Source of the DNA: Bryum argenteum | Taxonomy: Eukaryota; Streptophyta; Bryopsida; Bryales; Bryaceae | Direction of reading: 5' to 3' | Assembly: GCA_037043015.1 (NCBI GenBank) | Contig: CM073322.1 | Location: 8,939,601 to 9,003,600, forward strand | Length of the DNA stretch: 64,000 bases | Part shown: positions 1-64,000 of the stretch, piece after piece | Layout of the letters: every line of letters begins with the position of its first letter | Numbering within the stretch: position 1 is the stretch's first letter | Made by a program: the position numbers and the translations under genes | The notes under the pieces: generated by a model | The model's database searches: none | What the model was told of the DNA's origin: nothing | Seen by the model: the letters and a program-made list of their open reading frames with translations, nothing else

Positions 1-822
1 AGAAGCATCACACTTGTGATTTGAATAAATGGCCTCCAAATGCAAAACATGCCTTATGTTTCAAAAATTTATAACATACACTAAGATGTGTGCTATAAAT
101 TCATACCACCTTAGATGGATCTCCAACATTTACCACCGGATCAAGACTTGCTGTGAATTGCAATCTAGTACTCTAGTCAAAGACAAACTTTGGATGAAGA
201 AGTTACGGCCCTTCAGATTTCAACTTGTCATCCATAGTGTCAATTTCAGCATTTTACAAACAGGTTGATTTGCAACCCAACCCAACAAATTCTGTCAAAT
301 ACAAACATTGGATGAAGAAATTATTAAAAAGACTAATATCGATTCAAATGATGGAATTGCCATGGTAAAACATGCCCCAATTTTAAAGCCCTACATAAGA
401 GTTGCTTCACATAAATACATGCCATAAATTCACACTTTAATGGATGGATATACAAATCTTATACAAACTTAGACAGGATTCGTGAACTTGATTTGTGGAA
501 TCCAAGCCAAGAAGTTTCATCAAATATGGACTTCAGATGAAGAAGATTTGGCTTGTCAAAGTTTCACCTTATATGCGCAAAATGTCGAATTTCTACACTT
601 TGCGTAATGTAGGGTGCAGCTCGTTTCCCTTCTGATTGCATCACGGAATTTCATGAAGAGTCGGTAAACAGAAGCATAACAAAAATCTGGAGAAGAAAGC
701 AGAATTTCAGTGAAAGAGGTTTCAGTCGCCTTCCACACAAGCATTTCAAATCGCTCACCTCGAACATGATCCGCCTGCAAAATTATACATCTAGTACCTT
801 CTGCAATGAAGTTATCGTTCAT
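1..822. repeat. Decayed group S transposon ends; no gene
   Basis: Two successive blocks (about 1-300 and 300-560) resemble the end of the 1-kb group S TTAA elements, with phrases such as 'aaaacatgcc', 'gatgaagaaattat' and 'cataaattcat' in the same order as at 9720-9940 and 49030-49260. No clean TTAA terminus is left. The short open frames here have no recognisable domain. The remainder to 822 shows nothing identifiable. Confidence 0.4.
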
Positions 823-2180
823 TTGCGTTGATAGAAATCGAAAACATTTTATACATATACAAAACTGGCAAAAACCTAGTTTTATTTTTTATTTTTAACT
901 GAACGATGTATTCAACATTTGAAGAATACATCAGGAATCAGGGCAAATTCTTACTAACTTAAATTTCTATGTTTTAGATTCGGTGTAATTGTTAGAATTT
1001 CTCCGAGCCCATTTTGGGTCGATTGGACAGACCCAGAGAACTCTTGAGAACATTCATAGAAATTCAGAGTTTTAGCAATTTAGAGTCGATTATTGTAGCG
1101 TTGGTACAGAACGTTAATATGTATACATCATTCTGACATTCCGTACAAACTTGCCATGTGGGCACGGTGCTCAGACTGCAGAAAAGAAATACTTTAAAAA
1201 TCTATCAGTCAGCCAAGATGAGTGGGACAGAGAGCTTAGGATTCACTGTTACTCGTAAAGGTAGTATCAAACAAAATTGTCAATGCTGTGATGCTAGGCT
1301 TATCATGCTTAATTATTCTGAATTACAGATAGGACAAGACATGATTAAATAATTCAGCTCAAAACTTCAGAAGGATATCATGTGCTGACTTGATCATGTG
1401 CGGTGGAAATGATCTCTGACTCAAGTCTGAGGGTTCACAGTACCTCATGTGCGACAAGTAAACCGTCTCTTGCATCAAGAAGGGCAGCTTGAAGTCATTT
1501 AAGATTCTCCCACATTAGGTTCTGCATACAGTAATCAAGAGTGTGTGCAGATATCTGAGCACGCAATTCACTTTTTTTGTTTCTGAAACAATGGGTTTGT
1601 CTATGAACTGAGGAATATAAGATGAACGAGAAACATGCATTTCCTGCAAGCAATATGGGTTTAACTTATTATACAAAGGATCTGTTGTAGTTCCTTCATC
1701 ACCTTATTGTACTGTGCTGCTGTGACGGCGGATCGTGTAGCACGTCCACCCGAGCACGTACAAGATTGGATTCCTGCACACACAAGCCATGTGACAGCAA
1801 TAAACCTCATTGTGGACACACAAATATCGAGTGAAACTTCTGGCAAAACTTTCATAATTTACAACGATGCTTCTGCATCGGATTATTCCAGTAACAGAAA
1901 TGCTTTCCTCACATCTACTTCAACCAGATCATCAGATGAAGACACACCATCTTCCTGCATTCTAACACCTAGCTGGCTCTTATTTTGTTTCTCGATACCC
2001 TTGCTACATTGTAAGCAAGCACCAACACCTAAAGAATAGATTACAACGAAGGGCTTGCAGAATGACTGATGCTTTGCTATATCAACACAAATACAAATGG
2101 TGCACCGGAACTAACTGCGAGCAAAACACAGCCCCAGCCAAAATGTAGAAGCCGAATTTATGACCTACTCTATGTTAAAA
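823..2180. other. No gene seen; 3' flank of the kinase-regulator gene
   Basis: Only short antisense or random open frames are present. The last few hundred bases lie just downstream of the minus-strand gene ending at 2181 and probably hold its 3' UTR and polyadenylation region, but I see no decisive signal. Confidence 0.4.
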
Positions 2181-3986
2181 TCAGTGCCGATGGATGTTGC
2201 CAACCGGATTGCCAGCAGGTGAGAGAACTCCTGAGTGCGACTGCTTGCAATGGGCGATGGCGCCTTGCACTGCACTGTGAAGCTCACTCATGCTGCTGAC
2301 GCTGCTGCTGCTCATTCGAGGGCTGATGGTGTTCGGGACTTTGGGACTGCCTTTCACCTTAGGGCTCAGGCTCATCAACCGCGGGCTTGAGCTTTTCACA
2401 GGACGAGGGCTGCTGGACACCACGCTTCCACTTTGCGAGAAAAAGGAATTGCTCTTCTTGGCGCTGCTTGGCCCAGCAGGCGGTATGTGCGCCCTTGTGG
2501 TCGGGATGTTCATACTATTCGAGGGTTGGAAAACGGAGCCAGAATTTGTACGGGGACGGAGAGGCGGAGTCTTCAAAATAGCAGGCATTGATTTCGGCCG
2601 CATGTGGACATACTCCTCACGCGAAATTGGAGTCTCTTGTTGGGGAAGTGAACCACCTCGCGTTATAGCTCCATCTGCTTTCGGGCTCGACTTGCCATAC
2701 GGTGGTGTCAACATTTTCATGTACTTCAACCACCGTTCGCGGATTTTGAGTATCCCGCTTTGATCCCGCTCCCTATCGGTTGAAACGACGGAGTGGACGT
2801 CGGAAGAGTCGGACGAAAAACCTGGCTTCAGCTTCAGTCCGTGCGGAGATCTTGCGTCTGAGACCAATTTCGACCCCTGCGGCTGCTGAACTGGAAGGGC
2901 GAGAAATGATCTGCGCTTATTGACAAGGTTCTTGTCGTCGCAAGTGGCAGGGTTGGATATCCGCGACATCGCCCGTGGTTTAGACACCTCTCCTCCTGTA
3001 TTTAACGACATTTCGGCGAGCTTCGAGGTGCATCGAGCCGATGTGCGCTGATCATGTTCAGTTCGTGCTTCCGTGCGAGGTGACTTCGGTGGTTTCTTGG
3101 CGCCGACTCTTCCCATCCACTTCAGAGGCGATCGCAGCCAAGAAACGTTGGACGCGGACTTGTCACACTCGGCATTCGTGGCGCTCATCATCGACCTTCG
3201 ATCAGTGGGACATGGCGTGGCTTGGCTGGTTACATTGGATTTCAATGTCGGGGTGGTAGCGCTGCTGTTGCGATGCTCATAAGCTTCGAATGCGCGGTCA
3301 AACGTTGTATCAGTGCTCACCGAGCTTGCGTCATTGGAACTCCCGTTCGAGTCGCGGCTGGTACTATCCCCTATGTCCCTATCAGTAGGTTCACATGTGG
3401 AGGTCTGGGAGCGGAAGCTTGAACTGCGAGAATCCATGGAAGTCTCCACCGGTGGAACATCGGTGGATTTTACACAAAACTTGGAATACTTGGGCTGGTA
3501 CATGCGGGTAAGACTACCAGGCGACAGTTGGCTAAAAGGCTCCGGTACAGTCCGTTGTGAGACAACAAAACTGGGAGCTCTCTTGCTGGACTCCTCGAGT
3601 TCTACCTGCCTCCTGTAGAGCTGCTGCTGTCTGAAGTCTCCTCGTTGCGAGATATAGCTGTGATCCAAAGGCATCTGTGAGAAGCCTTGAAACACGTCAT
3701 CGTCAGGATGCGACAAGCTGGCTAACATGGGTGACACTGGGGCAGACTTGAACTGGAACTCAAACTCGGGAGGTTTCTGCAACGCCATCATCACCATGTT
3801 CTCCCAATGCAGTTTCACATCTGTCTCGAACGGCGCCTCCGTCTCGCTGTATGCGCTACGCCCTACTTCAATAGGTGGCGGGCGTATGTAAGGGAATACA
3901 CTCGCACTTGTCTCCCGGTTCTCGAATACTTCGTCCCTTCTTGATGTGATGAATGTCCTATACTCGTTCATGCTGCAACTATCCAT
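2181..3986 (-). CDS. BKI1/MAKR-like membrane-associated kinase regulator
   Basis: An uninterrupted 601-codon frame. The start is the first in-frame ATG after an in-frame TGA about 75 bp upstream. Near residues 60-105 is a block of the BKI1/MAKR type: acidic/aromatic EFEFQF, then HPDDDVFQGF and a PLDHSYIS motif, comparable to the ADELF..G..LPLH box of that family. The middle is Ser/Thr/Pro-rich and basic (KPPKSPRTEARTEH), with a Lys/Arg- and aromatic-rich patch RERWLKYMKMLTPPY that would suit membrane attachment. The C-terminal MSELHSAVQGAIAHCKQS matches the conserved BKI1/MAKR tail, which in Arabidopsis BKI1 binds the BRI1 kinase domain. Family members sit at the plasma membrane and restrain or tune receptor-like kinases. 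At 601 aa it is longer than typical angiosperm members (about 300-400 aa), mostly through the disordered centre. There is no transmembrane segment. Long open frames on the opposite strand are shadows of its codon bias. Confidence 0.8.
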   Translation of the reverse strand: MDSCSMNEYRTFITSRRDEVFENRETSASVFPYIRPPPIEVGRSAYSETEAPFETDVKLHWENMVMMALQKPPEFEFQFKSAPVSPMLASLSHPDDDVFQGFSQMPLDHSYISQRGDFRQQQLYRRQVELEESSKRAPSFVVSQRTVPEPFSQLSPGSLTRMYQPKYSKFCVKSTDVPPVETSMDSRSSSFRSQTSTCEPTDRDIGDSTSRDSNGSSNDASSVSTDTTFDRAFEAYEHRNSSATTPTLKSNVTSQATPCPTDRRSMMSATNAECDKSASNVSWLRSPLKWMGRVGAKKPPKSPRTEARTEHDQRTSARCTSKLAEMSLNTGGEVSKPRAMSRISNPATCDDKNLVNKRRSFLALPVQQPQGSKLVSDARSPHGLKLKPGFSSDSSDVHSVVSTDRERDQSGILKIRERWLKYMKMLTPPYGKSSPKADGAITRGGSLPQQETPISREEYVHMRPKSMPAILKTPPLRPRTNSGSVFQPSNSMNIPTTRAHIPPAGPSSAKKSNSFFSQSGSVVSSSPRPVKSSSPRLMSLSPKVKGSPKVPNTISPRMSSSSVSSMSELHSAVQGAIAHCKQSHSGVLSPAGNPVGNIHRH

Positions 3987-4036
3987 AGCGACTGTGATCC
4001 GTCTGAAAGGCCTCGGCAGCTCTCGAATACGTGAAA

Positions 4037-4044
4037 TGACGTCA
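4037..4044. promoter_or_regulatory. Palindromic TGACGTCA, bZIP-type site
   Basis: A perfect TGACGTCA palindrome lies about 50 bp upstream of the start codon at 3986, in the 5' leader or proximal promoter. Such sites are classic targets of TGA/CREB-type bZIP factors. Whether it is used is inference; one 8-mer can occur by chance. Confidence 0.3.
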
Positions 4045-5790
4045 GAGAGTATATCTAATCACGGGATGCTTGCCAAAATGCTAAACTCCATGAGAAGAAT
4101 TGAGGGCGGAGCCCACGGTATAACCACATTTGCGCCTCTTGCTAGATTGACGTGAATCTCGGTCATTGCACCTTCCCTTCAGCGCATTTGAGCGAAGGAG
4201 AAGATCAGTCAGAGAGCTCGGCACTCCCGGAGTCTCCTGCAAGCGAAAGAACCCTTCAGTACACATCAACAATGTCCAACAACATAAAACCTGTGAAGGA
4301 TTGCTACAATATTGAGGATTGTAAAGAAACAGGTAAAAAGCACCATCCGCTACGCTTGGCGAGAGCAGTAGGCAACAGCAAATCTCGTGACACCTACTAT
4401 TCAATAAAAGAAGAAGCTAGACTAGGAAGACTAATCACGCAGCAGAAACACTGTACAGCGCAATATTTCTTTGCGATACGGCTGATGGCAACGTAAAAGC
4501 ATCACGAAATGAGAAGTTTGACACAATGAGCAACAAAAGTCAGCTCTGCTGCAGGGACCGCATGAACTTCAAAATTTACAGATAAGATCTAGAAGGTAGT
4601 CGGAGCAAGTACACAGGAAATTTTTCAAAGATCAACATCGAGAAAGGCACCTTTCTCGTACTAAACAAAGAACCTCATTCAGAATAAATTAAAATGTTTT
4701 CAAACTTAAAATCCACTCCAAGAGCAGCTACCAAGCCGAATCTAGTCCCCGTCGCAGAAACAAATGCTGGCGTATCCCGAGGTCCTACTAACCTACCATT
4801 TTGTCATCACAGACTTCCCTGACACAAAAGGGTACAGAACTCTTATTGAACAGCAGGAACATCACATGTCACGACTGCACCTCCAAGTAATAAATAAAAC
4901 CACGAGAGGCGCGTACATCACTTCCTTGACGTGAAGCTTCCAGAAGCGTGAGACATTGCAAAGAAAGCAACAATCCAACGAGTCTGTCAAGCATGCGGCC
5001 TGCTAAGGCGTCCTACCTTGTAAACGAAAAAAGGACATCCGTCCTAACTTGCAACGCTCTCACATTGATAACACGCAAATGCTGCTCTAAAGTACTGAGC
5101 TAAAAATCCGTGGTACATTTTCCCCTTCAAAGCTCCGAAAAATGTAATTGCGAAAGTAAAAACTGTCACTACTCTCCTTCACTTGAGCCGTCCGTGTGAA
5201 TGCTGCACTACTTCTTGAATCCTAACCAAAACTTCTGCACTCACTCAACTCAACTAAATCCTGTGACTAACCTCCAAGAACTTAAGAAGATCCACCAGTC
5301 GCTGTACAAAGCTACCACCTCAACTCCGACAAAAGGAAGGTCAAATAAAGAAAACGCACACAGTCACAATAGACGCAATTAGTACAGACAGAGCCTTCAC
5401 ATCAACCATCTCTGCAATGGTGACAAATCCGTGGTACATATATATTCCACCTTAAGACTCGTGAGATCAATAAACCCGTCGCAACCAGACTTGATTCTCC
5501 TCACACTCTAGACGTGCGTGATAATGCTACACTACATCCAAAATCTTAACGACTCCTACTGCATTCGCCGATTACTTACTTAATCTTGCGCACAACTTTC
5601 AAGAACTTCAAACCTCCAGTCGATTCTGTAGCCCGCTCTCGGAAAGCTTTTTCTCTCTCTTTCAACAACTACGAGAGCGATCGATCAATAGACGGAATTT
5701 GACTGATCAAGACGCTTCGAAAATGGACAATCTCTGGCTGATTTTTTTGTTTGAGGTGGCATTCTGACGATAAGCGAACTGCTCATGAAT
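4045..5790. other. Upstream region of the kinase-regulator gene; no gene
   Basis: Mixed-composition DNA without transposon termini or convincing coding capacity. It probably contains the promoter and possibly a leader intron of the minus-strand gene at 2181-3986. A CT-rich stretch near 5648-5665 (ctttttctctctctttcaac) could be a leader pyrimidine tract. Nothing else is recognisable. Confidence 0.35.
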
Positions 5791-6120
5791 GAATGGAGCA
5801 CGACTATTCACCTGCAGGTGTTGCAGCGGCAGCAGTCGAAGGGGAGTGTGGCCACGATGCAGAAGATGATGAGCAATGGCATGGAGAAAGTAAAGAGAGG
5901 GAAAAGCCAAGCAAGCCGGTAACGAAAGAGCCTGCTTGTGGCTTTGTTGTAGTCGCCGCAAGACGCGCCGCACCGCGCCGTGCCGCCGTCGCCCCAAATA
6001 GGAGTGCCGCCCGCGCACCCGCGGAACGCGTCAACCAACCGGTGACTTGGCTTTGGGAACGGCGTTTGCGGGAGAGAACCAACATTCCTTGCTGTTCCAT
6101 CTCGAGCCTATAAATGAATC
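5791..6120. promoter_or_regulatory. GC-rich island, candidate promoter
   Basis: About 5940-6060 is strikingly GC- and CpG-rich (runs of cgccgc/gcgccg), flanked by AT-rich DNA. At its edge is ctataaatg (near 6108), a TATA-like motif on the plus strand that also reads atttatag on the minus strand. Overlapping open frames of about 100 codons on both strands reflect composition only. It may be the distal promoter/5' leader of the minus-strand kinase-regulator gene; this is inference from position and composition. Confidence 0.3.
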
Positions 6121-6220
6121 TTTTTCCAAGGCACATTTTACTTGGAGCTCCATTTTACCCCATTTTATTCCTTGCTTTTAGGCCTCAAAAAGAGGCAGCT
6201 TTTCGTTTTCTCCAATTTGG

Positions 6221-6222
<2 letters not shown>

Positions 6223-6258
<36 letters not shown>
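6223..6258. repeat. Poly(A) tract
   Basis: An uninterrupted run of about 36 A, with no target duplication visible that would make it the tail of a retroposon. The surrounding 6121-6605 is AT-rich, with short repeats of 'ctctaatctt/ctcgatcttt', and has no gene. Confidence 0.9.
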
Positions 6259-6259
<1 letters not shown>

Positions 6260-6605
6260 ACTTTCTTTGGAAAAATGAATCTCCTAATCTCGATCTTTAA
6301 TCTCGATCCCTCATCTCTAATTTTATTTTTATTTTTATTTTTTAGACAAGTTGAAATATTCAATTGCTAATGAAAAAAAAAAGAACTTCATCTCTAATCT
6401 TGAACTTTTTAAACTCCATTTTATTTAAAGCCATTTATTATTTTATTAGAGGTTTATAATTTCTCATCATAAGAGCATTCATCTAAGCAAGCAGTATATA
6501 TTTAATGCCCCATTTTGGCCTATTGCGAATCACCATATACCCTAAGGCACCCTTTGTAAATTAGCCCTTTCTCTAAAACCAATGCTTGGGGCTTGCAAAC
6601 ACATT

Positions 6606-6871
6606 TTAAACCCTAAAGATCCTTCATGCAAAATTGTCTGAATTATCAAAAGTGACCTTCTACTTCAAGCCTCAAAAAACAATTTATCTAGGTATAATTT
6701 AGAAAATCCAACTCCGGGATCTTGAAGGTAACTTGAGACTATACTCACGATGAAATTTGAACCATTCTTTCTTCTTCACTTGTGAGATCTTAATGCTTAA
6801 AATTGGTTAATTAATTTCTTATAGGAAACCCCAAAAAGCCATTTCCACTTCCTTGGATCTTTAGGAGTTAA
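6606..6871. mobile_element. Group Q TTAA MITE (266 bp)
   Basis: Begins TTAAACCCTAAAGATCC and ends GGATCTTTAGGAGTTAA, giving inverted termini next to TTAA on both sides. It shares its body with copies at 16799-17066 and 21956-22226 (AT-rich, with a 'cttgaaggtaacttgag'-type segment). It encodes nothing and is a non-autonomous element, most likely moved by a piggyBac-type transposase. Confidence 0.75.
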
Positions 6872-6988
6872 AAATCTCTAAAGTGTGGTAAGTGCCTAAA
6901 TAAGAATAGCCCCTATGGCTCCTCAACTCTAAACATTCACTCTACACCACATATCTCAACCATAGGAGGGTAAAAGGCCATCAAATAG

Positions 6989-7204
6989 GGGTAAGCGTTC
7001 GTAGCAGCTACCAAGGAGGATGGAGGAGGGGTAATGAGCCCCCTAATTTTTTGATGTATAGACATTAAATGCCAAGGAGTAGGCTTACAAGGGTAACTTG
7101 GGGTCGTAGACCTCAAATCTGAATTCAAAATTATCAAAAACAGCCTTGGGAGGTCCCCACGGATTCTAGGGTGCCTCCTTGGTAGCTGCTACGAACCATT
7201 GCCC
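6989..7204. mobile_element. 216-bp Mutator-like MITE, copy 1
   Basis: Inverted termini of about 30 bp share the core TTCGTAGCAGCTACCAAGG; the ends read GGGTAAGCG and CATTGCCC. It is flanked by a perfect 9-bp direct repeat ATCAAATAG (6980-6988 and 7205-7213). The second copy at 34984-35199 has the same length and a different 9-bp duplication. Nine-base duplications and long termini fit the Mutator superfamily. Non-coding. Confidence 0.85.
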
Positions 7205-7239
7205 ATCAAATAGGAACCTCCGTTGTTGGTGTGCATTCG

Positions 7240-7640
7240 GTGTGTTTTCCCGTTAAACTGAATGATAGCTCTTCTTGCAACATGGAAGAATTGACCAGAA
7301 ATGCTCATATAGGAAGGTGCTAAATAATGGCTCCATGGGAATCTGTAAGGATGTTATCAGTGCAAGCAATTTTTGTGCAGTGGGGAAAATTAGCAGAAAG
7401 ATAGAGCAGCTGGAATCAGCATTTTCGGACACTTTTACAATGAGTTATAGATTTTTGAAGTTAAAAATATAGGTGTTTCTAAAATGGTGCCCTGTGGTGA
7501 CACCCTACGATATTTGGATTGAGAACATGGTACTGTTGTTTGGGGAAACTATTATGTACCTCTGAGGGAAGATTACTATAGCCCCATTTTAGGACCTGCT
7601 CCATTTTAATCCACTCTACTGTATATAACATTTGTTGAAA
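7240..7640. repeat. Unclassified dispersed repeat X, copy 1
   Basis: Shares ordered blocks with 32160-32440 and 54500-54670: 'gcaagcaatttttgtgca', 'agaaagatagagca', 'ataggtgtttct', 'tattatgtacct'. Termini and duplications could not be defined. No coding function is evident. Confidence 0.5.
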
Positions 7641-7848
7641 CGGTCTGCACAAATAGATCCATATTTCATAATAATTACTAATTCCTGATATACTTTCAAC
7701 TATTACAGTATGGAGATAGGGAATCATTTTCTGCTGTATTTGAACGAGTCGTTCTTTTCTTCTTTAGGTTTTATTAAAAAAAATTGCAGGTATATTCAGA
7801 ACTTGGATTAAAATTCGGTTGTTGAATTGAATTTTGGTATACAACAAT

Positions 7849-8015
7849 TTAGGTCCTTTTACACTACGAATCAAGAGCTATGACCAAGAAAATTAAAATC
7901 GTTTTCATGGTCATGGCTCTTGGTCAAGAGCTGGGACTATGATAAATCAAAAATGGATTTTTGAGTGGCTTGGTCACTCTTGTAGTGTAAAGTGGATTTG
8001 GACCGGGACAAGTTT
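7849..8015. repeat. Foldback element
   Basis: The left arm 'ggtccttttacactacgaat..caagag..gaccaag' is an imperfect inverted copy of the right arm 'cttggtcactcttgtagtg' to 'ggacc'. The centre contains a second small palindrome around 'catggtcatggctcttggtc'. It is probably a small foldback MITE; no target duplication was resolved. Confidence 0.4.
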
Positions 8016-8289
8016 AAGTGTCGCTTTCCTAATATAAATCCTCATTATTCTTTCTCTTACCCCACCCTTTTTCCTTCTTTCTTTTTATATAGTTGAGCAG
8101 TGGTCGATCAATGATTTTTTAGCCTCGTGGTCTCCTTGATTGTAGTTGAGCCAAGGCATTTGCTTCGACTCAACTATAATCCAGTAGACCATGAAAACAT
8201 TATCCATTATGGAAAATTGAGCATACTTCGAGGACCTCAAAGTTAGTGGTCATTCTCCTTTTCCAAGGTAGTGTAAAGCCAAATGGGAC

Positions 8290-8470
8290 CAAGAGCATTT
8301 TACTCTCCAATCACAAGTTTTAGAAGGCCGTGGTCAATCTTCATAGTGTTCATTCCCATAGGGGCTAGTAGTTCAACCATAGTATGATGACCTCAGGGCA
8401 TACATCAAAGAATAGGTCGAACGAACACTCTCTCCAGGCCCCTATAAATAGGTTGGAGATTTATTTTTTT
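8290..8470 (+). mobile_element. SINE 3'-region fragment
   Basis: 'gaggggctagtagt', 'gatgacctcagggcatacatc' and 'ataggtcgaacgaacactct', ending near 'aataggttggag', match the 3' half of the SINE at 58484-58972 and the fragment at 17673-17800. The tRNA-like head is missing, so this is a 5'-truncated or decayed copy. 8471-8980 shows nothing further. Confidence 0.5.
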
Positions 8471-8980
8471 TTAATTTTTTATGATGAACTTATTGATCTA
8501 TCGATTAAACCCATGTGTGTTGGAAATGAGTAGAGTGAGGTGCAATCATGAAAGGACAGGAATATGGAACTACGGATTCTCTTAATGAATTGGTTGATCA
8601 AATATCTTAGAGAATGTTTACAACTACCTAAAAGCCCCTCATCAATGTTACGTGCCCCACCAGTTCATTCACTTCACCCCCATGCTTTGTTTAATCTTTT
8701 ATTCTTTTATTCGTTTTTACCAATTAATGTAACTTCCAATTTTATTATGCTCTAAATTGTTCTTTAATGTCAACTCCCCCTAAAACGCTGCAGAAAATTT
8801 ATATTGAATATGCATGCACTCAGATTCTCTCCATGTTGAGACCAATTAAAAGTCCATGTATATTCCAATCAAAAGTCTAAGTATATTCCAATTAAAAGTC
8901 CAAGTATGTTCTCTCTTGAACACAATGAGAATGAACATTTGTGTTAGTGGATTTTGACTTTATGTTACGGTGTATTCTCT

Positions 8981-9942
8981 TTAACCCCTTTTCGTCCTCG
9001 GGGTATTTTTAGTCAAAAAGTCATTTTTGAAAAAAAGTGTCATAGATGGAAATAAAGATGAGCTATTCAGTTCTCAACCGTACATATCTGTAATGGACTT
9101 GTTGTAGATCATGTGGACCAAAACTTGACTCTTGGGACTCTATAGATTGCAAGATCACAACGTTCTAGTAAAAAACGGAGGCTACAAAAAACTATGATTT
9201 TCACTTTGGAGTGAAAATACTATGAACATGAAATTTGCAATAAAAAAAATCACCAACTAGGAAGTTGTTCATCTTCATTTCAAGGTCTCTATTGTACCTA
9301 AATAATTCATCAAAAAAATAGCTTGGCTCAAACAGTAGCATTGCAATGGTGAAAAATGCCAAACATTATACAAAGGAAAAATAGTCCAAAATTACACCCC
9401 TTGCACTCAAATCCATGCCCTATCTTCAATACGTCTTTGATTAGGTCAAGGTTTCTACTATTATAACTAGACTGTGATTGGAATCCATCTCAAAAATTAA
9501 AGTCAAAATCTAAAAGTAGATGAAGGAGATATAGCTCCTCAAAAATCATCCATCTTTTCACTTATTTCATCCTAGAACATCATTGCAAATCCAGTACCAA
9601 AGTTATTAGGATCAAAAATCTTCCAACTATAGAGTTGTTGGGATGCAATCTAAAAATCATACTTATGTGAAGAAATCATGAAAAACTATTCTTTTTGATC
9701 TCATATAATTGGCTTGCAATTGTAAAACATGCCAAATGTTTGAAAACTCAAAAACAAAAGTTGCCTTCACTAAAATGCATGTCATTTATTCATCGTTTAC
9801 TACATGGGTCTGCATTTATAATCACACAAACTACAATTGATTTGTGACCCATGAGGATTAGTGAAGAAATTATGGCTCTTTGAAAGTTTCTGCCCTTCAT
9901 CCAAAATGTTATTTTTCAACACAAGGGACGTTTAGGTGTTAA
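8981..9942 (-). mobile_element. Group S TTAA element (962 bp)
   Basis: Begins TTAACCCCTTTTCG and ends GGGACGTTTAGGTGTTAA. The internal order of motifs matches the copies at 38115-39097 and 48290-49280, in the same orientation as the latter. The terminal hairpin is decayed and no gene is encoded. It is a relic non-autonomous TTAA transposon. Confidence 0.7.
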
Positions 9943-10071
9943 GATAAGGAATTCCTTAACACATTGGGCTAAAGAAGTGTAACATTTGATTTACGTGTTA
10001 AATCACAATCAAACTATTTGTTTTTCCCCCAATATCTGGAAACATATCAGATGTAAAAATACCAAAATTCA

Positions 10072-10428
10072 GATAGATAGAAACTCCGGTCCCTTTCTAA
10101 GGGGCCGGCGTGAATGAAGTGTCCGTTCGTAATGCTAATATCCCGATGGCCACCGGACAAGGGGAAATTGGAACAATACTACTTCCCCCTCTCGAGGGTG
10201 GACACTATAACTACGCTAGTTTCTAGCCTAGTTACTAATGCCTTGAAGATACTTGACATAGTATCCCCCCAAAGGTCTTTGGGGTACCCATACAACAAGG
10301 TCCAAAGACCCCCCACAATAGTTGGGTGGACTATGGTGGTGAGCACCACGCCGGCATGGGGAGTAGAACCCACGACCTCCTCATTGGGGGCCTAAGCCCT
10401 AACCACCAAGCCAAGGCTTGTGGTGCCT
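10072..10428 (-). mobile_element. tRNA-derived SINE, copy 1
   Basis: Read on the minus strand it begins with a tRNA-like head: A-box-like GGCTTGGTGGTTAGG and B-box-like GGGTTCTACTCCCC about 35 bp further on. A non-tRNA body of about 270 bp follows, with a 3' end of short TATC repeats. The 12-bp duplication TACCAAAATTCA flanks it (10060-10071 and 10429-10440). It is close in sequence to copy 2 at 55324-55692, suggesting fairly recent activity. It needs LINE machinery in trans. Confidence 0.85.
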
Positions 10429-10458
10429 TACCAAAATTCATCTACTATGCGCTTACAT

Positions 10459-10727
10459 TTAACCCCTTTACTTTTCATAAAACTTGAAACGGGCTTTGGA
10501 GGTTCCCCTAGAAGAAAAACTCAACCAACTTTGACCATTATAATCTCAGAAATGAGGAAGAATGAACGATTCAAATTTAGCCTGTGAGAAGAATGTCAAG
10601 TGAACTTTGAGATCTTACGGCTGAATCTTTTAAATAATGCTTAGATTGAGATTGTTTGAGCTTAATCTAAAGGAAGGTCAAGTTTTGTAACTTAGACTAT
10701 TTTGCAACAAGGAAATTTTGGGGTGAA
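10459..10727. mobile_element. Group Q TTAA MITE, decayed
   Basis: Starts TTAACCCCTTTAC and ends TTTTGGGGTGAA (eroded TTAA). The middle contains 'caaccaactttgaccatta' and 'taatgcttagattgag' in the order seen at 16799-17066. Confidence 0.65.
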
Positions 10728-11267
10728 GCTTATGATTCCTTCTTTTTCTTTTCTCTTCTTAAAAATCCATCTTCCGGCAAGATACATTTTTCAATGCTTT
10801 CCTCCTAAAACAACATGGTTGGTTCCATGGGTTTCCACGTCAAGTCTTGCATCAGAAATTTTTAGGGTTGTTTTTCCTTCAAACAACAAACAACCCACAA
10901 AAGCAATGAGTTAACCCCTAAGAATCCAGGAAAGCCGAATTGGCTTTTTGCTGTTTTGGGCACCTTCGTTTAAGGGGTTAAAATGCAATTTTGACTTCGA
11001 ATTTTTTATTGAAGGTGGGGAATTAGGTGAAGTATGTGTGGTAAAAATTGCAACCCTGGATTTCTTTTTTTGTGCCTTGTAGGCCATTTTTTTGTTTTCG
11101 AATCCAAAACGGGCACATCGGGCGGCACTCTAAGCCAATGAGAAGAGGGGGCGCAGAGTGGGCAACGTGGACGGTCATTTGGGAAGATTGGGCTGGGGCA
11201 GGGGGTTTGGAATGGGGTTTAGAAGTCACCCATGATTATTGAGAATCCAGTGACAGTAGTGGGCCAA

Positions 11268-11407
11268 CTACCTTGTAATTAGCAATTCCGTTACTTTCAT
11301 TGCACAATAATCAATCAAACGTTCAAATTTTCTTGAGCTACCTCCAAATTAGCAATTCCGTTACTCTAATTACACCATAATTCATCAAACGTTCAAATTT
11401 TCTTGAG
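11268..11407. repeat. 70-bp direct repeat, two copies
   Basis: Units 11268-11337 and 11338-11407 share 'ttagcaattccgttact' and 'atcaaacgttcaaattttct' at a 70-bp period. They lie between the left transposon end and the first accessory frame, where a promoter or transposase-binding repeats would be expected. Function is inference. Confidence 0.8.
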
Positions 11408-11463
11408 AGTTGCAAATTGAAACTTTGAATTCAGACATCCATACATCTTGCATATTTCTCATC

Positions 11464-12526
11464 ATGGCAGACATACACTCACTTTGCGAGATCACATTAG
11501 ACACTTTCGTTGAAGAATTTGAGCATGAGATTGTCAAAGAGCATGAAATTGCACTGTCTGAATGCAAGAGCGAAGTTCCTGTATGCATGCGATTGAGTGA
11601 GGGTCCAGCGACTGAGTGCAGTGAAGAGAGCACAATTCGAGTGCATGAACTTGGCCAATTCGATCTAGTGGATGGGGTGAGAACGAACCACAAAGGATTT
11701 TGCAACGAATTGGGGGCAAGTGATCTACCGGATGCTAGCAGCGGTGTAGATGCTGCAGGTGACGGCGGTGGGAACACCCAAACGGCAGTGACGACCGGGA
11801 CAGGGCAACGACCTTCGGCCTCGGAGGTGGAAGCTTGTACTGGGAAGCGGCTGCGAGTTGAAGGCGCGTCGGAGCTACCGTCAAGATCAAAGGGTCCTTC
11901 GGCGTGGCAGCCACCTTCGGCGTGGCAGCCACCTTCGGCGTGGCAGCCACCTTCCGCGGCGCAGCCACCTTCAACGGCGCAGCTGCCTTCGGCGTCACAG
12001 GGTCCTTCGGCAGTCGGGAGCGGGGAGACTGAACCTGGTCGGGGGGGAGGCCAAGCAACGTCGGCGACAGGCTCAAAGCCTGGTACTCCACCGTCGGGAC
12101 TCCCAGTCCAGCGACATCGATACCGCAGGGAGGTCGGAGGCTCCAAAGCGACAGAGAGTCGGCAAGGGGGGCGAGCCGCAGAGCTGCGCCATCAAGGAGG
12201 GCTTACTCACAGCAGCACATGAACTAGAAGTTTGGGCAGCCAAGCACAATCTGCGACAACACCAAACCCAAGAGCTCGTGCACTTGCTAGATCCAATCTA
12301 CTTGCGTAGTCTTCCTGTAAGGCGTAAAAGTAGAGCATGGCCAAAGGAACCTATAGCATGTAATTACAGGCACCACTACTACAGACAAGTAGCACATCTC
12401 CTAGGTTGGGTAGAAAAAAAAGACTTTGGGGAAGAGTTCACTAGGATTGTTAGAACTGTGTGGCAAGACAATCAAGATGGGGAGACGAAGATCTTCCAAA
12501 CGATCAAAAGAGGTAGACAAGTGTGA
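11464..12526 (+). pseudogene. Accessory ORF(s) upstream of the piggyBac transposase
   Basis: Two overlapping plus-strand frames. The first starts at the ATG at 11464 (acidic N-terminus MADIHSLCEITLDTFVEEF) and runs to 12222. The second is open from 11858 to 12526, ending with a basic/aromatic segment (about 100 residues, including LEVWAAKHNLRQ and YRHHYYRQVAHLLGW). They overlap through an 18-bp tandem repeat (11896-12003) where all frames stay open, so a frameshift, an intron or ribosomal slippage could join the acidic N-terminus to the basic C-terminus. I do not recognise a domain; the DNA-binding-like composition suggests an element-encoded accessory protein or the transposase N-terminus. 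A CTTTTTATCTATGCAG acceptor-like sequence just before the transposase ATG leaves splicing possible, but the GT at 12513 would not keep frame. Confidence 0.4.
11896..12003 (+). repeat. 18-bp coding tandem repeat x6
   Basis: Unit CCTTCGGCGTGGCAGCCA: three exact copies, then three diverged ones. In the first frame it encodes PSAWQP repeats, in the second RRGSHL. A multiple-of-three period preserves frame and suggests selection on coding, or slippage in a tolerant linker. Confidence 0.85.
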
Positions 12527-12603
12527 TGTTCTCATTCAATGGAATCAAAACTCATGACTAATGAGAAACTTTGCACAAAATCTCACGCCTACTCTTTTTA
12601 TCT

Positions 12604-15513
12604 ATGCAGATGGAGTGGGATGGGATCCCAATTAGAAGAAGCAACAGACTAATCCGAGAACCTTCACCAAGTTCTCCACCTCCCACGACGCCGGATTCCA
12701 CACCACCTGAAGAAACACAAACACACATAGATTGGGATGACTTTCCAGATCTAGGTCCGGCGATACTAACAATTCCATTGCCGGATACCGAATGCGAATT
12801 CAACCCTGAGTATCTCGAATCTCAAGAACTATTGCAAGCACACACAAGTAGTGATAATAATGATGGAGAGAGTGAAGATTCTGATTCTCACCGCCACGAT
12901 GGTGGAGGTCTTGAAGCACTGCTTTGGCCACCAGAGCTCCTGCTACATTCACAAACCTACGGAATGAAGCAACACAAGAGGCGTGGTGGTGATCAAGCTG
13001 CTACAATGGAGTTGGCAGAGAGGCAACGAGGTGCTAGACCATCCAGGGAAGAGTTCAATGACATCGGCGACTTTGCGATGGAGCTGCATGCGGCGCATGG
13101 GGCCGATGCAGGGGGTGCGAGGCAGCCAGCCGAGCCCCGCCATCTGGGCAGGGAGACGGCCGTTGGGCTGCCCCCGCTAGGCGCCACCCAGGCCAGCCAG
13201 GCTGCCCCCGCCAGGTCGGCCGGCTTGGCAAGGCAGGGGGTCCCCGCCAGCCAGGCTGCGCCCGGGGTTCCAGCCAACCAGGCTGCCCCCCCATTTCGGC
13301 CGGGAGGCGCCAGTTGCCCCCGCCAGCTCGGCGGGAGGCGAGCCAGTGCCCCCGCCATTTCTCGGCCGGGGGAGGCGAGCCAGCTGCCCCCACCCATTTC
13401 GGTCGGGAGGCGAGCCAGGCCGCCCCCGACTCGGCCCGGCCGGCAGTGCAGCGGCCTTCCCGCAGCGGCCTTCGCCGGGCAAGCGGCCTTCGCCGGGCAG
13501 GCGAGCTGCGGTGTCCAAGGGGCCAACGGGGCCCGGGAGGCTCGTTGGGCCGGGGACGGCCACCCTATCCACATCGCTATTTGGGGTGATGTCGCCCCAT
13601 GCCACGTAGGCCATGGCTCGGGTTTCGTAGCTGATCCAGAGATGGGAGGGGGAGCGACTACAGCAAGCTTCCACCCACAGCCACAGACTACTTCTACTAC
13701 TCCAGGTACGTCCCTAAACCTTGGGCCAGTGTGGGGTGCATTAGAAATGAATGAGAATGGTTTTGATGATGGAGAAAATAATGATGAAAGAAACGAGACT
13801 GTTGGTAATGGTGAAAGAGGAAATGAAAGTGACACTTTTCCTAACATAGAGAGTGAAAATGATAGTGATGGAGACAATGAGAATCTTGGATCAATTCATG
13901 AACAAAATGGCCTAAAATGGGAGTTTAGGGATGAAACTTGGGGAAACACCAACTTTGCTTACAACCCACACCCTAACCCATTTAGTGGACCTAGAAGAGG
14001 TCCTACAAGGAACTACCGCTCTTTGCCTTCTTTCCAGGACTTGTTCAATCTATTTTGGATTGTGGAGATGTTGCAAAGAATTGTTGATGAGACAAACCGA
14101 TATGCCAATTGTGTAGTTGATGAGCATGGAAACATTAGAGGTGGTCGGTATTGGACTAATGTAACTATCCTTGAGCTTCAAGCCTTCATGGCTTTAGCTC
14201 TCTACATGGGCTTGAAGCCACAGCCTAATTATTACACATATTGGATGGAGGACAAATTGTACCATTGTCCTATTATTTCTGGAATTTGTACACGACAGAG
14301 ATTCCAGGAATTGAGGAGGTGTCTTCACCTCACCAATGTGGATGGAATTACTAGAGGTGATGTGGGCTATGATAAAATAGGCCAAACACGATGGCTAGTC
14401 AATGCTGTTCGAGATCGTTGTAAGCTTGCGTGGTATCTTGGTAAACATGTGACTGTGGATGAGATGATGATACGGTACAAAGGTACCTATTCTCCCATCC
14501 GACAGTACATGCCCAAGAAACCACAGAAGTGGGGCTTGAAAGTCTGGTGTCTTGCATGTTCAGTTTCCAAGTATGTTTGGAATTTTGAGATTTACTGTGG
14601 GAAGGAAGATGTTGTTGTTCCTCCACTAGTCCGCCCAGATGGAGATGCTAGGCTTGCCAACAATGTTGTCATTAGACTACTTGATGGACTTTGGAACATG
14701 TGGCATGTTGTGACTATGGATAACTTTTTTTCTAGCATAGGCTTGTTCACTTCTCTTCTTTCTAGAGGTGTCTATGCCACTGGTACTGTTCGGGCAAATC
14801 GTGTGGGACTTCCAGGTTTTTCGAGGAACCTAGCAGCTTTCAAGAACGTGGTTCAGGGCACTATTGTGTGGAAGATGCATTTGAGCAGGACAATTTCTTG
14901 TGTCATGTGGAAGGACAAGAAACCTGTCATGCTCATTTCTACACATAGCAACCCTATTCAGGCACCATGTGAGAGAGTTGTTACGGTTCCTCGGCGCAAC
15001 GCCTCGATCCGCGAGCAGGTGCAGACTTCACCAATGCTATTGGAGTATACTACTCACATGCGTGGCGTTGACGTAGCAGACCAACTACGGGCCTCATACA
15101 GTTGCCAGGTACGATCGCACAAATGGTGGCACATGATTTTCTTTTTTCTTTTAGATGTTTCTGTTGTCAACATGTATATCATTTACTTGGACTGTTGTGC
15201 AAATTACAACCTCCATCGAAAGGTATCAATCCCTCCCATGACACACCTGCAATTCAAGAAAGGTTTGTGTGAGGCATTGTTACGGGAGTGGCCTATGAGA
15301 ACCACTGAACCTACTGACATTCTACCACAGCCACGGCGACCTATAATTTGTACTCCATCTTATAGCAAGTTACGTCGTAAATGCGTGGTTTGTAAAGTTC
15401 GTTCTCCTCATCATTATTGCTATAAGTGCGGCAACAAGTGGATGTGCCTTGAAACGGGATGCTATGAGAGGTGGCATACCACGATTGCGCAACAACGGCC
15501 ACGAAATCATTAG
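12604..15513 (+). CDS. piggyBac-type transposase (DDE_Tnp_1_7 family)
   Basis: About 969 residues from the ATG at 12604; the frame is open further upstream without another ATG. The N-terminal third is acidic/Pro-rich, with a GC-rich Ala/Pro/Gly insert (13060-13640). The piggyBac core runs from about residue 475. The three catalytic aspartates are recognisable: D619 in TVDEMMIRYKG, D706 in VTMDNFFSSIG and D823 in MRGVDVADQLR. A C-terminal Cys/His-rich domain starts at C927 (CVVCKVRSPHHYCYKCG), as in piggyBac enzymes, where it binds terminal DNA. Family members cut at TTAA and excise without a footprint. Length exceeds insect piggyBac (about 594 aa) because of the N-terminal extension. All key residues are present and no stop interrupts the frame, so it could be functional or recently so. 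Confidence 0.85.
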   Translation: MQMEWDGIPIRRSNRLIREPSPSSPPPTTPDSTPPEETQTHIDWDDFPDLGPAILTIPLPDTECEFNPEYLESQELLQAHTSSDNNDGESEDSDSHRHDGGGLEALLWPPELLLHSQTYGMKQHKRRGGDQAATMELAERQRGARPSREEFNDIGDFAMELHAAHGADAGGARQPAEPRHLGRETAVGLPPLGATQASQAAPARSAGLARQGVPASQAAPGVPANQAAPPFRPGGASCPRQLGGRRASAPAISRPGEASQLPPPISVGRRARPPPTRPGRQCSGLPAAAFAGQAAFAGQASCGVQGANGAREARWAGDGHPIHIAIWGDVAPCHVGHGSGFVADPEMGGGATTASFHPQPQTTSTTPGTSLNLGPVWGALEMNENGFDDGENNDERNETVGNGERGNESDTFPNIESENDSDGDNENLGSIHEQNGLKWEFRDETWGNTNFAYNPHPNPFSGPRRGPTRNYRSLPSFQDLFNLFWIVEMLQRIVDETNRYANCVVDEHGNIRGGRYWTNVTILELQAFMALALYMGLKPQPNYYTYWMEDKLYHCPIISGICTRQRFQELRRCLHLTNVDGITRGDVGYDKIGQTRWLVNAVRDRCKLAWYLGKHVTVDEMMIRYKGTYSPIRQYMPKKPQKWGLKVWCLACSVSKYVWNFEIYCGKEDVVVPPLVRPDGDARLANNVVIRLLDGLWNMWHVVTMDNFFSSIGLFTSLLSRGVYATGTVRANRVGLPGFSRNLAAFKNVVQGTIVWKMHLSRTISCVMWKDKKPVMLISTHSNPIQAPCERVVTVPRRNASIREQVQTSPMLLEYTTHMRGVDVADQLRASYSCQVRSHKWWHMIFFFLLDVSVVNMYIIYLDCCANYNLHRKVSIPPMTHLQFKKGLCEALLREWPMRTTEPTDILPQPRRPIICTPSYSKLRRKCVVCKVRSPHHYCYKCGNKWMCLETGCYERWHTTIAQQRPRNH
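13060..13640 (+). other. GC-rich insert inside the transposase frame
   Basis: About 580 bp of GC-rich DNA in a gene otherwise near 45% GC. It encodes low-complexity Ala/Pro/Gly/Arg sequence with recurring QAAP/GRRA-type blocks and stays in frame. All other frames are also open here, so the peptide may be incidental. It could be a captured host segment or a slippage expansion; another GC-rich block lies at 15760-15990. Confidence 0.6.
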
Positions 15514-15739
15514 TTTCAGGTATGTGATTCACACAAACACAATCTTTATTTCTTTCAAAATTTTCGTTGGACAATGATTTCTAAAACTGTGATGTACATC
15601 AAAGTATGTGATCTAGAAATATAACCCCAACTTGGCCAAGAAGTTATGCTAATATAGAAGAATGAGAAGAAAAAAAAATCATAAAAGTGAGCAAAAAAAA
15701 AAAAAAAAAAAAAAACATTGGACTAAGGTCCCAGTTCAT

Positions 15740-16010
15740 TTCTTGCCACAGTCTAACGCCAGGGCCTGTTCGGCAAAGCAGCTGCTTGGTCGGGGGGGGG
15801 TTCGATGGGCTGCAGGGTACCACAGGGGCCGCGCTCGGGCTTCAGGGCGGACACCCCAGCGGTGTAGGGGAGGTATCGCCGGCGCAAGGGGGCCTCCACG
15901 GGCGGAGAGCTGACCGGGTAACGGGGAGGTATTGCCGATGCAGGGGGTCGGCAGGGTCTGAAAATCGGCCGCAGGGCTGCGCCATCGAGGAGGGACTTCT
16001 CCATTGAGCC
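15740..16010 (+). pseudogene. GC-rich relic similar to the accessory ORF end
   Basis: Downstream of the transposase stop, 'cgcagggctgcgccatcg' followed by 'aggagggacttct' echoes 12178-12210 ('cgcagagctgcgccatca' then 'aggagggcttac'). The peptide CAIEEGLL here matches CAIKEGLL there. No start codon or complete gene is present. It is probably a duplicated piece of the accessory region. Confidence 0.35.
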
Positions 16011-16798
16011 ACCTTGATGGTATGGACCCACCTGACATGCATGGGGGGGCTCATAAATTGTTCTCTCCTTGACCAGCCAAAATTGGCCCCATTTGTACAG
16101 CATGTCAGTGCAATAAATGTCAATTTGAGGCATCTTCGTATCTTTGTATCACGGCTCACTGGGGTTGCAAGGGAACCCAACATTGCCAAGCTGCCCAGCT
16201 CTTTTTAGAGCACATTTCACTAGTTTTACCCATCAATTTTGAGAAGTAATTGAGATTTTGGGATTTTTCCAAAATAATTTCGCACAAAAATCACATTTGA
16301 GTCATAGATCAACTTCACCGTTGGGATTCTAAAAAAACAATAAAAAAATGGTGCTATGAGAAAATATGTGAAATGGGAGATTTTGGTACCGTTTAGACCT
16401 TCACTGCCTAAAGAATTTAGATGAAGGTCCTAAAAGCATGGGCCGCCAAAATAATTTTGCATGGAGGTGACCAACTTAGTTCCCTACATGGAAAAAAATG
16501 TCCGCAAAATGTTTGGGAAAACAAACATCAAGTCCCCCTTTGCACCATTTACCCTATGCCGTTCGGGCAATGCCCAAAAAAACTTTTGCTGCGACTTTGA
16601 ACGTTATAATCTCACGGATGATAAACATCCAACGGTTGAAAATTTCATGAGTTATTCTACAGAGGGTAAAGTTCAAGATCCTACGGTTGGATGTCTAAAA
16701 AAAGAAACAAAACTGGTCGGACCCGCCATTCCCACAAAGTGGTCAAAAATGGCAGTTTCTGCATTTGGAGCTTCCAAAAACGGCTGGATTTTTAGGGG

Positions 16799-17066
16799 TT
16801 AACCCCTAAAGGCCCAAGAAAGCCGAAATGGCTTTTTGGGGTTTCCGCAGGAAAAAAAGTCAGCCAACTTTGACCATTATAATCTCAAAATTGGAAAAAA
16901 AATAACGGTTCAAATTTGACATATGAGTATAGGGTCAAGTTCACTTCAAGATCCTACGGTTGGATCTTCTAATTAATGCTTAGATTGAGTTTTTTCGGGC
17001 CTGAAGTAGAAGAGGGTCCTTTGTGATAATTTAGACAATTTTGTATCAAGGATCTTTAGGGGTTAA
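16799..17066. mobile_element. Group Q TTAA MITE (268 bp), best copy
   Basis: TTAACCCCTAAAGGCCC at the left and GGATCTTTAGGGGTTAA at the right. It abuts the 5.9-kb element, sharing one TTAA. The left subterminal 'aagaaagccgaaatggcttttt' resembles the left end of that element, so the same transposase may recognise it. Confidence 0.85.
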
Positions 17067-17545
17067 CTTTTTTGATAGAATAACCCAAGTGGAAAATAAT
17101 GAATAATTGTGGATAGCAATGATTTGTAAATGACGTAAGGGCATGATTCTCATGGCCCCAATTTATTTATAGCATACCCCCAACCTTTTTGGGTATGAAA
17201 TGCCGCATGAATCACACTTCCGCTAAAAAATTGGCATTAAATTAGTGCATATAACCGCATTAGCAATGGAGCCTATTCATTGGTTACATCTTTGAGGGAC
17301 TAATAAAGCCACCGTATTGATTTGGTCTGTACCCCCCCCCCCTCTCTCTCTGCATGTGTACATGGAATTTCTGTGTTCTCTTAAAGTGCAAAAAGGTGTA
17401 CAAGGACAGAAATAAGTCCAAAATTGAATCATAGCCAAGCAAATAATGAAGGACATTGCTCCTTACACAAGATTGGTCATTTGGTACAAGATGATTATTT
17501 CCTTGTAGGTCACTTTAAAAAATGACTTGGAAACATGGTCTGCTA
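17067..17545. other. No gene; short C and CT tracts
   Basis: AT-rich spacer containing a C run followed by (CT)n near 17331-17351. Nothing else is recognised. Confidence 0.4.
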
Positions 17546-17672
17546 TTAACCCCTAAAGGTCCAAGAAAGCGGAAATCGCTTTTTGGAGAAAATTCAGCCA
17601 ACTTTGACCATTGTAATCTCAAAATTGGAGAAAAATTAACGATTCAAATTGGAGAAAAATTACTTGGGAAGT
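17546..17672. mobile_element. Truncated group Q TTAA element
   Basis: Begins TTAACCCCTAAAGGTCC and follows the group Q sequence for about 125 bp, then stops where SINE-like sequence begins. The right terminus is missing. Confidence 0.6.
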
Positions 17673-17800
17673 CCCGGTGTTGCATCCATCAAAAAAGGTC
17701 CCGCCATTGGTGTGATGACCTCCGGGCATACATCCAACGATAGGTCGAACACATACTCTATTCACGTCGGCCTCTAAATAGGTTAGAGTTTCTGTTCTAA
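17673..17800 (+). mobile_element. SINE 3'-region fragment
   Basis: 'gccattggtgtgatgacc', 'gggcatacatcca', 'ataggtcgaac' and 'aataggttagagttt' match the tail of the SINE at 58484-58972, with one unit of the segment that is present four times there. 17801-18336 has no gene that I can support. Confidence 0.5.
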
Positions 17801-18336
17801 GAACATGTGGCCATGTGCCTAGAATGTCAATGCCATCTACTATATCATTTTTCTGCACATTTCTTACCATAGCTTGAAAACTAGAAGAAGATTCATTGCA
17901 CGGATTTTGATTAATTCTCTTTATTTTTTAAATTTTTTTTTCACAAGTGAGAGGTTATTTCATTGCAGGGCAACTTTTGATAAGAGTTTTGTTACTCGAG
18001 GAGGTTTCAATTTCTATATGATTTTTTAGCATTGGAGGTGAAGATTCCAAACACTGCTGCAAAGCGTGCTCACCGAAAGCTATGAGTTTTTCAATCTTTT
18101 TAATTTGTTGTATATGACAACTGATGTAAGCCATGCAAGTTTGTTACCTGTAACCGCACACCTGGCTTTGGCAGAAAAGAGAGGCTTGTATGCTACCTTT
18201 CCTGGTTGGAAGGGCTTAAAGGCTAGGGGCAATTTGAGTTGTAAGCAAACAATTGTCTCACGATTGCTATTTAGTTCACTTTGACACATTGCACTCACTT
18301 TTAAAATGTGCCAATATACATGTAGGATTTTTAAAA

Positions 18337-18782
18337 ATAAGCCCCTAAAGTCGAATGCCCCAAAATTGCTCAAAAATACCCTCTTTCAATGCAAGATGAA
18401 AAATTTCAACTTTTGACGTAATCTCAAGTATATGAGTCTAAGACCTTTTACCTAACTTGTCCATGTATGTGTGTACCAAAACTTACTTTCAAATTCCTTA
18501 CCAATTGTGAGACCGTAATATTCAAAGTTGAAAATGAAGTTTATTACCCTTGTTGCAAAATGGGTTCGAAGTTTTTTGTGAGCCCAATAAATCAATTTTG
18601 AGAGTAAGTTTGAATTCTGGCTCTTCAAATTCTTGTTCCTTAGTGAGTTAGGAACATGTTTGTGTGATTTTACCTTCATGTGACCTATAAAATCCAAAGA
18701 AATGCTCGAATTTTCACATGGAGGTATGTTGAAATTCAACTTCAAAGGCCCATTTTGGTCTCTTTTCAACGTTAGGGGTTAA
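18337..18782. mobile_element. Group R TTAA element (about 446 bp)
   Basis: The left end is an eroded taaGCCCCTAAAGTCGAA and the right end TTCAACGTTAGGGGTTAA. The body matches 52216-53064 and 62602-63438 (for example 'tttcaatgcaagatgaaa', 'cacatggaggtatgttgaaa'). Compared with those it lacks about 400 bp on one side. Confidence 0.7.
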
Positions 18783-19106
18783 GGTGGAAGCCACACAATC
18801 GGCAGGTAATAATCCTCACTAGGCTACATGCAACTAGTGGGAATTAGGAAGCCATGTTAGCTTGTGTTGTTAGAAGCTGAGGCACATTTGTCACACGGAC
18901 TGGCACACAGTCACATGCACAGTAGCCCCAAACTTTATGTGTACACAACTAAGGTCACCTCTCTAGAAGCTCTCTCTTATCGCTCACCGGTTTTAAGAGA
19001 ACATTTTGAAGCAAGAATGCTCGTGTTGGAAACACATGAAAACTTTACAATATAAAAAATTTGATTTTTAATTGAACTAAAGTAACAAACAATTTTCCTT
19101 TTGTTA

Positions 19107-20295
19107 TTAACCCCTAACTTTCCTTAAAACCCAAAACGGGTTTTAGTTGTTTTGGGCAGCGTAAGTGAAGTAGTAAAAATTGATATTTTTTGCTAATTTT
19201 TTTATCGGAGGTGGGCAATTTCATGATGAAGATGTTGTAAAAATCTTGGTGTAAAATTATCATTTTCACGACTTCTATGGCATTATTTTGTTTTGGAGTC
19301 GAGAAGGGGCAGGACGGGCGGGGCTCTAAGCCAATGGGGGTTGCTGTGAGAAATAGGGCAGTCGTGCGGTTTGAGAGAAAAAATATGACATGGGCAGGGG
19401 GTTAAGAAGGGGGTTATAGCTAACCCATGATCTCCAAATGGGGGTTGCTCACATGCCATGCTAAATGCTCCCCCCCCCTAGCACTAATCTCAATGTAATT
19501 TCAATGTATTCCGCATAGGTGGCAGTATTCACGGCTGAATTTTACTTACACATGCCATAAATGTAAGTCAACTTTGACCAATTTAGGCCATTGCATTTAT
19601 AACAACAAGATCTAATTTGATATTTTTATGAATGCATGTAAAGGGTGTAGTGGGGCTAATAAGGGGTCCAGCTTTGTAAGGCTGCCCCTTTCTTATTTTT
19701 CTAATTTTCTTACTGTAAATCTTTAAAAAGTCATAACAAATTGAGATTGTAAAATTTTTGAACAAAAGTTGTGCCCAAAATTCACAATCCTGTGAGTGCA
19801 CCCTCTCATCGTTCACTTTTTCAAAATTCAAAACTCTATAGATACCACCAAGTTTTTTCATATTTCAACTCTAATGGGAGATTTTAGACCCTAAGTTGGA
19901 AAACATTTTTAGTGAAGGTTCTAAAAGTGGAATCTGTTTCCAAGTTTTTGCATGAGCATGAAGAACCCATAAACCTACATGAAAAAAAATGTGACCAAAA
20001 TGTTTGAGGTAATCATCATCAATTCGCCCTTTGCACCATTGACATTTTGTCTCTCGGGCAATACCCAAAAAAACATTTGTCGTAACTTTGAACGTTATGA
20101 TCTCACAAATGCCAAACATCCAACGGTTGAAATTTAGATCAGTTTTTCCAATTAGGGTTTTGTACAAGATCTTATGGTTAGAAGTCAAAATAAAGTAAAA
20201 AAATCTGACTCGTACCGCCAGGAGTACATAGTGGTAGAAAATGGCAGTTTTGAGGTTTCAAGGTTCCAAAAACAACAAGGAAATTTAGGGGTTAA
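19107..20295 (+). mobile_element. Group P: internally deleted relative of the 5.9-kb piggyBac element
   Basis: TTAACCCCTAACTTTCC to GGAAATTTAGGGGTTAA. The left part shares 'ctctaagccaatg' and 'gggcagggggtt' blocks with 10911-11240, and the right part shares 'catccaacggttga', 'gggcaat(a/g)cccaaaaaaac' and the terminus with 16375-16802. No transposase is left. This is the expected structure of a non-autonomous derivative. Confidence 0.8.
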
Positions 20296-21093
20296 ACCGA
20301 AGCCACCCCCGAAAATGTTCCATTCGGAAAGTTGCAATCCACTCTATTGTACCATAGCCCTGCAATGTTTTTTCCTTTTTCCTTTTTCACATATGGGATG
20401 TGGTGTATCAGGGTACAATTGTGCAAAAAATTTAAACTTTTTTTCTCCCCAAAACAATCAATGTAATAATTAATTGAGGAGCATTACATCATGAACAGAG
20501 GGCGAGCAAACAAATGTTGATAGTAGGAAATCTTGGGGCCACCAACTGCCACCTGGAAAACACAACTCTATGCAGCGCGCACACATGGCGAGAAAACCCG
20601 CGACCACGTCTTCACCCCCTCTGACCCCACTGCGCCCGTGAACCATCCTTTCCCGACCTCCACATGAGCCATGCCATTGCAGCACCTTCCGCCCGTCCCC
20701 TTCCGGGCAGTTGCGACTTCAATGGAAAAGTGGTAAACCAAACCATGTCCCTGGGGCGACTTCATCTTTTTCACATGGCCCGCACCAATCATGGATGGTA
20801 CCCCGGCCCCCCAGCCCCCGGCCCCGGGCCCCTCGGTATCATTCCCATGGAGTTTGCGTCTGACTTATACTGTCGGTGGTATCATTGACTCTTCCCCTGC
20901 CTGCTCGGTGCACCCTAACATTCTTTGCCTTTTATGGAATGCATTGCTTTGGATTCTATCGTATTTGTGTGCACATTGAGTTGTGACTCAAGCTCAGGTA
21001 GCAATCACACAATTTGGCATGTAGAATGATTTCTTTCCTCAATGTCTGTAGCTTTATTCATTATGAAAAAAAAAAAACAATTGTTATTTTTTT
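20296..21093. other. No gene; GC-rich patch
   Basis: A GC-rich segment at about 20540-20860 gives overlapping short frames in several phases, with no domain. A poly(A) stretch lies at 21066-21077. Nothing else is recognised. Confidence 0.4.
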
Positions 21094-21267
21094 TATGTGT
21101 CGTATATGTCAATGAACTTCTATTCTAGAGGACTTCCACATATGGGGCCAAGTCATCTTATATTTCATATCTTCAAGGTTCATCAACCGTGTGTTTTTGA
21201 CCATAGTCCATTGACATATACGACACATATGCAACACATTTTGAGGAAGTCCTCTAGAATAGAAGTT
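21094..21267. repeat. Interlocked pair of perfect inverted repeats
   Basis: Arm A (21094-21114, TATGTGTCGTATATGTCAAT...) is perfectly complementary to A' (21209-21229). Arm B (21115-21137, AACTTCTATTCTAGAGGACT...) is perfectly complementary to B' (21245-21267). The order is A-B-A'-B', so the two stems cross instead of nesting. It may be a rearranged foldback transposon. No coding. Confidence 0.85.
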
Positions 21268-21955
21268 TCTTGTTTGACCTCATGAGGTGATTTAAGATAT
21301 CCCAACTCCAAAAAAACAAATCTTTTAGCAACTAGTTTTTACATTTTCAGAGGCACATCATCTTGTGTCTCATATAACTATGTCTTAGGGACGAAGTTTT
21401 GACCGACCGGTGCCCTCCTTCACCGTACCATAAACCACACCTTATGTATAACAAAGAAACCTTCTATGCACAACCAATTCTAAGATCTTACATTACACCA
21501 CAAGCTATCACATGTCAAGTTCCCAATTATTGAGAAGTGGGAGTGTTTTCCCATGTGCACACAATCCATTGCTCATCCGTTCTTTTGAAGCTATGTTCGA
21601 ATAAATCATATGAATTAGCGACTATTTCAAGCATGATGAGGCGCACATGTAGACCCATCTGCTAGTCAGCTCATTATCTTGCTTCTTGTCACCCATCAAC
21701 CAAACCCGCCACATCCGCCATCATTTCGACCAGCTCACTCGCCTTAGCCCCCTGCCTACAATTTATTTCTTTAAGGCGCTGGTCCACCTGCTGGTTAGCT
21801 TTCACTGCAGTCCTTCCAAAGCTCATCATTCCACCGCCCGCTCAGATTACGTCTGGCCTCAAGCAAGCCTCTGTCCGAAGAAAAAATAAAAAGCGCAAAA
21901 AATAAATAAATCATCACTCCCTCTTTCCACCAATGTTTTTCCCCATTAATTTTGT
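21268..21955. other. No gene seen
   Basis: Ordinary AT-rich sequence with short random frames. Nothing is supported. Confidence 0.4.
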
Positions 21956-22226
21956 TTAACCCCAAAAGATCCTTGGTACAAAATTGTCTAAATTGTCAAA
22001 AAGAACCTTCTTGTACTTCAGACCCAAAGAAACTCAATCTAAGCATTCAGAAGAAGACCCAACCGTAGGATCTTGAAGTTAACTTGACCCTTTACTCGAA
22101 TGTCAATTTTGAACCGTTAATGTTTCTCCAATGTTGAGATTATAATGGTCAAAGTTGGCTGAATTTTTTTCCTGCGGATATCCGAAAAAGCCATAATTTC
22201 GACTTTCTTGGATCTTTAGGGGTTAG
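21956..22226. mobile_element. Group Q TTAA MITE (271 bp)
   Basis: TTAACCCCAAAAGATCC to GGATCTTTAGGGGTTAG; the right TTAA is mutated to TTAG. The body is an inverted match to 16799-17066. Confidence 0.75.
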
Positions 22227-23671
22227 AAAACGGTTTTAGTTCGTTAGAGGGTGAACATTTTTCGGGCCCACAATGAAAAGCTCAGTCTGAACAAAAAAAT
22301 TTCAGTCAGATGATAGTTAATCTGTGCATGTCGCTCTCTGACAGCAGATTAGATCGCTTACACAACACATCTTGCAACGAGTGGTTTCCAAACAGGTTTG
22401 CAGATGTTGAGGATCAGCATATATAATACAGTCAGATGCATGTCCAAAGCTATTGACAAAATCCATTCATGACAACATCCGATCATTGAGGTCGCGACCG
22501 ACCCCACTACGGGAAAATTAACTGAAAAGAGGGACCGGCCGTGCTTCTTCGTCTAGTCCCCACGTCCTTCAAACGTACTCGTTAGAAAATCAGTTACTTG
22601 CCCCTGTAAACGAAGGCGCCTTCAAGAAACCTATCTCTTGTTCGTCTTGTCATCTGAGCGATAGGGTAGAGTTCAAAGTACTGCGACAAATTCAAGGGAA
22701 TATTGGCTGTGTAAACGAGTTTTCCCGTGTGAAAAATCTGTCTTCGCTGTTCCTGGAAAGTTGTGAGGGCGACTTATGCTCGCAAGTAGCAGAGATATAA
22801 AGATATGAACTCAAGTCCTCTTTTGAGGCCGGTGTGAATAGAGTGACTGTTTGTCTCGACAACGAGTTGATGTCCACTAGACAAAGGTACATTGGTACAA
22901 GACTACTCACTCTTTCGGGAATAGACCAACAAGTAGCACATATATGGCAAGTACTAAGTGAAAGGCTTACATAAGAAGCACAAATGCAACAAGCAAAATG
23001 TTGTAAAAGAATACTAGTGGAAAGGTGGTATTCATGTACACCACTAGTAGAAGCTAGTGGTGTACAATAGGATTGTCGCATTGTTGGAGAAGTGTGGTAT
23101 TTCCTCTAGGCTCTCCACCAAGACTTCCACCAAGCTCGGTAGAATGAGATATAAGGTAAACAATGCTAAATCCGTGCATCTCCTTAAACTGCCCACTCTA
23201 GATTCTTGCCTACTTTCTAGATTTCATGTAGAACGATGTACCTCATGTGCACATGTAAACGAATTTAGGTTATGTGATACATGTCACTTCTAAAATTATT
23301 CGTTTATTCTTACAAGTGCTTAAAAAATATAACAAAAATATGGAAACTTCTTCATATCTATGATTGAAAAATATTAATTCACACATTCCAAATATTCAAC
23401 TAGAGTGTAGTCCCTAAATGCACGGATTAAGCATTGTCTACAGGTAAAAATACCACACTTTACTAGTAGTAGTGTAGGCTAATTTAGGTTATGCTCCAAT
23501 TTCCTTCCCGTTTGAGCAATTCCTACTAAATAAAGAGCACACTCCTCACTACCACCACTTCTACCTCAAGTACAATGCCACAAACTTCACCAACGCCTCT
23601 ATTATTGACTCGATTCTCTCACTATCTATACCTTAACAATCTGCACCTTTTCCACCATGCACATGCGTCAC
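22227..23671. other. No gene; SINE-tail relic near 22795-22935
   Basis: 22795-22935 contains a minus-strand fragment similar to the SINE 3' part ('gaggccggtgtgaatagag', 'cgacaacgagttgatgtcc', 'ggtacattggtac'). CACTACGGGAAAAT at 22507 looks like a CACTA-type terminus, but no partner was found. The 129-codon minus-strand frame here overlaps this relic and is not a gene. Confidence 0.35.
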
Positions 23672-23839
23672 TCACACAACAGCAATCGTGATTGAAGAGA
23701 CTTGAGCAAACGTCAAGATTAGACAGACAGAGCTCCAAGAAATGTCAATCAATGCTGCTTGTACAGAATAAGCACACGTACGGTAACTCTCATTCAAGCT
23801 TCTCCGCATGCAACCTGTTCGATCATGCACAAAGGCTTC

Positions 23840-23907
23840 GCCGGTCATGAAATTGTAGTCACACCCCCGGCGCCATTGACTGAAATATTCCATTTCCCTT
23901 GAAGATC
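23840..23907 (-). pseudogene. Possible WW-like exon abutting the retrotransposon
   Basis: On the minus strand, reading out of the LTR, the sequence can encode MEYFSQWRRGCDYNFMTGEA and then VHDRTGCMRRS. The spacing W..G.DYN..TG.A..H..TG resembles the short WW-type motif of some plant regulatory proteins. The frame continues to about 23672 without known similarity. If real, the copia element inserted just before this exon. This is a weak, motif-only call. Confidence 0.2.
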
Positions 23908-24218
23908 TGTTAGAAAGCAAGCAAGCAAGCTTAAGAAATAAGCAAGAGGGAGAGGTGAAAGCAAAGAAGTGAGGAGGGCAAGGCTCTCCTCTAGTATATA
24001 TATGTAAAAGAGAGAGTAGTTATCTCTAGTGATAACTTGATGATAACACAACGACCACACCTTTATTATCCAATAACTACAACTAAACTGCCCGTTTACT
24101 ATCCGTGGAAGTTAATTCCAAGGTAATTACTAGGAGTTAATTCCTAGGGGTAGAAAGTTACTAGGAGTTAATTCCTAGGGGTAGAAAGTTCCTGGGTCGC
24201 CTAGGTTGTATCTCAACA
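23908..24218 (-). repeat. Copia 3' LTR
   Basis: 311 bp, TGTTAGAAAG...TCTCAACA on the plus strand. By eye it has the same bases as the other LTR. It contains a 31-bp imperfect tandem duplication (tactaggagttaattcctag) and, on the sense strand, a TATATATA box before a CT-rich stretch that could be the transcription start area. Confidence 0.93.
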
Positions 24219-24231
24219 CTCCTCCTCGACC
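24219..24231 (-). other. Polypurine tract
   Basis: Sense-strand GGTCGAGGAGGAG directly precedes the 3' LTR, as required for plus-strand DNA priming. Confidence 0.7.
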
Positions 24232-24345
24232 AAGGAACGCCTTATTAAAAACTCTTCTTGAAGTAAAACCCAATGGGAAACCTCCAAGATAGAGAAAAGA
24301 GTGCGCCTTTTCGAAGGTCTTGGAGGGCGCGTTCGGCTTTATGTA

Positions 24346-25020
24346 CTAACTCGCGGTGTTTGTATGCGGTAGAGCCTTAGTCAAAGATATCCGCGATGTT
24401 CTTCGTGGATTCAATTTTGGTGATGGCGACTGACTTGAGTCTACAAGATCTTGCATATATCCGAATAATATTGGGTTGATGTGTTTCACTCGATCAGCTT
24501 TGATGAAGCCAGTGGAGACTTGGGCTACAGCCGCGACATTGTCTTCAAAGATCACAGTTGGGGTTGCGGAATCTTATAACCTGCATTGATCATAGATTGT
24601 TCTTACCATTGTTCTTAGCCATACTGACTTCCCGCGGCCTTCCGTGGAGGGCAAGAAGTTCTGCGTGGTTGGTGGAGGTGGCCGTCACGGTTTGCTTGAC
24701 TGACTTCCACGAAATTGGCGCCCCGTTCTTCAAGAAGATGTAGCCGGTTTGAGATTTGCCATTGGTCTCATCCGTCCGAACCCGGAGTCGGCGTATCCTA
24801 CTATCTTTGCATCTGCGACTTTGGTGAAGTAAAACCCAAATCTTCTCGTGCCCGAAGGTACCTTAGCAAATGTTTGATGGCGGTACCATGTCGTTGAGTA
24901 GGCTTGTTCTTTGTGGCGTGCCAAAACGCTTGGTTGCAAATGAAATGTCGGGGCGAGTGTGGGTGGCGAGGTACAAGAGCGCGCCGACCATGCTGCGAGG
25001 TACTTGGGTTTATCCACCTC
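24346..25020 (-). pseudogene. Copia RNase H region, frameshifted
   Basis: The fragments ARHKEQ..., VADAKIVGYADSGFG and then IFEDNVAAVAQVSTGFIKAD/KHI followed by LTKALP are the usual copia RNase H motifs (YADSD/G, EDN.AA, KHI, FTKALP). They lie in at least two reading frames, so no full protein is made from this copy. Confidence 0.75.
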
Positions 25021-25251
25021 TTCCTCCTCCTCCTCCTCGCACGGGCGGTATGGATCCTCGCCGATCTTCTTTGCTGCGCCCGATCATTGGTCTTGAGGTC
25101 GGATTTGCATCGGCCATGCCCAAGTTACGAAGAAGCTTGCGGGTGTAGGATTCTTGGTGGAGCGGGGATGCTACCATCCTAAGTGTTGTATCTGCGCAGG
25201 CCTAAACAATATGTGGTCTTGCTTTAACAATTTGATCTCAAACTCGGCTTT

Positions 25252-26268
25252 TTAGCAAGTTCTCAACATGATGGCATTCGGTGTTGTCCCTATAATGTTG
25301 ATATCATCAACGTAAACAACAAGAATTGCATAACCAGGGGTTTTGCATAGCACAAAAATGCATGGAAGTCTTTGGTCACAAGAGAAACCTTTCTCGGTGA
25401 GGAATCGGCGAAGGTGGTGATACCACGATCTGCCGCTTGCTTCGAGCCGTAGAGGGCCTTGCGGAGATGGATTCCGACAAAGTGACCGGGGCCGCAATCG
25501 GGACCCCAGCGGGAAGAAAATCCGGAGGTGGCTTGATGAAGATAGTCTCCTCGAGCTCGCCATAGAGATATCTTTGAATAACATCCGGGAGTTGCGTAGC
25601 AAGGAGAGCTGAATGCGCAAGAGCAAGTAGGTACACGAAGGATGTGCAATCCATCACCGGGGAGTAGGTTTGATGATAATCAATTCCGAGTCTTGATTGA
25701 ATCCTTGTGCCACGCAATGGACCTTGTATCGAACGATCTCGCCGTGCTCATTCCTCTTGCGGGTGAAAACCACTTGTATCCAATGGGACGGGTTGATAAG
25801 TTGGTGTGCGGTTTGCAAGACGCCACGCTTGCGGAGAGAGTCATACTCATTTGTTAGTGCATGTTGCCGGTCGGGCCAATCTGTGCAGCCTTGCTTGGCA
25901 AGCGAGGTAGTGGGTTCAGGATCAAGGTTGAGAAGCTTGGTGGCGAAGGTTGAAACGTCGGAGATGAAACATTCGGGTTCCATGTACTGAGATTCGGAAG
26001 TCGCCGGTTCCTTGGATGATCGGAGAGACTTGGCTAGTCGTGGGCTGGGTTTCGGTTGAGGGGGTAATCTCTTCTTGGAAAGGGGTGGGTTTCCGGATCC
26101 TGGGATTGGATTGCGAAGAATACGAGGGCTAGTTTCGAAGCTATCCGGGATCTGTTGAGCTAAGGTTTGTAGGTGGAGAAGTTTCTTAACTTCAGTTTCG
26201 GCAATTGCCGTGCGTGGATCGGGGTTCATGGAGAGAGACTCGACAAAGACGGAAGGTGAGAGGAGCAA
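25252..26268 (-). pseudogene. Copia reverse transcriptase region, frameshifted
   Basis: The order of motifs matches the copia reverse transcriptase: an ALTNEYDSL-type start, VFTRKRNEHGEIVRYK.HCVAQGF, GIDYHQTYSPV, then the catalytic YVDDINIIGT. They are spread over three frames with breaks near 25690 and 25380. Confidence 0.8.
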
Positions 26269-26439
26269 AATCGAGGAAAATCAAGTTTTGGAAAAATCGT
26301 CTCTATAAATCTGCAATTTTCAAAACGGGCCTTGTGTAGGGTGCCATTCTTTCGGGTCTATGTACTGATGATCTTTGGGAGAATCGAAGCCTCATATAAT
26401 CCTTCTAGGCGATGGGCACTAATGGTGCGGATTCGAGGT

Positions 26440-27110
26440 TCAGTGCGGTATCCGGGACTGGCATCCAAAGACACGGAGATGACGGATATTTGGTACACGG
26501 CCGGATACTAGTTCGAGAGATGTTTGGGTATTGAGCAAAGTTGGTCCGAATCGGAGAAGGGTAGCGGCATGAAGAACGGCATTTGACTCCACATAGAGCG
26601 GGGAGGTTAGCATGGATCGGGGAGGGCGGGTGATCAACTGGATTTTCTTAATGTATGCTTGACTAATCCGTTAGGAATGCTCGTAAGGAGCAGAATACGT
26701 GAGATCAATCCCTGAGGCGGTACAATAGTCTTCGAATGCATGGGATCTAAACTCCTGGGCATTATCCATTCTAAGTGTCTTGATGGGCTTATCCGGGAAG
26801 TGGTTGCGAAATCTAATGAGCATCGCGAGGAGTCTGGGGAATGCCATGTTCCGGGTGCTAAGAGAGATAGTTCTGCATGGCTTCCAGAGGCATCAACTAG
26901 AACAAGAAAGTAGGCAAACTGACCTGAGACGGGGTTAATGGGTCCGCAGATGTCACCTTGTAATCGTTCCAGTGGTTGAGGCTGGGCCGTGGGTAGCGTC
27001 CACCGTGATGGGTGCTTTGAGTACTTGCCTTGTATACATGCGGTGCAGTCATCGACCTTGGCTGCATCACTTGGGCTGAGAGTGTGGCCGGTGAGGACCG
27101 GTATCATGCG
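26440..27110 (-). pseudogene. Copia integrase region, frameshifted
   Basis: A zinc-finger remnant (DCTACIQGKYSKHP), the integrase-core start RLQGDICGPINP followed by YFLVLVDASG, and downstream pieces in other frames. The second and third catalytic acidic residues fall beyond frameshifts and I could not place them with certainty. Confidence 0.7.
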
Positions 27111-27239
27111 GCGCAGAAGGGTCGTGCCCGGGTGCCCCAGTCGACGATGCCATATCTGGGCCTTGGGTAGTGCCGTTGTATGATAGGAGCGCGACTCTGT
27201 GTAGTCGGAGAGATTCGTATCTCATACGATCCAGGAAGG

Positions 27240-28921
27240 TCAGCGAGGAATCTTCGTGATGGTTTGAGTCTTACCCACTTGTAGTGCCATGTGTTCATCA
27301 TCATTTTCCAAACTTGTGGAAATGTGGATCCCATTGGAGCGCACATCCCGGTAGCTGATCAGGCTACGGGGGGCGTCCGGCGCATACATCGCCTTACTAC
27401 ACACGAGGGGGAATCCCCCGGGCAATACTATCGTTGCCGGCCCTCCCGAACTTGAAGTTCCGGCTTCCGCAATGGTGAGTATTTCACACTCTTGCCAGGG
27501 TCCGCACAAACAAGATGAATCAAAGAATTCGGGTTTCCTAAGTATTGTATGAGTGGACCCGCTATCTAAGAGTGCCTTGTTTAATGGCATTGAAAGTCCA
27601 GGGGAAAGGACCATGAAATTTTCTGGATCTACTTCATTGAACGAGGGTGCATCGAGGGAGTGCACTTCCCTCTTCCCCTCTTTCAGTTTTTGAAGTTCCT
27701 GGAAAATTTCGACCCAATATCGTGGGGTGCGGCACTCGCGCGCGTAGTGCTCTATACGACCACAGTTGTGACAAGCCCCTCTAGATGACTCGGAACGGGA
27801 AGATTGACTAGACTGACCTGATGGTCGATCGTGACGATCATAAGGCTCACGACGGTCCTGGTAATACCGTTGGTAATCGCGGCGATCGTCACGGCGGTCA
27901 GTCTGTCGGTCGTCACGGGAATCAGAGTACTGGTTGTCGCGATGGTAGTTGTCGCGATTGCTTGAGTAGCGGTTGTCTCGGCCTCGGCCACGTCCTCTGC
28001 CGCCGCGTGGGGGTCGTCGTGCGGCCTCGGTATTGTTGGCTTCTACGGCTTTTGTTGCTTTGGCGTGGTGGAGGAAACCGGAGCAACACCAAGCGGAGTT
28101 GGAGTAAGCGGAGGTTGTGGTGATGGGTTGGTCGTATGGATCTCCCGCCCGGCCGAGATTCGCATTCTTCACAAGCAAGAGTGCGCCTCCGCCATCAACA
28201 AGTTGGACATGAGCTCGAGTGAGTAGTAAAGCGCATGTTGCGATCTTCTTTGGCAAGAATAGGCATTGCGGTGGAAAAGTAGATAAGGTTTTGTCAATGA
28301 GGTCGGCGTCGGTGATGCGTTCGCCACACAATCGGAGTTGAGCAGATAAACGGTGGAGGTCGGAGTTGAAATCATGGATGGAAGGGAAGTCCATAACACG
28401 AAGGTTCACCCATTCGCTCGGGGCTTGAGGAAGCGGCAAGTCTTGGTGATGTTCGAAGCGTGCTTGGATTTGAGACCACGGCTCTCGCCGCGTCCGAAAT
28501 CTGCCGAGTCTTGTTGTTGGCGTAGTGAGGTCTCCATGTGACGGCGTAAGATCATCAACGCTTGTTGGCACTTGGGTTTGACATCCCCTCCGCCGTAGCT
28601 CGGTACAAGGCACCTTCAAGTTCTTCCGCTACTGAGGTAGGTGTGAACGTCGCTTGTCCATTCGAGAAAATTGTTGCCGTCTCTCACGAGAGCGTCAAAA
28701 AGAGCTTGGGTACGAGACTCACGTGCGGTAGTCATGTTGGTGCAAATCTTTGAGCACTGCCGCCACAAATATGGACAAAGAAAGAAAAATGGAGAAAATA
28801 ACAGTGTGGGCTGCGGGAGCGGGAGCGGGACAACAACGGCCGCAAGGGGCGAGGGAAAACCAGCGATCTGCGAGGTAGAGGAGCGGCGGCAAGCTTGCTT
28901 GGTACGCTGGCTCTGGGACAC
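27240..28921 (-). pseudogene. Copia gag-protease region, frameshifted
   Basis: The N-terminal part (ALFDALVRDGNNFLEW, 28616-28921) and the longer downstream frame are in different phases. Residues between them (such as CQQALMILRRHME) lie in a third, so at least two frameshifts occur near 28400-28616. The long frame holds the gag core (SEWVNLRVMDFPSIHDFNSD), an Arg/Asp-rich repeat tract, a CHNCGRIEHYARECR zinc knuckle (CX2CX4HX4C, about 27730-27775) and the protease motif LLDSGSTHTI. Confidence 0.8.
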
Positions 28922-29207
28922 CGGCTAGACAATTGGTCCCAAAGAACCACACGAAAGAATTAACTAGAACAAACAGAGAGGAATAAAATATCTTGAAAGC
29001 GACAGTATAGGCTAAATGAGGTTGTGTCTATGGTGCGGCGGTCGTCATTGTTGTTGTAACAAAACAAAAAAGAAAGGCATGTAGCCAAAGAAAAATAAAA
29101 CAAATAAGACGAGTAAGTAACTATCCTTCTCTCAGGTGTCACTTCTAAATGAAAAAGGTAAAATAGCCACAACCACCAAGGAAAGCAAAACTAAGGAATA
29201 GAGCAAA

Positions 29208-29223
29208 GCATGTGCTGATAACG
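29208..29223 (-). other. Primer binding site
   Basis: Immediately inside the 5' LTR the sense strand reads CGTTATCAGCACATGC. This resembles the 'TATCAGCAC' primer site common in plant copia elements, thought to pair with part of initiator-Met tRNA. Confidence 0.6.
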
Positions 29224-29534
29224 TGTTAGAAAGCAAGCAAGCAAGCTTAAGAAATAAGCAAGAGGGAGAGGTGAAAGCAAAGAAGTGAGGAGGGCAAGGC
29301 TCTCCTCTAGTATATATATGTAAAAGAGAGAGTAGTTATCTCTAGTGATAACTTGATGATAACACAACGACCACACCTTTATTATCCAATAACTACAACT
29401 AAACTGCCCGTTTACTATCCGTGGAAGTTAATTCCAAGGTAATTACTAGGAGTTAATTCCTAGGGGTAGAAAGTTACTAGGAGTTAATTCCTAGGGGTAG
29501 AAAGTTCCTGGGTCGCCTAGGTTGTATCTCAACA
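29224..29534 (-). repeat. Copia 5' LTR
   Basis: 311 bp; compared line by line with 23908-24218 I find no difference. It is followed by the duplicated target AGATC. Confidence 0.93.
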
Positions 29535-29584
29535 AGATCTCTCACTGTTCGATTCAAATATGAATATACTTGTATAGCTGTAAA

Positions 29585-29992
29585 ACCACCCTCTTTCAAT
29601 GGAAGATGAAAGTTTTCAGCTTTTGACATGATCTCAAGTATGTAACCGTAAGATCATGTTCTGAACTTGTCCATTTATGTGTGTATTGAATCTTAGCTTC
29701 AAATTCCTTACCAAATGTGAGATCGTAACATTCGAAGTTGGGACATTCAAAGTTCGGACACATTTTGTGAATGAATGATCACATATTGCAGTGTAGGAAG
29801 ATTCAAATAGTGTTTTCGAATTTCGGCTGCACATATCTCCTAAAGTATAAGGAATTTTGAAGCACGAAATGACTCTTCGGAAAGATGTGGAAAACACTAC
29901 ACAACTTCACACGACCTAAATTTAGTAAACTGAGAGAGCCTAACCAAAATCAAATCGATCACAATGTGAATAATTTCGAATTCCGGGGTTAA
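29585..29992. mobile_element. Group R TTAA element fragment
   Basis: 'ccctctttcaatggaagatgaaa' onward follows the group R sequence and ends CCGGGGTTAA. The left terminus is missing or decayed. Confidence 0.55.
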
Positions 29993-31263
29993 AAAGGACA
30001 GTAGACTGTAGTAGTACGTAATCAAGAATCAATGAGAGTGCGGCACAAATAGAAGAGAATGTTGTTGTTCGTTGGTACGAGTATTAATACTGGCCAGTAA
30101 GGAATGTGAGATGTGAGATACTCTTCAAGTCATGTTTGCAACAGTTCAAGTTCAACCCCACGATCTGTGAGCTCAACTTACTTCCAAATTTAGCATCCTA
30201 TTTTTCATCAGGCGCTTCCCAGTATTGTAAATGAAACATATAATGAAACCATGACCACAGGAATTTCTCTTGGGAGAATCATTTGGGGATGCGTGATTGG
30301 ATCAGACTGTGGCAAGCTATGGTTAGTCTGTCTGTGTGAGCATCATGCGCTTTGGAGTTTGTGAAGGTTTTGTTTATCAGTTGTAGAATTGGCTGTTTGT
30401 TCCGTACTCTGGACAGATATCCATGTTTTCAATTTTCTTAGTCATGGCTCCTGGTCCATAGTGTGAAGGGAACCTAAGAACTTCGATTGCAAAAACCAAA
30501 AGCCTAAACACATGTGCAAATTTCAATACTCTTATGTCTCTGGAAAAAAAACACTAAATGGATAAAATACTTAGAATATAGGATGTGATATTAATGAGTA
30601 ATTCAAACCATCCACACCATATCCAACCATATTAATGAGGAATCTAGACCGTAAGAGGTAATCTAACTATTTTTGGCAAGTCAAGGATCTTTTTAGAGAA
30701 GAAGAAGAAGTAATCTTTTATAACTTAGGGTTTGTACTCATACATATGTATCAATGGTGTTGGTGTGGTGGTAGTGAGGGTGTAACAACAAATCTAGTTG
30801 TATACACGGACTCCACTTATTGCATGCACTTCTGCTACCACCACATACATCACTCCGTGTTTACATACCCTTAGGAGACTAATTCGATGATTTTCAAAAA
30901 GTGCGATGCCAACCTCAAGTACAATACAACATCCAACAAGGCTACCAAAATACAAGAATATTCCACGCATTTCAAAATATCTCAAAGATGACATATTCAA
31001 AAAGCTTTGTATGTACAAACCTATAATGCATTCGTTTTCAAAGTATTACATTTACTTAAAAAAACGGAAGATTCTTGAAAAATATAAAATATTCTCTAAA
31101 ATTATATATTCTTGAAGAATATTACATATTCTATGAAATATTTTACTAATAAACCCTGACAAGCTGGGAATGTTTTATACCACGAATAAAAATAGTGATT
31201 CCATGAATCAACAAATGAGAGTCAATGCCGCCTCTTCTTTACTACAACAACGGAGCCAATCAC
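29993..31263. other. No gene seen
   Basis: AT-rich spacer. A minus-strand 74-codon frame at 30794-31018 has no family resemblance. Nothing is supported. Confidence 0.4.
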
Positions 31264-31552
31264 TTAAGGTAGAGTGTCCTAAAAGCGCCACAGGACCCAA
31301 AAGCGATCTGGCCTCATTTGTAGATTGTGAAGATACATATGTACCTCATTTGTATATAACGCATTTGGGTCAAATCTTACTTAGCACTTTGGAATTTTGT
31401 ATAAAATTCACAAATGCGAATTACATGTTGCAAATTTTTGCAATCCTCCCAAAAACCTATTTCGAATGTGGTCATAATTTTATTTTGAATTTACTAGTGC
31501 TAAAAATAGGTCAGATCTCTTAAGGTGGCGCTTTTAGGACACTCTACCTTAA
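31264..31552. mobile_element. MITE with perfect 24-bp termini and TTAA flanks
   Basis: TTAA (31264-31267), then GGTAGAGTGTCCTAAAAGCG..., whose perfect reverse complement (24 bp) ends at 31548, then TTAA (31549-31552). The centre is non-coding and contains 'acatatgtacctcatttg', also found in the small element at 35822-35932. TTAA plus GGT termini is unlike the CCCCTAAA group, so this is a separate family, perhaps piggyBac-like or one that also targets TTAA. Confidence 0.85.
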
Positions 31553-31613
31553 TCACTTGGAAGTTGCATGCTTTGTTGCCTCCCAAGAAACAACTCTACT
31601 TGTGTACTTTTAT

Positions 31614-31718
31614 CAACCCTAATTTTACCAACCCTAATTTTACCCAACCTAACTTTACCAACCCTAATTTTACCAACCCTAAATTTACCCAACCTAACTT
31701 TACCAACCCTAATTTTAC
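31614..31718. repeat. 15-bp minisatellite x7
   Basis: Unit CAACCCTAATTTTAC. Units 3 and 6 are the same variant (CCAACCTAACTTTAC), giving a 45-bp higher-order period. The frame is open through the array, but a peptide of repeated LILPT/FTNPN is unlikely to be real. Confidence 0.9.
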
Positions 31719-31830
31719 CAGTAATAGAGTGCCAAAAGAAGGGAATGAAGGCACTGTAGCTGCTTTTTCACCCAAAAGGCTCACAACTTTTTAACATCGC
31801 CCCTTGGATGAGGAACAAGTTAAAACTGAA

Positions 31831-31898
31831 TTGGGTTAAAATTGGGTTAAAATGGGGTTAAAATGGGGTTTAAATGGGGTTTAAATTGGGTTAAAATT
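31831..31898. repeat. GGGTTAAAAT minisatellite
   Basis: Six to seven degenerate copies of TTGGGTTAAAA/TGGGGTTTAAA, about 10-11 bp each, 110 bp beyond the 15-bp array. Its strand composition is roughly the complement of that array. Confidence 0.8.
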
Positions 31899-32159
31899 AA
31901 AATCCCCACGGACTGTAGGAGACTTTTGCTGCAAGTACAAAACACTTTTAAGGTGATTTAACATTTTTCTCATTGGTTTGATGATTTTAGGCACAGGCTG
32001 GTGACCATCTTGTTTTACCCACCCTTTTCACATTAGAAATGTTGATGGGAGGTTGCTTTCTTCGACTAATACAATCCAAGAAATGAGTGTGAAAATTGTA
32101 CATTTGAGTGACTTGAATTAAAGTGTGTTCGTACGTAGAGATATATAGTAAGGTGCTCA

Positions 32160-32440
32160 ATAAGGGACGGTATGAGTGCAAGCAATTTTTGTGCATGGGA
32201 AAAAATAGTAGTAGAAAGATAGAGCAATTGGAATCATCATTTTGGGACTCTTCTACACTGAGTTATGAGTTTTGAAGTTGGAAATCAATAGGTGTTTCTC
32301 AAAGGGTGCCGTAAAGTGATACTCTATGAGGGAACTACATGGTATTGTTGTATGGAGAAGCTAATATGTACCTATGAGTGAAGATTACTAGAGCTTCATT
32401 ATGGGACATGTTCCATTTTAGACCACTCTACTGCAATATG
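32160..32440. repeat. Unclassified dispersed repeat X, copy 2
   Basis: Same motif order as 7240-7640 ('gtgcaagcaatttttgtgca', 'gaaagatagagcaa', 'ataggtgtttct', 'atatgtacctatgag'). A pure C run lies downstream at about 32491-32504. Confidence 0.5.
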
Positions 32441-32556
32441 TGAGAGTTGGTGAATTCTTCTTGGTTCCTATATATGTATAGAGCTTATATTCCCCCCCCC
32501 CCCCTATTTGTCATTTGTTTTGAATCTTAAAAGAAGAAGCCACACCTAGCCTTCTT

Positions 32557-32912
32557 TTAACCCCTAACCGTCGGTGTGTGGTTTTGCGAGCTCAAAACCT
32601 CAAAACTGCAATTTTCTACCTCTAGGGGGTGTGAACCAATTTTTTTCCCCAACCGTAAGATCTTTTACATGAGACTATTTTTAGTTACTGATCGAAAAAT
32701 ATACCGTTGGATGTTTGCCATTTGAGAGATCATAACATTCAAAGTTTGTCTCCCAAGTTTTTTGGGCATTTTGAAGATTGTTTTTGGAATTTTTGGAGGG
32801 TGCTCTTGTAAAATTGGTAAACATTTTGACTTGTGTCACTTTGATACTCAAGTAGTGATTTGTTCATGAAAATATTTCAAAAAATTAAAAAATAATAATA
32901 ATAAATAAATAA

Positions 32913-32960
<48 letters not shown>

Positions 32961-33171
32961 ATTAAACCGCCCTTTTGGACTTCAAACCTGAAATTTCTAA
33001 ATGAAGGTCTTAAAATTGGAATTTGGCTTTGCAAATTTTACCACATACTTTTTGGAGTATAGGGAACACCCAGTATTTTTTTTGGCAAAAAATATTACTT
33101 TTAACACCTTCATCTAGGCTGCCCGAAATTGCAAAAACCCGTTTCGCGTTTCAAGGACGGTTAGGGGTTAA
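32557..33171 (-). mobile_element. Group P TTAA element (615 bp)
   Basis: TTAACCCCTAACCGTCGG to CGGTTAGGGGTTAA. It is in the opposite orientation to 19107-20295 and shares 'aaaacctcaaaactgcaatt', 'ggcattttg' and, at its right end, a terminal 'aaacccgtttcgcgttt' block with the group P copies. It contains an (AT)n microsatellite near 32917-32955. Confidence 0.75.
32917..32955. repeat. (AT)n microsatellite
   Basis: About 19 uninterrupted AT dinucleotides inside a group P transposon, preceded by TAAA repeats. Confidence 0.95.
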
Positions 33172-33302
33172 GGTTGGCGTGAGTGAAGTGTTTGTCTTAT
33201 CTATCTTTGATGTAAAACTTACATGTAGGTCATAAAATAGATTGTGAAATGAATAGTCCTCCCAAAATGACGGTTATACTAATTTGAACTTAGTACCTGG
33301 TG

Positions 33303-34740
33303 CTTAACGTGAAATGTCCCTTGATGTTAAGTTTTGACACTTTGGACGGTGAGGAAAAAAATTAAAAAGTCGTTACCACTTCGTCCAAAGTCTAATTTTG
33401 AATTTTTTTTGTTAGGTTGGATTCCAAATCAAGTCTAATTTGTTTAGTAAGAATTGCAAACCTATATAGAATAAAATGAACTCATGGGTGCATTTTAGTG
33501 AAGGGACCTTCTATTTTGGATTTTACAAACATAGGGCATGATTTACCACTGCAATCTTATTTTGTGAAATCAAAATAAGTTATTTATGAATTTATTTTAC
33601 ATTACCACAATCTTAACCCCTAAAGGCCCACGGCCGCCGATTCGGCTTTTACGGTCAAGGCCAAAAAAAATTTACAGTCAACTTCAAATGTTATGATCTC
33701 ACATCCAGTGATGATCCAACGGTTGAAAATTTTCACACTACTACCTATGGTAGTCTACTTCAAGATCCTACGGTTGAAGTTATCAAAAATTTCCAAAAAT
33801 ATTGGACGTACCCGCATTAGTACATAGTGGTCAGTGTTGGGATTTCAAGCTCCCAAAACATCATGGGCCTTTAGGGGTTAAGGTAAATTCCAACAACTTT
33901 CTAGTTGGAATTTTATTTCCGTTTCTTTTCCAAATAAATCTAGTTTTGGATTGCGATGAGTTCTTTGTACTAAAACTAATCTAAAAATAGATTTCTCTCG
34001 GAGAGGTATATCCCTTTAACCATTGTTGAATTTTAACTTTATTTGTTCGTTTCGATACCAAATTGAATTTAATATTAGTGGTAAAATTCTTTGCTCAATC
34101 CAAGATGTAAAAAAGATGTGGCATTCAATTGAGAGCAATATATCTCATTTAGGGCTCTTATTCCTTTGTCAATTTTGGGCAATTCTACCATTGCAAGTCT
34201 ATCATTTGAGCCGAAAAATGAATGTGATGATAATTTTTTTGTACTAGAGAGTTGTTTGAAATGAAGGTAAATAACTTTTAGTTGAATTTTTTTAGCAATA
34301 GGTTAGTTGGTAGTAATTCGAGACTGAAATAATAATCATGAAAGTTTGTAATTTTTGACTTCTAAGATGGTGAGAGTTCGCAAATTGTGAGGCCTTATAC
34401 CTATAACTCGATCCACATGAAAACAAAAAGTCTATTACAAGATTGTACAATTAGGATTTAAATAGCTTACCTTCATGTTCATTTGTTGGATTTCAATGCT
34501 AAAACATGCCCTATGCTTCAAAACCCTAATATGAAAGTTGCATGCCGAAATTCATGCCATAGAATCTGAGTTGATATGCAATTTTTACCACAAAAAATCA
34601 AAGACTTGATTTGGAATCTAATGCAACAAGTTCTTTCATAATCAAAACCAAAATGAAGAAGTTTAGACTCTTCAAAGTTTTAATTTGTTATCCAAATTTA
34701 TCAAATTGGTACTTATAGGGTAAGAGAACCTAAATCCAGA
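33303..34740. mobile_element. Decayed group S element(s), host of an insertion
   Basis: Sequence on both sides of the 269-bp insertion at 33613-33881 follows the group S body ('gggcatgatttaccactgcaat' before; 'caacaactttctagttgg' and 'ctcaatccaagatgta' after), like 38115-39097. The outer ends are too eroded to define, and a second, inverted group S fragment is visible at about 34490-34700. Confidence 0.5.
33613..33881. mobile_element. 269-bp TTAA MITE, clean copy
   Basis: TTAACCCCTAAAGGCCCA and TGGGCCTTTAGGGGTTAA are perfectly inverted over 18 bp including TTAA. The body is related to the right end of group P ('gatccaacggttgaaaat', 'tcaagatcctacggttg'). It is inserted in a group S relic. Confidence 0.85.
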
Positions 34741-34983
34741 CGGCCCCTCATAATCGAACAACCCAAAATGAAGATTTTCTTGGGATGGAATGAAGATTTC
34801 CTTGGATAGTATATTCCTCACATGTACATGGAGTAGGGTGAACTACTAGAGGTGTACCTATATTAGTCACTTCTAAAATTGTAGTTAAATACATAATTGT
34901 TCTAAAAATACCAAAAAATTAGAGAAAACCTCGTCTTCTCTAGTTACTCATCACTGCAAAATCACACGCGTCAAGTTTGTTGA

Positions 34984-35199
34984 GGGTAAGCGTTTGTAGC
35001 AGCTACCAAGGAGGATGGAGGAGGGGTAATGAGTCCCCTAATTTTTTGATGTATAGACATTAAATGCCAAGGAGTAGGCTTCCACGGGTAATTTGGGGTC
35101 GCAGACCTCAAATTTGAATTAAAAATTATCAAAAACGGCCTTGGGAGGTCCCCACGGATTCTAGGGTGCCTCCTTGGTAGCTGCCACGAACCATTGCCT
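34984..35199. mobile_element. 216-bp Mutator-like MITE, copy 2
   Basis: Same element as 6989-7204, flanked by its own 9-bp duplication GTTTGTTGA (34975-34983 and 35200-35208). Two copies with different duplications prove the boundaries. Confidence 0.87.
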
Positions 35200-35208
35200 G
35201 TTTGTTGA

Positions 35209-35821
35209 ATGACATAAGTGTCCAAAAATAGGTGTAGTCACCCTAGAGGTAAAAAGACGAAGACAAAACAAAAGCCAAGAGGACAAAGGATTTGGTATTG
35301 TCAGTTGAGCACAAGTGGTTCCATCAAAAAGTATGGCACTTGGTGCTACGAAAACCGTGCATATCCAATTCTATCATGTGGTATTTCCATGATCAAGCAA
35401 GGATGTTTGATAGGCCATATAAAAGACGCATTTCGAGCAGCCGAACATTTAATGCGTTGCGCGAAGTTCTAGAAGAAAGGCTCAACTATACAACTAACAC
35501 ATGCTTGCTACGTAGATATTCGCACATAACTTAAGTCCAAACAAATGTTAGAGCCATGTTCTGAGAGTCATGGGGTGGATTAGAAGATGCCCCCTCGCAT
35601 GCTTGCTGGTCATCAACCCCAGGCCATGTGAGATGATGATAATTATGGTAGAAGCACCTATACCCGCCCATTTAAGGATTTTAGCAAATGATATTAAGGT
35701 ATATATTTTTTTAAGAATTTTTCATGTGTGCAAACATAAGGTTCTTGTTGAATGCAAAAAGTTTTGTGGTTTTATTTGCATTATTCAAATAGTTATAATT
35801 GTTTAAAGTGAAAAGTTGCTT
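35209..35821. other. Unassigned open frames
   Basis: The plus-strand frames 35218-35472 and 35292-35534 overlap. The second (MFDRPYKRRISSSRTFNALR) looks somewhat protein-like, but I recognise no domain and see no splice context. It may be a transposon remnant. Confidence 0.2.
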
Positions 35822-35932
35822 GGAACCTAAAGTCGATCACATGCTCAAATATACAAATGAGGTACATATGTTCTTTCAAAATCTTGGAATTGGGCTTGAA
35901 CGGGTATGGGGACCCGGTCGACTTTAGGTTCC
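35822..35932. mobile_element. 111-bp miniature MITE
   Basis: Perfect 15-bp inverted termini GGAACCTAAAGTCGA (35822-35836 and 35918-35932). The internal 'caaatgaggtacatatgt' links it to 31264-31552, and the right end extended outward (GGTAGAGGAACC) resembles GGTAGAGTGTCC of that element. Confidence 0.65.
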
Positions 35933-36040
35933 TCTACCATATTGAAGATAATTTTTAATCTAAAAACCATTTGAAGACTTAGCATTATAATTCTTTGTAA
36001 CACTGTCATGCGTATTTTATATTTGTACACTAATATACGT

Positions 36041-36261
36041 TACACTAAATTTGATAATTAGTGTTAGATTATTATAAGATTTGAAAATGCTATAAGTTTT
36101 TACTTTTGTTTTAAAAAAATTACCAAGAGCATTGATTCTGATACTATGTAAGGACCCCCATCTTGGCCAATATAGTGGGTAAAATTATTGAACAACCATA
36201 AAAACTTATAACATGTTCATGTAAATTAGTGTATCTAACACTAATTATCGAATTTAGTGTA
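36041..36261. mobile_element. 221-bp TACACTAAA MITE, copy 1
   Basis: The termini TACACTAAATTTGATAATTA and, inverted, TACACTAAATTCGATAATTA continue to about 29 bp. A second full copy of equal length is at 47489-47709 in the opposite orientation, and a half copy at 40298-40412. No target duplication was resolved; superfamily unknown. Confidence 0.75.
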
Positions 36262-37728
36262 GTAGAGATGTATGGTATCTTGGTGAATGAAGCAAGCTGA
36301 ATGACTTATTCCACCAATATTTTCACCAAGTTTGGTAAGACGAAACATTCATGGTGGAGAGCTTTGTGAAAATACCAAACTTACCCACTACACAAGAGTT
36401 GTTAATTAGTAACAGGTGGAGATTAGTGTAATGGGTAACACGTTTGGTAAACAAGACTATTTCTCAACTCTCTTATGATTGATGTTCACTTTGGGTCGCC
36501 ATTGCAATCAATGTCCCTTGTCTTTTCTTCAAGCCACCAATCGCACTACTTTCAATAAATTCTTCCACTTGCAAGAAAGTGTGCATGCTCTCACATCAAG
36601 TGTTACGCTTTGACGATTAGTTTCGTAACACCCAAGGTTGTCATATCGGGCGGGTTAGGGTCATCAGACGGGCCAACCGGACCGGAAGGGTGGGGGGTTT
36701 GGACACCTCTGTCCACCTTGATTTTAGGAGGTCATGTAATTTTTTGAATGTAAAACATTTCACAGTACAAAACCACGTTGGATTCTGACGTGTCCGTCAA
36801 CCGTGGCACGAAGGCGGGGACATTAGAGCGAGGGTGCGGATGTAAGGGCAGAGCGGGAACGTAAGAGGGCGGGCCGTGAACATTGGGGTGGAGGAACTAA
36901 TGGTGGGGTAGGGCGGAGACATTGAAAGCAACTGGGGCGCGGACCCTCGAGGCAAGGTGGGCAATGCACGGACACTGTCAGGGCAAGAAAGCAAGAATTG
37001 CTTGCCTTCTTGACCTTGGCAAATACAAACCTGAGTATAACTTTGCATATTTGGATTAAGACTTCAAACATAGAAAATTCTCCCTGAAATCAAGAAAAGA
37101 AATGCTCGAAAAAATCTAAGAAGAATGTTTGATCTTGTCAGACCTAATAGAAGCGGACTACCTGTTCAGTGAAAGCCCATATCGGGGTATTGAGTGAAAG
37201 AGTATACAATTGCCGGTGCATGCTTGACTTGCCAGAGGGAGTTCTAGAAGTCAACTAATACAAGACTAGTTGAAACTACTGAGGGCTTGGTTGTCCAAAT
37301 CAGTAGGAGTTTGGACATTGCTTGGTAAGTGACTGATGATGTCGTTTCGTCTGCAACTGCTTAAGCGATGTCTTCTAAAATTTGCTGCAAAATGGTTTTT
37401 TCCAAGTTGTTTACTCCAGTCTGCCTACGCGATGTTGGAGCCTCGATGGTGGGAGTAACTGGGGCATCTTGAGCTCCCAGTGGTTTCAGGTTCAGAACTC
37501 AAGTCTTTAGTTGTAGACGGGGTGCTATATCACATGCACCTTGAAGGGACTCGGAGTGTACAAGGGTTGTGGGAGCTGCGGTGACTCCACGGTTCATATT
37601 TCTATTGATCTGTAAAGAGTACAAATGCCTACTCATCTCTTTTCGCACGTAATCATGGTAGGCAGCTGGTTGCCACGCCGAAATGTCGCCTTTGTCAATA
37701 CAAGAAAAATTACATTGGGTCCAAATGT
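36262..37728. other. No gene; GC-rich degenerate repeats at 36640-36985
   Basis: 36640-36985 is G-rich on the plus strand with loosely repeated ggcggggacatt/gggcagagcggg phrases. A similar C-rich block in the other orientation is at 42100-42420, so both may be copies of one dispersed repeat. The rest is unassigned. Confidence 0.35.
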
Positions 37729-39322
37729 TTAACCCTTAAGCGGGCCGAATGTCGAAAAACGACATTTTGGATGACAGAAACTTTGGAGAGCCATAACTTC
37801 TTCATCCGGATTCCATTTTGGACGAAATCACTTGGGTTGGGTCCCAAATCAAGTCTAGTTCATGTCATAAAAATCTCAGACCCATACAATGAAGTATGAA
37901 TTAATGGCATGCATTTCAGTAACAGCAGCCTAGTTTTAGACATTTTTTCCTTTGTAAAATTTAGGGCAGTTTTCACCATTGCAGGGCCATAATTTGCACA
38001 AAGAAATTTTTCTCATGGTTTTTTTGGGTTCAAGGATGCTACTGAGATGAAGGTGAACAACATTCTAATTGGTGACTTTTTCATTGCAATAAGTCTAATG
38101 GTAGCATTTTCACTTTAACCCCTAAACGCCCCTAGTGTCGAAAAACGACATTTTGGATGAAGGGCAGAAACTTTGAAGAGCCATAACTTCTTCATCCAAA
38201 CTCTGTTTTTGACGAAATCACTTGGGTTAGGTCACAAATCAAGTCTAGTTTATGTGGTAAAAATTGCAGACTCATAAAATAAAGTATTTGTAAATGGCAT
38301 GGATTTTAGTGAAGGCAGCTTTTGTTTTTGGGTTTTCAAACATTTGGCATGTTTTACCATTGCAAGCCAATTATGTGAAATCTAAAATAGTTTTTCATGA
38401 ATTTTTTTTTTTTGTAGGTTTGATATTTAGATGCATCTCAACAACTTTGTAGTTGGAAGTTTTTTGATCTAGATAACTTTGGTATTGGCTTTGCAATGAT
38501 GTTTCTACGATGAAAAAAGTGAAAAAATGGATGATTTTTGAAGAGCTAGATCTCCTTCATCCACCGTTAGATTTTGACTTTATTTTTTGGGATGGATTCC
38601 AATTATAGTCTATTATTAGTGGTAGAAACCTTAACCCAATCGAGGATATATTGAAGAAAAGGCATGGATTTGAGTGCGAGGGGTCTAGTTTTGGAATATT
38701 TTTCCTTTGTAAAATTTTTGGCAGTTTTCACGACTACAAGGCTACTATTTGATCCAAGATTTTTTTTTGATGATTTTTTTTGGTACAAAAGTGTCTTTGA
38801 GATGAAGATGAACAACTTTCTAGTTGTTGATTTTTTGATTGCAAATTTCATGTTGGTAGTATTTTCACTTCAAAGTGGAAATGATTGTATTCTGTAGCCT
38901 GTTTTGCGCACTAATATGTTATGATCTCACAATCTATGAGGTCCCATGAGTCAAGTTTTGATCCACATGATCTACTACAAGTTTATTACAAGTTTGTACG
39001 GTTGAGATCTGAATAGCTTATCTTCATTTTCATCTATATCACTTTTTTTGAAAATGAGTTTTTGGCTAAAAATACCCCAAGGACGTTTAGGGGTTAAAGT
39101 GAAAATGATGAAATTATGTGATCATTTTTGAGTATTAATACATTATGCTCTCGCAATCTATGAAGCCTCATGACTCAAAATTTGACCCACATGATGTTCA
39201 ATATGTCTACGACAAGATTGTACGGTTGAGATTTGGATAACACACTTTTACCTCCACCTATGACAATGCTTTTGAGGATGTGTTCATTTTACTACAAATG
39301 AGTCAAACCATTTAGGGGTTAA
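37729..39322 (+). mobile_element. Group S TTAA element interrupted by another group S element
   Basis: Outer ends TTAACCCTTAAGCGGG and CCATTTAGGGGTTAA. The outer sequence is about 615 bp; the rest (38115-39097) is a second element inserted at a TTAA inside the palindrome cacTTTAAAgtg. The left subterminal hairpin TGTCGAAAAACGACA is intact. No coding. Confidence 0.75.
38115..39097 (+). mobile_element. Group S TTAA element (983 bp), nested
   Basis: TTAACCCCTAAACGCCCC to GGACGTTTAGGGGTTAA. The subterminal hairpin TGTCGAAAAACGACA lies near 38132. It is the best-preserved long group S copy in the window. Open frames of up to 82 codons have no domain. Confidence 0.82.
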
Positions 39323-39499
39323 GAACAATACTTCCATCACTTATTGTTTCTCTGCTTTGGGCTTGTCCTTGAACTTCCGGAGCCCCAGCCAAGCAGCCAA
39401 CCGCAATTGTAGTTTTCCATCATTTGTATAAAGCAATCCCGATGTGGAAAATCTCGGAATTGAAGTCATGCTCGCATATTTGTCTCTAAAGGCCCAAAT

Positions 39500-39790
39500 G
39501 GCCAAGAGGCGTGCAAACCGGATTACGTGCCATGAAGTCTCCTTGTTGATAGATACAAAGAAGCCACTATCCGAGGTCTCTTTTTCATCTTCAGCTAAAC
39601 GGTTGGGAGTACCGAGATCACTGTAGAGAACAAATTAACATGTTGACAAGCTGGGCGGGGCTTGAGCAATGTGTCGGAGCTGCATGAGTCGCGTCCATGC
39701 TGGAGAGACCATTGGGCAAGAATACAAAGCCTGTCCAGGGAGGAGGGGAAGACATTTAAGTTTTGAAGAGGAAGAAAAGCTTTGCAAAAC
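39500..39790 (+). pseudogene. Possible pogo/Psq-type HTH transposase fragment
   Basis: The peptide AKRLGVPRSL at the end of a 60-codon frame is typical of the Psq/CENP-B helix-turn-helix in pogo-like transposases (AA..LGVP.STL). Another frame downstream gives GRRGRHLSFEEEEKLCKTL, like the G(R)...LS.EEE..L segment that follows in those proteins. The pieces are in different frames with a gap. A short relic at best. Confidence 0.3.
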
Positions 39791-39863
39791 TCTTGACAAA
39801 GGCACGGCATGGAGACATAATCGGGGCCTAGACGCTGCGGCTCCTTCATTCCAACATTTTTGA

Positions 39864-40634
39864 AGGACTAAGTCTTCTCCACTTCTTTACCCACAACCCT
39901 AAATCCGCTCATATACATAATTCTCATTCTCTTATGATGTTATTAACAATTGCATCAAATTTATAGGATCCTCTTTAGCTTATGTTAGTTTGAAAATCAA
40001 CTCATCCACCCATTTATTCATTATTACTTCATCACTCAAAGTTCTAGTGGGTGCATATAAATCGTGACATGCAGATGCAACTACCCAATGTTTCTCTTCA
40101 AAAGACTGCATCATTTTTATGGGGTCCTAATTAAGTAGTCAAAGTATTGAAATCATCTCTTCTTTCCTTCTATATAGTTTTATTCTACTTTTCAAAGTTC
40201 TCGTGATTCTAAATGCTTCTAAGTAAAATTTACCCTATAGATCCGTTCCTCCTAGATTTTTTTATGGTTCCAAAATTAGGGAAAGGTACTCATTAGCTAC
40301 ACTAAATAGGTAGATTAGTGTTAGATTATTTCAAGATTTGAAAATGATATAAGTTTTAACTTTTGACGAATAAAATTATCCTGAGCACGGATTCCAATAT
40401 TATGGAAGGATCCCCATTTTCTTTTTTTCGCTTCTTAGAAATAGAGTAACTAGTTCTTTGAGTGCGAGAAAACCATTTCTAGTATATAATTTGATATGAG
40501 GTTCTTTACATTCTTGTTCTTAGGTGTGAGAGCATGAAAACGCCCTCTTGTTTAAAATAATTTAATGTGGTTTTTATTAATAAAAAGTCGGCAAACCATG
40601 TCATTTGGAAGTAAATTGATGCAATTAGGATAAT
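39864..40634. other. No gene; half copy of the TACACTAAA MITE
   Basis: 40298-40412 matches the first half of the 221-bp MITE at 36041. The rest is unassigned AT-rich DNA. Confidence 0.4.
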
Positions 40635-40714
40635 TTAACCCTTAAACGTCAGAGCATGCCCCTCGGGCTTGGTTTCCAGTGTATTTTCAGAGGGGCTTGA
40701 CGTTTAAGGGTTAA
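40635..40714. mobile_element. 80-bp miniature TTAA element
   Basis: TTAACCCTTAAACGTCA and TGACGTTTAAGGGTTAA are perfectly inverted over 17 bp including the TTAA pair, separated by only 46 bp. Its termini are of the group S type (CCCTTAAACG). It may approach the smallest size that can still be cut and pasted. Confidence 0.85.
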
Positions 40715-40731
40715 TTATGAATTTAATATGT

Positions 40732-41990
40732 ATGTTAAAATTTAGTTGTTGGAAGGCCTTCGGTAGATTGTTTGGCGCGAAATTAAGCTTTAGGTTAGGA
40801 TTAGTGGAGAAGGACTAAAGGAGGGAAGATCTCCCATAGAGAACCCAAAAAGTAGAAATAGGCTAGTTGCTTAAATTAGAGTCGGGCATTTTACCGTCGG
40901 CCTTTCACCTCGAACATTTGATGTCCATGTTAATATTTATGATTGATTGTCTTGATTTTATTCACTTAACTTTGGGTGGTATGTGTGAGCTACTTGCATT
41001 AATGGAGCTGGTGATAGATTGGATGCTTGAAGGATGGAACGCGTGAAGTAGTGACGACATTCATCTAAGAAGACCTTAAGTAGGGCTTTGAGCCTTGGTT
41101 GGGGTTAGGGTGAGCCGCCACTTTGGCGGCTCCATATTTTGTACTTAAGAGCTTATTTTCAAGCTAATTGCAAGCCTTTCTTTGTGTCTATCTATCTCTT
41201 CTTTTATAGTAATTAATTAGTAGGAGAAGGAAGGCCATGGGCCTTCCCCCTCTTCTTGTCCTTCTTTGTTCATCTTCATTTCTCTTGTGATGTCTAGGTT
41301 TTAGAAGAAGGAAGGCCTTGCGCCTCCTTCTTAATTCTTGTTTCTCCCCCTCTTCCTCTTGTGATGTTTGATAAATAGGAGAAGGAAGGTATTCGCCTTC
41401 TTCTCACTCATCTTGACCTCCTTTTCTATTAGGTTAGGAGTTGCATTGAATTCACGTGTTTTTGGTCGATCTCCATTCAAGGCCGTTCTGTCAAATGCCC
41501 ATCAGGCACTCGATTTTACTCCAAGTTCAATGAGATTTAACATGATTGTTGATCTCTAGTAGAGCTTTCAAATGGTGGTAAGCACGTTCAAATTGGAGTT
41601 ATAGGGAGTAAGATATCGCCTCTCAAAGTCGGGGGTATTAGAAGAGTTTCCCCCCCCCCCCCGGCGGTAAACAGGTCAGCCGCAGTAATTTGGCGATTAG
41701 TCACAGAGTTTTGGGTGTATGATTCTGAAATTTCTAGGGTGAATAGAGCGCCAGTAGAGCTTTCCACTGATATATGGCATGCTCAATTCTTATACATAGG
41801 GAGAGAGAAATGACCTCCCAAAAACGGGGGTGTTGAAAGAGTTTTCCTCCCCGACGGTTTTCTTCTTCTTCTCTCCTGTGCTTCTTGTTTTCTCTTTGTC
41901 TTCTCTTGTCTATTCCTCTTCTCTTCATGTAATCTTGTTCCTTAATCCCCTTGTGACCAATTGCCACCTCCTTGGTGGTTTATTGGCTCA
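40732..41990 (+). repeat. Probable LTR relic (gypsy-like), with internal repeats
   Basis: About 1.26 kb from TGTTAAAATT to TTGGCTCA with LTR-like features: no coding, CT-rich 3' part (tcttcttcttctctcctg), three tandem blocks containing GGAGAAGGAAGGCC...CCTTCCCCC (about 41219, 41306, 41380), and two diverged copies of a roughly 180-bp block (about 41560 and 41740, both with 'agtagagctttc'). No second LTR, primer site or target duplication was found, so classification is tentative. Confidence 0.3.
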
Positions 41991-41994
41991 AATT

Positions 41995-42475
41995 AGGTGA
42001 GTTAGGAACATGTGTATGCAATTTTTGCCGTCATTTTACAAACTTTGACTGCGAATATCTTCTAAAGTATGAAGAATTTTGAAGTATGAAATGACCCGCA
42101 TCCTTGCCCTGCCTCTAGCATCTGTGGTCTGCCTCAACGTCCCCACCCTGCTCCAACGTCCGCGCCCCTACATTTGTGTCCCTCTTCCAATAAAAATGTC
42201 ATCTGCGCCCTGTCATTCGTCCACACCCCGTCATCCATCCTACGTGCCAGCCAACATGGCACCAATGTCGCAACTACATCGTCAAATTTTTACCTTACCA
42301 AAGAGTCAATGGCTGTTGACCACATTGGACAGGCGGAGACTTCAATCAGATGGGTGGAGACCTCTAATCAAGCGGATGGGCAAACCGGACGTCCGCCCAT
42401 TGTGACAACCTTGATAACACTATGATGACATGTGACTTTTAGTTACGGTTCGCACTTAACATCACTAACACTAAT
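41995..42475. other. Group R scrap plus GC-rich repeat
   Basis: 41995-42090 matches a piece of group R ('gagttaggaacatgt', 'tcttctaaagtatgaagaat'). 42100-42420 is a C-rich degenerate repeat similar in inverse orientation to 36640-36985. The open frames are compositional. Confidence 0.35.
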
Positions 42476-42579
42476 CAACAACCCCTGTGTGTAATGAACT
42501 ACAGAAAGAGCCAAGCAATTAAAACCATGGTATAGCTTTTCATGCAATTCCAGTGATGAGTTCTGCTGACTATAATCTA

Positions 42580-42644
42580 GTCAATCATATTATCCAATGA
42601 ATTCCAATCACGATTTCGTGTTGACATTGGATGATATGATTGAC
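42580..42644. repeat. Hairpin with 20-nt arms, one mismatch
   Basis: GTCAATCATATTATCCAATG (42580-42599) pairs with CATTGGATGATATGATTGAC (42625-42644), one G-U-type mismatch, loop 25 nt. The size and near-perfect arms could yield a small-RNA precursor, but it may just be part of a foldback transposon. Confidence 0.55.
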
Positions 42645-42747
42645 CTTATTGCCGTCAACATCAGCAGTTGCGGAGGAAGGAAGAATGACCAATATACTTA
42701 CAAATGCTGAAAATATGAACAAAATGTCTAAAATTGAGCAAGTGTAC

Positions 42748-42918
42748 TAGACTCAATGTTGTCTTATCAGATAAAATTCTTAATCATTTGTCAAACACAA
42801 TGTAGATGAGATGTACATCTCATACACTGAAGAAGTCTTAGTTGTACTGTACATTTCCTCTAAATTGTGAGTGACAAATGAGAAGGAATTTTTGTTTGAT
42901 AAGACAACCTTGATTAGA
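42748..42918. repeat. Foldback structure with central palindrome
   Basis: The outer arms share 'gttgtcttatca' and 'atttgtca' inverted at the other end ('tgacaaat', 'tgataagacaac'). The perfect palindrome ATGAGATGTACATCTCAT is at 42806-42823. Probably a small foldback MITE. Confidence 0.5.
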
Positions 42919-43514
42919 CTTGAAAGATTTGTGGCACAAGTGAATATGGTTGTTTTGAGTCATTTTAACACAATGCTAGATGGTCAATGATACCCTTGCC
43001 TGACAGGCAAAAACTTCGCCAGCAAAATATATGTTTCTTTGAAGAATGCAAGAAGATTATCATTATATGTACAAGAAGTGTAGAAATTAATCCGTTTCAA
43101 TGGTCAAAGTAAGCGCGTGAATTGCTGTCTTGTTTCACTAGGATGACACATCCTCAACACATATCCTAGTATAATCACTACAACAAATTTAAGATTTGTC
43201 CTCAGCGACTCAAAGTAAATGATTGAAAATATGATCATCAATAATCATCATCTTACAACCATATTTTGACGGCAAACTATCATAACATGACTGGAAGATG
43301 ATTACGAATAGTCACATTTTCAGTCATCTACTCTTAGCCACTCCGGACAATATGACTAAGCCCACAGTCAAAAACCTCAAATCTATCGTAATGTAATATA
43401 TGCTCTGCAACTTGAATCTCCAACGCTAAATTTCAATCTTCATACTAAACAATGCCCAATGATGTTAAGAGAAAAATACCTCGCTTGTCTGTGCAGGTTT
43501 AGGTCAGTGCATTT
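42919..43514. other. No gene; CACTA-like start and 3' flank of the ARL3 gene
   Basis: CACTACAACAAATTTAAG near 43177 looks like a CACTA transposon terminus, followed by subterminal-like 'aatcatcatcttac' and 'gatgatta' repeats. No matching opposite end was found. The right part should contain the ARL3 3' UTR. Confidence 0.3.
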
Positions 43515-46500
43515 CTACTTGTTGATTTTTTTTGTTTTTGTTGGGTGCGAATGTTGTCTACTTGTTGATCCCTTGTTTTTCAGTGTTTGAAGCAACCAAT
43601 CCATACCTTCTTGTAATCCATCCCCAGTTTTGGCTGTAACACACAATATCAGTTCCATGTTAGAATCGGCAATCTCATTCTGAACAGCAGTTTTTCAAGA
43701 GCCATTTTGTCACACCCAAAATTTGCCTACAAAATGGCGTACTCCGTAATATCACCATAGTTTTTGCAAGGTCACTTATTCTATAATATCACCTCGGAGT
43801 TTTGTATTATCATTCGGTTTCAAAATGGTTTTGGCAAATGTTGCGAATAGTAAATGTGTCAGTTTGACATGCATTGATTTAGAGGGAGAATGCATGTGCT
43901 TTTTTTTTAGTTCCTAATGTGAGCTATTAGCTAACCAATCTTTCTATAAGGAAGATACACTCTTGCTATAAGGTAGATAATAGACTATAGTAGTTTTCCT
44001 TCCTCTGTTCACCTTACTACAAATTCCATCATCTTTCTACAATACACTACCGATTCTTAAGATCCAAGAAAGGAGAAAGGCGAAATGGCTACTTGGGGTT
44101 CTCACAGGAGCGGATATCAGCCAATTTTGACCATTATGATCTCAAGAATTAACAGTTAAATTTTGACATGTGAGTAAAAAGTCAAGTTTAGATTTAAGAT
44201 CCTAGGATTGAATTTTCTGAATGAATCTCAGAGTAAGAAATATTTGGCAAGGTCATCTTCGATAATGTAGTCGATTTTGATCTTTTGGGGTTAACAAAAA
44301 GGTGAGGTTTTAGGCAAAAGGATTGCGAACCTGATACCAAATACCTGTAATGAATGAGAAGAGAGTGCCTCTACCTGAGCAGCCTTCGATGTGCCAATCT
44401 CGATCCCGAATTTCATTGAGTTTTAATCCGGCACTCACCTGATCGATTAAGCAATGCAACGAAGCTATCATCAATCCCAACCAGTTCTTCGTATTTTTCC
44501 AATGAATATTGACATTCAAAATCCAATAGAGATTTGAGGGTTTCTAACTTATGATAGACTCTAGTTTATGCCTCATGTAGCACTTTTATAAACTGATTTG
44601 CACTTAGAATTCAACAATATTGAATAGAGAATTCATAACCAGAACAGGGTTTACAACCTCATCATCCAGAAGTGAATTGGGCAGATCCTGCTTGTTGGCC
44701 AGAACAAGCAAGGGCACACCTTCCATCTTCTCTTCCTCAAGAAGAAGGCTCAACTCATCCCCTGCACTCATCAACACTGCGATTTTCTGATACTACTAAA
44801 AGAACATGGCTTTTATGACTACAAACGGTGAATAAATGAACAATTGTAAGAGAAGACCGAACACTGTGCATGATTTTCTAGTAGTACTAGTGTAAGTTAC
44901 AATGAAGCGAATGTACCGCACTCCTCCAAACGTTGCCTGTCGGAACAGTCGATTACATAAACCTGCCGCATCACACTCATAGTAATTCGAATCCCTAAAG
45001 TGAACCAGGTTATTATCATAAAAAAACAAGTGTTATCATTATTCGTAAGAATATATAGTAAGCTCAATGAACATACAAAGGCATCTGTTTCTTCGAAGTA
45101 GTTTCGCCAGTATGGTCTGATTGCCCTCTGACCTGCACAATTAAGCCCAATTTCGAGTCTCACGAAGAATTGCTCGAGGATCGCTATTGTGCTCTTAACA
45201 ATCAATGGTATGTTCATAATGTGAGAGGATTGATTCTAGCAAAGCATAAAGTGGAATGTAAGGACTTTTGGCTGATTCATGAGAACTGATCCACGACAGT
45301 AAATAGTTGCAAATCGTTAGAAATTGAGTCTTCTTCACTAACAGATGTGAACTTCCAAATGAATATAATCCTCTCTCAAGTATTTTGAGAGATGAATTGT
45401 TCACGAATAAGAGTGTAGGGACTCGTACCGCCTATATCCCACACATTGAGCTTGAAACCCTCGTGAATCATTGACCTAATGTGGAAGCCCTGTCGAAACG
45501 AGTACAGAAACATCATCACCAGAACAATCACCTCCACAAAGTGAGGCATATACAACACCATATGCAATTCAGTAAACTGGGAAAAAAATTAGAATCCGAG
45601 GCGTATGCAACACCATAATCATACTCAGTTGTGAGCCCCATTTGTGAATGCCCATCATGAGCCTTGAGAGCAATTTTGCATGCATTAGATTGACATGCAC
45701 CTGATTCCATTCGACTGTGCCACTACAACTCATTTAGCTTGCTTCCCCTGTTCCATTATCAAGGAATTTTCTCAATTGATTGAGTATGAAGTGAGAGATG
45801 CAAACCTGTGTAGGCGTGACCGTAGTGGTATCTCCATTTGACAACGCTCTCAAGATGGTGGTCTTACCTGAACTGTCCAACCCCAGGAACAAAACCCTCG
45901 CCTCCTACAACACATCTACACATCAGTATTTAATTACAACATCATTCTCGAAACCCTGTCCACAGTCAAGTCCTTACGTACATCATCCGAAAACACTATC
46001 ACTCACTTCTGGAATGCTCAAAAATTGTCAGTAAGGATTCCACGAATGGCAATTGATGTCACACACTATGCGACAGTGTTAGATTTAGCTTTGTATCACC
46101 GACCTTGTGATCAAACCTTTGCCAGCGAGCAAGGAGCTTTAGATACTTTAGTATAGAGATGACCTAATTGGGTCGTAAGGTTTCACATTTCCTGATTTTA
46201 AGCACAACTATTGACAGCTATGATCAGTTTCAAACCAAGATATTGCACTCACTCACTACTCACACGCTCGAACAATCGAGTCTATGTGCCATTCACCGGG
46301 GTAGTTTCGTGATACCGACCAAATTCTTGCCGATGAGGAGCTACAAATATAGTTAACCCCAATTGGGTCACTTAGTTACACACTCCTCATCGTCCGAAAC
46401 ACATAAGATGAATTTCAAACTAAAAGCACATTTCCTTGCAGCTGTGATGAATTATACACATGAGCCTCAAATGAAACACTGGAAGAAAAAAAATTCATGC

Positions 46501-47006
46501 ATTCTAAAGCATAAAACATCACTCACTGCTCGAACATGTCAACTCTTGGAATGTATGTAAACCTAATGAACCTATGCCACAAAATGGCGTGGTTGAGAAC
46601 ACAAAATGACGGAAGGAAAGACGGGGGATTCTGAGGCTAGATTAAATCACTCGAATTCTTGAATAATCAAGATTCTGGAACGGAAAAGCATCATAACTCG
46701 TACTATCCATGAGTCCATGTACAATGGCAAATGAAATACCGCAATACTTCATACGGAATTGAGGAAGTGTGCTCTCGTAAGGAGCAATGTTAGCTTAGTA
46801 TATACTACTGCAGGTGTATCATCAGGCTCAAAAGAAACATCATGAATGGAGCTTAATGGAAAGATATATACTGACAACAACTTTCGATTTGTAGAGTCTC
46901 CGCAGCAGAGCCAGCAATCCCTGCAAAGATGGCGGAGGAGGCTTGATTGATATGCAAATTTGAAAATCAGTTTGTGAAGAAAACGGGGAGGATTGATTCG
47001 TACCAT
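43515..47006 (-). CDS. ARL3: ARL3-type ADP-ribosylation-factor-like GTPase, 9 exons
   Basis: Coding exons, all with GT/AG borders and matching phases: 47004-47006, 46882-46920, 45806-45904, 45429-45489, 45077-45132, 44917-44962, 44658-44761, 44375-44438, 43515-43633. They join to about 196 residues. Motifs in order: amphipathic GLLALLRRLYKSK, P-loop GLDSSGKTT (about residues 23-31), switch I TPTQGF, WDIGGQR (switch II), NKQDL and CSAKTG (G5), so all five nucleotide-binding motifs are present. IRPYWRNYFEETD, YVID and LLEEEK are ARL3-like rather than ARL2-like; human ARL3 has 182 aa, and the extra tail here is Lys/Thr-rich. ARL3 releases lipidated cargo in cilia. Weak points: the start exon holds only ATG, and the exon 2 donor (AAA|GTTGTT) is unusual. 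A group Q transposon sits in the last intron. Confidence 0.82.
44057..44294. mobile_element. Group Q TTAA MITE in the last ARL3 intron
   Basis: TTAA is followed by GATCCAAGAAAGG (the CCCCTAAA is lost on this side) and the element ends GATCTTTTGGGGTTAA. The body contains 'agccaattttgaccattatgatctc' split as in other group Q copies. It lies within the intron between exons 43515-43633 and 44375-44438. Confidence 0.65.
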
Positions 47007-47009
47007 GGC

Positions 47010-47488
47010 TACCGCAAACCTAAATTCATGAGCTTGCCTGGGTGTTGCATTTGCTGCATGATCTCTTGAACCCTAAAATTATGAAATGAGACAGTCGACC
47101 CTGGTTACGATATGTCTAACATGTTTGAGCAGGTCCCATGATGGAGCTCTCCTAATCTTCAATACTTAGAGGAACAATGGAATGAGGGAACGGGAGGACA
47201 TGCTTTAAATCTTAAAAAACACGAGGAACTAAAAAGACGGGAACGATTGACATGCTATAAATTTTAAACAACATGGAGAACCGAGAAATTGGGAACTTGA
47301 TTGCATATCCCATAATTTCAGCATCACCAAAAACCTCCAATGTTGTATTTATTTGTATACCTAGGTCTGGATATTTTATGTATCTTATAAATATCAATTT
47401 GACCTTTTTGATATCCGTGTCGGGAGGACACGGGTAAGAACTTGTGATATGCATAACATGTCTTAGCAGGTACCATAATGATCTTCAC
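47010..47488 (-). promoter_or_regulatory. Upstream region of the ARL3 gene
   Basis: Region 5' of the ARL3 start codon. No sharp TATA box or other element stands out. Its distal edge is a 221-bp MITE (47489-47709), which could influence expression. Confidence 0.3.
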
Positions 47489-47709
47489 TACACTAAACTT
47501 GATAATTAGTGTTAGATACACTAATTTACATAAACAGGTTATAAGTTTTTACTGTTGTTCAATAATTTTACCCACTATGTTGGCCAAGATGGGGGTCCTT
47601 ATATAGTATCAGAATCAATGCTCTTGGTAAATGTTTTTAAACAAAAGTAAAAACTTATAGCATTTTCAAATCTTATAATAATTTAACACTAATTATCAAA
47701 TTTAATGTA
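47489..47709. mobile_element. 221-bp TACACTAAA MITE, copy 2
   Basis: TACACTAAACTTGATAATTA to the inverted TACATTAAATTTGATAATTA. Inverted relative to 36041-36261 and the same length. Located about 480 bp upstream of the ARL3 ATG. 47710-48023 shows nothing more. Confidence 0.75.
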
Positions 47710-48023
47710 CTTAGATTAACATAATAGTTTCTCTACATGACAGTATCACGTACTCACTGCAGACATTATTGGGTGTAGCTTTAGGGCATCATTTTAGGAA
47801 CACCTAAATTGCGCCATTATTGGCCATATTACTCTAGTTATTACCGGATTAGGATAGGGAATATATTTGCACATCATAGCACCATGGCTGATTCAACATA
47901 AATTGAGTTATATTTGAGAGAACGGGAATGTATTTAAAATCTTCGAGAAACATGTCATTGTATAATCGAATATTCTTGAAATTTTTGTGTCTAGCAAATA
48001 TTGGTCGAGTGGGTCTTTAGGAG

Positions 48024-49813
48024 TTAACCCCTAAATGTGCCCAATGTTAAGAATTGATTTTTTAAGGAGTCAAAAGTTCTTCATGTAGAGTTTGTTCTTG
48101 ACAAAATCACTTGGATTGGCTCTCAAATCAAGTATAGTTTTTGACGTTAAAATTGCAAACCCATCCAAGATAATATGAATCGATAGCATGCATTTTAGTG
48201 AAGGCAACTTCAATTTTTTGTTTTCAATTGCAAGCACATTCTATGGGATCTAGTTTAAGCTTTTTATGAATTAATACAAAAGTACAATTTTAACCCCTAA
48301 ATGGTTTGACTCATTGGTAGTGAAAAGATTGCATCCTCAAAAAAAGTGTCATAAACGGAAGTTGAGGTAAGTTATATAGATCTCAACCATACAATCTTGT
48401 AGTAGACATATAGCATATCATGTGGCTCAAATTTTGAGTCATGAGGCCTCATAGATTGCAAGATCGTAGCACATTAGTACTCAAAAAACATCACAAAATC
48501 TCAACATTTTCACTTTGAAGTGAAAATGTTACCAATAGGCTTATTGCAATGAAAAAGTCACCAACTACAAAGATGTTTACCTTCATCTCAATAATACCCT
48601 TGAAAAATAAAAAGCCATGAATAAAATCTCTTTTGCGCAAATAATGGCCTTGCAATGGTGAAAACTGAGTGCCAAAAAATTGATAATGGAAAAATAGTCC
48701 AAATCTTAACCCTTTGCACTCAAATTCATGCATCATCTTCAAAATATGTTCGGTTTTTCTAAGGTTCATACCACTAAAATTAGACTCTAATTGGAATCCT
48801 TCTCAAGTAATAAAGGCAAAATCCAACGGTGAATGAAGGAGATATAGCTCCTCAAAGATCATCCAACTATTCACTTTCTTTCAAGATAGAAACATTAGTG
48901 CAAATCCAATACCAATAATATTTGGATTAATAATCTTCCTACTAGAAATTTGCTAACCATCATCTTATTGTCATGATTATGTAAAAGAAATTTATGAAAA
49001 CACCTTAAGTTCTAATCTCTGATAATTGGCTTGCAATGGTCAAACATGTCTCATGTTTGAAAAGCCAAAAACAAGAGCTGCCTTCACTAAAATGCATGCC
49101 ATTCCCTCACCATTTGATATTTTGGTATGCAATTTTTACCACACAAACTAGACTTGATTTGAGACGCAATACAAACTATTTCATCCAAATTGGTCAGTGA
49201 ATGAAGAAGTTATTGCTCTTCAAAGTTGCTATAATCATCCAAAATGTCGATGTTTGACATTTGGCCCGGTTGAGGGTTAAGATGGAGTTCAACAACTTTG
49301 GAAGTTCAAAGATTTTGTTTGAATATTCTTGATATTGGATGTGCAACGATGTCTTAATACTAAAGAAACTAAAAAATGTATATGGTTCTAGAGGAGTTCT
49401 ATGTCCTTCATTCCTAGCTACATTACAACACTAATTGTCCGGTTGAAATTTAATTGCAAACTAATTCCTAGAGTAGAAACCTTGACCCGATCCAAGGTGT
49501 TTCAAAGATAAGGCATGGTTTTTTGTGCAAAGGGTTTAGTTTTGGAGTATTTTTAGCTTAGAAAGTTTTCTTGACAATTTTGATTATTGCAAAGCTATGA
49601 TTTGAGCCAGAAAAATTATTTCAATGGACTTTTTGGTGCAAAGGTGTTATTGAGATAAAGGTGAACAACTTCCTCATTGGGGTTTTTTTCATTGTATTAG
49701 TTCGTTGGTAAAATGTCGACTCTAAAGTGAAAATGGTGATAATTTGTAGTATGTCCTGAGGACTAGTACGTTACGATCTTGCAATCTTGGAATGCCCTTT
49801 TTGGGGTGATTAA
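48024..49813. mobile_element. Group S TTAA element carrying a nested copy
   Basis: The left end TTAACCCCTAAATGTGCC and right end TTTTTGGGGTGATTAA are eroded. 48290-49280 is a separate element inserted in it, since the outer sequence continues on both sides in group S order ('tgaattaatacaaaagtac' before, 'gagttcaacaactttgg' after). Its right TTAA is shared with the next element at 49810. Confidence 0.65.
48290..49280 (-). mobile_element. Group S TTAA element (991 bp), nested
   Basis: TTAACCCCTAAATGGTTTG to CCGGTTGAGGGTTAA. In opposite orientation to 38115-39097. The hairpin is decayed ('atgtcgatgtttgacat'). Confidence 0.75.
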
Positions 49814-51213
49814 CCCTTAAACGCCCACGATGTCGAAAAACGACATTTTGGATGTACATCCAGAAACTTTGAAGAGCCATATCTTCTTCATCCGAGGTCC
49901 GTTTTGGATGAAATCACTTGGGTTAGGTTCCAAATCAAGTCTAGTTTGTGTTGTAGAATTTGCAAGCCCATACAATAAAGTATGAATTAATGGAATGCAC
50001 TTTAGTGAAGACAGCTCTTGTTTTTGGGATTCCAAGCATGGGGCATGTATTACCATTGCAAGCCAATTATGTGAAATTGAAAATAGTTTTTCATGATTTT
50101 TTTTTTCAAGGTCATGATCTTAACCCTTAAGCGCCCACATTGTCGTTTTTCGACATTATGGATGTGAGGCTCCGTCTTTGGTGCACAACCCCGCTTTCAT
50201 CCCATTGATTTTTCATCCGCCGTTTTTTTTGCTGAACTCCTCGGTGGGTTTACTTTACTCCCTCCTTGGATAAATAGTAAAAACCTTGATCCTCAATTTG
50301 TGAGAGTGGACGAAAGAGATTTTTCATGAAAGTTTTGGTGGTGTGATCTTCACCCCTTTTTTACATGGATCTTGAAATCCATACCTCCAAATGGCATGCA
50401 ACTTGGCGGTCATACTAATTGCCATGCTCCAAAGAAGATCGTACGGTTGGAATTTCCATTTTCATCTTTTATTTGTTTTTACGCAGTTTTAAAAAAATCA
50501 GCATTATTACCAATTGTTAGGAGCTTTACCCCCCCCCCCTTGGGCGTTTAGGGGTTAAGGTGATTCTTAACAACTTTGTAGTGAGAAGTTTTTTGATCCA
50601 AATTATTTTGCTATTGGATTTGCAATGATGTTTTGTCAACATAAAAAGTGAGAAAATGGATGATATTTGATCTCATCCACCGTTGGATTTCAACTTAATT
50701 TTTTGTGATGGCCTCCAATTAGAGTCTAGTCTAAGTGGTAGAAACCTTAACAAGATCAAAGATGTTTTGAAGATAAGGCATGAAATTGAATGCAAAGGGT
50801 CTAGTTTTGGACTATTTTCCCTTTGTAAAATGTTCGGTAGTTTTTACCATTGCATGGCTTTTATTTGAGCCAAGAAACTTTTTTGATGAATTTTTGTTGG
50901 GTAAAGGACTTATTAAGATGAAGGTGAACATCTTTCTAGTTGGTGACTTTTTCATTGCAATAGGTATATTGGTAGCATTTCCACCTGAAAGTGAAAATGA
51001 TGAAATTTTGCAGTTTGTTTTTAGTATTAATACGTTATGATCTCTCGATCTACAAGGCCTCATGACTCAAATTTTGGTCCACATGATCTTCGATAAGTCT
51101 ATTGCAAGTTTGTACGGTTGAGATCTTAATAGCTTTTCTTGATTTTCATCTATGACGATTTCTATGGAGATGTGCTTTTTTGCTAAAAATAGGCTTGGGC
51201 GTTTAGGGGTTAA
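49810..51213 (+). mobile_element. Group S TTAA element carrying a nested element
   Basis: TTAACCCTTAAACGCCCA to GGGCGTTTAGGGGTTAA, with the hairpin TGTCGAAAAACGACA near 49830. Interrupted at 50120-50558; when that is removed the sequence follows 38115-39097 through the join. Confidence 0.8.
50120..50558 (+). mobile_element. 439-bp TTAA element, nested
   Basis: TTAACCCTTAAGCGCCCA to TGGGCGTTTAGGGGTTAA. The subterminal hairpin is TGTCGTTTTTCGACA: the same stem as other group S copies but with the loop as its complement. A C run is near 50529-50539. The body differs from typical group S. Confidence 0.8.
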
Positions 51214-52215
51214 GAATTAGAACAATACAAACTCTACACAAACACTTCAATGAGACTGAGTGGCAAAACTACCGCTTGGATGAGGATTGAAGATTCTTCA
51301 CCAAAATCTTCAATTTTCCATCAATCGTACTTTTTTTAATCTTCAATTTTGGAGGATTACGATCTTGCAATCGATGAGGGTTCTTGACTCAAAATTTAGT
51401 TCACATGATTGACAAAAAGTGTTTCACAAGATGGTATGGTTATGACTTGAATAATTTACCTCCATTTTCACCTATGACACTTTTTGTTTCAAATGATTTT
51501 TTGGCTAAAGATAAGTTGGGACATATAGGGTTGAAATTTCTTTGCATTTTTATAAACATGGATATGCGCAATTCTTAATTGCTCCATATTTGACTACTTC
51601 ACAACACCCTAAAAGTGTCCTCAATTAAGGAAATGTCCTTTGCCCATTCCACTAAGAATTATGGCTCTTATGCAAGTCCGTGCAACTACAAACAAACAAT
51701 ACAAAAAGAACATGCAAAATATGACTCGTAATACTAAATAAGGACACCAAAGTCCGAGCTTAAACTATGCATGGTCTTCTAACACTGCCAACACGACACC
51801 AAAAGCACAAAACTGTAAGTGCACCATTTTCCAAACCGGACTTTTTCCATGCCTTCCGATGGAAGCCAAAACACATAGTCCACCATTGTGAACTCCAACC
51901 ACGCATGCATATAAATTTTCTCGTGTGTAAGGTGCAAGCACTTAAAAGCGGTCACCCCCCTAAAAGCGTGCATGGCACTTACTTTCTTGCTATAATGAAG
52001 ATTTGAGCACCCTACAATCACTCGTAATGTACCTCATACGGTAGGGTGTCGAGTTATAGGTTAATCTATATTGATCACTTCTGAATTTCTAGTTATTATT
52101 GTGAGTGTTTACAGATACCCTAAAAATAAGGAAACTTTGTCTTTTTTATTTGCTAATGAGTGAAAATCGGAAGGCACTCATTCCACCACTCCAAGTATAG
52201 TGAATTGCTTAACAA
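51214..52215. other. Group S scraps; no gene
   Basis: 51350-51540 resembles a group S end ('gatcttgcaatcgatgag', 'gtatggttatgacttgaa', 'cacctatgacactttt'). 51767-52021 gives frames on both strands without a family. Nothing more is supported. Confidence 0.4.
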
Positions 52216-52723
52216 TTAAAGTCGAAAGCCCCTAAGACTGCTGAAACTTCTCAAAACTGCCTTCTTTCAATGCAAGATGAAAGCTTTCAATTTTCAACAC
52301 AATTTCCAGCATGTAACTGTAAGATCTTATACCTAACTTGTCCATGTACGTGTGTACCAAATCTTAGTTTCAAATTCCTTACCAATTGTGAGATCATAAC
52401 ATTCAAAGTTGGAAAAGAAGGTTGTTTCACTTGTTGCAAAATGAGTTCGAAGTTTTTTTGTGAGCCAGAAAACCAACTTTCAAAGTAAATTTAAACTTTG
52501 GCTCTTCAAATTCTTCTTCCTCACTGAGTTAGGAAAACATTTGTGTAATTTTTACCTTCATGCAACCTATAAAACCTAAAGAAATGCTTGAATTTTCACA
52601 TGGAAGTACCCTGAAATTCAACTTCAAAGGCCCCTCTTTGATAATAAAAATGGCATGTAAAGAATAAATTGGATGAAAGATCCAAACGGTGAGATCATGC
52701 CTTAAAATCTTATTTCTAAGTAC

Positions 52724-52762
<39 letters not shown>

Positions 52763-53064
52763 TGCAAAAAAGTACAATCTCAATTCTTGGTAAATCTTTG
52801 AAGTTTCTTTGATCTTATTTATTTTTGGCAGATTTTGAGAATAAACTAGTATATACCGCAATTTTGGGCAAATTTCAAATAGTGTTTCCAAACTTCGACC
52901 GTAAAAAATCTCCTAAAGTATGAGGAATTTCGAAGCATGAAATGACTTTTCGGAAAGGTATGGTAAAACCCTACAACTTACTTGCAATGGGTTTCAATTT
53001 CATACAAGCTAAAAAAGGGGGTGGAGCGGACCCCGAAACGTCCCGTCTCGACATTAGGGGTCAA
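52216..53064. mobile_element. Group R TTAA element (849 bp)
   Basis: TTAAAGTCGAAAGCCCC at the left (terminus eroded) and TCTCGACATTAGGGGTCAA at the right. It matches 62602-63438 in inverse orientation along its length, including 'cctaaagtatgaggaat'. It contains a poly(A) run at about 52725-52760. Confidence 0.7.
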
Positions 53065-53180
53065 CCGCACAAAAATAGGTGTCCATACCTTACACTTTGT
53101 CTTTCTCCATTGCACAAAAGCCACATTTGTGAACAAAATCAGAACATAAAGAATGGCATTCAAAATTTTGTGGCCTTCAA

Positions 53181-53184
53181 GGAG

Positions 53185-53229
<45 letters not shown>
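53181..53229. repeat. Poly(A) tract
   Basis: About 49 uninterrupted A. No retroposon structure around it was recognised. Confidence 0.9.
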
Positions 53230-53232
<3 letters not shown>

Positions 53233-53339
53233 CAAGGATATTGTAAGTACTCGAGCCTTTTTTTTCTTTTCCTCGCAGCTTTTTGAACAATATTTAAATG
53301 TGACAAAGAAACCGCGGGGAGCGATTCCCAAAGTCTGAT

Positions 53340-53900
53340 CATTAGCGAGATCGTACAGTTTTCGGTTACTTTGGCTTTGTTTAACGCGTACCCGGGAACG
53401 GAACGGGCATTCGAGCCCAAAAACTTCATGTCATGTCAGGGACCCGGGGCAGAGTGCGGCCTATGCCCATACAAACTGATGATTGAATGAAGCCACGAGG
53501 CACATGGACAAGCTCGAAACGATGTTAATGCTTCGAAAAACAACAAAACAGCTTCTCTGCTGGAAAGGGCGACTCGGACCTCGGAATGTGCGCGGGGGGC
53601 TGGCAAAATAATTCCGTCGCCTCAACACACCTCATTCAACCACGTCACTCGTTTTTGGGGACTCGTATCGCCCCGAATCAATGAATTGGCATTTGGTGTT
53701 GCAGTGCGCGCTTTAGCACTTTCCAACTCAAGTGATTGTGTGACTCCTCTTCGGAAACGCGATGTTTTAACATTTTTATTTTAATTTAATTTTGGGGGGA
53801 AAGGAAATTTCCTATTCGGAACACGGTTGTACCCTTCCCCTTATATAAGCCACATTTTCCATGTGAATCTAGTCGTAACAGAAAACTGGCAGACGAGTGA
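53340..53900 (+). promoter_or_regulatory. GC-richer segment with TATA-like motif
   Basis: 53370-53760 has a higher GC content than its surroundings and lacks transposon ends. CCCCTTATATAAGCC at about 53838 is a good plant TATA box in context. Only short frames follow (for example 53921-54196, no domain), so the downstream gene, if any, is unknown. Confidence 0.25.
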
Positions 53901-55200
53901 CCCAGGCTTTTTATTAAGACTTGACCCACATTGCGCTATCAAATATGGTACCTTCACTCATATTTGTACAACAACAAAATATGTATGGACAAGTGCATAA
54001 CACTAGAAGATGTAAGCTTTACCTCCATTACCTTGTTTTGTGTGATTTTCGCATTGGAAATAGTCTTGCAATGATTTTAGTCTTTTTCGTGCGATACGTT
54101 GAAAACGAGGAGATTGCTTTGACCCTCGTCCCCCATTTTTTGTCCGTCCCTCATGTCCCCAAGCTATTGTCCGACCCGGATGTCCCCATATTATGAAATT
54201 GTAAGTAAAGTATATGATGTATGGACGATGAACTCAAGTTCAAAGCAAAAAAAAGCCCACTTGTTTCACAATTCATCGCATTTTTTCGGAGCTAGTGCAA
54301 GTCAAATAGTACGTAATAGCGACATTTGGGTAGGTGTACCTTCAATTGCATCATTATTCAGTGCTCAAAGATATTTGAGAGTTCAACTCTAGGGTAAGGG
54401 AACCCCCTTCAAAAATAGTGTGATTTTTTAGAACTACTTATTTAGTTAAATAAACAATATTGAAAATTTATTCTAACCAGATGGTATTGAAGGTGAAAAT
54501 TTTTGGATCCTTCTAGAATGAGCTATGAATTTTTGAAGCTGAAAATATAGGTGTTTCTAAAATGGTGCCCTAAAGTGACGCCCTATCATGTCTGCAACGA
54601 CTACATGGTGTTGTTGTATGAGGAAGCTATTATGTACCTATGAATGAAGATTATTGTGACTGCTCGATCCTTTTACTATAATTTAGTGCTGTACCTGCAC
54701 AAAATATACAATTTCAGCCTCGGATTTTGCGGTACTGGGCAGCATTGAATGAGTATGGGTACCAAAGGGGCATTTTACCCTTCGCGTAAGTGCACATGTC
54801 TGCAAAATTGTGGTTAAAACGTCCAAACAAGTTGGTACAACACTTGCGGTTAAAAATTGCAGATGGACTAACTTTACCATGCATTGTAAAGGGGGTTAGT
54901 TTCTGTTAAGGGCCACTCTTGTCTGTCTTGCCAGTTTTTGGATTTAGATGGTTTGTGGTTTACCAAACTTGTCCGCTTGTAAGTTGTCAACGAGGGTACT
55001 CTAGTTGTAGTTTTACCTGATTTAGTTAGTTAAAAATCCGCCAAGCAATGTCGAGCTTTTGCATCCCGCAACCATCATACGTAGCCTCGTGAAAGGTTGC
55101 GTACATCAAATCGGTAATAATTAATCCTTTTCCACCGAGCGCGTACAAATGTTTATGCATTGAACGTTTCTCAACTGTATCAGGGCCTTTCCTGTGGAGT
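53901..55200. other. Unassigned; repeat X copy 3 near 54500-54670
   Basis: 54394-54500 resembles part of the 'aagggcatgatatgggtacc' MITE ('caatattgaaaatttattct', 'accagatggtatt'). 54500-54670 matches repeat X of 7240 and 32160 ('ataggtgtttctaaaatgg', 'tattatgtacctatgaatg'). No gene is supported. Confidence 0.4.
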
Positions 55201-55793
55201 AAGGGCATGATATGGGTACCCCCTCCAAAATATTGAAACTACTTTTTTGATAAAAAAACAATATTGAAGAATTATTCTAACCAGATGGTATTTTAGGTGA
55301 CATGGCTATAGTTGTATACATGGAGGCATCACAAGCCTTGGCTTGGTGGTTAGGGCTTCGGCCCCCAATGAGGAGGTCGTGGGTTCTATTCCCCATGCCG
55401 GCGTGGTGCTCACCACTATAGTTCACCCAACTATTGTGGGGGGTCTTTGGACCTTGTTGTATGGGTACCTCGAAGCCCTTTGGGGGTATACTATGTCAAT
55501 TATCTTCAAGGCATTAGTAACTAGGCTAGAAATTAGCGTAGTTATAGTGTCTACCCTCAAGAGGGGGAAGTAATATTGTTCCAATTTCCCCTTGTCCGGT
55601 GGCCATCGGGATATTAGCATTACGAACGGACACTTCATTCACGCCGGCCCCTTAGAAAGGGACCAGAGTTTCTATCTATTTATCTATCTATCTATACATG
55701 GGGTTAAAAAAAGGAAATTTGGCACATATAATGAGTTAGACAATAGGTCACACATAATGAGATGCGTCTTAGTGATACCCATATCATGCCCTT
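55201..55793. mobile_element. AAGGGCATGATATGGGTA MITE, interrupted by a SINE
   Basis: The termini AAGGGCATGATATGGGTA and inverted TACCCATATCATGCCCTT are perfect over 18 bp. Its uninterrupted relative is at 59582-59809. The SINE at 55324-55692 sits in the middle, at the sequence tatacatgg. Confidence 0.85.
55324..55692 (+). mobile_element. tRNA-derived SINE, copy 2
   Basis: A-box-like TTGGCTTGGTGG (55339-55350) and B-box-like GGGTTCTATTCC (55381-55392), body as in copy 1, 3' end (CTAT)n. Flanked by the 9-bp duplication TATACATGG (55315-55323 and 55693-55701). Confidence 0.87.
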
Positions 55794-56433
55794 GCCCTGT
55801 CCTAAAGGGTTGAGTAGAGACATATTACCTAGTGGTTGTCTTGATGTAGGAAATTTTGGGTAAGAGAAGACGTGGTGGTTGCTATTGAAGTAGCATGGCT
55901 CAACGCAATTTTGTTGTTTTCAAAATGAAATCTTGTTGTACAAGGAAAACCTTATGCATGTAGGTTGCTTTGAAGGTTGTTTTTCACCATTTTTAAAACA
56001 CTTAGAAGTCCAACTTCAGAAAATTCTTAAGAGTTCAAAAACTGACTTTGTTGAACTCTTTACTTACTTCGACCATGCACACAAATTACTCACATGACTA
56101 TGAGATTTGTCATGTTCAAATTTAGCAAGTTTCCAATAGTTTCACAATGTGCTGTAAACATGACAACACAAGTTATCATGAAAACGAAAAATTCATGATG
56201 GGGTTGATATTGAGCATGATCATCCTCGTAGAGATATTTCTACATTAAGTTGTCACCCTTACTCCATTACGGTATGGAGGTAGCCATTACTCCTGTTGTG
56301 GATGTTCACATTCTTGTAAGGACCAACATGGTATTTAAGAGCAGCTTTTCCCTGTTGTTCTAACTTGCAACATTCTTTTAGCTTGTGGTCAGATCTTGTT
56401 ACTAGATCCAGCAATCCTTTCTATTGCTCTCGT
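55794..56433. other. No gene seen
   Basis: AT-rich spacer without recognisable termini or coding sequence. Confidence 0.4.
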
Positions 56434-57011
56434 TTAACCCCTAACTTTCCTTGAAGCCCGAAACGGGTTTTTGCACTTTTGGGCAGCCTAGATGAAGTAG
56501 TTAAGACTAATATGTTTGCCTAAGATTTTTACTAGGTGCTCCTTATACTCCAAAGTGTATGTGGTAAAATTTGCAAAGTCAAATTCCAATTTTAAAACCT
56601 TCATGCAAAAAGGTTTAGGTTTCAAGTCGGAAAAGGGCACCTTAAAAAAGTAATTTTGTTGAATTTTTATTTGGAAATATGTTTATTACTAAATCACTAC
56701 TCAAATTTCAAAGTGATCCGAGTCAAAAAGCTTACCAATTTTAGAAGGGCAGCCTCCAAAATTTTCAAAACCAATCTTTGCAATGCCCAAAAAAACTTGG
56801 AAGACAAATTTTGGATGTTATGATCTCTCAAACAATAAACATCCAACGGTCAAATTTTGGAACAACTAGTCTTAGGGTACAAGATCTTACCGTTGCAAGT
56901 TTTTAAAAAGGAAAAACAATTTGCTCACACCCCCGAGAGTGCATAGAAGTAGATAATTGCAGTTTTGAGGTTTCAAGCTCCCAAAAAACACCAAGGAAAG
57001 TTAGGGGTTAA
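56434..57011 (+). mobile_element. Group P TTAA element (578 bp)
   Basis: TTAACCCCTAACTTTCCTTG to CAAGGAAAGTTAGGGGTTAA: 20-bp perfect inverted ends including TTAA. The left 'ttttgggcagcctagatgaagtag' type sequence and the right 'aaacatccaacggtc' match 19107-20295. Confidence 0.85.
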
Positions 57012-57268
57012 CCGAAACAGATCGAGAATGCAAAATTGATTAAATTACCATCAATAATGACCTTCTTCTTCCTTAGGATCAATATATCTCAATCTTAGCG
57101 GTGTTCAGAAGTTTCTACCGTAGGATCTTAAAGTTAACTTGAACTTCTACTTGCATAAGAAAGTTAAACCGTTGATTGCTTTTCATTTCAGAAATTATAA
57201 TGGTCAAAGTTGGTTGGATTTTTCTCTTGTGGGAACCCTTAGAATCCATTACGGGATTTAAGTTTTAA
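57008..57268. mobile_element. Group Q relic between two TTAA elements
   Basis: The sequence 'ctaccgtaggatcttaaagt' and 'attataatggtcaaagttgg' follows 21956-22226. Its left TTAA is shared with 56434-57011 and its right side is eroded next to 57265. Confidence 0.5.
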
Positions 57269-57625
57269 CCCCTCAATGGTTTGACTCATTTGTACAAATT
57301 ATCATAAATGGAAACAAAGGTAAGTCATTCAAATCTCAACCGTACAATCTTGTAGTAGACATATTTCTGATTTCTCATGATTGTCTTACAATGGTAAATC
57401 ATGTTCCATGGTTGAAAACTCAATAACAAGAGCTGCCTTCACCAAAATTCATGTCATTTATTCATACTTCATCACATGGGTCTACAATTTCTACCACACA
57501 AACTAGAGTTGATTTGGAACCCAACCCAAGTGATTTCATCTAAAACAAGCTCCGGATGGCACTTCAAACGTTCTACCCTTCATCCACAATGTGGTTTTTC
57601 AACATTCGGCACGTCTAGGGGTCAA
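57265..57625 (-). mobile_element. Group S element with internal deletion (361 bp)
   Basis: TTAACCCCTCAATGGTTTG to GGCACGTCTAGGGGTCAA. Both ends match 48290-49280, but about 630 bp of the middle is missing, joining near 57362. Confidence 0.7.
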
Positions 57626-57843
57626 AATTAAATATAAATTATGGAAAAGTCCTCCGCTAATGAGATAAGTATACTTCCGGAAAAAGAGATGAAGACAAAG
57701 CTACATGGACATGCGTTGATCTCAAATAAAAAGGATAAAGAAAACTTGATGTTTTTGGTCGTTTGGGTATCCATCAAAGTCACGGTTACAATAGAGGTAT
57801 ATTTTCTCCCGGGATGATATGTATATACCTTCTGACAAACCAA

Positions 57844-58168
57844 TTATGAACATTTTGACACGGGTGCACATGAAATGATGAGTGAGAGAGGAAAATTCTG
57901 AAAGCCTGAGGGTCGATCAGTCAGAGGGAAGAAGGGGGCTGCACTTGATCGCAAAGCAGTCGTAAACGAATTATTTTTACAGCTAGGCAGATCGAGAACT
58001 ATCATTTGAAGCCAGATTCTTGTCATCACCAGGGCTCGGGCAGGGCATTTTCCGTGCCATAAGCCCTTCCCCCATTCTGCCCATTTCTTCGTAGGTAATC
58101 ATTTCCGCCATGCATCCCTCTTTCTCGGAAAAAAATAGCTCTAGAGTCTCAAATATGTCATATGGCAT
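57844..58168 (-). other. Unassigned minus-strand open frames
   Basis: A 61-codon frame (58168 to 57983, containing MAEMITYEEMGRMGEGLMAR) looks protein-like, and a second frame lies downstream. I recognise no family. Part of its start is repeated upstream (see 58126-58390). A small gene exon or a relic is possible. Confidence 0.2.
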
Positions 58169-58390
58169 GAAAACACCATCCTTTTTGAGTTAAAATGAAC
58201 CACCCTATTTGCACCACAATCACACACACCTACCAATATCATGTTCGAACATTGCTCGAATATCTTTCTTGGAAAATAGCTCTAGAGTCTCGAATATGTG
58301 CGGCATGAAGACACCATCGTTTTCTAGTAAAATGAACCACCCTATTTGCACCACAATCACACACACCTACCAATATCATGCTCGAACATC
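58126..58390. repeat. Tandem duplication, about 135-bp units
   Basis: Two units each run from 'aatagctctagagtctc' through 'aatgaaccaccctatttgca' to 'ccaatatcatg(t/c)tcgaacat'. The units differ by small indels. Confidence 0.8.
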
Positions 58391-58483
58391 GATTTGAAAA
58401 TGATGATGCATGTATGACTTCAATGAGGTGGTTTACATGAAACGAAGAATCTCAAACTCGACTAGTGAAGTGAACTAGGGTAA

Positions 58484-58972
58484 AGTCACAACAAGCATTG
58501 GCTTGGTGGTTAGGGCTTATGGCCCCCGATGAGGAGATTGTAGGTTCTATTCCCCATGCCGGCATGGTGCTCAGCATCATAGTCCACCCAACTATGATAT
58601 GGGGCTCTTGGACCTCGTTGTATGGGTACCTCAAAGTCCTTTTGGGTGATACCATGTCGGGTATCTCTAGGACACTAGTGGCTGGCTAGGGACTAGTATA
58701 GTGTTCACCCCGAGAGGGGCTAGTAGTCCTGCCATTGGTGTGATCACTTGCCGGCATACATCCAAGGATAGATCGAATGCCATTGGTGTGATCACTTGCG
58801 GGCATACATCCAAGGATAGATCGAAAGCCGTTGGTGTGATCACTTGCGAGCATACATCCAAGAATAGATCGAATGCCATTGGTGTGATCACTTGCAGGCA
58901 TACATTCAAGGATAGTTCGAACAAACACTCTATTCATGCTGGCCTTTAAAGAGGTTGGAGTTTCTCTTCTCA
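58484..58972 (+). mobile_element. tRNA-derived SINE, copy 3, with expanded tail
   Basis: tRNA-like head (GGCTTGGTGGTTAGGG, then GTAGGTTCTATTCCCC) and the same body start as copies 1 and 2. It is followed by a different 3' part, shared with the fragments at 8290 and 17673. Flanked by AACTAGGGTAA / AACTAGGATAA (58473-58483 and 58973-58983, one mismatch). A 48-bp unit is present four times at 58731-58922. Confidence 0.8.
58731..58922 (+). repeat. 48-bp tandem repeat x4 inside a SINE
   Basis: The unit begins GCCATTGGTGTGATCACTTG and ends GATAGATCGAAT. Units differ by one or a few bases. Other copies of this SINE tail have a single unit. Confidence 0.9.
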
Positions 58973-58983
58973 AACTAGGATAA

Positions 58984-59581
58984 GAGTGAATAATTTAAGT
59001 TATAGTACATCAAGATGTTCTTCAAAATGCTCGTATTTCGTTGAAAAAACTTCTTTGGGTCTTCACATAGGTTGTTTACGAAAGTCTAATGTGGCATATA
59101 CGGATACTCAATTCGGTGTTCATTGAGTATCCAAACGGTTGTGTACGTAACTCATGCAAGTTGGGGATGTAAGTCATGCAAGAAGGATGACGTGGAGAAA
59201 CTGGAGCCTTGAGTACCTTTAGAATCTTTTCTTTTTGTTTTTACTCTTGAAGTTCGCATTAGAAACAACACGAGAGTGAGTGTTCGAGTGCCTTGAAAAT
59301 TTATGTTAGTGAGCTCACTGTCAGTCAGGCATGAGGACAATATCCGCACACTTGATGACGCCCAGCTCAGCTCTGCTCAGAAGCAAGAAACTTAGCCGCC
59401 CATGCGCACCTTCTTGTTTGTTTCCCAAGTATATTTGTCGAGGGCGGGACAATGCCCTCCCCGTTACTACCGACCACTTGAAATTTTCTCGGAAATACAA
59501 CAATAACAAGGTTACCAAAATTTTAGAATTGGAAACATCGTATGGCTTCAGAAGTGAAAATAAACAAGAACTGAGACGGGC
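58984..59581. other. No recognised gene
   Basis: A plus-strand 86-codon frame at 59331-59591 starts MRTISAHLMTPSSALLRSKK and is Ser/Arg-rich like an organelle-targeting leader, but no domain follows and it runs into the MITE at 59582. Not enough to call a gene. Confidence 0.25.
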
Positions 59582-59809
59582 AAGGGCATGATATGGGTAC
59601 CACTAAGACACGTCTCATTATGTGTGACCTATGTGTAATTCATTATATATGTGGCAGAAATTTCTTTTTTAACTCCATGTATACAACTATAGCCATGTCA
59701 ACTATAATACCATCTAGTTAGAATAATTTTTCAATATTGTTTTTTTTATCAAAAAAGTAGTTGAGGAAATATCACACTATTATTAGAGAGGTACCCATAT
59801 CATGCCCTT
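59582..59809. mobile_element. 228-bp AAGGGCATGATATGGGTACC MITE, uninterrupted
   Basis: Perfect 20-bp inverted termini AAGGGCATGATATGGGTACC. Inverted with respect to 55201-55793. It contains ccatgtata once, the target used by the SINE in the other copy. No target duplication was resolved. Confidence 0.85.
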
Positions 59810-60574
59810 TCCATACCTAAATCCATCTCAATTACGGTACTACTTTTGCCCTAATTCTATACACTATGACCACCAACCATAGGTAAGGCACCTCGTCACT
59901 ATGCCATAGAGTTGATAATTTACGAAATAAAATAAAGTGAAACGGAACATCATTTTTTATCTTTGAAATATTCATACCGATAAGATTTGTGGGCATTTTC
60001 CTACTTGCACAATATTTGTAATTTGGAACAAAATTTGGCACTTTATTTATGTTGTTTTTTTGTATAGCCTTCTTTCTCCTTTCCTTGTGTCGAGATTATT
60101 CTTGTTACAAAATTTCGAGAATATCACCTTTTTCATACACGCGAAGGCATTTGCAACAATAGACGTAAGTTTTGGTAACACATCTAAAGATGGGGTTTAC
60201 AAGTTTGTTCAACAAGCTTGTCCTAAGGTAGAGCTTAGTGGTTCTTTTCTTAATTAGAAGGAGGTTACATAATTGCACCAATTGCAAAGTACTAAAAAAA
60301 ACACATTTAATGAGCAAGATTGCTCGGATAAATAGTGTGATGTCTTTAGTACCGAATTTCAATTAGGAAGAATTTGCAAATAGTGTGACACGCACTAATC
60401 ACGGGCTTTCATGTACTTCCAATGGTAATGAGTAAGAAAGATCCATGGCAACTATCATAAGATCTCGGTTCTCCAGTGCTTGCAAGCTGTGGATTCAAAT
60501 GAACCATCATTCCCTCACTCCTTTGCATGCGGGGGCGCCCATACTCCATGAGTAGGCCGGCCCCCAAGCACGCT
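59810..60574. other. No gene seen
   Basis: AT-rich spacer. A 65-codon plus-strand frame at 60060 has no resemblance to a known family. Confidence 0.4.
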
Positions 60575-60880
60575 TAACACCAACCCCCGGCCTTAAGAGT
60601 TGAGTTTCTCAGTATTTTTTTAATTTTTTTTTTTTCTCGGGGTGCATGTATCACAGTATTTAATCCTTCCGATTTTTTTATTTTATTTTTTTTATTTTAT
60701 TTTACGAGGTTATCAATATTGGTTGATTGGCAAACACCAACCCCCGGACTTACGGGTTTAGTTTCTCGGGTGTTTTTTTTTTTTTTTTTTTTTTTTTTTT
60801 GGGGGGTGGTGCATGTATCACATTATTTGATCCCTCCAAAATGATTTTTTTACGAGGTAATCAATGTTGGTTGATGGGCA
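60575..60880. repeat. Tandem duplication, about 157-bp units with long T tracts
   Basis: Unit 1 (about 60575-60731) and unit 2 (about 60732-60880) share, in order, 'aacaccaacccccgg', 'gtttctc', a T-rich tract, 'gcatgtatcaca', 'acgaggt(t/a)atcaat' and 'ttggttgat(t/g)ggca'. The T tract has grown differently in each (about 31 pure T in unit 2). Confidence 0.85.
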
Positions 60881-61599
60881 TGGTCGAAATGATCCGAAAT
60901 TGCTTGATTGGTCGTAACTATCAGGTATGTGAATGGATTGACGTTGGTTGATATCATCCAATCGTTGACACTCAAACCGTACTCGATCCAAATATTCTAG
61001 AACCTTCCCTACCCATGTACGTTTCAACTTCAGGAAGTGATGGGCATTCACTCCGCACTTTAAATCGGTTTTATTGCATTGTGCGTGCGGAGGAAGAGCT
61101 TTCCGGGAGCTTTAGCTCTTGTGATCGTCAAGAATTTAAATAAGAGAACAAATTTGAAGTTTTGGGAGATGAGTTAGATAGAAAATCCTACATTTTAGAC
61201 ACAAGTGTGAAATGTAAAATCTTAGCTAGCAAGATTTAATATGCACTAAAAAAAATTGAAATTACATTCTTTTCACTTAAAGTAGGAATGCTACTAACAT
61301 ACCCATTTGCAATCTAAAAATATTAACAACTAGATTGTTTTTCACCTTCATCTTAATGACACTCTTGTACCACTATAAATCACTGAATAACATTCTTAGC
61401 TCAAATACTAGTCTTACAATGGTGAAAATTGCACAAAATTCTACAAAGGAAATACAGTCCAAAGGAATGGAACAAATTCTTATATTGTTTGGGTACATTC
61501 AATAGCACGATAGTAAATAAGCTAGCTACTATTAATTTCAGGTGTTAAATGTGCATCGTTTCCCTTTTATACCATCACAATGCTAGGACTCCAATTTAG
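60881..61599. other. Group S scrap; no gene
   Basis: 61270-61500 resembles the middle of group S ('tgaataacattcttagctcaa', 'caatggtgaaaattgcac'). The rest is unassigned. Confidence 0.4.
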
Positions 61600-61822
61600 T
61601 CAACCCCTAAAGATCCTTGGTGGAAAAGTGCCCAAATTACAATAAATGACCTCCTTCTACTTCAAGACCTTAAAATCTCAATCTAACCACTACGTAGAAG
61701 ATCCAACCGTAGAATTTTATAATAAACTTAACACACTAGTTACATGCCAAATTTGAACCGTTGATTCTTCTCCATTTGTGAGATTATAACAGTCAAAGTT
61801 GGCTAATTTTGTTCCATCTCTT
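61600..61822. mobile_element. Group Q TTAA element, truncated
   Basis: TCAACCCCTAAAGATCCTTG followed by group Q body to 'gtcaaagttggctaattttg'; the distal terminus is missing. Confidence 0.65.
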
Positions 61823-62159
61823 CTTTCCCCGGGTTTTTGAGTTCAATGCCCCGGTTCCCAACCACAGTGATTTCTTGAGTTAATATTAATTTTTTGTGAT
61901 TTTTGTATCAATTTCTGGAGGTCCATTTTCTCTGTATGAATGCAGAGATACTGTAGACTTGACGCCTGAATCTAACAAATGGTACGCTCACGACAAACAT
62001 GACCTTTTGAGATGACATGGCACCAACCCCCCTTGATCAATAATTCGGGCACCTTTGCAGCACATAAGATCATATATAATTGATGTGTATGTGTAGTTTT
62101 CCGCAGCTGGCAAAACCGAGTTATGGCTCCATCCATCCCCACGACTACGGTAGCAAACG

Positions 62160-64000
62160 AATAAGATCACGGGCTTTAGGATGCAACTTGAGCCATGGAA
62201 ATGCCTCTCACCTATGACGTTGAAGTTGACGCTCGATCGATCATTGTGGAGTCATGAAAATAATCCCAACTATTCATATTTCACCGCCCCATGACATTGT
62301 TATCCGGATGTGTGGACTATGCACCTACCTCACTACCAACCAAATCAAACAAAAATAAAAATATAACTTGGTATGTTCTTTGTCCATAGTTGCATATTTT
62401 ATATCGGCTTCCTTATCGCTTAGCGATCCGATGAGGTTACGATCTTCAAGATGCATCTAGAGCTACGGAAATCCTCCGATCGGACATAATGGAATTATAG
62501 GAGTTGAAGCTCATTATGGAATCACAGAAACTAAATGTTCATATTTCACCGCCCATGGCGTTTGTTGTCCGGATTGGATGATCAAATTTTGAACTATCTA
62601 CTTGACCCCTGTTGTTGAAAAGAGCCCTGAACGGGACGTTTGAGGTCTAGTCAACCTTGTATTTACTATATTTAGCTTGTATGAAGTTGGAACCTTTTGC
62701 AGGCTGCAAATTTTTCCATACCTTTCCCTGAAGTCATTCCATGTTTCAAATATCCTCATACTTTAGGAGATATTCATGTTCAATGTTTGGAAACACTATT
62801 TGAAATTTGCACAAAACTGCCCAAACTGCAAATATGCTTATTTACTCTCAAAATCTGCCCAAAATCAATTATATCACTTCAAAAGTTCACCAAGAATTGA
62901 GATTTTAGTTTTTTTTCACGTTTTGTTTCTTTACATGTACATATGGTTTTAAGGCATGATGCACCATTCGGATCTTTCATCCATACATTCTGCACATGCC
63001 ATTTTTATTGTCAAAGATTAGACTTTGTATTTAAATTTCAGCATACCTCCATGTGAAAAATTGAGCAATTCTTTAGGTTTTACAGGTCGCATGAGGTTAA
63101 AAATTGCATAGACCTGTTCCTAACTTACTTTGGAACAAAAATGTGAAGAGCCTCAATTCAACTTTACTCTTAAAATTGGTTATTTGGGTTTACAGAAAAA
63201 CTTCAAACCCATTTTGCAACGAGGAGAAAAAACTTCATTCTCAACTTTGAATGTAAGAATCTTACAATTGGTGAGGAGCTTGAAGCCAAGATTTGGTACA
63301 CATGTACCTGGACAAGTTACGTATAAGATCTTACAGTCACATACTTGAGATAATGTCAAAAGTTAAAGATCTTGCATTGGGAGAGGGTGATTTTGAGGCC
63401 TTTTGGCAATTTGGGGACCTTTCGACTTTAGGATTTAATGCACTACCAATTCTAACAAAAATAAGACCTTGGCATGTTCTTTGTCACTTCATGATTAGCT
63501 ATCCCATTTTTGCATATTTTTATATTGACTTCCTCATGAAACAAGTATGACTAAAGGACTACACATGACTTGAAAGCCAATGAGATCGCGAGCTTCAAGT
63601 TGCAACTTGAGCCATGATGAAAATCCACGCCGACGACATGGAAGTTGGAAGCTCATCATAAAATCCAAGTTTCCATACATTCACCCCCCATGGCATTGTT
63701 ATCCACATTCGATGGAACTATCCACTTCACGCACTAGCCACCAAAACAAAAGTAAAAACAAAAAATTGAACTTTGCATATTCTTCTTTGTCGATCGATCG
63801 TGCGTGTGAGTATCACATTGTTGCATATTATAATATGGGCTTCCTTATAGAACAAGTATCGCCCAAGCGACCGCACACGACTTGCGGGAGCCAATGAGCT
63901 TCAAGATGCACCGAGAGCCACGGAAATTCTCCCCGACAACATTCAAGTTGACGCACGTTATGGAGTCAAAACTCAAAACAGTCCAAATTTCACCACACAT
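62160..64000 (+). repeat. Degenerate satellite-like array, units of roughly 270 bp
   Basis: Repeated blocks in order: 'gggctt(t/c)aggatgcaac', 'gagccatggaaat', 'gttgaagttga', 'tcatatttcaccgcccatg', 'ttgttatccgga', 'tgttctttgt', 'ttgcatatt', 'ggcttcctta'. They are seen at about 62165, 62445, 63585 and 63880, continuing to the window edge and interrupted at 62602-63438. Coding potential is nil. It could be a small satellite or a relic of a tandem repeat inside a larger element. Confidence 0.65.
62602..63438. mobile_element. Group R TTAA element (837 bp) inside the tandem array
   Basis: TTGACCCCTGTTGTTGAAAAG to TTTCGACTTTAGGATTTAA. It matches 52216-53064 inverted. Sequence on both sides belongs to the satellite-like array, so it inserted into it. 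Confidence 0.7.

Follow-up and report, generated by a model that had tools for sequence, protein, structure and literature searches.

The 64,000-nt stretch of DNA analyzed here (the window) contains a putative autonomous piggyBac element, PB (10911..16802, + strand), accompanied by numerous short relatives. PB measures 5,892 bp, carries TTAA at both ends, has ends identical at 13 of 14 positions, and was aligned to copies of group P; its right TTAA is also that of the next element, a member of group Q (16799-17066). The 982-codon transposase ORF (12565..15513, +, stop to stop) harbors a DDE_Tnp_1_7 domain (PF13843, residues 491-869, Pfam E=1.9e-71) followed by a C-terminal Cys/His-rich stretch, and its closest solved relative is piggyBat (9c0f, E=3.5e-26), with Trichoplusia ni piggyBac (6x67) at E=1.6e-22; the 5.9-kb element with a piggyBac transposase recognized in the initial annotation is thus confirmed. 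The ORF motifs tvDe, tmDn, and gvDvaDq align with piggyBat lDe, mDn, and gvDraDq, and the aligned aspartates are presumably the catalytic positions. Two further ORFs lie upstream of it, at 11407-12222 and 11792-12526. No second transposase was detected in the window by tblastn with ORF residues 431-982, no other match being better than E=1.6. The second stretch of the piggyBat alignment, toward the Cys/His-rich tail, scores 0.3 bits only; taken alone, this tail matches three Pfam zinc-finger families at E=0.036-0.048, short of the family cut-offs, and a search of solved chains recovered no solved cysteine-rich domain (CRD), the sole matches being NKG2-D entries (best E=0.021) that were taken as chance. 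A fold prediction with no alignment supplied was unusable (mean pLDDT 31.7). Searches for relatives returned a single locus in viral contigs, matching over ~20 residues, and two pattern matches in bacterial and archaeal genome contigs, neither of which is related.

Self-comparison of the window, together with alignments, revealed 21 elements for which both ends can be assigned, a number of them degraded, in agreement with the "about twenty" first proposed. Exact TTAACCCYTAA occurs 14 times and exact TTARGGGTTAA 12 times on the + strand, and the total of 26 exact ends, all with the CC[C/T] start of piggyBac-type short terminal inverted repeats (TIRs), compares with 0.045 on average, and never more than 1, when the window was simulated 200 times with an order-3 Markov model, so that the TTAA flanks and CCC(C/T)TAA-type ends noted earlier are real. 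TTAA pairs spaced 60-2000 bp apart whose inner 14-mers are identical at 11 or more of 14 positions number 12, versus a simulated mean of 0.11 and a maximum of 2. Several ends of groups S, Q, and R are mutated, with, for example, TTGA, TTCA, or TTAG in place of TTAA. In addition to PB, the inventory includes P elements at 19107..20295 (+; 1,189 bp, without transposase, both ends homologous to PB), 32557..33171 (-; 615 bp, aligned with P copies), and 56434..57011 (+; 578 bp, its right TTAA common to the Q element 57008-57268), as well as a P-like element at 33613..33881 (+; 269 bp, P-like B end, TIR match 14/14) that is nested in an R remnant (~33303-34520). Q elements, found by self-comparison and alignment, lie at 6606..6871 (-; 266 bp), 10459..10727 (+; 269 bp, right flank TTCA, A-end dyad displaced by 1 bp), 16799..17066 (+; 268 bp), 21956..22228 (-; A-end TTAA mutated, 3-bp insertion in the dyad loop), and 57008..57268 (-; TIRs degraded, single TTAAs joining it to its P and R neighbors), with partial copies at 17546, 44294, and 61598. 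Group R comprises 8981..9942 (-; 962 bp), 37729..39322 (+), which is interrupted by the nested R element 38115..39097 (+; 983 bp), 48290..49280 (-; 991 bp, the uninterrupted copy used for comparison), 49810..51213 (+), which is interrupted by a 439-bp element (50120..50558, +) whose A end bears an R-type dyad, and the short 57265..57625 (-; A-end TTAA mutated). A minimal 80-bp element (40635..40714, +) carries the A-end dyad CATGCC-CCTCG-GGCTTG, and S elements, with partly mutated flanks, are located at 52209..53064 (-) and 62602..63438 (+), a third (~18338..18782, -) having an internal deletion relative to 52209 and one intact end, at 18782, and a fragment lying at 29582. The 10911/10981 pair does not delimit a separate 71-bp element, since P copies align straight through it. 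Four TTAAs, at 16799, 48024, 57008, and 57265, have element ends on either side, and a further TTAA-flanked element, at 31264-31552, has TIRs quite unlike the others (GGTAGAGTGTCCTA). Rfam and tRNA scans of the window gave no matches.

The three elements nested in R copies are bordered by TTAA on both sides and reduce to a single TTAA in comparison with R copies that have no insert, the sites compared being paralogous rather than orthologous, and the uninterrupted copies having at least one mismatch to TTAA at all three target positions. These filled and empty sites within the window uphold the TTAA targeting proposed initially, and indicate target-site duplication of TTAA as in the piggyBac superfamily.

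One end of PB, termed A (10911..10950, +), consists of TTAA, 16 bp, and the dyad AAAGCC-GAATT-GGCTTT, which is centered at bp 25 (29 when TTAA is counted) and forms 6/6 Watson-Crick pairs. At least five of six Watson-Crick pairs at center 29 are found in 12 of 35 TIR-like TTAA flanks, versus 4 of 601 other TTAA flanks (Fisher P=1.6e-13); both this test and the shuffles below treat kindred ends as independent, and overstate independence because the ends are related. Among the 13 elements that could be tested, namely those with both ends among the 35 flanks, 11 display the bp-25 dyad at exactly one end, two at neither, and none at both. Compensation was analyzed on 15 A ends with G-T taken as paired (the flank scoring being Watson-Crick only): 92.2% of 90 cells are paired versus 66.4% in shuffles, 28 cells are altered on both sides versus 10.7, and the covariation score is 0.806 versus 0.335, values that none of 500 shuffles reach. 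Sliding the register by 1-3 columns yields at most 56.7% paired cells, 8 two-sided cells, and a score of 0.271. The other two of the five measures do not stand apart from the shuffles, as pairs with two-sided change number 5 versus 3.5 in shuffles (reached by 35/500) and further pair types 11 versus 9.5 (reached by 61/500). These data indicate that the dyad arms differ between groups through compensatory changes. The three S A ends have, by eye, only 3-4 dyad pairs, while 118 of 601 background flanks reach at least three. Dyad profiling of the first 120 bp of the ends, a set that excludes 40635-40714, also revealed a lower peak at center 33 on A ends (0.61) and one near 32-33 on the opposite, or B, ends (0.53), both exceeding the highest of 500 shuffles (~0.47); a center-33 dyad is present in 4 of 18 other TIR-like flanks, versus 4 of 601 in the background (P=3.3e-5). 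The B end is thus devoid of the bp-25 dyad, yet some symmetry is present.

The B side is characterized by a module of ~115 bp, which in PB occupies 16592..16703 (+), 99 bp from the end, and has homologues in P, Q, R, and S. A model of this module built from PB, P, Q, and 33613 gave 26.4-52.7 bits for four held-out S copies and 12.4-22.9 bits for five held-out R copies, versus at best 8.6 bits among 21 control sequences; two R copies, 8981-9942 (7.6 bits) and the remnant 33303-34520 (2.3 bits), are at control level. In most S and R copies the module lies about as far from the B end as in P and Q. Judging from these alignments, P, Q, R, and S are related through the module near the B end; unrelated groups are ruled out by it, and the initial view that the bodies of the groups differ is not sustained. 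The degree of kinship varies. As had been suggested, P copies share both PB ends, homology extending beyond the TIR in 19107..20295 (68% over 237 bp and 76% over 326 bp), with which the other P copies align, and P qualifies as a derivative of PB. R does not, having in common with PB a diverged module alone, and self-comparison rows of at least 60 bp contain no PB-R match. Over 12 dyad-arm positions, seven R-type ends differ from PB at 7-11, and three Q and three P ends at 0-3; the PB arms are the same as those of Q 16799-17066 and nearly match those of P. The R dyad reads ATGTCG...CGACAT. At the inner TIR, 3-5 of 9 positions are different even between Q and PB. At bp 8-13, the two TIRs of one element resemble each other more closely than those of permuted pairings (16 elements, 0/10,000 permutations), and no within-group permutation of partners (15 elements, 0/10,000) reaches the observed match. 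In columns 43 to 18 from the end, the R elements at 38115, 8981, and 49810 are 48-57% identical to that at 48290, versus 71-75% overall, with 22-23 bp compared.

These observations are brought together by an explanation that we regard as probable: a piggyBac-superfamily cluster with a shared A-dyad/B-module layout, in which the dyads are read by CRDs and the transposases involved differ in specificity. The cluster would comprise a single, putatively autonomous copy together with numerous short non-autonomous elements (MITEs), all belonging to the same old lineage and spread by cut-and-paste into TTAA. The asymmetric layout is common to P, Q, and R, with S sharing that of the B side: at the A end, TTAA, a 16-bp CCCYTAA-type TIR, and a dyad at bp 17-33 centered at bp 25; at the B end, TTAA, the TIR, and the ~115-bp module, its near edge 66-101 bp away. 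If these elements behave like T. ni piggyBac and piggyBat, the transposase core would contact the TIR, and C-terminal CRDs would occupy the A-end dyad as a dimer. Between families the dyad letters have been rewritten with symmetry retained, and it is therefore probable that the families depend on transposases whose CRDs differ in specificity. A PB-like enzyme would serve Q, and probably P, with R probably served by another enzyme, encoded outside the window. A more tentative extension, to which we give somewhat less than even weight, is that TIR core, dyad position, and B-side module form a shared ancestral chassis on which the CRD palindrome has been repeatedly rewritten by paired changes, tracking or escaping transposases, so that the arms would act as an address code for which enzyme moves which parasite.

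The initial annotation had inferred instead that the same enzyme moves all groups. In a rival reading of this kind, the PB transposase would mobilize every one of them, TTAACCCYTAA and a permissive core being sufficient, and the dyads would drift. The outer TIR and the B-side module are indeed common to the groups, and the window encodes a single detectable transposase, yet drift is not expected to retain pairing in 92.2% of cells when slid registers reach at most 56.7%. Given that the arms of the seven R-type A ends are so unlike those of PB, mobilization of R by the PB enzyme is unlikely; the claim was not borne out, and one enzyme for all groups is considered improbable.

It is less probable still that the dyad represents a hairpin formed in RNA or single-stranded DNA (for instance through siRNA or replication-linked folding) and not a protein site. 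MITEs often form hairpins, and six-base arms with five-base loops could make a stem, but the dyad is confined to one end and sits at bp 25, a position known for CRD binding. Convergence of TIRs, with R or S produced by another TTAA-targeting superfamily, is very improbable: Sola3 also targets TTAA, and the window does hold the element at 31264-31552 with its quite different TIRs, but most S and R copies carry the P/Q module about as far from the B end as P and Q do, the R dyad has the same position as that of the transposase element, and the sole transposase found is of piggyBac type.

The letters of the T. ni palindrome differ from those of the dyads described here. The arrangement is nonetheless close to that of T. 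ni piggyBac (IFP2), which has a related catalytic domain (6x67) and, in the part of PMC7351741 available, a TTAA target, asymmetric ends, and a left-end palindrome at bp 17-33, a CRD dimer binding bp 17-33 of one left end with the groove narrowed at ~bp 25. It differs in that the same palindrome is present on the right end too, according to the accessible portion of PMC11707139, while B ends here are without the bp-25 dyad, and in its length of 2,472 bp (PMC10803768, in excerpt), which PB exceeds more than twofold. In piggyBat, from Myotis lucifugus, the CRD dimer binds an imperfect left-end palindrome of unrelated sequence (PMC11707139, same portion); the right end lacks it, just as B ends here lack the bp-25 dyad. 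The piggyBat left end has three palindromes over ~120 bp, in place of the one main dyad (center 29) and lower peak (center 33) seen here in the first 120 bp. Coral CMITEs resemble the short elements in being non-autonomous and TTAA-flanked, with TIRs that vary by family, a conserved interior, and nested insertions at TTAA; they differ in size (~100 bp) and host, and palindrome compensation is not among the features reported in the text available of PMC2872659. The human MER75, MER85, and Looper elements likewise have palindromes within subterminal or inner inverted repeats, but at both ends, or at one in MER75B, in the section available of the preprint PMC12324416, while the bp-25 dyad is restricted to one end.

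Palindromes of unrelated sequence are used in the solved complexes of T. ni piggyBac and of piggyBat (PMC11707139, in the part cited), and how piggyBac enzymes discriminate their own ends from those of relatives is a general question. What is new here is the one-ended bp-25 dyad with compensatory arms, the module linking P, Q, R, and S, and the divergence between PB and R arms. Many ends of one lineage, in which compensatory changes vary a palindrome whose position stays fixed, provide a series for mapping CRD specificity, with bearing on MITE cross-mobilization and on orthogonal piggyBac tools. In the literature search, a moss paper (PMC10619864) was discarded as a piggyBac report, as it contains just the word "piggybacking," and PMC10905368 concerns, in the text accessible, insect piggyBac as a tool in plants. 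Among the matches listed there was no detailed account of a native plant piggyBac family, most subscription papers lying outside the search. If the host is a plant, to which only the ORF likeness mentioned next points, the window would offer a rich native piggyBac system for a group whose literature, among the matches listed, merely lists piggyBac. One ORF of the window bears, by eye, what we take to be a likeness to plant MAKR/BKI1 proteins.

The TTAA-flanked inverted ends noted in the initial annotation are far more abundant in the window than chance allows. Across its 64,000 bases, the + strand contains 14 exact copies of TTAACCCYTAA and 12 of the complementary TTARGGGTTAA, whereas 200 simulations with an order-3 Markov model of the window gave a mean total of 0.045 exact ends (maximum 1). 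Pairs of TTAA that lie 60-2000 bp from each other and whose inner 14-mers match number 12, against a simulated mean of 0.11 (maximum 2). Self-comparison and alignments also recover the proposed grouping, with 21 elements that have two assignable ends, several of them degraded, and additional partial copies. The putatively autonomous element PB (10911-16802; 5,892 bp) is accompanied by three P elements (19107-20295, 32557-33171 and 56434-57011), which share its ends as proposed (for P19107, self-comparison gives matches of 68% across 237 bp and 76% across 326 bp), by five Q elements with two ends (261-273 bp), by R elements (about 960-990 bp if complete; shorter copies exist) and S elements (about 840-860 bp if complete), and by further elements at 33613-33881, 50120-50558 and 40635-40714 (80 bp). 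A 289-bp TTAA-flanked element at 31264-31552 has perfect 14-bp inverted ends, GGTAGAGTGTCCTA, unlike those of the CCCYTAA group, and is absent from the flanks that score for the dyad described below.

The piggyBac transposase reported within one large element is borne out by the open frame at 12565-15513 of PB. This frame carries a PF13843 DDE_Tnp_1_7 domain (E=1.9e-71), and among solved structures only piggyBat (E=3.5e-26) and 6x67, the T. ni piggyBac structure (E=1.6e-22), match it with an E-value of 0.001 or less; the CCCYTAA group is a confirmed member of the known piggyBac superfamily. The last 57 transposase residues, searched alone, matched three Pfam zinc-finger families below family cut-offs (E=0.036-0.048) and no solved C-terminal cysteine-rich domain (CRD), and a structure prediction for the CRD question gave a mean pLDDT of 31.7 and no usable fold. 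A search of the window with residues 431-982 gave no second transposase (next match E=1.6). Within R, P and Q, copies are roughly 12-30% apart, so that most of them are old; the transposase frame, in contrast, is still open. Two overlapping ORFs upstream of it inside PB (11407-12526) have no Pfam match, and it is possible that they represent an extra gene or spliced 5' exons.

When ends are aligned on their TTAA (positions 1-4), most elements have one end, the A end, in which positions 21-26 form an inverted repeat with 32-37, a dyad of 6-bp arms centered at 29, or element bp 25. Mean pairing over 16 A ends reaches 0.79 at this center (top of 500 shuffles, 0.47), with a lower second peak, also above shuffles, of 0.61 at 33, and pairing at 15 of the opposite B ends peaks at 0.53 at 32.5. 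To remove any choosing of ends, all 636 TTAA flanks were scored. Of these, 35 resemble the terminal inverted repeat (TIR), including one at 10981 that lies inside PB; at least 5/6 Watson-Crick pairs at center 29 are present in 12 of the 35 and in 4 of the remaining 601 (Fisher P=1.6e-13, the flanks being non-independent). Among the 13 elements with both ends in the 35 flanks, 11 have exactly one dyad end, two (33613-33881 and 6606-6871) lack it altogether, and in no case do both ends carry it. The 80-bp element, outside the set of 16 A and 15 B ends, also has the dyad (5/6 pairs).

Compensation was counted, with G-T pairs allowed and kinship uncorrected, in 15 A ends aligned gap-free. This set leaves out ends with a shift of 1 bp (Q10459) or with 3 bp inserted (Q21956), ends that are degraded (Q57008 and R57625), those of S and that of the 80-bp element. 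Here 92.2% of 90 cells are paired (shuffle average 66.4%; slid registers at most 56.7%) and 28 are changed on both sides (shuffle average 10.7; slid registers at most 8). The number of pairs with two-sided change (5) and that of further pair types (11) are not clear of shuffles, being reached in 35 and 61 of 500, respectively. Close examples of paired change are Q16799 (AAAGCC/GGCTTT) against Q17546 (AAAGCG/CGCTTT), and PB (AAAGCC/GGCTTT) against P19107 (AAACCC/GGGTTT).

In T. ni piggyBac, a CRD dimer occupies bp 17-33 of a single left end, where the minor groove is narrowed at about bp 25 (PMC7351741), and the piggyBat CRD site is described, in PMC11707139 and the preprint PMC13405395, as a palindrome of unrelated sequence present in the left end and not in the right. 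Since the dyad of the window has the place and span of the T. ni site and is found at one end only, the A end most likely corresponds to a left end, with the dyad as its putative CRD site. Palindromic inner repeats are also described for human piggyBac-like elements (PMC12324416, preprint); among the matches listed from the open-licence literature, the text covered does not describe a bp-25 palindrome that varies by compensatory changes inside a single genome. The piggyBac ends of this window constitute an unusually informative set.

The B side carries a different feature, a module of about 115 bp. A model derived from 12 B-side stretches (PB, three P, 33613 and seven Q) recovers copies that were held out from the other two groups, four in S (52.7, 33.7, 31.1 and 26.4 bits) and five in R (22.9, 18.6, 18.1, 12.9 and 12.4 bits). 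Its best match in the controls, 20 simulated windows and the window in reverse, is 8.6 bits; two R copies, 8981-9942 (7.6 bits) and the remnant 33303-34520 (2.3 bits), stay at control level. Aligned copies have common GTTATGATCTCACAAT-like and ACAAGATCNTACGGTTG-like blocks, and of the 19 copies measured 17 have the module 86-101 bp from the B end and the other two at 66 and 73 bp, the distance for R8981 resting on its control-level match. We would guess that it is a putative right-end transposase-binding array. Because the module is common to all four groups, P, Q, R and S appear to have branched from a single lineage rather than to be independent families.

The inference that PB's transposase also moves R fares poorly at the dyad: over 12 arm positions, seven R-type A ends differ from PB at 7-11, where three Q ends differ at 0-3, three P ends at 2-3, and 33613 and the 80-bp element at 3 each. 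The inner TIR (bp 8-16, 9 positions) separates the groups less than the arms do (Q 3-5, P 5-6, R 5-8). At TIR bp 8-13, the two ends of one element differ less (mean 1.4) than ends of different elements (3.0; 16 elements), also within groups (1.5 against 2.5; 15 elements), a matching reached in 0 of 10,000 permutations in each test and to be expected where a single enzyme has to recognize the two ends. Judged from these terminal sequences, PB-type enzymes could mobilize Q and probably also P, and R more likely depends on a transposase other than PB's. Corals have TTAA MITEs whose interiors are conserved and whose TIRs differ (PMC2872659).

Three insertions are nested in R copies: 38115-39097 in 37729-39322, 50120-50558 in 49810-51213, and 33613-33881 in a degraded copy at about 33303-34520. 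With the insert and one TTAA taken out, all three hosts align across the join with insert-free R copies, leaving a single TTAA at each join; these sites are paralogous, not orthologous, and the insert-free copies have a mutated TTAA at the target (e.g. TTCA), so that none represents an unaltered empty target. The same R position, TTAAGG, received two of the three inserts, in copies 33303-34520 and 49810-51213, and sequence comparison identifies it as a target site reused by two different elements. In the host 37729-39322 the insertion lies inside a near-palindrome, CATTTTCACTTTAAAGTGAAAATG; R48290 reads ...CTTCAAAG.... PB and Q adjoin via one common TTAA (16799-16802), and a P, a Q and an R element stand in a row joined via single TTAAs at 57008-57011 and 57265-57268.

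As regards plants, PMC8086355 states that they have piggyBac-like elements, a table of the Ceratopteris genome paper (PMC6890710) contains 1,230 PiggyBac repeats, and PiggyBac is listed among plant superfamilies in two reviews (PMC10004981, PMC10794571).

The window also contains a Copia-like retrotransposon (23908-29534), with RVT_2 detected only below cut-off, which is probably recent, because its two 311-bp LTRs are 100% identical in self-comparison, despite a coding region split into several ORFs. On the minus strand, a 625-codon ORF (2184-4058), for which no Pfam match was found, presumably resembles, judging by eye, plant membrane-associated kinase regulators (MAKR/BKI1 proteins), and an Arf small-GTPase family match at 44900-45235 (PF00025, E=1.3e-8) is likely a host gene exon or fragment.
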